The position numbers and the translations under genes were made by a program. A stretch of 34,218 nt of DNA from a virus. Numbering within the stretch: position 1 is the stretch's first letter; every line of letters begins with the position of its first letter. This document shows, one piece after another, positions 1 through 34,218 of this stretch. The DNA lies in the IMG/VR virus record IMGVR_UViG_3300028800_000230, positions 1-34,218 of that record; one strand, given 5' to 3'. The notes beneath the pieces were generated by a model that was not told where the DNA came from, ran no database searches, and saw only the letters and a list, made by a program, of their open reading frames with translations.

Positions 1-6
1 ACCGTT

Positions 7-297
7 GTGAGCGTCGCCACCAGCGCTTCCCCGGTCGCCATTCCCTATTATAGCGGCGTGATAATAGCGCTGATTACGACGAGTGCTGAGGAGGGGGATG
101 GCGAGGTAATTCTACCCTCGTCGGCGCAGGTCGGAGATGTCGTAGAAATCTATAACGCCACCCCAACAGTGCACGCCGTCAATGTTGATGTGCCTGAGGG
201 CCAATCATTCTTGGCTGGTAGTGTCGGGACGCTATCATTTGCAGGCTACTTCAGGATGCTTCCAGGAGGTTCCTGGGGCGTAATTGGCCTAACTTAG
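7..297 (+). CDS. Small hypothetical late-region protein, possibly cut at the left edge
   Basis: The 96-residue reading frame starts at a GTG at 7 but is open to the first base, so the true start may lie outside the window. The product is rich in Val, Gly, Ala and Ser with alternating hydrophobic residues, as in a small beta-rich structural or decoration protein. It has no Cys, no signal peptide and no membrane segment. It lies 13 bp upstream of the next late gene on the same strand, which supports it as a member of the late operon. I do not recognise a family. Confidence 0.5.
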   Translation: MSVATSASPVAIPYYSGVIIALITTSAEEGDGEVILPSSAQVGDVVEIYNATPTVHAVNVDVPEGQSFLAGSVGTLSFAGYFRMLPGGSWGVIGLT

Positions 298-310
298 CAG
301 GAACAGCACC

Positions 311-613
311 ATGAGCGGTATGAAAAAGCTTGATCATCATAAGCGAGCCAACGGTGGCAAGGTCAAAGCCTATGACGCCGAAGGCTCTAACGTCGAGAAG
401 GAAGCCGAAGAGCGCAAGCGCGGCGGCGCTGTAAAGAAAGAGCGCAAGCACGGCGGTCGCGTCAAGGAAGAAGCCCGCATTGAAGGCAAGAAAGCCAAGA
501 TGCGGCTTGACCGTCCTGGTCGCAAGTCAGGTGGCCGCGTCGGCTCTGACAAGTCGCCGCTGTCGAGCGCCCATAATGTGTCCAGTGTTATGGGCCATTC
601 GACGGACGACTAA
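311..613 (+). CDS. Lys/Arg-rich small protein with repeated GG-x-V motifs
   Basis: This 100-residue, highly charged protein (Lys, Arg, Glu) shows four copies of a short motif: NGGKV, RGGAV, HGGRV and SGGRV, spaced about 15-30 residues apart and each next to basic residues. An AGGAA ribosome-binding site at about 299-303 supports the ATG at 311; a second ATG at 320 is possible. The stop overlaps the next start (TAATG). The composition suggests a nucleic-acid-binding or disordered capsid-associated protein, but the function is unknown. The same GG-x-V motif recurs in other late proteins of this window. Confidence 0.75.
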   Translation: MSGMKKLDHHKRANGGKVKAYDAEGSNVEKEAEERKRGGAVKKERKHGGRVKEEARIEGKKAKMRLDRPGRKSGGRVGSDKSPLSSAHNVSSVMGHSTDD

Positions 614-912
614 TGGCCAAGCTGACCGCGCACAAGCGCCAAGGACTTCCTAAATCTGATTTTGCGCTTCCCGGCAAAGGGAGCGGCCCGAAAGGTGCAG
701 GCTCCGGGTCTTATCCGATACCCGATGAAAGTCACGCCAGGAACGCTCTGGCGCGGTCTTCCGGCAAGCCGGTTCATGCGGCGGTCGAACGAAAAGTTCA
801 CGCCAAGTATCCAGACATTCAGATCGGACGGGCCTCTGGCGGTTCGGTTTTGACGACTCGCGGCGCCGCCACTATGGCGATGCTGCATAAGCGACACGGC
901 AAGGAGTGCTAA
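613..912 (+). CDS. Conserved small phage protein (LP-x-S-x-FALPG / YPIPD-x-SHARNAL type)
   Basis: This 99-residue basic protein shows a conserved phage pattern: LPKSDFALPG near residues 12-21, YPIPDESHARNALAR near 34-48 and a VHAKYP element near 61-66. I recognise this pattern from small phage proteins and from C-terminal tails of phage head-region proteins, where its role is not established. A GRASGGSV segment near residue 72 repeats the GG-x-V motif of the gene before. The start overlaps the upstream stop by one base (TAATG), suggesting translational coupling. Confidence 0.75.
   Translation: MAKLTAHKRQGLPKSDFALPGKGSGPKGAGSGSYPIPDESHARNALARSSGKPVHAAVERKVHAKYPDIQIGRASGGSVLTTRGAATMAMLHKRHGKEC
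901..906 (+). promoter_or_regulatory. Shine-Dalgarno AAGGAG deciding a TTG start
   Basis: AAGGAG lies 9 bases before the TTG at 916. The upstream in-frame stop (TAA at 910-912) leaves no ATG or GTG alternative near the beginning of the 916-1908 frame, so TTG is the likely start codon. Confidence 0.6.
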
Positions 913-915
913 TCA

Positions 916-1908
916 TTGCAACCGCGCGTCGTTCAGGTTGGCCCGCTCGTAGCAGGCAGCGCCACTAAAATTGCACTGTCGCAATCTCCTGCGGCGGCAG
1001 GCGCGCTTGCGCTTAACGGTGCTGCCGGGACGGCGACGGCCAATAATATCTGCCTCTCTCAATCCGGCACAGCCGCTACTCCGCTGTTACTGAACGGCGC
1101 CTTGAAACAGACCCGGTATGTTGCCCCGACTATGGGCGTGACCGGCGCAACGATCGCCGCGCTGCCTACTGCGCAGCCGATTTATATAACCTCTGCGGGG
1201 AACGACAGCGGCATTACGTTTGCCGTGGTCGGTCTTGGCGCCAACGGCACATTGACCGAGACGATACACGGCACCAACGCCAGCGTCGTTGCGTCAACCA
1301 ACAGTTACAGTGCCATTCTGAGCATTACGTCGTCCGGCAACACCGCTTCGACCGTGACGGTAGGAGCAATGGGATTTGCCACGCTGGACATGGCGCGAAA
1401 CATCATCTTCACGTCGGGCGGCAATGATACTGGCATTACGATCACGATCTCAGGAACCAATTGGGCCGGTACGCCGATCAGCGAAACCGTCACAGGGGCA
1501 AGCGGCGCGGCTGCATCTACGGTTCTCGATTATCTGATCGTAACGCAGGTCAAGGTGTCGGGCGCTACAGCAACCACTATCGAGGTAGGGACCAACGGTG
1601 TCGCGGGATCAGCCTGGGTCAATCTCGATCCATGGGCACAAGGTGCGGTGTCGGGGCAATGTGTCGTGTCAGGAACTGCAAACTATACCGTGCAGGTTTC
1701 TAACGACGATCCGAACAGCTATGCCAATCCCGTCTCTCCTTCTGCGGTGACTTGGGATTCCAATTTCGCGGGCACGACTGCGGCGACGGCCTCGGCGCAA
1801 TTCGGTCTCGCCCAGGCTCCCCTCTGGATGCGTGTTTTGCTGAACAGTGAAACCGGCAGCGGCTTCGTCCGCATGAGTGTCGCGCAGTCAAGCGCGGTTC
1901 CGTACTAA
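916..1908 (+). CDS. Repeat-containing beta-rich phage structural protein
   Basis: This 330-residue Ser/Thr/Gly/Ala-rich protein has internal duplications. A small N-terminal pair (residues about 21-36 and 47-63) shares an LSQS...LNGA pattern. A larger pair (about 88-152 and 161-228) shares a T-S-x-G-N-D-x-G-I-T start, a TET/SET core and an S-x-T-x-x-V-G end. The larger repeats resemble Ig-like or decoration modules that I know from phage head and tail accessory proteins. There is no signal peptide. TTG is the start, preceded by a good Shine-Dalgarno. A structural role is inferred from composition and position; the exact location in the virion is unknown. Confidence 0.7.
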   Translation: MQPRVVQVGPLVAGSATKIALSQSPAAAGALALNGAAGTATANNICLSQSGTAATPLLLNGALKQTRYVAPTMGVTGATIAALPTAQPIYITSAGNDSGITFAVVGLGANGTLTETIHGTNASVVASTNSYSAILSITSSGNTASTVTVGAMGFATLDMARNIIFTSGGNDTGITITISGTNWAGTPISETVTGASGAAASTVLDYLIVTQVKVSGATATTIEVGTNGVAGSAWVNLDPWAQGAVSGQCVVSGTANYTVQVSNDDPNSYANPVSPSAVTWDSNFAGTTAATASAQFGLAQAPLWMRVLLNSETGSGFVRMSVAQSSAVPY

Positions 1909-1919
1909 GGAAAATCGAA

Positions 1920-3179
1920 ATGCGCTGGAAGATTGCAACCGCAATTTGCGGGCTGATCTTGCTTGCTTGCTGTGGCGGCTCTGCGTCGGCGCAGGTCTTC
2001 ATGGCGCAAACCGTTACGAGCTGCGGTATGGCACCAAGCAGCAGAAACGCGGGCGTGTCCTATGCACTGTTGCAAGACGTAAACGGAAACTTTTGCATCA
2101 CCGGCGCCGTTACCGGCACCTTCACAGCAACCCTTGGCGGCTTTACCCCGTCAACATCGGGCGCACGCGGCACGCCTATCTCGGTCACAACGGCTGATTC
2201 CAGTGGCGCGCTTCCTACTGGAGTGGTTGTTGTCGTATCGAACGTCGGAACGACTAATCCGATGTATTGTAACGTCAACGGCGTTGCGGCCACGACCTCG
2301 GATCAGTACATCGCGCCAAGCGGCGGCTGGTTTGCTTTCACGATCCCGTCAGGCATCACGACGCTGCATTGTATCGCTACGGGCGGCTCTACCACGGCTA
2401 ATATGGTTGGCGGGTCTGGCCTGCCAACTGGAACGGGCGGCGGGGGTGGAGGCGGTTCCAGCGCAATCAACACATGGGGAGGCGCAACGCTTGGTGCGGC
2501 AACGGCATGGGGGACGCCACCGACCGGCAACGTCATCGGAGCCAACGATAATCTAGCCTCGATGGGCGGCACGGCCATCGCCTCGGGATGCACGGCGGCT
2601 CTTAGCGGGTTCTCGACATCGATCCCCTCAATAATCTGCCCGGTCATGGGCATCTATGTTCTCAATGCAAATGCGAACGTAGCGAACAACGCTGATGGGG
2701 TGGCAGCGGGTGCAACTGCTGGATCGCCTGTTGTCAACTACAATTACGCCTTCAACGGCTCGACTTGGGACCGGCTCCAGGACGACGCCAACAAAAACCT
2801 GAAAATAGCTCCGCAGGCATTTCCTGCTGGCGGCTGGACGCCTAAGTGGTTTATTGCGGCTGCCTCTGATAATGCCACTAATCTCAAGTCCACCCCAGGA
2901 ACGGTCCATGCCGTCGAGGTTTACGGCATCGGATCAGCCCCAGCCTATCTGAAATTCTACAACAAGGCATCATCGCCGACCTGTGGCTCCGATACAATCG
3001 TGAAGCAGATCATGATCCCCGCCGCATCTACCGCAGCGAATGGTGCAGGCAGCAACGCCATCGTGCTCGATACTGCGTTCAGCACTGGAATCTCCTACTG
3101 CGTCGTGACCGGGATAGGACCAACCGACGATACATCGACAGCGGCCAGTACCTTCGTCGTTAATATTGATTGGCAGTAA
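1920..3179 (+). CDS. Exported phage structural-type protein with signal peptide
   Basis: This 419-residue protein begins with a classical signal peptide: basic MRWK, a hydrophobic core, then an A-S-A/Q-type cleavage site near residue 25. A glycine-rich linker lies near residues 170-180. The C-terminal ~120 residues resemble a beta-sandwich module common in phage structural proteins (sequence around YLKFYNKA, then FSTGI, then a DxD/WQ end). The mature part has 8 cysteines, unusual for a cytoplasmic virion component. An AAGGA site precedes the ATG at 1920. It is the first of three consecutive genes with signal peptides. The family is not firmly identified; it may be a receptor-binding or secreted accessory protein. 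Confidence 0.7.
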   Translation: MRWKIATAICGLILLACCGGSASAQVFMAQTVTSCGMAPSSRNAGVSYALLQDVNGNFCITGAVTGTFTATLGGFTPSTSGARGTPISVTTADSSGALPTGVVVVVSNVGTTNPMYCNVNGVAATTSDQYIAPSGGWFAFTIPSGITTLHCIATGGSTTANMVGGSGLPTGTGGGGGGGSSAINTWGGATLGAATAWGTPPTGNVIGANDNLASMGGTAIASGCTAALSGFSTSIPSIICPVMGIYVLNANANVANNADGVAAGATAGSPVVNYNYAFNGSTWDRLQDDANKNLKIAPQAFPAGGWTPKWFIAAASDNATNLKSTPGTVHAVEVYGIGSAPAYLKFYNKASSPTCGSDTIVKQIMIPAASTAANGAGSNAIVLDTAFSTGISYCVVTGIGPTDDTSTAASTFVVNIDWQ

Positions 3180-3184
3180 CCGCC

Positions 3185-4084
3185 ATGAAAATGCGTTTTC
3201 TCGCCGTCGCCCTATTCCTGCTCGGCATTGTCTGCCTTGCGCAGCAGTCGAGTGCGCAGCTTACAATGACAGGGATGGGGGGAGGGTTTGGGGCAGCCGC
3301 GAGTTACACTGGTCCCGGCGATATTCAGACATTCGCCTTTTGGGGCGGCTGGCGGTGCTACAGTAACGCCTATAGTGGAAACGCAGTTGACGTTTGGGAT
3401 GCTGCGACGGGTTCGACTATTGAAACGTTACTGACATGTTCTCCAGGCGGGACGCTTAATCAGACCATCCATACGCTCGCTACAACATGCGCGTCAGGCT
3501 GCGTGGTCAAAACAATCTACGATCAGACCGGCAATGGGCATGATACTACTCAAGCAACAAACTCGGATCGACCCAACGTTGTCGCTAACGCCATAAACTC
3601 AAGTTACTGTATGCAAGGACACACGTCGGGACCGCCGCTTTTGCCCGGTGCATCGGCTTACACGCAATCCCAACCATACAGCGCTGTAGGAATTAGCAAG
3701 TTTGGCACGGCGAACTATGGCGTATTTTCCATAACGGACGGCAGCTTTGGCGGTTTCATTGTCCAGTATAACAATCTGGCGACAACGCTGATCTTTTATG
3801 CTGGTGGTAGCGTCAGCGCGACGGTGACGAATGCCTTTCACGTTTGGCAAGTCGTCTTTAATGGCGCATCTGGCATCTACAATATTGATGGCAGCGATAC
3901 GACAGGGCAGAATTTCGGCAGCAACAGCCTGACGACATCGCAAACCTTGGGTATTTATAATGGCTCTGGCAACGGTCCATCAGATGCGATTGTGTGCGAA
4001 GTTGGCTATGTCGCCGGTTCAATTTCGACAGGCAATCGCGCCGCGCTGAACACGAACATGCACGCAGCTTACGGCGGTTTCTAA
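3185..4084 (+). CDS. Exported protein with arabinofuranosidase-B-like (GH54/LamG-like) domain
   Basis: The 299-residue product has a signal peptide (MKMRF..., cleavage near QSSA/Q at about 24). The mature domain carries hallmarks of the AbfB catalytic-type fold found in phage tail proteins: a Y-S-G-x-A-V-x-V-W strand near residues 60-68 and the conserved IYDQTGNGHD-x-T-Q block near 110-120, followed by a lectin-like beta-sandwich. It has six cysteines after the signal. I chose the ATG at 3185 because an upstream TTG adds residues before the signal peptide; ATG at 3191 is also possible. Likely a glycan-binding or glycan-degrading tail-associated protein. Catalytic activity cannot be asserted from sequence alone. 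Confidence 0.7.
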   Translation: MKMRFLAVALFLLGIVCLAQQSSAQLTMTGMGGGFGAAASYTGPGDIQTFAFWGGWRCYSNAYSGNAVDVWDAATGSTIETLLTCSPGGTLNQTIHTLATTCASGCVVKTIYDQTGNGHDTTQATNSDRPNVVANAINSSYCMQGHTSGPPLLPGASAYTQSQPYSAVGISKFGTANYGVFSITDGSFGGFIVQYNNLATTLIFYAGGSVSATVTNAFHVWQVVFNGASGIYNIDGSDTTGQNFGSNSLTTSQTLGIYNGSGNGPSDAIVCEVGYVAGSISTGNRAALNTNMHAAYGGF

Positions 4085-4085
4085 A

Positions 4086-6692
4086 ATGTGGCGGATGGTA
4101 TGGCTTGGTCTAATTGCATGTCTCTTTCAGGCGACGCCAGCCTCGGCGCAATCATCCTTCTGGATTGGACAGACTGTGGGCAGCTCCGCTCCGGCATGGT
4201 CCACACTCAAAATCGGCGGCGGCGGCTTTGTTAAATCGGCATGGATCGATCCGGGCGGAAGCGGGACATACTACGCCGCGCTCGATAGTCAGGGCGCGAT
4301 TTACTACAATAGGTCTGTCCCTTATTGCGGAAACACCTATTCCGGTCAGCCCGCGACCGGGTGTTGGCAACAGCTTGTTTCGGTAAGCTCTATAACGGAT
4401 CACATTAACGACGCGCGAAATCAGGCGGTCGGTGCCGGAACGACCTCCTATAACGAGAGCACGCAAGGCGCTTACGCCATCACCGGTTGCCAAAACAATC
4501 CCGCAGATGTTTATATGGTCTATGCGGGTTATCTTCGCTTTAGCAGCAACAATGGCGCAACGTTCACGACACCATCGGGCTATACACCGCTTCAAAATCT
4601 CAATCCGAATGGGACGTATCGCGGCAACAATTATTTTCTGGCTTGCGATCCCGCAAACCCCGCAATCGTTCTGTTTGGAACGGCGTTCAACGGGCTGCAA
4701 ATATGTTCCTCTTTCGGAACGAGTTGCAGCTTTCCATCTTCAGTTCCTCCGGGTATCGTCCCGGCCGCGCAGATCAAGGCGACGAGCACGACTTCAAAGA
4801 ACGTCGTCGGCCTTACAGGCTCACAGAGCTTCACGCTCAGCACATGCAGCGGGCTGAACAGTGGCAGTAGCGCTCCGATCCAAGCGTATTCTACCGCTAG
4901 CCCGGCCGCACAAATCCAGGGGACCGTGACAAGCTGTACTGGTGGTGCGCTGGTGATGAATGTAACGGCGACCTATGGCACCGGGACGCACGCTGACTGG
5001 AATTTCTATAACGCCGATTGGATTCAAGGAAATCCCGGCGGCCTTCCTGTCGCGTTTGACCCAACGTCAAGTACGGCAAGCAGCTTCACCCATGGCATCG
5101 CCGCGTGCCCTTATGGCAGTGGGGTATTTGAAAGCACGGACGGCGGATCGACTTGGGCACAGGCAAGCGGCGGCCCGACAACATGCCGCAATATGATCTA
5201 CGACAAGTTCGGCCAGATTTGGGTCAGCGACGATACCTCAAGCGGATCACTTTCGAACATCTGGAAATATAGCTGCGCTTCGGCACCCTGCGGCTCGACC
5301 GGGACATGGACGAACCTGAACCTTGGTGGGGGCAATGCAAATTCGGTGCAGGCGATAGCCGCAGATGGAGGGTCTGCCAGCGCCGCGACTGAGGTGCTGT
5401 GGTTCGGGTGCTGCGCTGGGGCGGCTGCATCTGGCATGTTCACGCTCAACGGTGGCAGCACGGTAAGCGCACCAAATAGTTTGACGATTACGCAGTCCGC
5501 GCAAGACGTGCCGTGGCTTGCTCAAAACGAAGCCTTCATGGGCACCGGAAGCATCAGCTTCGACACTTACGTATCTAATCCGTGTGGTGCCGCGCACTGC
5601 ATGATCATGGGAGAAGGTGTTGGACTGTGGTACGCAAAAGTCCCCAGCAGCATCAGCGCAACCGCAATTACATGGTCCAGCATCACGGCAGGCTATGAGC
5701 AATTGATTGCGCAGAGCATTCTGGCGCTCCCGAACGGCAACGTCGTGGCATCGGTTCAGGATCGCGATACGTTCGGCCTGACAAGCCTTACAAGCTATCC
5801 GCCTAATCCATCATATTGGCCGAATTTGGCGTGTTGCAGTATCGGCACGCAGGCCGATTACGCTTCGCTTTCGCCGACAACTGTTGTCGCTGCGGCCATC
5901 AACAATAATGGCGTTTTCTCCACGAACGGTGCCGCAACATTCTCTGCCTGGAACTCGCTTCCGAGCGAGGGCAGCGGCGGCGCCATCGCGGCCAGCGATG
6001 CGAACCACTGGCTGTTCGTGGCCCTTCAATCTCAGGGTGGCGATCCGTTTTGTACGTCGGATGGTAGCACGACATGGAACAAGCAAACGATTCTCACCGT
6101 TCCAAATGGCGACGGATGGGGTGGGGGATTTGCGCGCTGGACCGCTGCGGCTGATCGCGTCAACTCGGGGACCTTCTTTCTCTACAATAACGGCACGACG
6201 GCACCGGGGATTTACCTGACGCAGAACAATTGCAGCACCTGGGCTAAAGTTCTCACGGGTCATCTCTTTGGCGGCGCTGACGTTGCCAATATGCGTGTGC
6301 GCACTGTGCCAGGAGAGGCGGGCGACCTGCTCATCGTCAATGGCGAAGGCAATGGTATCGATTATTGTACGACGAATTTTTCGACGCCTGCGACAACCTG
6401 CACCGAAGTAACGACAGGAAACGGTTATCCTCATACAACCGACTTTGCGACGGACGTGTGCGCGGGTCCGATTGCGCCTGGAAAAAGCTATCCATCAGTC
6501 TCATTCATGGGCGAAGTCGATGGAGTGTTCGGACTTTGGTATTCCGACGATAAGTTTCAGACGTGGACGCAGTACGCGGTTCCACCGACTTATGATGCAT
6601 ATCAATCGCTGAGTTGCGATCCAAACAACTTACATCAGATTTTTCTCGGCCAAGGCGGCTCTGGTTTCAGCAAATACAACAGGCTGAATTGA
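4086..6692 (+). CDS. Exported BNR/Asp-box beta-propeller protein (sialidase/GH74-like)
   Basis: This 868-residue protein has a signal peptide (MWRMVWLG..., cleavage near PASA/Q at about 22). The body shows Asp-box-type S-x-D-x-G-x-x-W motifs: STDGGSTW near 350-357, SDGSTTW near 658, a degenerate NNCSTW near 714 and YSDDKFQTW near 818. These are spread as expected for beta-propeller blades of the sialidase/xyloglucanase superfamily. The N-terminal segment also matches the GGGGFV...IDPGG...Y pattern of phage GH74-like proteins. About 24 cysteines occur in the mature part, often in close pairs, suggesting disulfides. It starts one base after the previous stop. Probably a surface-glycan recognition or processing protein; whether it is part of the virion or secreted is open. 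Confidence 0.75.
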   Translation: MWRMVWLGLIACLFQATPASAQSSFWIGQTVGSSAPAWSTLKIGGGGFVKSAWIDPGGSGTYYAALDSQGAIYYNRSVPYCGNTYSGQPATGCWQQLVSVSSITDHINDARNQAVGAGTTSYNESTQGAYAITGCQNNPADVYMVYAGYLRFSSNNGATFTTPSGYTPLQNLNPNGTYRGNNYFLACDPANPAIVLFGTAFNGLQICSSFGTSCSFPSSVPPGIVPAAQIKATSTTSKNVVGLTGSQSFTLSTCSGLNSGSSAPIQAYSTASPAAQIQGTVTSCTGGALVMNVTATYGTGTHADWNFYNADWIQGNPGGLPVAFDPTSSTASSFTHGIAACPYGSGVFESTDGGSTWAQASGGPTTCRNMIYDKFGQIWVSDDTSSGSLSNIWKYSCASAPCGSTGTWTNLNLGGGNANSVQAIAADGGSASAATEVLWFGCCAGAAASGMFTLNGGSTVSAPNSLTITQSAQDVPWLAQNEAFMGTGSISFDTYVSNPCGAAHCMIMGEGVGLWYAKVPSSISATAITWSSITAGYEQLIAQSILALPNGNVVASVQDRDTFGLTSLTSYPPNPSYWPNLACCSIGTQADYASLSPTTVVAAAINNNGVFSTNGAATFSAWNSLPSEGSGGAIAASDANHWLFVALQSQGGDPFCTSDGSTTWNKQTILTVPNGDGWGGGFARWTAAADRVNSGTFFLYNNGTTAPGIYLTQNNCSTWAKVLTGHLFGGADVANMRVRTVPGEAGDLLIVNGEGNGIDYCTTNFSTPATTCTEVTTGNGYPHTTDFATDVCAGPIAPGKSYPSVSFMGEVDGVFGLWYSDDKFQTWTQYAVPPTYDAYQSLSCDPNNLHQIFLGQGGSGFSKYNRLN

Positions 6693-7424
6693 TCAGCGAG
6701 CTAGTCGGAAGGAATTTTTCCGCATTGAGGAATCGTTCCTCACAAACAGCAAATCTACTTGGGAAAGGTAATTCGCTTGAGGGCGGATGAAGCTGACAAT
6801 GTCCCAAATGGAAAAGCCTAGGTCTGACATAAAAGAGATGACCTCCGCTGATTGTGGGGCACCTTCGTTATAGGTTGTCAGAGCTGTTTCTAGTTGAATG
6901 ACCTCTGCCAGCTTTAGCGTTTCGTTCGCTCCACGTAGAACTTCAAGTTCGGCGCCCTGGACATCGAGTTTAAGAAAAAGAGGGCTCTGGCGGAAAAATG
7001 ATGGAAGAACGTCATCCAGGGTTTTGGTTCTCATAAGGCGGCCGTGCCGTGGCGCATCGCTGTTTTCGTTGAAAATAGATGATCCGGTCTCCATCATCGT
7101 GAATGGAATTTCCTTGTCGCTCTCCGAAGCAAGAAGGCAGATCACGGTTGAGGTCGTGGCCAAGCGTGATGAGATCGCTAAAAGTGCGTCGCGCTGCTTT
7201 TCCTGTGCCTCGATCATCAGGACATGACTGGCTGGAAAAAACCGGCGTATGAGCTTAGTCCAGTCGCCCCTGTAAGCGCCAATGTCAATGATGGCGGCGG
7301 GTTGGAATCCGCTCTCTTTGAGACGGCGGTAGGCAAGTTCGGGAAGGTAATCAAGCGCGGCATTCAATATGCCGCCTCTGCGTCTCGGGGAAATCCGTTC
7401 CAGTACGCTTCCTACAATGCCCAT
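6693..7424 (-). CDS. FkbM-family SAM-dependent methyltransferase (phage moron)
   Basis: The product has the class I methyltransferase glycine motif IDIGAYRG (residues 46-53 from the ATG at 7424), an acidic residue after the second strand (MIEA), and the FkbM hallmark KLDVQGAELEVLRG near 152-165. The family methylates hydroxyl groups of small molecules and sugars, including surface glycans. The gene is antisense to the late operon, ends base-to-base with the stop of the BNR protein and is divergent from the connector gene, so it is an independently inserted moron. A role in modifying host surface glycan, and so receptor or superinfection control, is inference. A longer GTG start at 7445 exists; ATG 7424 is preferred because a possible promoter ends just before it. 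Confidence 0.85.
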   Translation of the reverse strand: MGIVGSVLERISPRRRGGILNAALDYLPELAYRRLKESGFQPAAIIDIGAYRGDWTKLIRRFFPASHVLMIEAQEKQRDALLAISSRLATTSTVICLLASESDKEIPFTMMETGSSIFNENSDAPRHGRLMRTKTLDDVLPSFFRQSPLFLKLDVQGAELEVLRGANETLKLAEVIQLETALTTYNEGAPQSAEVISFMSDLGFSIWDIVSFIRPQANYLSQVDLLFVRNDSSMRKNSFRLAR

Positions 7425-7429
7425 CCCCC

Positions 7430-7459
7430 ATTCCACCGCAACCACGGGGCGAAAGTCAA
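7430..7459 (-). promoter_or_regulatory. Possible promoter for the antisense FkbM gene
   Basis: On the - strand TTGACT (7459-7454) is followed after 18 bases by TGGAAT (7435-7430), a fair sigma-70-like pair. The predicted transcription start falls at or next to the ATG at 7424, which would make the transcript leaderless or nearly so. The -10 is weak (4 of 6 to consensus), so this is only a candidate. Confidence 0.3.
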
Positions 7460-7481
7460 TGGGGGTTAAGAAGGAACCTTA

Positions 7482-8171
7482 ATGGCCAGTAGCGGCACCT
7501 ATACATTCGGCCCAAACGTCGGAGAATTGGTAGTCGCCGCCTATCGGCGCATCCAGATTCACCGCTCGGCGCTTTTGACCGAGCATTTTGCCGACGCCAA
7601 GACGGAATGCAATCTGCTGCAAGTGGCATGGGCTAATCTGGGGCCGTTGCTTTTTACCATCGATTTGCAAACGATCAATCTGGTGCAGGGCACCGCAACC
7701 TATTCCATTCCGGCCGATACGGTGATGATGCTTGACGTGTATCTGTCCATTCCCAACGGGGACGGCACGACCAGCGACCGCATCATCACATCATATAGCC
7801 GAACCGAATACGCCTCGACGCCTGACAAATCTCAGCAAGGGGCCAGTACGGTTTTTTGGTTTAACCGACAGGACAATCCGACCGTCACGCTATGGCCGGT
7901 TCCTGACGGCACAATCCCGACGCTGAACTATTATCGGTTCACGCAGATTCAGGACGCGGCCCTAACGAACGCGACGGCGCCGGCAATCCCGTACCTATGG
8001 CTCGATGCTTATGTCGCTGGACTGGCGCATCGGTTGGCTCGCCTGTACAAGCCAGATTTGGAAGCTGCGCGTGAGGCGGATGCCGTGAAGGCTTACAACG
8101 TGGCTTCGACCCAAGGAACTGAGAACACAGCATTATATATTTCCCCGATCACGTCGAGTTATTATCGATGA
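7482..8171 (+). CDS. Phage adaptor / head-tail connector-type protein
   Basis: The 229-residue product has the layout of podovirus adaptor proteins (SU10-adaptor or P22 gp4-like). An N-terminal helix-rich segment (VGELVVAAYRRIQI...) is followed by the LVQGTATYSIPADTVMMLDVYL strand pattern, an FWFNRQ...VTLWPVPDG strand pair and a C-terminal helical Y-V-A-G-L-A-H-R-L-A-R-L-Y segment. Such proteins form a ring below the portal and join it to the tail nozzle. An AAGGA site precedes the ATG, and the stop overlaps the next start as ATGA. The assignment rests on pattern recognition; a second, similar protein lies at 9455. Confidence 0.65.
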   Translation: MASSGTYTFGPNVGELVVAAYRRIQIHRSALLTEHFADAKTECNLLQVAWANLGPLLFTIDLQTINLVQGTATYSIPADTVMMLDVYLSIPNGDGTTSDRIITSYSRTEYASTPDKSQQGASTVFWFNRQDNPTVTLWPVPDGTIPTLNYYRFTQIQDAALTNATAPAIPYLWLDAYVAGLAHRLARLYKPDLEAAREADAVKAYNVASTQGTENTALYISPITSSYYR

Positions 8172-8659
8172 ACAAACCATCATTTTCAAACGTTTCTAAT
8201 ATTCTCCGATACAATAGAAAAACCGGGGAATTTCATTGGCGTGTATCTGTTGGAAGGGCCGTGGCTGGAAGGCCCGCCGGTTTTATTCGCAAGGATGGAT
8301 ATGTAAAAATCAAAATTAACGGCAAAGCGCATGGCGCTCATCAGCTTGCGTGGCTCTTATGTTATGGGGAATGGCCGAAGCATAGGATCGACCATAAGGA
8401 TAATGTACAAAGTCATAACTGGATAGACAATCTTCGATACGCATCGCATTCTCAAAATATGGCTAATCGTAAAAGGCATATAAACAACACTACGGGCTTC
8501 AAAGGAGTTCATCAGAAACCTAATGGCCGGTATCGAACTTCTGTCTGTAAGAACAACAAGCGAATATGGCTTGGTACGTTTGAGACAGCAAAAGAAGCTC
8601 ACGATGCATACTGCGCAGCAGCAGTAGAGCTGCATGGTGAATTTGCACGGACGGCCTAA
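8168..8659 (+). CDS. HNH homing endonuclease with C-terminal AP2 DNA-binding domain
   Basis: This 163-residue protein carries an HNH_3-type nuclease core: H58 in GAHQLAW, IDHKDN at 74-79, then N-x-x-x-N-L-R-Y-A at about 84-92 and an NMANRK tail. It is followed by an AP2-like domain (about 110-160: GFKGVHQ..., WLGTFETAKEAHDAY). This architecture is typical of free-standing phage homing endonucleases. The DNA is visibly richer in A+T than its neighbours, a sign of separate origin. It overlaps the upstream connector gene by 4 bases (ATGA), so it inserted without breaking it. No intron boundary is apparent. Confidence 0.9.
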   Translation: MNKPSFSNVSNILRYNRKTGEFHWRVSVGRAVAGRPAGFIRKDGYVKIKINGKAHGAHQLAWLLCYGEWPKHRIDHKDNVQSHNWIDNLRYASHSQNMANRKRHINNTTGFKGVHQKPNGRYRTSVCKNNKRIWLGTFETAKEAHDAYCAAAVELHGEFARTA

Positions 8660-8662
8660 TTT

Positions 8663-9043
8663 ATGGCGCGTCCGCATGGGCACGTCCGCGTTAATGCTCG
8701 TTCGCCCCGAGCTGCCGGAATATGCGACAGATGCGGCCGAGCAACAAATCATTACAAGCTGCGATGGCAATGGCAGTGGGCAGGCGAGCGCCTTCAAAAT
8801 CTTCGGATACTTGTCTGCGCTCATTGTGAAGACGTTCCGCAAGAGCAGTTGCGCGCCCGCATTCTCTCGCCCGATCCGTTGCCGATCTTCAATGCTCGCC
8901 CAGAGCCGTTCACGACAACTGGCTTTAATCTATACGGCGAGTCCAATGTCGTCACTACGGCGGCCGATCTTGGAAATATCTTCATCCTGACTGCTGACGG
9001 CACTGCGGTTCTCTTGATGTCGAACCAGCCCACGGGGACTTAA
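8663..9043 (+). CDS. Phage zinc-ribbon small structural-region protein
   Basis: This 126-residue protein has two CxxC knuckles (C21-x2-C24 and C52-x2-C55) separated by a Trp-rich stretch (LRWQWQWAG). The pattern recurs in small phage proteins encoded beside connector genes. After the zinc ribbon come a PDPLP...NARPEP linker and a short C-terminal beta-type domain ending near LMSNQPTGT. It starts 3 bases after the stop of the homing endonuclease gene. Its role is unknown; the position suggests head completion or connector assembly. Confidence 0.75.
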   Translation: MARPHGHVRVNARSPRAAGICDRCGRATNHYKLRWQWQWAGERLQNLRILVCAHCEDVPQEQLRARILSPDPLPIFNARPEPFTTTGFNLYGESNVVTTAADLGNIFILTADGTAVLLMSNQPTGT

Positions 9044-9046
9044 AAT

Positions 9047-9451
9047 ATGGCTGGCTATGTCGGCACCACGCTTAACGACCTGCCTCCCGTTCTAGGGCTG
9101 AACGGAACAGAGCTGTTTTTTCTCTATCAGTACGATCCGCTCTTAGGCGTTTGGGTCACATATTCCTGCACGGCAGACCAGATTGCCAATCTTTCAAGCG
9201 GATCAGGCGGAGGCTCCGGGGTTTGCTCAATGCGTCAGTTGTTCGCCGCAATGGCCGATGAGGATGTTCTGGTGACAGCCTTCGACCAACTACCGTCCGA
9301 CATAACGAATAGCTACAACATAGCCTGGAATCATGCCTATCGCATGACGATAACGGACACATTCATTACCGGGTTTTTGCAGCCCGCTATTGGCTACTCT
9401 AGTGCGCAAATGGCCGCGCTGTTTGTGCTTGCGGCTACTTTCCCGGTTTAG
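9047..9451 (+). CDS. Hypothetical phage protein of the connector module
   Basis: The 134-residue acidic protein has an N-terminal segment resembling a short phage structural motif (LPPVLGLNGTELFFLYQYD...TADQIANL), then a Gly/Ser linker near residues 51-57 and a hydrophobic C-terminal part. It starts 3 bases after the previous stop and ends 3 bases before the next start, so it belongs to the connector operon. No enzyme motif or signal peptide is visible. The family is not identified. Confidence 0.65.
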   Translation: MAGYVGTTLNDLPPVLGLNGTELFFLYQYDPLLGVWVTYSCTADQIANLSSGSGGGSGVCSMRQLFAAMADEDVLVTAFDQLPSDITNSYNIAWNHAYRMTITDTFITGFLQPAIGYSSAQMAALFVLAATFPV

Positions 9452-9454
9452 GCG

Positions 9455-10168
9455 ATGTCGCTCACGTATGATCAATATTTGGCAGAGCTTGCGTTGTTGT
9501 CACAATTCAACGCGACGGACCCCAATTTTCTATCAAATTTGCCTTCGTGCATAGACTACGCGACCGACAGGATCACGCGCGAACTCGACCTGCTCAATAC
9601 CGTTACGGCGAACAGCACTTTAACACTGACGACAGGCACGCGCATTGTCTCTATGGCAACTCTCAATCCGGTGTTTAATGTGGTTCGCGACATCAACGTA
9701 CTGACGCCGGTTGGCACGACGGACCCCGATCTTGGCACGCGCAATCCGATGACGATCTCCACCACGGCGTTTCTGAATCAGGTCTATGGCGCCAATACTG
9801 GAACTGGTGTTCCAGAATATTTCGCAATGGTCACTGATCAAAAAATCATGGTCGGGCCGTATCCCGACAAGGCATACAATCTGGAAATTATCGGCACGGT
9901 GCGGCCGACGCCGATTTCTGCGATCAACCAGACCAATTGGATTTCAATCTACCTTCCTGATTTGTTTCTTGCCTGCTCAATGATCCAGATGAGCGGCTTC
10001 AAGATGAACTTTGGCGCTCAGGCAGATGATCCGAAAATGGCGATGAGCTGGGAGACGCAGTACGTCACATTGCGCGACAGCGCCGCTACCGAAGACGCGA
10101 TGCGTAAATACGCTTCGACTGGTTGGAATTCCCAACTGCCAACGCAGTTCAATACCGCTCGCACCTAA
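9455..10168 (+). CDS. Second phage adaptor / tail-connector protein (SU10-adaptor-like)
   Basis: This 237-residue protein has the layout of a podovirus adaptor. An N-terminal helix holds the C-x-D-Y-A-x-x-R-I-x-R-E-L-D-L-L pattern (about 32-47); next come a strand pair (LTLTTGTRIVSM), a V-x-Y-F-A-M-V segment with an I-M-V-G-P-Y-P-D turn (about 128-140), and an L-P-D-L-F-L-A-C helix. Such proteins sit between portal and tail nozzle. Its stop overlaps the next ATG (TAATG). It is broadly similar in plan to 7482-8171, so the two may form successive rings or be ancient paralogues. Confidence 0.7.
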   Translation: MSLTYDQYLAELALLSQFNATDPNFLSNLPSCIDYATDRITRELDLLNTVTANSTLTLTTGTRIVSMATLNPVFNVVRDINVLTPVGTTDPDLGTRNPMTISTTAFLNQVYGANTGTGVPEYFAMVTDQKIMVGPYPDKAYNLEIIGTVRPTPISAINQTNWISIYLPDLFLACSMIQMSGFKMNFGAQADDPKMAMSWETQYVTLRDSAATEDAMRKYASTGWNSQLPTQFNTART

Positions 10169-12201
10169 TGCCTACGGCAACTGTTAAGCTCAATCCCGGC
10201 GTCAATACGGATCAAACTCCGTCGCTGAATCAGGCGGCCTACCAGACCACGCAGCTAATCCGCTGGGACCCTGGCTCTGGACTTGCGCAAAAGCTCGGTG
10301 GCTGGAGCAAGTTTTATCCCTTCCCGATAGACTCGAATGTCACGGCGTTGCACGCATGGGAGGATTTGTCCGCTGTACTGCATCTGGGTGTCGGCGCCGT
10401 TGATTCGCTCGATGTCATCACGGCTGGTCAACTCCAAAACATCACGCCGCAAATCAGGACCACAAATCCTGCGGTGAATTTTTCGACCACGATGGGCAGT
10501 CCAATCGTCACGATTGTTGACACAGGCAGCAACACGACGGTTTATGACAACATCATTCTCGAAACGCCGGTTAGCATCGGCGGCCTTGTGCTGATGGGGG
10601 CCTATCCTATTACTGATCCTGTTTCTTCAGATTCTTACCAAATCACTGCGACCGGCAATGCCACATCCTCAGTGCCGAATGGTGGTGCGGTTCCTAAGTT
10701 GACGACTGTTAACGGAGTTTCATCTGTTACCGTTGTTCTCGACAATCACGGCTATAGCGTTGGCGGCACGTTCCCCATAACGCTGCCAACCACAATTGGT
10801 GGCCTCACGCTTTTCGGTTTTTACTCGGTCAATAGCGTCACAGACGCAAATACGTTCGTCATCAACGCTTCAAATCAAGCGAACGCTTCCGTCACGGCAT
10901 TCATGAATGGCGGCGATGCCAACATTGTTTATTACATCACGCCTGGCCCGTCCGCTCTCGGCACGGGATACGGCGACGGCAGTTACGGCGATGGCGGATA
11001 CGGCGACGGCGTGCCGCCACCTCCTTTTGTCGGGACGCCGATAACGGCAATCGACTACACGCTGGACAATTTCGGCGGCACACTGATTGCGTGCCCAGAC
11101 AATGGGCCGATCTTCGCTTGGACGCCGGAATCCGGCCTCTTCAACGCACAGATGATCGCCAATGCGCCGACGATCAACACGGGGATTTTTATCTCCACAT
11201 CGGCCGAAATCATTATCGCGTATGGGTCGAGTGTTTTAGGTGTGCAGGACCCATTGCTGATAAATTGGTGCAGCGCCGGAAACTACAACAATTGGACTGC
11301 GACTGTCGGCAACTTGGCAGGCTCGTTCCGTCTCCCGACTGGTTCACGGATAGTCGGCGGACTTCAAGGGCCGATGTACGACGTGATCTTCACGGACCTT
11401 GATGTCAGGTCGATGACATTCATCGGCGCGCCGAATGCGTACAGCTTCAACGTGCTCGCCTCGGGTTGTGGCCTGATCGCCAAGTTTGCTGCCGCCGTGC
11501 TCGGAACAACTGTTTATTGGATGAGCCAGAAGCAGTTTTTCGAGCTTCCTGCGGGCGGTAGCGTCACGCCGCTTCCGTGTACGGTCTGGGACTGGGTTTT
11601 CCAGCAGCTTGATACGTCAAACGTCGCGTCAATACGCGCTGCGCCAAATTCTCAGTTCGGTGAAATGACTTGGTATTTTCCAGTGAAGGGCGGCGACGGC
11701 AAGAACTCGGCTTACGTAAAATTCACCCCACAATTCAACGCTTGGGATTACGGCTTACTTGGCCGCTCTGCATGGATTGACCAATCAGGTTTAGGCGCTC
11801 CGATCGGGGCCGATTCCGAATTGAAATACATCTACCAGCACGAAACATCGAATGACGCCGATGGCGTGGCAATGCAGCCGTCATTCTCGACTGGTTATTG
11901 GGCGATGGCGGATGGCGAAGAGATGCTAGTCTGCGATCTGGTGCAGCCCGATATCCGCTTCGGCATGATGGGCCAGCCTCAGAACGCTACGGTCAATATT
12001 TCGTTCTCCTATGCGGCCTATGCGCAGGCCACGGTTTACACGACGCCGACCTATACGATGCAGTCAGGCAATCCGAATTTTCTCAATCCGCGTTTTCGTG
12101 GCCGTCTGGCGGCAATGAATATCAGCAGTTCAGACCTCAATACGTGGTGGCGCATGGGCGGCCCAAGAATCCGCACCGCGCCTGACGGCAAACTCGGATG
12201 A
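10168..12201 (+). CDS. Tail nozzle / DNA-stabilisation-type protein
   Basis: The 677-residue product begins LNPGVNTDQTPSLN...IRWDPGSGLAQKLGGW, the opening pattern of podovirus nozzle and DNA-stabilisation proteins (P22 gp10-like or tail tubular B-like), which extend from the adaptor ring. Two related inserts at about 110-165 and 183-240 share a T-I-V/VL-D start and an IGGL-x-L-x-G-x-Y core, like tandem Ig-like modules. A short YGDG repeat lies near 267-280. I chose ATG 10168, which overlaps the previous stop, over an upstream TTG inside the adaptor gene. The final TGA overlaps the next ATG. Confidence 0.7.
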   Translation: MPTATVKLNPGVNTDQTPSLNQAAYQTTQLIRWDPGSGLAQKLGGWSKFYPFPIDSNVTALHAWEDLSAVLHLGVGAVDSLDVITAGQLQNITPQIRTTNPAVNFSTTMGSPIVTIVDTGSNTTVYDNIILETPVSIGGLVLMGAYPITDPVSSDSYQITATGNATSSVPNGGAVPKLTTVNGVSSVTVVLDNHGYSVGGTFPITLPTTIGGLTLFGFYSVNSVTDANTFVINASNQANASVTAFMNGGDANIVYYITPGPSALGTGYGDGSYGDGGYGDGVPPPPFVGTPITAIDYTLDNFGGTLIACPDNGPIFAWTPESGLFNAQMIANAPTINTGIFISTSAEIIIAYGSSVLGVQDPLLINWCSAGNYNNWTATVGNLAGSFRLPTGSRIVGGLQGPMYDVIFTDLDVRSMTFIGAPNAYSFNVLASGCGLIAKFAAAVLGTTVYWMSQKQFFELPAGGSVTPLPCTVWDWVFQQLDTSNVASIRAAPNSQFGEMTWYFPVKGGDGKNSAYVKFTPQFNAWDYGLLGRSAWIDQSGLGAPIGADSELKYIYQHETSNDADGVAMQPSFSTGYWAMADGEEMLVCDLVQPDIRFGMMGQPQNATVNISFSYAAYAQATVYTTPTYTMQSGNPNFLNPRFRGRLAAMNISSSDLNTWWRMGGPRIRTAPDGKLG

Positions 12202-12479
12202 GTAGCCAGCCGTTGCCAATTCCTGGTCTGCAAACTGTTGTCACCAACCTTCAAAATTTGGTGTTGGCGGTCAATGCACTTACGGCAGCGGTCACCACGC
12301 AGTTTAGCGCCAACAAGGTCTACACGGTTGCCACCTTGCCAGTAAGCGGCGCACCAGCGCGGGCGTTTGTGTCTGATAGCTCAGTAGCGGCATCAACCCA
12401 TTTCGGCAGCGCAGTCGTCGGCGGCGGCACAAATACCGTTCCGGTTTATTACGACAATACGAGCTGGAAAATCGGATGA
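12198..12479 (+). CDS. Small conserved phage protein (coiled N-terminus, GGG-N-x-VPVY C-terminus)
   Basis: This 93-residue protein has an N-terminal heptad-like helix (about 10-38) and a compact C-terminal module with ARAFVSDSSV and GGGTNTVPVYYD...W. I know this module from tail-fibre and neck-region proteins of many phages. It overlaps both neighbours by ATGA, indicating coupled translation between the nozzle gene and the next structural gene. The exact function is unknown; a small trimeric fibre or fibre-adaptor is possible. Confidence 0.7.
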   Translation: MSSQPLPIPGLQTVVTNLQNLVLAVNALTAAVTTQFSANKVYTVATLPVSGAPARAFVSDSSVAASTHFGSAVVGGGTNTVPVYYDNTSWKIG

Positions 12480-13075
12480 ACGGCGCGGAAAAAGCAAAAA
12501 GCACGGCGATCCGCTTTGCGCTGTCTATGGGGAAGCGCCAGCATTTCGCAGCAGGCGGCGTCGTCGGGCCGTTGGTCGATACTGGGCCAGGCCGAACCGA
12601 CACGCTGCCGATCTCTGTTCCTCCCGGCAGTTACGTAGTTCCGGCCGACGTGGTGTCTGGTTTGCCCGGCGCTCAGGGCAACAGCTTGGCCGGTCATGCC
12701 GCGCTTGAAAAATTGATGAACGCAATGCCGCTGGTGCCCGACAAGGCGCCATACGGGGCCGACACTCCAAAGTTAGCGCGCGGTCGAACCATTCCGGGGC
12801 TTTTCAGTACACGTCATTTGCTCGCTAATGAGTTTGACAAGGCGAGCGGTGGCGGCGTGAAAGGCAATCACGTTCCAGAAGATGGCGGCGAGCCGATCGA
12901 CATTATGGCTGCTGGGGGGGAGCATGTGATCCCGCCTGAGATGGTCAAGCGCATCGGCTTAGGCAGCTTGAAACGCGGGCATGAAATCCTTGATGAGTTT
13001 GTCAAGGAAGTCCGCAAGCGGAATATTAAGGATTTGAAAAAGCTCCCCGGTCCCGTGAAGGACGGCACCAAATGA
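12476..13075 (+). CDS. Conserved phage structural-region protein with GGG / AAGG motifs
   Basis: This 199-residue protein has a recognisable phage pattern: FAAGGVVGPL near 23-32, GPGRTDTLPISVP near 38-50 with GSYVVPADVVSG after it, AAGGEHVIPPEMV near 144-156, and a C-terminal RGHEILDEFV...KKLPGP segment. I know this arrangement from podovirus genomes between the nozzle and ejection proteins; its role is not established. It carries further copies of the GG-x-V motif seen in neighbouring genes. ATGA overlaps link it to the genes on both sides. Confidence 0.7.
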   Translation: MNGAEKAKSTAIRFALSMGKRQHFAAGGVVGPLVDTGPGRTDTLPISVPPGSYVVPADVVSGLPGAQGNSLAGHAALEKLMNAMPLVPDKAPYGADTPKLARGRTIPGLFSTRHLLANEFDKASGGGVKGNHVPEDGGEPIDIMAAGGEHVIPPEMVKRIGLGSLKRGHEILDEFVKEVRKRNIKDLKKLPGPVKDGTK

Positions 13076-13548
13076 ATATCGAAACTGATATTCGTGTTGC
13101 CGGCCCGGATGACTTTCAGGAAATGTTTCGCGTTTGCTGTCTGTTGCACCAAGAGAACGGCCAGCACGAATTTTCGGAAGCAAAGGCTCGGGATTTTCTC
13201 TGGCGTGGCTGTAACAGGGACCATGCCCTTGTCGGCGTGATCGGCCCACCCAACGACATCAAGGCGATTTTGTATCTGGAAGTTATGCCGGTATATTACT
13301 CGGATGACGTTCAGCTCTATGAGAAATTCATGTTCGTTCGGCCAGATTGCAGAAAGAGCGATTACGCGAAACGATTGCTGTTGTTTGCCAAACGAGCGGC
13401 TGATGAATTGGGTTGCGATTTGACCATAGGCATTATCTCGGATGACAAACTGGCAGCCAAGGAGCGGCTTTACGCTCGGCATCTGCCGAAAGGCGGAACG
13501 TTTTTTGTTTACCGCCCGCGCCATCAACAGCAAGTGAAGGTGGCGTAA
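13072..13548 (+). CDS. GNAT-family N-acetyltransferase-like protein
   Basis: The 158-residue product matches the GNAT fold. An N-terminal IRVAGPDDFQEMFRV strand-helix is followed by a central strand series (AILYLEVMPVYY, then LYEKFMFVRPDCR) and the acetyl-CoA-binding helix start (R-K-S-D-Y-A-K-R-L-L-L-F-A-K). GNAT genes at this place, before the ejection proteins, recur in podovirus genomes. The substrate is unknown; acetylation of a virion or host protein is possible. It overlaps its upstream neighbour (ATGA) and abuts the next gene with no gap. Confidence 0.75.
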   Translation: MNIETDIRVAGPDDFQEMFRVCCLLHQENGQHEFSEAKARDFLWRGCNRDHALVGVIGPPNDIKAILYLEVMPVYYSDDVQLYEKFMFVRPDCRKSDYAKRLLLFAKRAADELGCDLTIGIISDDKLAAKERLYARHLPKGGTFFVYRPRHQQQVKVA

Positions 13549-16500
13549 ATGGGCTCCAAGCCGAGCAGCCAACAGAATACCTCAAGCAGTTACACGCCGC
13601 CGCCCCAAGTTCTCCAGAACTATCAACAGGTCACGTCGCAAGCGCAGGGCGTCGCTGCAACTCCTTATTCGGCCTATGGCGGCCAATTGGTTTCTCCGAT
13701 CAATGCACAGCAGCAAACCGGCATCGGCGCGGTCAATTCCGCTTCTGGCATTGAAGACCCCTACAATACGGGAGCGACGGGACTTGCTGGGGCCTCTGCC
13801 AGCGCGATCAACCCGACCGCTGTTAATGGCGCTGCTATTTCTCAGTATGAATCGCCCTATCAGAGCGATGTCATCAACGCCACCGAAGCGGAAATCCAGA
13901 ACCAAAACCAGCAGCAGGCCGCGGCCCTACAGGGCAATTCGATTGCGTCTGGTTCATTTGGCGGGGATCGGGCTGGTGTTGCCCAAGCTGCTCTAGCCGG
14001 CCAACAGGACATCGCGTCGAATGCGACCATCGCCAATCTGAACAACCAGAACTACGCGCAAGCGTTGGGCGAAGCCAATACGCAGCAGGGCATCGGACTT
14101 AGTGCAGCGCAGAACACGGCGGCGCGGCAACTTGCGGCATCGCAGCAACTTGGTACGCTCGGCAGCACGGCTCAGACCGAGGCATTGAACGAAGCCAACG
14201 CACAGACCAACGCCGGCACGTTGGAACAGACCACACAGCAAGCGCAAGATACGGCTGCCTATAATCAATTCCTGCAACAGCAAGCCTATCCGTTTGAGAC
14301 CACGGGATGGCTCGCCAATATCGTTGAAGGCATTGGTTCGCAGTCCGGCGGTACGTCAACTGGGCAAACGACTAATCAGACATCTACGGCAAGCCAATAT
14401 GCTGGGGCAGCGTTGGGGCTGGCGAGCTTCCTCAAACGCGGTGGCCGCGTCCCGCATCGCGCTTCTGGCGGCGGCTTAGGCGGCGCGATGATCATTGCGC
14501 CTAATCTTTACAATCCGACTGCGGCCGGTGGGCCTACTGGATTAGGCGGCGGGTCTTATGTCCCGCAAATCAATCTACAGACTGGGCACACGATGCCGAC
14601 CTCTACGGGGGCGAGCACCAATCCTGCAGCACAGACGCCGCAACAGCAGGGACAGAGCATAGCACAGACCGCGAAGGCGGTTCAGACGCTTGGCAGCGCG
14701 GCTCAGGGCGCATGGAATAATCCCGCTTACGGCGGCGGCAATGCGCTAGAGGGCGACGCCTTTGGGGGCAGCGGAGCTTCTCCGCTGGATGGTTTGAGTG
14801 CAGCCGATTACGGTGCTGGCTTCCGTCGCGGCGGTCCTGTCAGGCACTATGATGGTGGCGGCCTCGTTCCTGACGATAATAGCGTCTTGTTTGATCCCAA
14901 CGCGATGGGTGGCCCTTCGGTCGATAGTGCATTGACGCCTGCGGCTAGAGTAGATCAAGGCTTTGCGGGGATGGCCGATTCGGGGCCTAATGTCGGGCTT
15001 GCTGCCAGTCCGCCGATTGCGCCAGATGTTCCTCTGCCTGCTGCGCGGCCTGCTACCGCCAATAATGCGGACCCAACCTTCGGCCGGATGATACAGGCGG
15101 AATCGAACGGCAATCAGTTTAATACCGATGGCTCGCCGCTGGTTTCTGGAAATGGCGCGGTCGGTATTGCGCAAGTCATGCCGGGAACGGGACCGGAAGC
15201 CGCGCAATATGCTGGCGTGCCGTGGGACCCGAACAAGCTGGCGACCGATCCGCAATACAATCTCGCTTTGGGGAAGGCATACTATCAGCATCAATTATCA
15301 ACTTACGGCTCGCCTGACTTGGCGGCGGCGGCCTATAACGCAGGTCCAGGCCGATTGAATCAGGCGCTCGCCGCAGCGGCTAAGAACGGTGGGAGTTATC
15401 TCGATTATTTGCCTCCCGAAACGCAAGCCTATGTCGCCAAGGTGACGGGCGGTGATCCCGCTGGCGGCGCGCTCGCGTTCGACAATCAGCAGCCGTCCGC
15501 GCCAGTCAGTTCGCCTGGTCTGAAAGCTATCGGCAATGCGCTATTGCCTAGCGACAATGGTACTCAAACATCGGCCCCGCAATTTCCTGACAGCACGCCG
15601 ACGCCGCCTTCCGGCCGAACGGGATTGCTGGGCCTCAATCTGTCACCTGAGACGCGCCAGCTCATGCTTTCTGCCGGGCTTGGCATCATGGGAGGCACAT
15701 CACGCAGCGCATTGACCAATATCGGGCAGGGCGGTCTTAAGGGCATCCAGCAGTTCAATGCCAATAGAACGACGGCGGCTGACGTTGGCTTAAAGGGCGC
15801 ACAGACACAACAGGCTCTAACCGAGACTGCGATTAAACAGCAGCAACTTCAGTTAATGATGAAGGCGCTGGAGGCTAACCAAAAAATATTTGCGGGTTCG
15901 CAATCATCTGCTGCGCCATCGGTCGAGACGCCGACCGTTACTGCGCCGACTATCGCTCCTACTGGGAAGGCTGGTGGAGCGCCTAGCACTGCTACGGCGC
16001 CACAAGCTGCTGCGCCCGCTGCCGCTCCGGCGCAAACGCCAGCCATGCAAGTCTCGCCGCAATACGATCCCGTCCGGTTGCGCGCCGCTGCGGAAAATAT
16101 GTCGTTCGTCAATCCGGCTGCGGCTGCTAACTATCGCGATCAGGCTGAAGCAATCGAATCCGGTAAGGCCCAAGTTCAATTCGCGGACGGCCACTGGGGT
16201 TATTTCAATCCGCAGGCCGGGATTGATTTGGCGGCGCAAAAATCAGGGGCGGAGGCTGCTGCTGGCGCAAAAGCCAAGCTGCCTTACGAGACGACCGAAA
16301 TTCAGCCTACGCCGGGTGGACCAACTTATACCGTGCCTAAGTCTCAGGTGCTTGGTGTAGGTGCTGGTTCGCCTCCCGGATCGGCTATGGATTCGGCCGC
16401 TGCGGCAAATCCAGCAGTCGCTAAGCAGCCCGCATTTTACGAAGACCGGCAGAAATTGATCGCGAAAAACGAGCAAGACATGCTTGGCCAGATGCAGGTT

Positions 16501-17082
16501 CGCCAGCTTTCGCGTCAACGATTGCAGGCGTTGCAGGGCATTATGCAAACCTTCCAGCCGGGGACGTTCGCAGAGCAAAAGGCCAATATCGTTGCCTCGC
16601 TTCGCGCCGTTGGAATTCCAGTGCCAGATAGCGCGACAGCTAATCCAGCCGCGTTTCAGGAGTTCACCAAGAACGCAATCGCTAACGTCTTTAATGACGT
16701 GAAGGCGCAAGGTGGTCGCGTCATGGTGTCTGAGATATTGGGATTGACCAAAGCGAACGCCAATCCCGAATTGCAGCCCGCCGCTGCGGCAGCAATCATT
16801 GGACAGGGACTTGGCGTCCTCAACTACGAGGATCAGCACACCAAGGATTATTTCACTTGGAAGCAAAAGAACCCGAATGCTTACGATACGTCGTCGTTTG
16901 AAATTCCCTGGATGCAATCTCATCCGGTCAGTGAGTTTGTCGGACAGGCGAACAAGGGCATTGCGTATAGCGGGCAAGAGATTCCAGCCCCCCCACAGCG
17001 CGTTGTCGGACAGAGCTACATGACGCCGAAAGGCCCTGCCGTATGGCGCGGTAACGGCTGGCAATTGGCTCCCGCACAATGA
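13549..17082 (+). CDS. Large ejection-type virion protein with lytic transglycosylase (SLT) domain
   Basis: This 1177-residue protein is rich in Gln, Ala and Asn in its first ~280 residues, with a repetitive helical pattern (SPYQSDVINAT, GSFGGDRAGVAQ) that I know from podovirus internal proteins. Two basic GG-x-V motifs follow (KRGGRV near 297, RRGGPV near 427). Residues about 510-630 form a soluble-lytic-transglycosylase-like domain: catalytic Glu518 in QAESNGN, then GAVGIAQVMPGTG and AAAYNAGPGR. Such domains cut peptidoglycan during genome delivery. The C-terminal part is Ala/Pro-rich and helical. I see no cysteine. The start abuts the GNAT stop, and the stop overlaps the next start (ATGA). 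Confidence 0.85.
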   Translation: MGSKPSSQQNTSSSYTPPPQVLQNYQQVTSQAQGVAATPYSAYGGQLVSPINAQQQTGIGAVNSASGIEDPYNTGATGLAGASASAINPTAVNGAAISQYESPYQSDVINATEAEIQNQNQQQAAALQGNSIASGSFGGDRAGVAQAALAGQQDIASNATIANLNNQNYAQALGEANTQQGIGLSAAQNTAARQLAASQQLGTLGSTAQTEALNEANAQTNAGTLEQTTQQAQDTAAYNQFLQQQAYPFETTGWLANIVEGIGSQSGGTSTGQTTNQTSTASQYAGAALGLASFLKRGGRVPHRASGGGLGGAMIIAPNLYNPTAAGGPTGLGGGSYVPQINLQTGHTMPTSTGASTNPAAQTPQQQGQSIAQTAKAVQTLGSAAQGAWNNPAYGGGNALEGDAFGGSGASPLDGLSAADYGAGFRRGGPVRHYDGGGLVPDDNSVLFDPNAMGGPSVDSALTPAARVDQGFAGMADSGPNVGLAASPPIAPDVPLPAARPATANNADPTFGRMIQAESNGNQFNTDGSPLVSGNGAVGIAQVMPGTGPEAAQYAGVPWDPNKLATDPQYNLALGKAYYQHQLSTYGSPDLAAAAYNAGPGRLNQALAAAAKNGGSYLDYLPPETQAYVAKVTGGDPAGGALAFDNQQPSAPVSSPGLKAIGNALLPSDNGTQTSAPQFPDSTPTPPSGRTGLLGLNLSPETRQLMLSAGLGIMGGTSRSALTNIGQGGLKGIQQFNANRTTAADVGLKGAQTQQALTETAIKQQQLQLMMKALEANQKIFAGSQSSAAPSVETPTVTAPTIAPTGKAGGAPSTATAPQAAAPAAAPAQTPAMQVSPQYDPVRLRAAAENMSFVNPAAAANYRDQAEAIESGKAQVQFADGHWGYFNPQAGIDLAAQKSGAEAAAGAKAKLPYETTEIQPTPGGPTYTVPKSQVLGVGAGSPPGSAMDSAAAANPAVAKQPAFYEDRQKLIAKNEQDMLGQMQVRQLSRQRLQALQGIMQTFQPGTFAEQKANIVASLRAVGIPVPDSATANPAAFQEFTKNAIANVFNDVKAQGGRVMVSEILGLTKANANPELQPAAAAAIIGQGLGVLNYEDQHTKDYFTWKQKNPNAYDTSSFEIPWMQSHPVSEFVGQANKGIAYSGQEIPAPPQRVVGQSYMTPKGPAVWRGNGWQLAPAQ

Positions 17083-20000
17083 GCGACGGCTTGCTTTCAG
17101 ATGCAGATGTCGGAATTGGCGGCAGTGCGCCACCCGCCGCGCCTGCATTGCTGTCTGATGATGATGTCGGATTAGGAGCGAGCGCGCCGCAATCTCCAAC
17201 GTTACAATCAACCGCGTCGGCTCCATTGTTCGGCTTTGAGTCCGGGATGGCCGATGTTGTCGGCGCTCCTGTCGATGCTGCAACGTGGTATCTCAATAAA
17301 GTAGGAAACCAAGCGGCTGATCTCAAAGCGGCCCTTAATGGCCAACCAACACCGCCTGAGTCCACGGCTATTCAAAATGCGCCCCTAAGTTCGGATTGGA
17401 TAAAGCAAAACGTTTTCGGCGCGACCGGCGCAAATCCAGACGCGCCAGAAAATATGCCGCGAAGCACGACAGAGGCTATCTTGCGCGCTGGCGGTAGCGG
17501 TGCTGGGCAGATGATCGCCCCAGAAGCGACATTAGGCGGCCTGACACGCGCTGGTCTCAAAATAGCTCCGCGTGTTGCTGATTTTGCCACGGCCGCCTTC
17601 GGCAAAGCCGATACTCCGGCTGCGGTAGCAAAAAACGCCGTGATCGGTGCCGCGTCTGGTGCCACAGGGCAGGCAGCGGCAGAGGTCGTCCCCAAGACGC
17701 CCGCATGGCAAATGGGCGCACAGTTGGCGGGTGGGCTGTTCGGCGGCGTTTTGGGAGCTACGGCGACCGACGTTCACCCGTTCAGCACGATCAAGAGCTT
17801 CGTGGCTCCGTTGACCAAGGAAGGACGCGAAGTTGCTGCGGGACAAGAGTTGCGAAACGCGGCAACAAGCCCTTCGGCCGCTATCGACACAATCGAAAAT
17901 GAGCCGTCACAGATCGTTCCAGGCTCAAATCCGACCACGTTCCAGCAGACTGGCGACATGGGGCTTGGTGCTTTGGAACGTCGCGTCCAGACGCAAAACC
18001 CCGCTGCGTTTAATGAGGCTAGGGCTGGACAGAACCAAGCCCGCGTTGCCGCGCTGGGCAATATCCAGGCCACGGGAAGCCCCGAAGATGTTTCGGCCGC
18101 GCTGCGGGCCAATCTGGACGCGCTAAGTGCTAAAACTGATGCCGACGTAGGAGCTGCGACAACTACTGCCCAAGGGGCCGTTTCCGGCCTTGGCGGCGAA
18201 CAGTCACCAGCCTTCTACGGCGAGCAGATCAGGGGCCAAATCCAACCCCAGCTTGACGCCGCCACACAGAACGCCGCTGGTGCGACAAATGCCCTTGGCG
18301 GCACTGGAACGCCGGAAGGTTACGGCGCGGCGCTCAGGGAGCCAATGCAGGCCGCCAAGGATGCAGCCCAGCAAGCCCGAAGCAAGCTCTACGCGGCCGT
18401 TGATCCGACCAATAGCCTTAACGTGGTCGCCGCTCCATTACGGGAGGCAGGGGATGCGGTGGCGTCCAATCTCAGTCCTATGGCGGCCCAGCCTACAGGG
18501 GAAGAGGCGGCCATTCTGGGCACGATCCGGGCATTGCCAGACGTGGTGCCGTTCAGCGATTTGCAGGCATTGGACTCGCGTATTACTGCCGCAATGAGTG
18601 CCGAACGGCGATCGGCGGGCGAAACCCCAGTGTGGGGGCGCCTTTCGCAGATGAAAGGGGCCGTTTCGGACGCAATTGATAACGGGGTAGCAAATCAAGT
18701 ACAATATGAGCGTGGGCAAGTCGCCTCTGGCGCGATGGCGCCGGAAGATACACTTGAACAGCGTTACGCCGCTTGGGGCCAAAACGCGGTAGATGCCTTC
18801 TATGCAAACCGAAACGCCAGCGTTGCGAGCGGTGGAGAAGGTGCTGTCTCAAGTGCCAGAAGCGGACCTTCTGCCTCTGCTGGCGTTTCTCGAACAGCGG
18901 GCACGCCAAGAGGGGGACCTGGGAGCCCTGTCGGGTCTTCGGGCGTACCGGGCGAAACACTTACCCCCAACTTCGACCAAGCTGCGGCCGATAGACTAGC
19001 CCAAGCCAAACAGGCTCACGCCACCTACGCGCAAACCTATCGTAATGGCCCGGTTGGCAATGCTCTGAAAACAACGGGCTTCTCCGGTCAGTACCGCACG
19101 CCGAACGTCGCCGTTCCTGACTCCGTATTTCCAAAAGGCCCGAAGGGCTTCGAGGCCGGAATAGCGTTTCGCAACGCGGTCAGGAACGATCCAGCCGCTA
19201 TCGACGCCGCTCATAACTACGCAGCCATGACGCTGCGCCGCATGGCAGAACGGCCAGATGGCACAATTGACCCGGCAGGTTTTGTAAAATGGCGCATGGC
19301 CTACGCGGATGCGTTGCGGGCCTTTCCCGAGCTGCTACCGCGCTTTGCCACGGCGGCGCGCGCCTCCGAAGAGCTGAATAGGTTCGCGCCGTTCCGGGCT
19401 GACATGGCTCCCTTTCAAGTACCCGAGGTATTTTTTCATGCAGGTCCGGGCGGCAGAGAAGGAGTGGACAATCTTCGCCGTCTGATCGGCGACACTCGCG
19501 CGCAATCAATTTTACAGGACTACGCCGCGTCGAAACTGCGCACCACTGCGCTACGTCAAGACGGTACACTTGATCCTGCCAAGGTTGCGGCGTTTCAGAA
19601 ATCCCATGCGCCTGCGCTTCAATCCTTTCCTGAGTTAAACGCCAAGTTTTCTTCGGCTGCCAAAGCCAGTGAAACCGTCAACCAAGTCGCGGCGGAACAT
19701 AAGCAAACTCTCGACGGCTATCAGGCTGGCGTGATCGGCAAGATCATGAACGCAGCGCCCGAAGATGTCGCAAAGCATGTCGGCGCAATCTTTGGTTCTA
19801 AGGATGCCGTAGCCCAGATGGGGCGGTTAGCAACCGAAGCTTCGCGCGGCGGACCTGATGCCGTCTCTGGACTGCGCAAGGCGATTGCCGACTACATCAC
19901 GTCGAAATTCGTTTCCAATACCGAGGCGGGAACGTCTGAAATCAATCTCGTTAAATCGGATGCATTCCAGACGTTTATGCGGCAGTCACGTCCCGCACTC

Positions 20001-20477
20001 GCCAAGGTGTTTTCGCCAGCCGAACTCGATGCGATGAACGCAATTGCGCGAGACCTGCATCGGGCAAATCGGACAGTAACGGCGGTCAAGATTCCCGGAG
20101 CTTCTAATACCGCGCAAGACACAACTGCGGTTCGCGGCGCCGAACATGCGCCCGAAGGCTCATTGTTAAATGCGCTTTTGGTCGGCGGTGGTGTCGGTTA
20201 CGAGGCGCATGGCATTCATGGCGCGGTAGTCGGCGCTGGAGTCGGTTTAGCCAAGCACATTATCGGCGTGGCACGTTCTGCTGGTTACACCAAAGTTGAT
20301 GAATTGGTACGCGACGCCATGCTCGATCCAGACTTGGCGCGGCGCCTAATGATGAAAGCGGCTCCAGTCTCTAAAGGCAGCGAGCTATCACTGACACAAA
20401 AGCTTATGCGTGTCGGGACGATGACGGCGGCTAATCAGATACCGAACCGTGCGGCGGGTGGCCGGATCGCCGCGTAG
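17079..20477 (+). CDS. Large internal virion / ejection-type protein with tandem repeat
   Basis: This 1132-residue, Ala-rich, mostly helical protein has no visible cysteine. It opens with a duplicated LLSD-x-DVG-x-G motif (about residues 5-13 and 25-33). A pair of ~100-residue repeats begins near 725 and 826, each with D-G-T-x-D-P-A, then AL-x-x-FPEL, AA-x-ASE and N-x-x-A elements. The extreme C-terminus (NRAAGGRIAA) again carries the Gly-Gly motif. Size and position after the transglycosylase protein fit a podovirus ejection protein (T7 gp16-like in role, not in clear sequence). No enzyme motif was recognised. A short hydrophobic Gly-rich stretch near 1045-1065 could insert into membrane. 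Confidence 0.7.
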   Translation: MSDGLLSDADVGIGGSAPPAAPALLSDDDVGLGASAPQSPTLQSTASAPLFGFESGMADVVGAPVDAATWYLNKVGNQAADLKAALNGQPTPPESTAIQNAPLSSDWIKQNVFGATGANPDAPENMPRSTTEAILRAGGSGAGQMIAPEATLGGLTRAGLKIAPRVADFATAAFGKADTPAAVAKNAVIGAASGATGQAAAEVVPKTPAWQMGAQLAGGLFGGVLGATATDVHPFSTIKSFVAPLTKEGREVAAGQELRNAATSPSAAIDTIENEPSQIVPGSNPTTFQQTGDMGLGALERRVQTQNPAAFNEARAGQNQARVAALGNIQATGSPEDVSAALRANLDALSAKTDADVGAATTTAQGAVSGLGGEQSPAFYGEQIRGQIQPQLDAATQNAAGATNALGGTGTPEGYGAALREPMQAAKDAAQQARSKLYAAVDPTNSLNVVAAPLREAGDAVASNLSPMAAQPTGEEAAILGTIRALPDVVPFSDLQALDSRITAAMSAERRSAGETPVWGRLSQMKGAVSDAIDNGVANQVQYERGQVASGAMAPEDTLEQRYAAWGQNAVDAFYANRNASVASGGEGAVSSARSGPSASAGVSRTAGTPRGGPGSPVGSSGVPGETLTPNFDQAAADRLAQAKQAHATYAQTYRNGPVGNALKTTGFSGQYRTPNVAVPDSVFPKGPKGFEAGIAFRNAVRNDPAAIDAAHNYAAMTLRRMAERPDGTIDPAGFVKWRMAYADALRAFPELLPRFATAARASEELNRFAPFRADMAPFQVPEVFFHAGPGGREGVDNLRRLIGDTRAQSILQDYAASKLRTTALRQDGTLDPAKVAAFQKSHAPALQSFPELNAKFSSAAKASETVNQVAAEHKQTLDGYQAGVIGKIMNAAPEDVAKHVGAIFGSKDAVAQMGRLATEASRGGPDAVSGLRKAIADYITSKFVSNTEAGTSEINLVKSDAFQTFMRQSRPALAKVFSPAELDAMNAIARDLHRANRTVTAVKIPGASNTAQDTTAVRGAEHAPEGSLLNALLVGGGVGYEAHGIHGAVVGAGVGLAKHIIGVARSAGYTKVDELVRDAMLDPDLARRLMMKAAPVSKGSELSLTQKLMRVGTMTAANQIPNRAAGGRIAA

Positions 20478-20479
20478 TT

Positions 20480-21175
20480 CTAACCTAGTGGGCCGTACTT
20501 TCTATACCATGTTGTTCGCGGGATTCCGGCTTCTTCCCATGGGCACCTAGCTTTTTTCGGGTTCTCTCTGTGGAAGATGACGGCACTTAGCGATCCTCGC
20601 AATTTCAATGCGACGTGTAATTGCGGAGACGATATTCCGAGTTCGGCGGCCCAAGCCGCTAGGCACATAGTGCGACCTTTGTGCTCTAAGAAACGTGTAG
20701 CGCGGGTATTTCGTGACTGCTCTTTCTTCGTAACCCACTTACAGTTTGATGGACAATAACCTCGGTCGTTGTCCGTCCGATCTATCGAATGTCTCGGCGT
20801 TGGCCGTCGTCCCATGTCTCTAATAAAATTCTCAAATCGACGCCAGTGGCGACATACCGTGATTCCACGACCTCCATATTTGTGCCAGCCGCGATCATTC
20901 GGGTTGGTGCACCTCTGAATTATAGCATCCCAAATGTGATACTCGGGTGTCTGAGATAGACCATGCGTTATTTGTTGCTTCCCAGCTTCTTCAATTTTTA
21001 GACATCCGCAACTTTTCGTATGGCCTTTTCGTAGATTGCCGAGAAAAAAGCTGCGCAGCGTTCCGCAATCGCATCGGCACTGAACGATAGTGCCAGTAGG
21101 TGTGTTTACCGCATTTGTAGTCACAGTCAGTCGGCCGAACCTATGGCCGATCTTCGGAAAATTCCTATTCCACAT
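20480..21175 (-). CDS. HNH-type homing endonuclease with N-terminal zinc ribbon
   Basis: The 231-residue product matches a common phage homing family: an N-terminal GHRFGRLTV segment; a zinc ribbon with C33, C35, C37 and a C-G-C at 56-58 (SCGC); HG...Y-x-I-W...RC-x-N-P near 71-92; YGGRGITVCRHW near 100-111; and a catalytic region HSIDRTDNDRGYCPSNCKW at 129-147 ending in Q-S-R-N. It is antisense to the late genes, placed exactly between the ejection and collar-fibre genes. ATG 21175 has GGAGA 7 bases upstream; an earlier ATG at 21226 would overlap the start of the fibre gene and is less likely. Confidence 0.9.
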   Translation of the reverse strand: MWNRNFPKIGHRFGRLTVTTNAVNTPTGTIVQCRCDCGTLRSFFLGNLRKGHTKSCGCLKIEEAGKQQITHGLSQTPEYHIWDAIIQRCTNPNDRGWHKYGGRGITVCRHWRRFENFIRDMGRRPTPRHSIDRTDNDRGYCPSNCKWVTKKEQSRNTRATRFLEHKGRTMCLAAWAAELGISSPQLHVALKLRGSLSAVIFHRENPKKARCPWEEAGIPRTTWYRKYGPLG

Positions 21176-21197
21176 CGCTGTCTCCGTGGGGCAATGA

Positions 21198-22193
21198 ATG
21201 ACATCTGTTTTCACAACAAATATCAATTTAGAGGAGCCTGCCCGAGGCGATTATGTAAACGATTGGGACGTGCCAGTCAACGCAAATCAAACAGTTATCG
21301 ACCAAGCTTTCGGCTCCTCTACCTCAATCGCTTTCACCAATGCAAACGTCACCCTTACCGTTGCACAGGCGGCATTTTTTCAGATCGTTTGCACAGGAAC
21401 GCTAAGCGGAAACGTTGCGCTAATCCTGCCAGGAACAATCGGCGGTCGCCGCGTTATCTTCAATCAATGCACGGGCGCATTCACGCTTGCTGTTTTCAAT
21501 GGTTCTGGTGACGCGGGCGGCGGTGTCATTGTCGGACAGGGATTCCAGACGCCAATCGCCCTAACAGGAGGCCGCGCCTATTACGATGCTTATGCTTCCA
21601 CGCCACCTGGAACGCTGTTACCGTTTGCTGGCGTAACGCCGCCGCCTGGATTTTTTCTCTGCTATGGCGCGGCTGTTTCGAGAACGACCTACGCAGCATT
21701 GTTTGCCGCGCTCGGCACGACATGGGGCAGCGGCGACGGAACAACCACATTCAATCTCCCCGACTTTCGCGGACGTACTCTTGCCGGCGCCGACAATATG
21801 GGCGGCACCCCAGCGGGGAGGTTGACGGGGTACACGGTTGGAACGACGGGCGGCGGACAGTCAGACACCACAACCGTTACACTCGTCCAAGCAAACCTGC
21901 CAAATGTGTCCCCGGCAATTTCCGCGACGTTCACCGGCAATCAAGCGAACTACACGCTGTTCGGAGCGGGCGGTGCGAGCAACATAGAAGTTCCAACAAC
22001 GACTCCGGGGGCCGGGTGGCAGAACGGCAATTCAGGCACATTTACTGCTGGCGGTTTCGCCCAGGGAACGCCATCAGGCTCCGTTACTGGCACGGTCGCC
22101 ATCAACGGGAATCAAACTCAGACAGCGGCCACCAGCTCCGCATTTTCCATCGTCCAGCCCACCGCCGCCATCAACTACATAATCCGGTACTGA
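21198..22193 (+). CDS. Tail fibre protein with phage tail collar domain
   Basis: This 331-residue protein has a Phage_Collar-type domain at about 136-200: PPGTLLPFAG, then a GFFLCYGAAVSR-x-TYAALFAALG segment, GDGTTTFNLPDFRGRT and the following GADNMGG. The C-terminal part is Gly/Thr-rich and ends SFSIVQPTAAINYIIRY-like, as in collar fibres. It has no signal peptide and only three cysteines, unlike the fibre encoded next. The start is 22 bp from the divergent start of the HNH gene and its ribosome-binding site is weak, so upstream control may have been altered by that insertion. The next gene starts 2 bp after its stop. Confidence 0.85.
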   Translation: MTSVFTTNINLEEPARGDYVNDWDVPVNANQTVIDQAFGSSTSIAFTNANVTLTVAQAAFFQIVCTGTLSGNVALILPGTIGGRRVIFNQCTGAFTLAVFNGSGDAGGGVIVGQGFQTPIALTGGRAYYDAYASTPPGTLLPFAGVTPPPGFFLCYGAAVSRTTYAALFAALGTTWGSGDGTTTFNLPDFRGRTLAGADNMGGTPAGRLTGYTVGTTGGGQSDTTTVTLVQANLPNVSPAISATFTGNQANYTLFGAGGASNIEVPTTTPGAGWQNGNSGTFTAGGFAQGTPSGSVTGTVAINGNQTQTAATSSAFSIVQPTAAINYIIRY

Positions 22194-22195
22194 TA

Positions 22196-24826
22196 ATGAA
22201 GCACGTTCTCGCGCTGCTGTTGACGCTGCTGCCCGCAATGGCATCGGCTCAGACCGCCGTTCAATTCGGCGCGGTCAGGACCGCAAGCCCGTGGAATATC
22301 TGCGTCTATGACTCGGCCAATGTTTGTCAGAATTTTCTCACGCTGCCTTCGACTGGCGGCGGCGCGCTTGTGCCGTCAGCAAATGGTGGAACGGGCGTCA
22401 ACAACGGCACGAGCACAATCACTATCGGAGGCAGTCTGGTTCTCTCCGGTGCCTACACATTCACTGGAACGCTGACCGGCAATACATCTGTGACATTCCC
22501 GACGACTGGTGCCATTATCGCGAATCCAGGCGGGACAGCTTGTTTTTACCAGAATGATAGCGGCGGCAATTTTACTTGCGGTGCCGGCGGCAGCGGTATT
22601 TCGGCATTAACCGGCGACGTGACCGCAAGCGGATTTGGTTCTGTCGTGGCGACGCTGGCGACGGTCAACTCGGGTCCCGGCTCTGTCGGCTCATCGACTG
22701 CAATTCCTGTATTAACGACAAACGCTAAGGGGCTTGTTACGGCACAAACGACGGCCGCGGTTGTAGCTCCGGCAGGTACATTGAGCGGCGCAATGCTGGC
22801 AAGTGGTGTCACAGCGTCGTCTCTGACTTCGTTCGGCAATGCGCCGACGATTGCCAATCCAACGATTACGGGACTTCCGACTGGGGCTGGCGCAATCATC
22901 GCCATCAACGGAACGAATTGTCAGCTCGCACTATCTTGTACTATCCCAGTGTCATCCATTGCCGTTTCAATTCCGCTAACAGGCGGTACGCCGAATGGCT
23001 TGATTTACAACAATGCCAATACCGTAGGAAATCTCGCCACGGCCAATAGCGGTGTTCTGGTCACGTCGAGCGGCGGCGCTCCCTCTATTTCGACCACATT
23101 GCCGAATGGCCTAGCGATGGGCACGCCCGCCTCATTGGTGCTGACAAGTGCTACGGGTTTGCCGCTCACGACTGGCGTTACAGGAGTCCTGCCACTCGCC
23201 AACGGTGGCACCAACAACAACCTGACCGCAAGCAACGGCGGCATAGTCTATTCTGATGCGAGCAAATTGAATATTCTTGCTGGTACGGCTTCTGCTGGGC
23301 AGTGCTTGTTAAGCGGTTCCAATACAGCCCCGACGTGGGGGTCATGTGGCGGTGGCGCAGCGGTTTCCGGCGTGACAAACAGCGATGGAAGCTTGACGAT
23401 CAGCCCGACTACTGGCGCAGTCGTTGCTTCACTCAACCCAGCTCACGCCAATGCATGGACTGCCGTCCAGACTTTCACCAACAGCGATATTCGACTGTTG
23501 GGGTCTTCGACGGGATACACGACACTGACGAGTGCCAACGCAAGCGTAACAAACTTTACGCTGACTATCCCTGCCGTTACCGATACAGCAGCCGTATTGG
23601 GCTTGAGCCAGACCTTTACCGGAACGGAGACGCTAACCGGAGGTCTGGTGTGCACTGGGTCTATCCAATGCGGTGTATGGACGGCCGGCGCGAGCAACAG
23701 CATTGCTAACAACAACACCGGGAATGTCGGCATCGGGACTAGCAGCCCTGTTTCTAAACTCCATGTCGCTGGAGCGATCACACTTACCTCCGGGTCATCT
23801 GGCCTTTCAGTTGGTGTCGGCGGTACAGCGCCGCCATCTGGGGGCGCGCTTTTCGGTGGTAACGTTTACATGGGAGGCGGTCGCCCATGGGCAGATGTTC
23901 GATCTGGAGCAAACAGTTGTACGGCAGCAGTAGGTGATGGCGTTACTGATGATTACGCAGCCATTCAATGCCAGATTACATTCATGGGAACGACGTTTGC
24001 GGGCGGCGTCGTCTATCTTCCGTGCGGCAATTATCTGGTAGGGACGACACTAACTGTTGCTTATAATGTCACCATAGTAGGTGAGGGCCGAGCTTGCACA
24101 GACATCAAAGTAACAACCAATATTTTAGCGTTGCAAGTCGAAAGTTCATCTATTCAACTTTCCTTTGCAGGTTTTCGCGAATTGAGCTTTTTCTGTCCGC
24201 AAAGTTCTGGTGCAACGGCAAACTGTGTAGAGATCGACAATTGCATTGGCTGCACTTTTGAAAATTTCCAAATTTTGGGCGGCAATTGGGCACTCTATAT
24301 TTGTGGAACCTGCGGTTTTCCAGGCGGATACGGCACTGGAGGCGATAACACATATCGGACTGCATTAATTAGCGGCTGGGGTTCCAGCGGCGGCGCCATC
24401 AAGGAATACGATTCGGGAAATTGGTTTTATGACATCAAGGCCGATACTGTCGGACAGACGATGGCATGGTCATTGCTTATGACATCTGATTTGGGATCGA
24501 GCGATATTCTGGAAAACGATTTCTTCCGCATTGATTTGCAGTCGGTCAATGGCGTCTCTATCAATGATACGGTCGGGACTGGCAATACCGTTGCCTCATT
24601 TTTTCACCCCATCGGTTGGCACGCCGGAAGCGGTATTGGAACGTTGCTTCAATTGATGATCGATGGAGCGGAAATAGCAGGTAATTTTACCGTGCTCAAA
24701 GGCAACATGACGATTGCAAACTCGTCTGGCATCGGTGGCTCATTTGGCGTGGCTGTCACAACAGGCACTTGTCATGTTGCCGCCCTAGCAAATATTACTT
24801 TTGGTGGAACTTGCACGTCGCCATAA
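22196..24826 (+). CDS. Large tail fibre/tailspike-type protein with signal peptide and beta-helix
   Basis: The 876-residue product begins with a classical signal peptide (MKHVLALLL..., cleavage near MASA/Q at about 19). A long fibre region follows with repeated PSANGGTG/PLANGGTN motifs and ALTGDVTAS, then a GNVGIGTSSPVSKLHV knot near 509-526. From about 565 it has the pectate-lyase-3-type start (WADVRSGA, GDGVTDDYAAIQ, GGVVYLPCGNYLV) leading into a right-handed beta-helix. I count 22 cysteines in the mature protein, ten or so clustered in the beta-helix. A tailspike with glycan-binding or depolymerase role is likely; export by the host is the odd part. I placed the start at ATG 22196 because the frame extending upstream lies in the collar gene. 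Confidence 0.8.
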   Translation: MKHVLALLLTLLPAMASAQTAVQFGAVRTASPWNICVYDSANVCQNFLTLPSTGGGALVPSANGGTGVNNGTSTITIGGSLVLSGAYTFTGTLTGNTSVTFPTTGAIIANPGGTACFYQNDSGGNFTCGAGGSGISALTGDVTASGFGSVVATLATVNSGPGSVGSSTAIPVLTTNAKGLVTAQTTAAVVAPAGTLSGAMLASGVTASSLTSFGNAPTIANPTITGLPTGAGAIIAINGTNCQLALSCTIPVSSIAVSIPLTGGTPNGLIYNNANTVGNLATANSGVLVTSSGGAPSISTTLPNGLAMGTPASLVLTSATGLPLTTGVTGVLPLANGGTNNNLTASNGGIVYSDASKLNILAGTASAGQCLLSGSNTAPTWGSCGGGAAVSGVTNSDGSLTISPTTGAVVASLNPAHANAWTAVQTFTNSDIRLLGSSTGYTTLTSANASVTNFTLTIPAVTDTAAVLGLSQTFTGTETLTGGLVCTGSIQCGVWTAGASNSIANNNTGNVGIGTSSPVSKLHVAGAITLTSGSSGLSVGVGGTAPPSGGALFGGNVYMGGGRPWADVRSGANSCTAAVGDGVTDDYAAIQCQITFMGTTFAGGVVYLPCGNYLVGTTLTVAYNVTIVGEGRACTDIKVTTNILALQVESSSIQLSFAGFRELSFFCPQSSGATANCVEIDNCIGCTFENFQILGGNWALYICGTCGFPGGYGTGGDNTYRTALISGWGSSGGAIKEYDSGNWFYDIKADTVGQTMAWSLLMTSDLGSSDILENDFFRIDLQSVNGVSINDTVGTGNTVASFFHPIGWHAGSGIGTLLQLMIDGAEIAGNFTVLKGNMTIANSSGIGGSFGVAVTTGTCHVAALANITFGGTCTSP

Positions 24827-24849
24827 CTTTGCAACAAGGAACCGAAAGA

Positions 24850-25110
24850 ATGAAATATTTGCTTTACGTCGTAGTTCTATTCTCACTCGCACCATCGTTC
24901 GCTCAGGCGCAGACCGCTTCAACTTACGTTCCAATCACGATCAACGAGCAGGATTACACCAAACTGCAAACTTATCTTGGTGATGTTCCTGCAAAATATG
25001 CAAATCCAATTATAGGATTTTTGGCGCATCAGGAAGAAATGGCTGCGATGAAGCCGGCAAAAGAAAAGAATGCAGTAAAGCCTCCAGAGCCGTCTAAAGT
25101 CGCCAAGTGA
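24850..25110 (+). CDS. Small exported protein with signal peptide
   Basis: The 86-residue product starts MKYLLYVVVLFSLAP with a probable cleavage after AQA near residue 20. The short mature part has a helix around NEQDYTKLQTYL...PAKYANPIIGFLAHQEE and a Lys/Pro-rich tail. AAGGA lies about 10 bases before the ATG. It follows the signal-bearing fibre by 23 bp, so the two are probably co-expressed; a periplasmic partner or chaperone for the fibre is a speculative role. Family not identified. Confidence 0.7.
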   Translation: MKYLLYVVVLFSLAPSFAQAQTASTYVPITINEQDYTKLQTYLGDVPAKYANPIIGFLAHQEEMAAMKPAKEKNAVKPPEPSKVAK

Positions 25111-25128
25111 GGAACGGCGTCAATGCCA

Positions 25129-25230
25129 TCAATACGGTTGTCCGTCATTAACGCACAAACCAATAAAGACCAGAATAATTATGGCTATTAGCACAAAAGC
25201 TGAGACGAACCCGAACGCGAACATTCCCAT
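25129..25230 (-). CDS. Candidate 33-residue single-span membrane peptide (antisense)
   Basis: On the - strand an ATG at 25230 is preceded by AAAGG at 8-base spacing. It opens a 33-codon frame whose residues 4-27 form one continuous hydrophobic segment (GFVSAFVLIAIIILVFIGL core) followed by a polar VNDGQPY end. It sits in the ~300-base gap between late genes and opposite their direction. Small size makes chance possible, but a strong ribosome site plus a clean transmembrane helix argue for a real gene. Function unknown. Confidence 0.35.
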   Translation of the reverse strand: MGMFAFGFVSAFVLIAIIILVFIGLCVNDGQPY

Positions 25231-25289
25231 CGTTGCAGCCTTTCGCAGGCACCCTACCGCAGATTGAATTGACTAGGGGTTGCGTGTCA

Positions 25290-25415
25290 ATGCCGTTGCG
25301 TTGCGGCTATGTGACGCCGGAAAAAATCAAGCCAATACAACCAATTAGGCCAAGCCCGCGGAGCCCAAGACTCCCAAGTGAGGCGCGTCATCGCGACAAT
25401 TTCGGAGACCCATAA
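25290..25415 (+). CDS. Candidate 41-residue Pro/Arg-rich small protein
   Basis: In the gap 25111-25414 an ATG at 25290 starts a 41-codon frame with a KPIQPIRPSPRSPR segment. Its stop overlaps the next ATG as TAATG, the same coupling seen at other late genes here. A weak AGGGG lies about 11 bases upstream. No family is recognised. The rest of the gap holds only the antisense peptide candidate at 25129-25230. Confidence 0.35.
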   Translation: MPLRCGYVTPEKIKPIQPIRPSPRSPRLPSEARHRDNFGDP

Positions 25416-25822
25416 TGCTGTTTCGCATTGGGATTGGACTGGCAAGCATAGCGGCTGGAGTTCTGATATTTTTCTTTTTGTCGCTGCATTGGCTTGGGCT
25501 AGCTGAGGCGAGAGATGGTGGCCAATTCGCCAACTCGCCGCTGAAGGCGTGGTTTGATCAGCTCAAAAGCGGCAAGGGGCTTTGTTGCTCGTTTGCGGAT
25601 GGCGTAGCCATTGAAGATGTGGATTGGGGCACAGAAGCGGTCACGCTGGCTGGCCAGAACATCATCACGTATTGGGTGATGCTGAACGGACAGAAAGTCA
25701 TCGTGCCTGACGCCGCAGTGGTGACGGAGCCGAACCGCTTCGGTCCTGCCGTGGTGTGGCCTTATCAGGACATGAACGGCGTGACGCAAATCCGTTGCTT
25801 TATTCCCGGCGCTGGCGCGTGA
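25415..25822 (+). CDS. Conserved exported/membrane-anchored protein of alphaproteobacterial phages
   Basis: This 135-residue protein has a hydrophobic N-terminal segment (about 4-30, signal peptide or anchor), then a conserved domain with SPLKAWFDQLKS, the C57-C58 pair in GLCCSFADG, DVDW, VPDAAV and a GPAVVWPYQDMNG-x-T-x-I-R-C128 ending. I recognise this arrangement from hypothetical proteins of Bradyrhizobium-type genomes and phages; its function is not known. It probably faces the periplasm. The stop overlaps a GTG start (GTGA), linking it to the following small gene and the lysis cassette. Confidence 0.75.
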   Translation: MLFRIGIGLASIAAGVLIFFFLSLHWLGLAEARDGGQFANSPLKAWFDQLKSGKGLCCSFADGVAIEDVDWGTEAVTLAGQNIITYWVMLNGQKVIVPDAAVVTEPNRFGPAVVWPYQDMNGVTQIRCFIPGAGA

Positions 25823-26007
25823 CCTCGAAAGTCTACCCGCACTTATCGATCGGCCTTTGTCCGACATGCGGCGAGCAAGTCAGCCTCGACAAGGATGCCA
25901 CTAACGAATTTTGCCAGACGCAAAGCGCGGAGCTTTCGCCGCTGAGTTGCCTCGTTCGCTACGCGCAAGCGCGATATGACTTGGGTAAAAAGATGAGGAT
26001 GCAGTGA
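25819..26007 (+). CDS. Small zinc-ribbon-like protein
   Basis: This 62-residue frame starts at GTG 25819, overlapping the previous stop (GTGA), and ends overlapping the next ATG (TGATG). It has C14-P-T-C17 with later C32 and C44, enough for one zinc site, and a helical basic C-terminus. An upstream in-frame ATG would lie deep in the preceding gene and is rejected. It is probably part of the lysis operon; function unknown. Confidence 0.55.
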   Translation: MTSKVYPHLSIGLCPTCGEQVSLDKDATNEFCQTQSAELSPLSCLVRYAQARYDLGKKMRMQ

Positions 26008-26678
26008 TGCCATTTCCTCCGAATACGACCGCGCTTGACGCCGATGTGGATATGACGCGAGTCCATGCGCAGCTTGTGGCGCAGGGCTTTGACACAATCA
26101 TCCGGTACACTACGCCAGGCCGTAGGAATCCTGAGAAACGAATTAGCGTTGCGGAAGCCAAGAGCCAGCAACAGCATGGCCTCAAACTTTCCCTCGTGCA
26201 CGAAACGACTGCCGATCGCGCGCTAGGCGGCGCCGTTTCCGGTACGGTAGACGGCGAAGCAGCAGCGGCCTTCGCGGTCACTGTCGGCCTGCCGCCGAAT
26301 AATGGCTCTGTATTGCTGGCGAGCACGGATTTCGACGTTACAGAACATCAAGCGGCGGCTGTGCAGGCATACGTACAAGCCTTTGCCAAGGCAGCTACAG
26401 GCTATGGAGTTGGCCTGTACGGCAATGGTTTCATCAATGACCTGCTGTTCGATGCCCAGATTATTCAGGTAAGATGGATCACGCAGAGCATGGGCTTCCT
26501 TGGCAGCAAGGAAAGTCTTGCGGCCGGCCGGTACGAAATCGCGCAGCGGCTCCCGGCCAAGATTTGCGGCATGGATACCGACCCAAATTCGCTGCGGTTG
26601 CCAGGCTTGGATATTGGCGCTCGCGTGCCGTTTGCAGCGGCGGAAAGCGTCGTGCGGCGCGTCGAAAACTTGCTGTAA
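26007..26678 (+). CDS. DUF1906-type glycoside hydrolase-like protein, probable endolysin
   Basis: The 223-residue product has the Rv2525c/DUF1906 pattern: LVAQGFDTIIRYTT near residues 24-37, a GLKLSLVHE strand, an AAAFAVTVGLP helix-turn, VLLASTDFDV with acidic residues at the predicted active cleft, VGLYGNGF and an RWITQSMGF strand. Family members adopt a TIM-barrel related to GH25 muramidases and serve as phage lysins. Immediately downstream are two holin-like membrane proteins, which supports a lysis role. The start overlaps the previous stop (TGATG) and the stop overlaps the next start (TAATG). Confidence 0.75.
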   Translation: MPFPPNTTALDADVDMTRVHAQLVAQGFDTIIRYTTPGRRNPEKRISVAEAKSQQQHGLKLSLVHETTADRALGGAVSGTVDGEAAAAFAVTVGLPPNNGSVLLASTDFDVTEHQAAAVQAYVQAFAKAATGYGVGLYGNGFINDLLFDAQIIQVRWITQSMGFLGSKESLAAGRYEIAQRLPAKICGMDTDPNSLRLPGLDIGARVPFAAAESVVRRVENLL

Positions 26679-26866
26679 TGGATTATCGGGCGTCGGCTCA
26701 AAAGGCAATTGACGCTGCCTACGAAGATGCAGTCGGCAAGCTATTTTCCGCTTGGATTGACCATCTTACCGAGAAATTGCCAGCGCCGCATACGACGCAA
26801 ACTCTGCACAATATTATCGAGACACACAAGCAGATGACGCAACTCATTGCGGATGCTGAGATATGA
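26678..26866 (+). CDS. Small helical protein in the lysis cassette
   Basis: This 62-residue frame begins at ATG 26678 (TAATG overlap with the lysin stop) and ends with ATGA into the next gene. The product is predicted mostly helical (YRASAQKAIDAAYEDAVGKLF, then HTTQTLHNIIETHKQMTQLI) with no membrane segment or signal. It is placed between lysin and holin candidates. No family is recognised. Confidence 0.6.
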   Translation: MDYRASAQKAIDAAYEDAVGKLFSAWIDHLTEKLPAPHTTQTLHNIIETHKQMTQLIADAEI

Positions 26867-27108
26867 TTCAAGGCGGTTATTGGAAATGGGCGGCGTGGCT
26901 CTTGCTAATTGTTGTGTCGTTCTCAGCAATGGAAGCATATTCGCTTTACGATAATACGGCCACGCTCTCGCGGTTTATTTGGACGATCTCGTATTATTTT
27001 CCGGCCTTTCCTTGGATTGCCGGTTTCGTCACAGGCTTTCTTTGTTGTCATTTTTGGTGGGGCGGCATCGTGCCGTTTGCGCCGGTCAAAAAGGGGGAAG
27101 GGAAATGA
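26863..27108 (+). CDS. Small two-helix membrane protein, holin candidate
   Basis: This 81-residue protein has a first transmembrane segment at about 8-26 (WAAWLLLIVVSFSAM) and a second, Trp/Phe-rich one at about 45-68, with a short basic C-terminal tail (KKGEGK). Size and topology fit a class II-like holin. It overlaps both neighbours by ATGA and lies just downstream of the probable lysin. The assignment is by topology and place only. Confidence 0.6.
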   Translation: MIQGGYWKWAAWLLLIVVSFSAMEAYSLYDNTATLSRFIWTISYYFPAFPWIAGFVTGFLCCHFWWGGIVPFAPVKKGEGK

Positions 27109-27443
27109 CATTCGATCCAGGCCAAGTTAATTCGTTCATGCGCCACGTCTACACGGTCGCGGGCGCGATTGCCGCCGTTGTCGGCGGCGCAAGTTTCATG
27201 GACCCTCACACGGTTCAAACCGTTCTCACGGCAGTTCACCAGATCGGCGATGGTGTCGTGAGCATCGCAACCGGCGTTGCGGCGCTCGTTCCAATCGCCT
27301 CCGGCCTCTACGCCGCTTGGACTGCCAGCCATACAAACAAGATGGTTGCCATCGCGACCGACCCGCAGACCGCTCCGGCAGTCAAGCAAGTCGTCACGGC
27401 GGCACTCAAAGCGCCCGATCCCAGCATTGCCGCACAGCGGTAA
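27105..27443 (+). CDS. Holin-like membrane protein
   Basis: The 112-residue product carries two hydrophobic, Ala/Gly/Val-rich segments (about 17-32 and 49-72) separated by a short amphipathic part, then a polar helical C-terminus. This resembles small phage holins with two weakly hydrophobic helices. The ATG at 27105 has a very strong purine-rich ribosome site (GGGGGAAGGGAA) and overlaps the preceding gene as ATGA. With the gene before it, there are two holin candidates; one may act as an antiholin. Confidence 0.6.
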   Translation: MTFDPGQVNSFMRHVYTVAGAIAAVVGGASFMDPHTVQTVLTAVHQIGDGVVSIATGVAALVPIASGLYAAWTASHTNKMVAIATDPQTAPAVKQVVTAALKAPDPSIAAQR

Positions 27444-27446
27444 TTT

Positions 27447-27472
27447 GTTTGTTTGGAAGCAAGCAAACAAAC
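27447..27472 (+). repeat. Perfect inverted repeat GTTTGTTTG / CAAACAAAC
   Basis: Nine-base arms (27447-27455 and 27464-27472) flank an 8-base loop (GAAGCAAG) right after the holin stop. The stem is A+T-rich and is not followed by a T-run, so it is a poor rho-independent terminator. It may be an mRNA-stabilising hairpin or an operator before the outer-membrane-protein gene. Confidence 0.5.
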
Positions 27473-27549
27473 ATTGAGTGTGGTAACAAAGACACACGCA
27501 AATCATGTATGTGCGCCTTGGTAACGTAACTCCAGAACGGAGAACTATC

Positions 27550-28335
27550 ATGCGTAAATTGCTACTTATTACGACGGCGATTCTTGCCCTTGGCGTGACC
27601 GCTCAGGCGGCGGACCTCGGGGTGGCTCCGCTCTACAAGGCGCCCCCAGCATCGCCCGTCACTGGCGGCTTCTATTGGGGCTTGGGCACGTCCGTCAGCG
27701 TCGCCAATTCGAACGTGTCGGGGACGGCCATCCTTCCCAGCAACTTGACTGCTGACGGCGGCACGATTGACGGCGAAATCGGTTGGGTCGGTAACATTCA
27801 AAATACGTGGGTCCGGCTTGCCGTCGATGGCAGCTATGAGAACGTTACTGGCGGTGTCGCGCAAGCCGGCGCTTCGGCGTCATGGCAGGATCGTTGGGCC
27901 GTCACCGAGCGGGCCGATGTGAATATGGAAATCATCCAATCGGCGGTTGCCCTGACTGGCATCAATCTCGGGACATTCCCCACCATTGCAAACCCGGCCG
28001 GTGCCGTGCCGTCTGGCCTTAAGGTTGGTACTCCGATCCAATATCTTGGCGCTATTCTACGCGAAGAGTCGGTTAGCGGTACGATCGCTTCGGCTACGGG
28101 GCAGACATGGTTGATCGCCCCTGGCGTCGAAACCGGCTGGCTATGGCCGCTTCTAAATGCGGCCGGAAAGCAGAACGGGACTGCGCTTGACGTGTTTGCT
28201 CAGGTCGATTTCCCAACTCGCGGTATGCAGGTCAGTGGCCTGTTTGCCAATGGTGGGGGCGCACCTGTTGTGCAGACTGGCGGCATCAACATCGGCACGG
28301 AATATCGCGCCGGCATCCATCTGTTGCTGCCGTGA
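27550..28335 (+). CDS. Outer-membrane beta-barrel-type protein (phage moron)
   Basis: The 261-residue product has a signal peptide (MRKLLLITTAILALG..., cleavage after AQA at residue 20) and an AADL...YKAPPA start to the mature protein. It then shows many alternating amphipathic strands (GGFYWGLGTSVSVA, TWVRLAVDGSYE, GTEYRAGIHLLL). The leader and mature N-terminus resemble Omp25/31-type proteins of Bradyrhizobium relatives. The last residue is Pro rather than the usual aromatic. GGAG lies about 9 bases before ATG 27550. It is separated from the lysis genes by ~100 bp containing the inverted repeat. Such proteins can alter phage adsorption or host surface; the role here is inference. Confidence 0.65.
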   Translation: MRKLLLITTAILALGVTAQAADLGVAPLYKAPPASPVTGGFYWGLGTSVSVANSNVSGTAILPSNLTADGGTIDGEIGWVGNIQNTWVRLAVDGSYENVTGGVAQAGASASWQDRWAVTERADVNMEIIQSAVALTGINLGTFPTIANPAGAVPSGLKVGTPIQYLGAILREESVSGTIASATGQTWLIAPGVETGWLWPLLNAAGKQNGTALDVFAQVDFPTRGMQVSGLFANGGGAPVVQTGGINIGTEYRAGIHLLLP

Positions 28336-28655
28336 GCGATCCGCAGGCTATGCCAGACCTCCGCGATCAGGGCATAGCCTTTCTCAATGGCTATGATGAT
28401 CTCGTTGGCGAGAATGCGTTGTTGCGCGTCGATAACGATGCGCTGCACCGACAAAACGAAATCATCGTCGGCGACAACGAACGGCTGCGCGCCGAACTAG
28501 AACGCGCAGTCGGCAAAATCCGGGGATTGCTGGATGAGAAAATGCGGCTGACGCGCGTACTGACAAGTGCCGGCCGCACGATCACGGACGGCATTCGCGA
28601 TATTCCGCCAGACGTTACGGCGTTGCGCGGCGTGCCGACACGAAAAAGTGCCTGA
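28332..28655 (+). CDS. Coiled-coil small protein
   Basis: This 107-residue frame starts at GTG 28332 overlapping the previous stop (GTGA). The centre (about 20-80) is a clear coiled coil with long Glu/Arg/Leu heptads (NERLRAELERAVGKIRGLL). There is no signal peptide or membrane segment. It is followed by a membrane-anchored coiled-coil gene, so the two might interact. No family recognised. Confidence 0.6.
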   Translation: MSDPQAMPDLRDQGIAFLNGYDDLVGENALLRVDNDALHRQNEIIVGDNERLRAELERAVGKIRGLLDEKMRLTRVLTSAGRTITDGIRDIPPDVTALRGVPTRKSA

Positions 28656-28662
28656 AGTTGCA

Positions 28663-29094
28663 ATGGCCGCTGCCCCAAATCCCGCAAATGGGACCGATAC
28701 TAGCTCTTGGGCAGCGATCATTGCCGCTGGCAGCTTCATGGTGCAGCTCGTCATGAACGCTGGAACGTTGGTATGGGCTTTGGCACGAAGCAAAAGTTCA
28801 ACTGACGACAAGATCGCCGACAAGGATAAGGCTTCAGCAATGGCAATGGCGGCCCTGGAGCGCGATATACGAGATGAGCTTGTCGAGAACTCACGCAGTT
28901 TTGGCGAGACAGCATCAGCTCTGCGTCAGAAGATCACTGAAACTGAACTTTGGAACCGCGATAATTTCGTGAGTAAACAGACATTCAATTCAGTCATTAC
29001 CGACATGCGCCGTTCGCTAGAGCAATTGGGCGATCGTGTAGATGGCCGGTTTGATCGTCTAGAGGACAAGCTTGATGGCCGGTCGACAAAATGA
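28663..29094 (+). CDS. Membrane-anchored coiled-coil protein, last gene of the late operon
   Basis: The 143-residue product has one transmembrane helix at about 16-40 (WAAIIAAGSFMVQLVMNAGTL), then a long charged coiled coil to the end (ERDIRDELVENSRSFGETASAL, then SLEQLGDRVDGRFDRLEDKL). The topology recalls spanin-type or DUF2730-like phage proteins. ATG 28663 is preferred; a GTG at 28648 would overlap the previous gene by 8 bases. A strong terminator follows 27 bp after the stop. Confidence 0.6.
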   Translation: MAAAPNPANGTDTSSWAAIIAAGSFMVQLVMNAGTLVWALARSKSSTDDKIADKDKASAMAMAALERDIRDELVENSRSFGETASALRQKITETELWNRDNFVSKQTFNSVITDMRRSLEQLGDRVDGRFDRLEDKLDGRSTK

Positions 29095-29121
29095 ATTAGG
29101 CAGTTAGTACCTCCCAACTTG

Positions 29122-29152
29122 GCCCGCTCGGGAAACTGAGCGGGCTTTTTTT
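29122..29152 (+). terminator. Rho-independent terminator of the late operon
   Basis: A perfect 8-bp G+C-rich stem (GCCCGCTC 29122-29129, GAGCGGGC 29138-29145) with an 8-base loop is followed by seven T residues. It lies just after the last + strand gene and before the - strand gene block. No T-run exists in the reverse direction. Confidence 0.92.
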
Positions 29153-29166
29153 GTTTTAGGGTTGGA

Positions 29167-29352
29167 TCATAGATCGAAGAACCAATCCGGCATTAGAGGC
29201 ATCCACGCCGGCGATAGGATGCCGACAATAGTAATCGTCCAAAGCAACATAAAAAGCCACAGCGGCATCCTCGCCCTCTTACGATGATTGCCCAACAACG
29301 CGAACACCAAGAATCCGAATAACCGTTCGAGGCGCGTGATTGGCGCTATCAT
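29167..29352 (-). CDS. Small membrane protein
   Basis: This 61-residue protein has a hydrophobic segment at about 10-22, basic residues (NHRKRAR) and a stronger transmembrane helix at about 30-50 rich in Trp, Leu and Ile. Its start overlaps the upstream stop (ATGA on the - strand), so it is the last gene of a - strand chain facing the late-operon terminator. Function unknown. Confidence 0.6.
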   Translation of the reverse strand: MIAPITRLERLFGFLVFALLGNHRKRARMPLWLFMLLWTITIVGILSPAWMPLMPDWFFDL

Positions 29353-29540
29353 GACGTTAACGCCGTATCGTAAATTCGCTTGAGTGTAGCGCAGGCGTTT
29401 TCAACGTCAGCAGCCCAGTTCGGATCGCCGTGAATCGCTATCACCCTGCCGCGAGAGTCTTTCTTGACGGAGCCCGGGTTGCCGCCATTCGTCCAGCCCC
29501 AAAACTCCATATAGCCCTTCACATCATCGAGAACTGTCAT
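29349..29540 (-). CDS. Small hypothetical phage protein
   Basis: The 63-residue soluble protein (VKGYMEFWGWTNGGNPGSV...) has no recognised motif. A near-perfect GGGAGG ribosome site precedes the ATG at 29540, which makes it a convincing gene. It is coupled to the membrane protein downstream by ATGA. Confidence 0.65.
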   Translation of the reverse strand: MTVLDDVKGYMEFWGWTNGGNPGSVKKDSRGRVIAIHGDPNWAADVENACATLKRIYDTALTS

Positions 29541-29553
29541 CCATTCCTCCCTG

Positions 29554-29572
29554 CAGTGACGGCGCGTTAGCG
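29554..29572. repeat. Intergenic repeat, copy 1 (TGACGGCGC-TTA type)
   Basis: A 19-base element between two - strand genes matches 29846-29864 at 15 of 19 positions, including the core TGACGGCGC. Each copy sits just upstream of a ribosome-binding site of a small gene, so it may be a shared control element. Confidence 0.4.
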
Positions 29573-29581
29573 TGACTCTTG

Positions 29582-29830
29582 TTAGGCCGCGTTGCGAGCG
29601 GCACGGTGTGCTCTCGTCTTGGCTTCAATAAATGCTGCAAGTTCACGGAGGCAAATTTCTTCAAACACGTCCGCGGCATAACCAGACGTAAAAAAGCAAT
29701 ACTTACGCCATGCTCCATACCATTTAATCGTACCGACCTTGGCGCTGCCGTCTTTTGGCTGCACAATCCATGTATGCGTTTTCTTCCCCGACTCGATACC
29801 GCAATCGTGAAAGTTTAGGTAGGTTGCCAT
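29582..29830 (-). CDS. Conserved small phage protein (VGTIKWYGAWRKYCFF type)
   Basis: This 82-residue protein shows a family pattern I know from many phages: LNFHDCGIESGKKTHTWIV, then VGTIKWYGAWRKYCFF, then FEEICLRELAAFIE with a basic tail. The function of the family is not established. A GGAG site at 7-base spacing supports the ATG at 29830. Confidence 0.8.
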   Translation of the reverse strand: MATYLNFHDCGIESGKKTHTWIVQPKDGSAKVGTIKWYGAWRKYCFFTSGYAADVFEEICLRELAAFIEAKTRAHRAARNAA

Positions 29831-29845
29831 GCTATCTCCTAATTA

Positions 29846-29864
29846 CGATGACGGCGCATTAACG
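29846..29864. repeat. Intergenic repeat, copy 2 (TGACGGCGC-TTA type)
   Basis: Second copy of the element at 29554-29572, here between the genes starting at 29830 and 30121. The part CGCATTAACGCG is nearly palindromic, which is compatible with a protein-binding site. Confidence 0.4.
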
Positions 29865-29884
29865 CGGCGGAATTTCTCGCCATC

Positions 29885-30121
29885 CTACCATCGATCTTGC
29901 GCATCGTAGTAGTGGACTTCCGGTCGATCTCCGCTTCCGGTACATTCAGGGCACGCAACCTCAACCCGCGCGGTTCCTTGCGGGTCGGTTTCATCTTTCG
30001 GCGCGCGCTTCGTGCGTCCACAGTGCGTGCATTTCAGAGTAACATATTCCACGTCAGGCATTTTCGAAGCGTCGAAGCCACACGCTTGGTCAACCATCAT
30101 TTCAATCGGCGATCTTCGCAT
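29885..30121 (-). CDS. Small zinc-ribbon protein
   Basis: The 78-residue product has C-x2-C-G (CTHCG near 31-35) and C-x2-C (CPECTG near 57-62), a four-cysteine zinc ribbon, then an acidic/aromatic tail. GAGG lies 7 bases before ATG 30121. It may bind nucleic acid or partner proteins; no specific family is recognised. An overlapping frame of 60 codons on the same strand looks like a shadow. Confidence 0.7.
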   Translation of the reverse strand: MRRSPIEMMVDQACGFDASKMPDVEYVTLKCTHCGRTKRAPKDETDPQGTARVEVACPECTGSGDRPEVHYYDAQDRW

Positions 30122-30139
30122 CGTATCCTCGTTAATTCG

Positions 30140-30373
30140 TCATATCCGGGCGGATTCTTCTGGCAAATATTCGCTCGGAATTTCGCCAGACTTATTAAGC
30201 GCGTCTGCCATTTTTTCCCTCGACATTTTTTCGCAGATCATGCCGTCCGACAGGCTGACCAGCGCATAATCACCACCGGCACCGATATATCCGATTAGCC
30301 ACCGCTCCTTGCGATCAGGCTTGCCGACGACGCGCCCAGGCCGAACATCGTCACGCTCCCACTGGACTTTCAT
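30140..30373 (-). CDS. Small hypothetical phage protein
   Basis: This 77-residue protein has a beta-rich N-terminal half (VVGKPDRKERWLIGYIGAGG, DYALVSLSDGMI) and a helical C-terminal half (REKMADALNKSGEIP). A GGGAGG site precedes ATG 30373. It belongs to the - strand run of independently initiated small genes. Function unknown. Confidence 0.7.
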   Translation of the reverse strand: MKVQWERDDVRPGRVVGKPDRKERWLIGYIGAGGDYALVSLSDGMICEKMSREKMADALNKSGEIPSEYLPEESARI

Positions 30374-30385
30374 CCATCCCTCCCT

Positions 30386-30420
30386 ACCGCTCTATGCCGT
30401 TTCCTGCCGTCCCGAGGACT
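30386..30420. repeat. Spaced intergenic element, copy A
   Basis: Two blocks, ACCGCTCTATGCCG and GCCGTCCCGAGGACT, recur ahead of other small - strand genes. The first block matches 31105-31118 at 13 of 14 positions and the second matches 30867-30881 at 14 of 15. Part of this copy encodes the end of the gene at 30392. Confidence 0.4.
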
Positions 30421-30832
30421 GCGCTTTCCACTTGAATGGCAATTCACCCGTAAGCCAAAGGTGTCGCATATTGGCGACGTTGACCACATCTCGGTCGGCG
30501 GGAAATATCTCAACCGCGTCCTTTTCTCCACGTCCACACTCACGCTTTAGCCGCTGCAATTCTTCCCATTGAATGTCCTCTTTCCAGTCTCCGTTGGTAA
30601 CGGACGTGCGGCATACGGAAAGACGTTCAAGACCGCTCTTGTCATCGAATACTTGAACGAGGAAGCCGCGCGACCGCCATACCTCCTTAATGCCAGGAGG
30701 CCGATAGTCAGGCCATTCGGCTCGGGGGATTTGCTTAAGCGCAAGAGGCCACCGCTGATTTTCAGCCTCTAGCGCGCGCCTCTGTTGCCGGGAAGCCGTC
30801 GCCGGGGTGACTTGCATTTCTTCGGTTGCCAT
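30392..30832 (-). CDS. Conserved phage protein (DUF7694-like)
   Basis: The 146-residue product has the pattern of a conserved phage family: a basic helical start (RQQRRALEAENQRWP), VWRSRGFLVQVF, LSVCRTSVT..W, I-x-W-E-E-L-Q-R-L-K and a diagnostic DVVNVANMRHLWL near the C-terminus. The biochemical role is not known to me. GGGAGAG precedes ATG 30832 by about 8 bases. It lies in the accessory run between the late operon and integrase. Confidence 0.8.
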   Translation of the reverse strand: MATEEMQVTPATASRQQRRALEAENQRWPLALKQIPRAEWPDYRPPGIKEVWRSRGFLVQVFDDKSGLERLSVCRTSVTNGDWKEDIQWEELQRLKRECGRGEKDAVEIFPADRDVVNVANMRHLWLTGELPFKWKAQSSGRQETA

Positions 30833-30846
30833 CGCGTTCTCTCCCC

Positions 30847-30881
30847 ACCGTTCCCTGCTTCAATCCGCCGTCCCGATGACT
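30847..30881. repeat. Spaced intergenic element, copy B
   Basis: ACCGTTCCCTGC followed by GCCGTCCCGATGACT between the genes starting at 30832 and 31098. It shares the second block nearly exactly with copy A. Confidence 0.4.
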
Positions 30882-31098
30882 ACTGCGATCTAAGAATATC
30901 TCTAGGGTCGAATCCCATCGCCATCTTAATGTCAGTCTCGGGTAACAGGGCTTCGACGGTCTTTCGTGCGCGGAACATCGCCAGATGCCAGACCATCGCT
31001 GTACGCTCTGCCGTGGTAAGATGGTGCTCGGCGAACAATTCATCGAACGTTCGTATTTGTGGTTTTGGGATTATTGATCTAGCTTTTCCTACTGGCAT
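30880..31098 (-). CDS. Small helical hypothetical protein
   Basis: The 72-residue product reads as one soluble helical domain (FDELFAEHHLTTAERTAMVWHLAMFRARKTVEAL), with a basic N-terminus. GGAG lies 10 bases before ATG 31098; a GTG at 31104 only 4 bases from GGAG is an alternative. No family recognised. Confidence 0.65.
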   Translation of the reverse strand: MPVGKARSIIPKPQIRTFDELFAEHHLTTAERTAMVWHLAMFRARKTVEALLPETDIKMAMGFDPRDILRSQ

Positions 31099-31104
31099 CT
31101 TCAC

Positions 31105-31139
31105 ACCGCTCCATGCCGCCCGTTACCCACCCGATGACT
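31105..31139. repeat. Spaced intergenic element, copy C
   Basis: ACCGCTCCATGCCG followed by ACCCGATGACT just upstream (on the - strand) of the gene starting at 31098. It shares the first block with copy A and the CCGATGACT end with copy B. Confidence 0.4.
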
Positions 31140-31181
31140 GACTAGCCCATTGATAAAACTCATGTTACGGATGACCGGAGA

Positions 31182-31364
31182 TTACCGCCGCATCATGTGG
31201 TCATTTTCTCGCTCGGAACGAAACCAATTCACGTATGGTCCGCGCGCCCATTCTAAGCTGTACCAACCATGATGAACGAGCACGCTATTGCCGTGCAGAT
31301 CAAGACGAGTGCGGCCAGATCGCCAACGGCGGTGAAAATCAATTCCAATTAGGTGCCAGCGCAT
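31182..31364 (-). CDS. Small basic hypothetical protein
   Basis: The 60-residue product is Arg/Trp/His-rich (MRWHLIGIDFHRRWRSGRTRLDL, VHHGWYSLEWARGP). ATG 31364 is chosen because AAGGAG sits 5 bases upstream; an earlier in-frame ATG at 31385 lies before that site. It starts 10 bases after the stop of the upstream gene. Function unknown. Confidence 0.6.
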   Translation of the reverse strand: MRWHLIGIDFHRRWRSGRTRLDLHGNSVLVHHGWYSLEWARGPYVNWFRSERENDHMMRR

Positions 31365-31374
31365 TGAAGCTCCT

Positions 31375-31557
31375 TCAATCTGCACTCCGTGTATTCAAAA
31401 AGCGCCGCGCCCAATTGTAGGCATTGGTCAGGGTGCGGAGTTGAATGAGCATTTTTGGTCCGTCATAGACTGCCCATTCACCGCGTCCCTTGTGGATGCA
31501 GCGTCGATTTTGTCCCGAGGCGTGCTTCTGCCAGTGCTCGTATGCGAGGGTCGTCAT
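31375..31557 (-). CDS. Small hypothetical protein, 5' part overlapping the polymerase-like fragment
   Basis: This 60-codon frame has a convincing C-terminal half (HKGRGEWAVYDGPKMLIQLRTL...W-A-R-R-F-L), but its first ~19 codons overlap, in a different frame, DNA that reads as DNA-polymerase-like sequence. The ribosome site is only moderate (AGGGAG, about 10 bases). It may therefore be a gene whose original start was replaced by a rearrangement. Confidence 0.45.
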   Translation of the reverse strand: MTTLAYEHWQKHASGQNRRCIHKGRGEWAVYDGPKMLIQLRTLTNAYNWARRFLNTRSAD

Positions 31558-31681
31558 CGTCCAGCAACTCCCTCATGAACTCGTCGGTCTTGGCGAAGGC
31601 GGGGATGGGTCCGTTCTTGCTTTGCTTGTAGGTGATTTCGACGCCTTCCGCTCGTAATAGACTCTCAAACTTTGCATTACT
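31502..31681 (-). pseudogene. 60-codon fragment resembling a family A phage DNA polymerase
   Basis: On the - strand 60 codons read SNAKFESLLRAEGVEI..., then PIPAFAKTDEFMRELL, DPRIRALAEARLGTKST. I recognise this as the segment of phage DNA polymerase I-like proteins just before the E-T-R element that precedes the polymerase fingers (usual pattern F-A-K-T-D, then V-x-A-L-x-x-A-R-L-x-x-K-S-T). Here the match stops after KST and is followed within a few codons by a stop. Upstream the frame does not continue as polymerase. It looks like a gene remnant or mosaic insertion. Confidence 0.6.
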
Positions 31682-31746
31682 CCCCAAAGCCCATGAACTA
31701 TCAGCGCTAATCCCAAGACGACTAAGGCGAGTGCGGTGGTTATCAT
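31573..31746 (-). CDS. Small membrane protein, 3' part running over the polymerase-like fragment
   Basis: This 57-codon frame begins at ATG 31746 after a strong GGAGGGAAGAAA site. Residues 4-23 form a transmembrane helix (ALALVVLGLALIVHGLWGV). After about residue 25 the frame runs over the polymerase-like segment in another phase and turns into a Pro/Ser/Lys-rich tail, so the C-terminus is probably not original. Confidence 0.4.
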   Translation of the reverse strand: MITTALALVVLGLALIVHGLWGVMQSLRVYYERKASKSPTSKARTDPSPPSPRPTSS

Positions 31747-31856
31747 TTTCTTCCCTCCATACCTTGCCCAGCAAGTCCACGTCGGCGCGCAGCACCGGCT
31801 CCGCACCGATAGAAGCCGGGGCGCACCTTGCCTGATCTAGTTCCGATCTCGGCCAT
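31743..31856 (-). pseudogene. Possible frameshifted small gene
   Basis: The - strand frame from ATG 31856 reads MAEIGT and then turns into low-quality Arg/Gly-rich sequence. The next phase, starting at the same point, reads naturally as ELDQAR, PASIGAEPVLRADVDLLGKVWREE. A one-base indel near 31838-31845 would join them. If not frameshifted, the 37-codon frame ends with an ATGA overlap into the membrane-protein gene. Confidence 0.35.
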
Positions 31857-31871
31857 CAACCCCTCCCCTTG

Positions 31872-31889
31872 GCACAGTTCCGGCACAGA
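31872..31889. repeat. Direct repeats GGCACAG spaced 11 bp near integrase
   Basis: GGCACAG occurs at 31872-31878 and 31883-31889, one helical turn apart. The first copy lies in CCTTGGCAC (31868-31876), which recurs exactly at 32030-32038, next to the integrase stop. Placed in the otherwise gene-free 31857-32044 gap, these could be arm-type integrase or excisionase sites or part of attP. No core or host junction can be seen. Confidence 0.35.
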
Positions 31890-32044
31890 TACCCTCGTGA
31901 TTTCCCGTTCCGTTCACGCACGATCAGCCACTACAAAGCCTGTAAAATCACGCACTTTCATTATACATTCTTCTGGCCTGGAAACAAGCCGGGTTTGAAA
32001 CTATTACGGAAAAACCGTGAATAACTGTTCCTTGGCACCGATAT

Positions 32045-33034
32045 TCAGACATTAGCCGCCTCTTCCTGCCAATCCGGGTGGTGGTGTCCGTACACTCTTT
32101 CGAGCGTCTTAGTGGTCATTCCCAGATGCCCCGCAGCCTGCCAAGGATCGATCCCAGCTTGCATGAGCCACGTCGCCCTCGTATGCCGCAGGGTGTGGCG
32201 GGTAACGCCCTCTAGGCCAGCCTGCTTGACAATACGCGGCCAGCTACGGTGCGGGTCACTGACAGCCCCTCCGTTGAAATGGCAGACAAACTCTGCACCG
32301 CCATCGATCCGTTTCCAGCGTTTGAGGTGGCCCAATATGCGCCTGCCCAGTTTGGCCTTCGGGGCGCGCTTTTTCGCGTCCGGCATTGCGCCGCGCGGCA
32401 GGCGGCTCATGATCCCGGATTCCAGATCGACTTGGTTCCAGCGCAGCGCCAGAATCACGCCCGGTCGTGAGCCGGTATAGAGACCGAGCAGGATCAGGCG
32501 GCGAAGATGCACGTATGGCTTGGCGGCTTTAAGCAATCTCGCCGCTTCCTGCCGTGTCAGCCATCGTTCCTTTGGCGGGTTCGCTTTGGGTTTCCAGAAT
32601 GTCGGGATGAAATTGAGCGGCCCATATTCGGCGTGCCAGTAGTTGACGGCCTGCTTTAGAGTTTTGATGTCTGAGACAGCCGCCATCTTCGGTCGATCTT
32701 GCGCATACTGGCGGCAGGTCTTGGCCGAAATATAGACGACAGACTTTTCGCCCCACCATTTGAGCAGATTCGAGATATTGTAGCCGATGTTGCGCGCCGT
32801 CTTTTTCGTGGGCGCAACCTCCCGACCATAAGCGGAAAGGACTTCGGCGATCATCGGCGCGCTCGACGGCTGGGGCTTATACTTGTGCCCGATGTATTGC
32901 GCGAGGCACTTTTCAGCATCAGCACGGTTTCTTTCGCCGCAGCCAGTGCGGATGAAGTTCTCTCCGTCTCTGATAACCCATTGCTTCCGTCTGTTATCGA
33001 GGTAAAGTCTTGGGCCTTTCGAACGACGCGGCAT
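32045..33034 (-). CDS. int: Tyrosine site-specific integrase
   Basis: The 329-residue product has an N-terminal SAM-like arm/core-binding part (about 55-150) and a C-terminal catalytic domain. The catalytic residues are visible: R190 in YTGSRPG, H280-x-x-R283 in HTLRHTR, H303 in AGHLG, the nucleophile Y315 in ERVYGHH, and a probable Lys near 222-228. It would integrate and, with an excisionase, excise the phage genome. The first 61 codons overlap the end of the upstream gene in a different frame (184 bp), suggesting coupled expression. Its presence marks the element as temperate. Confidence 0.93.
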   Translation of the reverse strand: MPRRSKGPRLYLDNRRKQWVIRDGENFIRTGCGERNRADAEKCLAQYIGHKYKPQPSSAPMIAEVLSAYGREVAPTKKTARNIGYNISNLLKWWGEKSVVYISAKTCRQYAQDRPKMAAVSDIKTLKQAVNYWHAEYGPLNFIPTFWKPKANPPKERWLTRQEAARLLKAAKPYVHLRRLILLGLYTGSRPGVILALRWNQVDLESGIMSRLPRGAMPDAKKRAPKAKLGRRILGHLKRWKRIDGGAEFVCHFNGGAVSDPHRSWPRIVKQAGLEGVTRHTLRHTRATWLMQAGIDPWQAAGHLGMTTKTLERVYGHHHPDWQEEAANV

Positions 33035-33231
33035 TTTTCCACCATTCTCCGAATGTCGGACGGTCTCGTAAATAGCTTTTTGCCAATCCGATAGGTAGTC
33101 AAGCGCCCGCGTCGATCTTCGGTGCGCAATGTGGAAAGAGTAAAGCCGAAGCGCTTGGCCGCTTCCTTCAACGGAATAGCGTCGTTGCTGCCTGCGTCGT
33201 CGGCGGGGACAAGGGTTGCGGCGGAGGTCAT
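32851..33231 (-). CDS. MerR-like helix-turn-helix protein, probable excisionase/directionality factor
   Basis: This 126-residue protein has a winged-helix DNA-binding domain at about 18-62: IPLKEAAKRFGFTLSTLRTEDRRG, then LTTYRIGKKLFTRPSDIRRMV. This is the layout of phage excisionases and MerR-like regulators. The remainder is a Ser/Thr-rich tail encoded where it overlaps the integrase start. I know the same gene order and overlap from alphaproteobacterial prophages. It probably controls integration versus excision. The ribosome site before ATG 33231 is weak. Confidence 0.75.
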   Translation of the reverse strand: MTSAATLVPADDAGSNDAIPLKEAAKRFGFTLSTLRTEDRRGRLTTYRIGKKLFTRPSDIRRMVEKCRVVRKAQDFTSITDGSNGLSETERTSSALAAAKETVLMLKSASRNTSGTSISPSRRARR

Positions 33232-33261
33232 GGCTTCAACGGTATCTTGGCATCGTTATAT

Positions 33262-33453
33262 TCAGCGCGAGACAGACGGAATGCGCGAATATGCGGGTTG
33301 ATATCCGGGCGACGTATGGGCCAATAAGCGAGTTGGGCTGTGATAAGCAAGTGTTGTCTTATCTAGCAACTGGCCCTTTCGCATTGTCGTATAAAATCCA
33401 CTGATGCAGCGGTAGGCACGCTCAAGTTCCGTCTGTAATTGTTCGTTCGTCAT
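33262..33453 (-). CDS. Small hypothetical phage early protein
   Basis: The 63-residue product has an N-terminal helix (NEQLQTELERAYRCISGFYTTM) and a DKTTLAYHSPTRLL segment that I know from small early proteins of related prophages. AGGGAAA lies about 9 bases before ATG 33453. It is located upstream of the excisionase on the same strand, so it is probably in the same early transcript. Function unknown. Confidence 0.6.
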   Translation of the reverse strand: MTNEQLQTELERAYRCISGFYTTMRKGQLLDKTTLAYHSPTRLLAHTSPGYQPAYSRIPSVSR

Positions 33454-33515
33454 GACTGATTTCCCTATTGAATTTGCTAGTCTTTATCGCTCGTTCCGTT
33501 GGGTAGAGTTCATCG

Positions 33516-33557
33516 TCACATCCGCTCGTCCTGCTCTATGGTCGTGGCGTCGGTCAT
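33516..33557 (-). CDS. Candidate 13-residue coupled micropeptide
   Basis: A 13-codon frame (MTDATTIEQ...) starts with an ATGA overlap on the stop of the 27-residue membrane peptide. Length and lack of any other support make it only a possibility. The rest of 33454-33515 holds nothing I can support. Confidence 0.15.
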   Translation of the reverse strand: MTDATTIEQDERM

Positions 33558-33637
33558 CGTGCGCTAATCCACATTCCAGTCCCCAGTAGAATCGCGCCAA
33601 GTATCATTCCGATGGAGAGGACAATTGCATCGTGCAT
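33554..33637 (-). CDS. 27-residue single-span membrane peptide
   Basis: ATG 33637 is preceded by AAAGGAG at 8-base spacing, an excellent ribosome site. It opens a 27-codon frame that is almost entirely one transmembrane helix (AIVLSIGMILGAILLGTGMWI) ending in SAR. It lies between the 181-residue gene and the gene at 33262, on the same strand as both. Likely a real small membrane protein, function unknown. Confidence 0.55.
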   Translation of the reverse strand: MHDAIVLSIGMILGAILLGTGMWISAR

Positions 33638-33650
33638 CGATGATGCTCCT

Positions 33651-34196
33651 TTAACGCCAAAGGGCTTCGCGAGTTGTCTTGCCGTCTTGGCGGACTGTTA
33701 CCTTTCCGTCCATGAGACCCGGACCTACCTGCGTGCATTCAACTTGGATCAACGAATCGCCGAACCAAATCGCGATTTTCTCCCCCTCTTTCGCATCCTT
33801 CGGCAAAAGCCATCGCGCTAAAGCCGTCTGATTATTCATTTCGTCGCATTCGGCGGAATTGAGTTCGCGTTTAGCATTACGCACCCGTTGGATGCAGCCG
33901 AGCCACGATTTCAAGAGGCGCTCGCCTTCGCCGGCCACACCAGTTTCCGGCTTTGTCGTTTGGTCTAACATCCCTTCCTCCCTCCTTGATTTTGCTACAG
34001 GTCGCGGTGGGGTTGAGGCTAATGCCTTGCGGGCTTCTTCTTTGCATCGGCAAACAAGACCGTCCTCATATTCGCCCCAACAAACAGTAAAAGTCCCGCG
34101 ATCACAGCCATGCGATTTCGCAATAGCATCGGTTTTCTCTTCAAGTGCGGGGTTGTTTATTGGTCGCAGATTGTTATAGCGATCTAAGTCTATCAT
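33651..34196 (-). CDS. Hypothetical early protein, possibly two genes fused in frame
   Basis: The 181-codon frame starts at ATG 34196 after a strong GGAGGAGG site at the right edge. Its first ~65 residues include a cysteine-containing segment (C31, C39, C49, C51: HGCDRGTFTVCW, LVCRCKEE). The later part (from Met76) is a separate-looking domain with ARWLLPKDAKEGEKIAIWFGDSLIQVE and KVTVRQDGKTTREA. A very strong ribosome site sits in frame before Met76, so the second part may also be made alone from ATG 33971. Families not recognised. Confidence 0.65.
   Translation of the reverse strand: MIDLDRYNNLRPINNPALEEKTDAIAKSHGCDRGTFTVCWGEYEDGLVCRCKEEARKALASTPPRPVAKSRREEGMLDQTTKPETGVAGEGERLLKSWLGCIQRVRNAKRELNSAECDEMNNQTALARWLLPKDAKEGEKIAIWFGDSLIQVECTQVGPGLMDGKVTVRQDGKTTREALWR
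33972..33986 (-). promoter_or_regulatory. Internal Shine-Dalgarno before in-frame ATG 33971
   Basis: The - strand reads AGGAGGGAGGAAGGG directly before ATG 33971, inside the 33651-34196 frame. It is stronger than most gene-start sites in this window, so a 106-residue product from 33971 is likely made in addition to, or instead of, the long form. Confidence 0.5.
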
Positions 34197-34218
34197 GCAT
34201 TCCTCCTCCTCTGATTTC

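Follow-up and report, generated by a model that had tools for sequence, protein, structure and literature searches.

Why would a tailed phage place signal peptides and paired cysteines on its late, fibre-like proteins? Tailed-phage virions, fibres included, are held to fold and assemble in the reducing cytoplasm, with fibres that lack signal peptides. The window analysed here, a whole stretch of 34,218 nucleotides from IMG/VR record IMGVR_UViG_3300028800_000230, encodes four large late proteins that depart from this rule, all on the plus strand. Signal-peptide proteins 1 to 3 (419, 299 and 868 residues) lie in tandem at 1920-3179, 3185-4084 and 4086-6692, immediately downstream of a signal-less protein (916-1908, plus strand). 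Protein 4 (876 residues) lies at 22196-24826, 2 bases downstream of a signal-less tail collar protein (21198-22193, plus strand; PF07484, E = 4e-21). Each gene starts at most 12 bases after the preceding stop codon, with gaps of 1-12 bases in the late structural operon of the window, where we found neither a promoter nor a terminator convincingly dedicated to these genes.

All four late proteins carry strong predicted Sec-type signal peptides. We called signals with a home-made n/h/c rule for Sec and signal peptidase I, checked on seven E. coli controls. The four N-termini show a positive n-region, an 8-14-residue hydrophobic core and an A-x-A cleavage site, giving predicted signals at residues 1-24, 1-24, 1-21 and 1-18 (in gene order MRWKIATAICGLILLACCGGSASA, MKMRFLAVALFLLGIVCLAQQSSA, MWRMVWLGLIACLFQATPASA and MKHVLALLLTLLPAMASA), each with its predicted cleavage just before a glutamine. 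The sequence-only reading, which had assigned classical signal peptides to these proteins, had coordinates and frames right. Scores of 12.7-14.6 sit in the control range (11.6-15.1). Of 5000 shuffles of an N-terminus, 1-30 scored as high, and the rule passed 0.07-0.08% of internal methionine sites (n = 5949). Relatives were collected with a tail nozzle-like virion structural protein (10123-12201, plus strand; phrog_3287, E = 4e-46) as marker, and none of 406 large genes from its more distant relatives passed; the nozzle profile itself found no match in genome collections.

Signals persist among homologues. The n/h/c pattern is kept despite diverging signal sequences, and glutamine occupies position +1 in 38 of 90 signal-bearing proteins. 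Protein 1 has signal-bearing homologues in L083-L088, L097 and L126, and the protein 3 homologue L097:4526 likewise bears one. The protein 2 family conserves a QL(T/S) motif immediately past the cleavage site. A homologue of protein 4, L082:4497, has a signal and 12 mature cysteines; L015:16, which also resembles protein 4, is a signal-less fibre of 1597 aa with one cysteine. At two loci (L095:7247 and L146:8027) Tat-type signals stand in place of Sec signals, so export itself seems to be under selection. Two other interpretations of individual N-termini were rejected: protein 1 as a lipoprotein (LLAC-C), since homologues, L083 and L084 included, lack the motif, and a cytoplasmic form of protein 2 from internal restart codons such as 3266, since homologues lack methionine there. 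Further signals occur in the window, overlooked by the sequence-only reading: on a small protein 3' of protein 4 (24850-25110, plus strand; 86 aa, no cysteine), at 25415 (possibly an anchor) and at 27550 (outer-membrane-protein-like, no cysteine).

The signal-bearing proteins are also rich in cysteine. Mature proteins 1 to 4 hold exactly 8, 6, 24 and 22 cysteines, the numbers earlier counted by eye. Cysteine makes up 60 of 2375 residues (2.53%) in these proteins versus 22 of 4480 (0.49%) across all signal-less late proteins of at least 120 aa (Fisher p = 1.5e-12). The signal-less proteins at 13549 and 17079 have none, as had been noted, but they make a poor control: the internal virion proteins of relatives likewise have none or almost none; signal-less fibre-like proteins and signal-less homologues replaced them. 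Cysteine counts are even in 53 of 59 fibre-like proteins with signals versus 53 of 115 (46%) without, and the excess survives clustering (26 of 30 clusters mostly even, p = 6e-5).

Signal and cysteine pair vary together within a single domain. Protein 1 ends in a jelly-roll domain (2802-3176, plus strand) whose diagnostic cysteines are codons 2982-2984 and 3099-3101 and which has about 90 distinct homologues. In the first alignment the fixed pair occurs in 18 of 28 signal-bearing copies (21 of 28 allowing one-column shifts) versus 0 of 60 signal-less copies. At least two cysteines are found in 24 of 28 versus 3 of 60 (p = 2e-14), and the additional ones are mostly paired too, at positions 53/59, 15/28, 12/36 and 38-40/120-122. 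The best tree of this short, poorly resolved domain has nine signal changes, of which supported branches force only three, and an independent-pairs test is underpowered. The expectation that signals and even cysteine counts are conserved jointly in homologues was borne out as co-variation, the pair being confined to signal-bearing copies. Homologues lacking both features do exist and proved informative, since there signal and cysteines are absent together.

The jelly-roll domain is phage-type, and its signal-less phage homologues lack the cysteine pair. Its model is confident (pLDDT 87.5); fold searches returned uncharacterised phage proteins from BFVD and, from the PDB, nothing beyond generic jelly-rolls (best E = 3e-3), and sequence searches in PHROGs and PDB gave no match. 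Seven phages encode a signal-less copy immediately upstream of signal-bearing ones, the signal-less copy in L106 is fused to a tail completion domain, and copies in 14 Hyphomicrobiales genomes are signal-less in every case. All cultured relatives of the domain also lack a signal.

Fibre-type domains occur elsewhere in the set. Protein 4 combines fibre-type repeats with a pectate-lyase-like beta-helix (PF12708, E = 1.4e-15), and the cassette member L084:7819 carries Peptidase_S74 (PF13884). Protein 2 belongs to a LamG/arabinofuranosidase-B-like family. The sequence-only reading had spoken of a fibre/propeller set; the propeller in protein 3 is weak, with a sub-threshold Pfam match (E = 0.002) and a structure model of pLDDT 28 that we left uninterpreted. 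Searches of cultured phages matched neither proteins 2 and 3 nor 17079.

These cassettes sit among head and tail genes of several different tailed phages. In L097 and L126 they lie 3' of the portal, in L084 they separate the major head protein from head closure, and in L106 they separate tail completion from the major tail protein; neighbourhoods in the L095 and L096 IMG/VR contigs are ambiguous. The pattern is common to this phage and many uncultured relatives. In 19 of the 21 remaining nozzle relatives, signal-less proteins 400 aa or longer lie upstream of the nozzle gene, and none of the 21 has a large signal-bearing protein. The window and its sister L003 show the reverse, large signal-bearing proteins without large signal-less fibres. 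In these two, the anchor gene is a stub of 133-134 aa (in the window 9047-9451, plus strand, 134 aa), seen in one clade only, whose N-terminal profile also picks up the 673-1435-aa fibres of eight relatives. This profile, which matches the stub, found no particle-binding anchor on the signal-bearing proteins. In both phages, judging from gene content, the signal-bearing proteins look like replacements of long cytoplasmic fibres rather than extras. The incomplete contig L002 has a stub but no cassette at that place; there a homologue of the 916-1908 gene is followed directly by a homologue of 7482.

The sequence itself makes plain a late cassette of fibre-like proteins with predicted Sec-type signals and paired cysteines among head and tail genes. 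That the host exports and oxidises these proteins, as the sequence-only reading had proposed, is well supported, on sequence grounds, by the cysteine pair that tracks the signal, even counts confined to signal-bearing proteins, cassettes within structural modules and a few Tat signals. Our best guess as to their role, a little short of an even call, is that they are modules of virion appendages which mature in the periplasm and attach to particles as the cell lyses. Host Sec machinery would export the fibre-like proteins, signal peptidase I would remove the signal, mostly just before glutamine, and Dsb enzymes would form the disulfides that stabilise lectin-, jelly-roll- and beta-helix-type modules. 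These modules would serve as the phage's appendages, and all that remains of the cytoplasmic fibre in this lineage would be a short anchor on the virion. After holin and endolysin have breached the inner membrane and wall, the modules could dock on assembled particles, completing them in the periplasm or at lysis. Points against this reading are the restriction of the stub to one clade, the L002 stub without a neighbouring cassette, the lack of signals in all cultured relatives of the domain, and the poor resolution of the domain tree.

The main rival to docking is a free receptor-masking or decoy role, a serious candidate that we nonetheless consider somewhat improbable. Secreted copies of the phage's glycan-binding or glycan-cutting modules, periplasmic until lysis, would shield or cleave receptors and polymers of the surface, acting on glycans in the manner of T5 Llp or Rtp45. 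This would keep progeny from being caught on debris and infected cells from being infected again. Similarities of the signal-bearing proteins to lectins, arabinofuranosidases, GDSL proteins and pectate lyases suit this role. So do signal-bearing and signal-less domain copies in one phage, as expected of a virion copy and a soluble competitor, and the signal-less fibre-type proteins that several signal-bearing phages keep. Phages are known to export disulfide-bonded superinfection-exclusion proteins: Llp acts in the periplasm with a Cys11-Cys58 disulfide (PMC9586334) and Rtp45 has Cys30-Cys38 (PMC12685063). Like those, the window proteins are phage-encoded and predicted to be periplasmic and disulfide-bonded, but Llp-type proteins are small, early lipoproteins, whereas the window set is signal peptidase I-type, large, numerous, tandem and late, with fibre domains. 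The lipobox and small size of the Llp/Cor type are not found in the four proteins, which measure 275-860 aa when mature, with a possible LLAC in protein 1 only. Also against a free role, Peptidase_S74 and fibre repeats are features of assembled fibres, and the absence of large signal-less fibres from the window and L003 looks like replacement.

Lysogenic conversion is an unlikely alternative in which the genes are prophage-expressed cargo that changes the host envelope or secretome, as 27550 and the host-like exported 25415 may do. An integrase gene (32045-33034) suggests a temperate phage, the cassette is missing, cargo-like, from the same interval in L002, and signal-peptide genes of Porphyromonas gingivalis phages have been interpreted this way (PMC10367356). 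Against it stand the tight gene spacing in a late structural operon, the lack of a convincing promoter or terminator for these genes, the fibre domains, and the jelly-roll copies of Hyphomicrobiales genomes, which always lack a signal. It is very improbable that the N-termini are not working signals, or that signals and cysteines are left over from recent capture of bacterial secreted proteins. The rule is home-made and two contig neighbourhoods are ambiguous, but it passes 0.07% of internal methionines and 0 of 406 distant-relative genes, the n/h/c pattern outlasts divergence of the signals, and the jelly-roll domain has phage homologues lacking both signal and pair.

Known systems each share part of the pattern. 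Filamentous phage pVIII and pIII are virion proteins with signal peptides, pIII with disulfides; those phages extrude ssDNA through the membrane and show no homology, whereas window-type phages are dsDNA, tailed and host-lysing. Tail fibres and tailspikes have the same domain types (Peptidase_S74, pectate-lyase-like), fibre repeats and late operon position, but known ones lack signals and fold in the cytoplasm, unlike the window proteins with their predicted Sec (elsewhere Tat) signals and paired cysteines. Lys44 of phage fOg44 is a Sec-exported endolysin with a genuine cleavable signal in a tailed phage (PMC6116005); it is a lysis enzyme, and the four proteins have no peptidoglycan-degrading Pfam domain. 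The signal-peptide genes of P. gingivalis phages, of unknown function, share glutamine at +1 (the Q rule), but were read as modifying the host outer membrane, and the portion of that account we draw on connects them neither with fibres nor with cysteine pairs (PMC10367356). Phage DGR target proteins lack signal peptides (PMC6199706).

Searching the literature for phage fibres that bear signal peptides returned no description of such a system. No tailed phage is known to us to finish its particle with fibres that have been exported. Docking of periplasmic appendages would extend to a broader proposal that we rate somewhat less likely than not: some dsDNA tailed phages of didermic hosts may assemble in two compartments, the cytoplasm for heads, tails and short anchors and the periplasm for receptor-binding modules stabilised by disulfides, with the two sets joined during lysis. 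A signal peptide with even cysteines inside a late structural operon offers a signature for finding more such proteins, and would account for some of the large unannotated late genes in soil and freshwater phages. If true, widespread exported and oxidised fibre-like proteins would represent either a second assembly compartment for phages or a large array of effectors, so far unrecognised, that phages secrete.

Four late proteins of the window combine predicted signal peptides with a high cysteine content. Their genes, 1920-3179, 3185-4084, 4086-6692 and 22196-24826 (419, 299, 868 and 876 aa), have open reading frames and start codons at most 12 bases past the preceding stop. Each N-terminus runs from a positive n-region through a hydrophobic core to an A-x-A site with Gln after it. 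Signal peptides, like genes, were called by home-made means, here an n/h/c rule tested against controls. The four proteins scored 12.7-14.6, within the range of seven E. coli signal peptides (11.6-15.1), which bears out the sequence-only reading. Of 5949 internal methionine sites, 0.07-0.08% satisfied the rule, and shuffling an N-terminus matched its real score in 1-30 of 5000 trials. In more distant phages related through the tail nozzle-like protein (10123-12201), none of 406 large genes passed. A recount reproduced the earlier 8, 6, 24 and 22 mature cysteines, respectively; cysteine content in the late region is 2.53% in signal-peptide proteins versus 0.49% in signal-less ones (p = 1.5e-12). 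The proteins starting at 13549 and 17079, previously offered as a contrast, do contain no cysteine, but they are a weak control: this says little because relatives' internal proteins hold none or almost none. Homologues without a signal peptide are the preferred control.

Signal peptide and cysteine pair occur together across homologues of the 1920 protein's C-terminal jelly roll; the sequence-only reading had proposed checking homologues for joint conservation of signal peptide and even cysteine counts. Searching with its last 125 residues gave 88 distinct 5'-complete copies from IMG/VR loci L093-L172, three genome loci and Caulobacter phage KSC gp46. Both of the window's domain cysteines are present in 18 of 28 copies with a signal peptide (21 counting three one-column alignment shifts) versus 0 of 60 signal-less copies, which mostly have Val and Ala there. 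At least two domain cysteines occur in 24/28 versus 3/60 (p = 2e-14). In L126, L148 and L003, copies with a signal peptide have a different pair, one cysteine close to where the third strand begins and the other within or close to the last strand. Additional cysteines of signal-peptide copies in general mostly occur two by two (53/59, 15/28, 12/36, 40/120). Even paralogues inside one phage (L106, L109) differ jointly in both traits. Neither a convincing signal peptide nor such a pair was found in five cultured-phage homologues (KSC, S2B, Cr30, Octadecabacter DB2, Synechococcus DSL-LC07) or in the copies from 14 of 397 Hyphomicrobiales genomes.

The association extends to whole proteins. Among fibre-like proteins (low charge, 200 aa or longer) in loci recruited by the jelly-roll domain, the 63 with a signal peptide have a median cysteine content of 1.5% and the 150 lacking one 0.57% (p = 1e-12). 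In proteins with any cysteine, its number is even in 53/59 versus 53/115; after clustering of relatives, counts are mostly even in 26/30 (p = 6e-5) versus 38/79 clusters. Full disulfide pairing predicts even counts; fibre composition predicts no such thing. Three large signal-less proteins of nozzle relatives (L064:245-2857, L064:6707-8989, L055:2482-4191) nonetheless hold 17-18 cysteines, breaking the low-cysteine rule of cytoplasmic proteins.

The jelly-roll model is confident (pLDDT 87.5) and has eight strands. A PDB fold search gave no match below E = 1e-3; the neighbours there are generic jelly rolls from plant-virus coats, C1q/TNF heads and a phage cement protein. Among viral structures, the neighbours are phage proteins that are themselves uncharacterised. 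On the best domain tree, built with cysteines masked, the signal-peptide label changes nine times, with at least three changes forced by supported branches. The tree is of a short domain and leaves many forks open, and an independent-pairs test rested on three pairs; repeated gain or loss appears likely from the tree, short of proof.

In phages of several types, tandem signal-peptide genes lie within structural modules: behind the portal in L097 and L126, flanked by the major head protein and head closure genes in L084, and between tail completion and major tail proteins in L106. These loci are unverified IMG/VR contigs, and neighbourhoods in L095 and L096 are ambiguous. The window, L083, L084 and L126 share an order of 1920-like gene, 3185-like gene and one large variable protein; in L095 the 3185-like gene adjoins a large gene. 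Gln-Leu directly follows the predicted cleavage site in 5/5 aligned 3185-family members. Across the window and loci L082-L175, 38 of 90 signal-peptide proteins begin their mature part with Gln, recalling the Bacteroidetes Q rule, though the window's relatives indicate a proteobacterial host. Signal peptides are joined to fibre-type repeats and a beta-helix in the 22196 protein and to a Peptidase_S74 chaperone domain in L084:7819. Tat-like twin-arginine signals occur on phage fibre-type proteins L095:7247-9385 and L146:8027-8929; the latter, a 3185 homologue, has no cysteine where Sec forms have 6-10, which would suit export in an already folded state.

An FkbM-type methyltransferase gene (6693-7445, minus strand) separates the signal-peptide cassette from the tail genes, an HNH/AP2 homing-type endonuclease gene (8168-8659) sits within the late operon, and 20480-21226 (minus strand) is a second cysteine-rich gene resembling a homing insertion. 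A Rv2525c-like glycoside-hydrolase domain protein (26004-26678; PF08924) is a probable lysis enzyme. The small exported or anchored protein of 25415-25822 has 48-59% identical copies in 5 of 199 Hyphomicrobiales genomes, several per genome and all in large genomes (7-9 Mb); these homologues point to a Bradyrhizobium-like host. The outer-membrane-protein-like phage gene 27550-28335, with a signal peptide and no cysteine, may encode a superinfection or conversion factor.

Of the proposed steps, export and disulfide formation have the strongest support, and the sequence patterns make them highly probable; an artefact is very improbable. Phages use host export for endolysins (PMC6116005) and superinfection-exclusion lipoproteins (PMC9586334, PMC12685063), and Porphyromonas phages carry signal-peptide genes of unknown role (PMC10367356). 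A search of open-access papers, whose silence is weak evidence, found none tying signal peptides to fibre-type proteins or cysteine pairing. The exported proteins might act free, masking receptors or cutting polymers. Such action, which we consider a possibility of about one in three, explains why signal-peptide and signal-less copies stand side by side and has functional precedents in T5 Llp (PMC9586334) and Rtp45 (PMC12685063). Lysogenic conversion is conceivable because the window has an integrase gene, though we think it improbable.

The virion itself may be the destination. The nozzle protein recovered 80 related loci. Of the 21 with sequence upstream of the nozzle, 19 encode signal-less proteins there that reach or exceed 400 aa, the longest having 1783 aa, and none of the 21 encodes a large signal-peptide protein. 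The window and its sister L003 lack such signal-less proteins and have three large signal-peptide proteins each. Both keep the long-fibre N-terminal anchor, as a 134-aa gene (9047) and a 133-aa gene; in L002, a short contig, the stub is 110 aa long and the cassette is absent from its usual place. Seven phages place a signal-less jelly-roll copy ahead of those with signal peptides. In L106:4441-5367, directly upstream of signal-peptide-bearing copies, a tail completion/terminator domain is fused to the signal-less jelly roll, and L103, L108, L109, L116 and L128 are similar. Tail fibres by definition bear their own particle-binding domain; we do not class the signal-peptide proteins as ordinary tail fibres because none carries one. 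Stub and signal-less copies may, we infer, be virion anchors beside exported distal modules. Docking of the exported proteins onto virions at lysis, to which we give slightly less than even odds on these genomic patterns, would account for operon position, fibre domains and fibre replacement.
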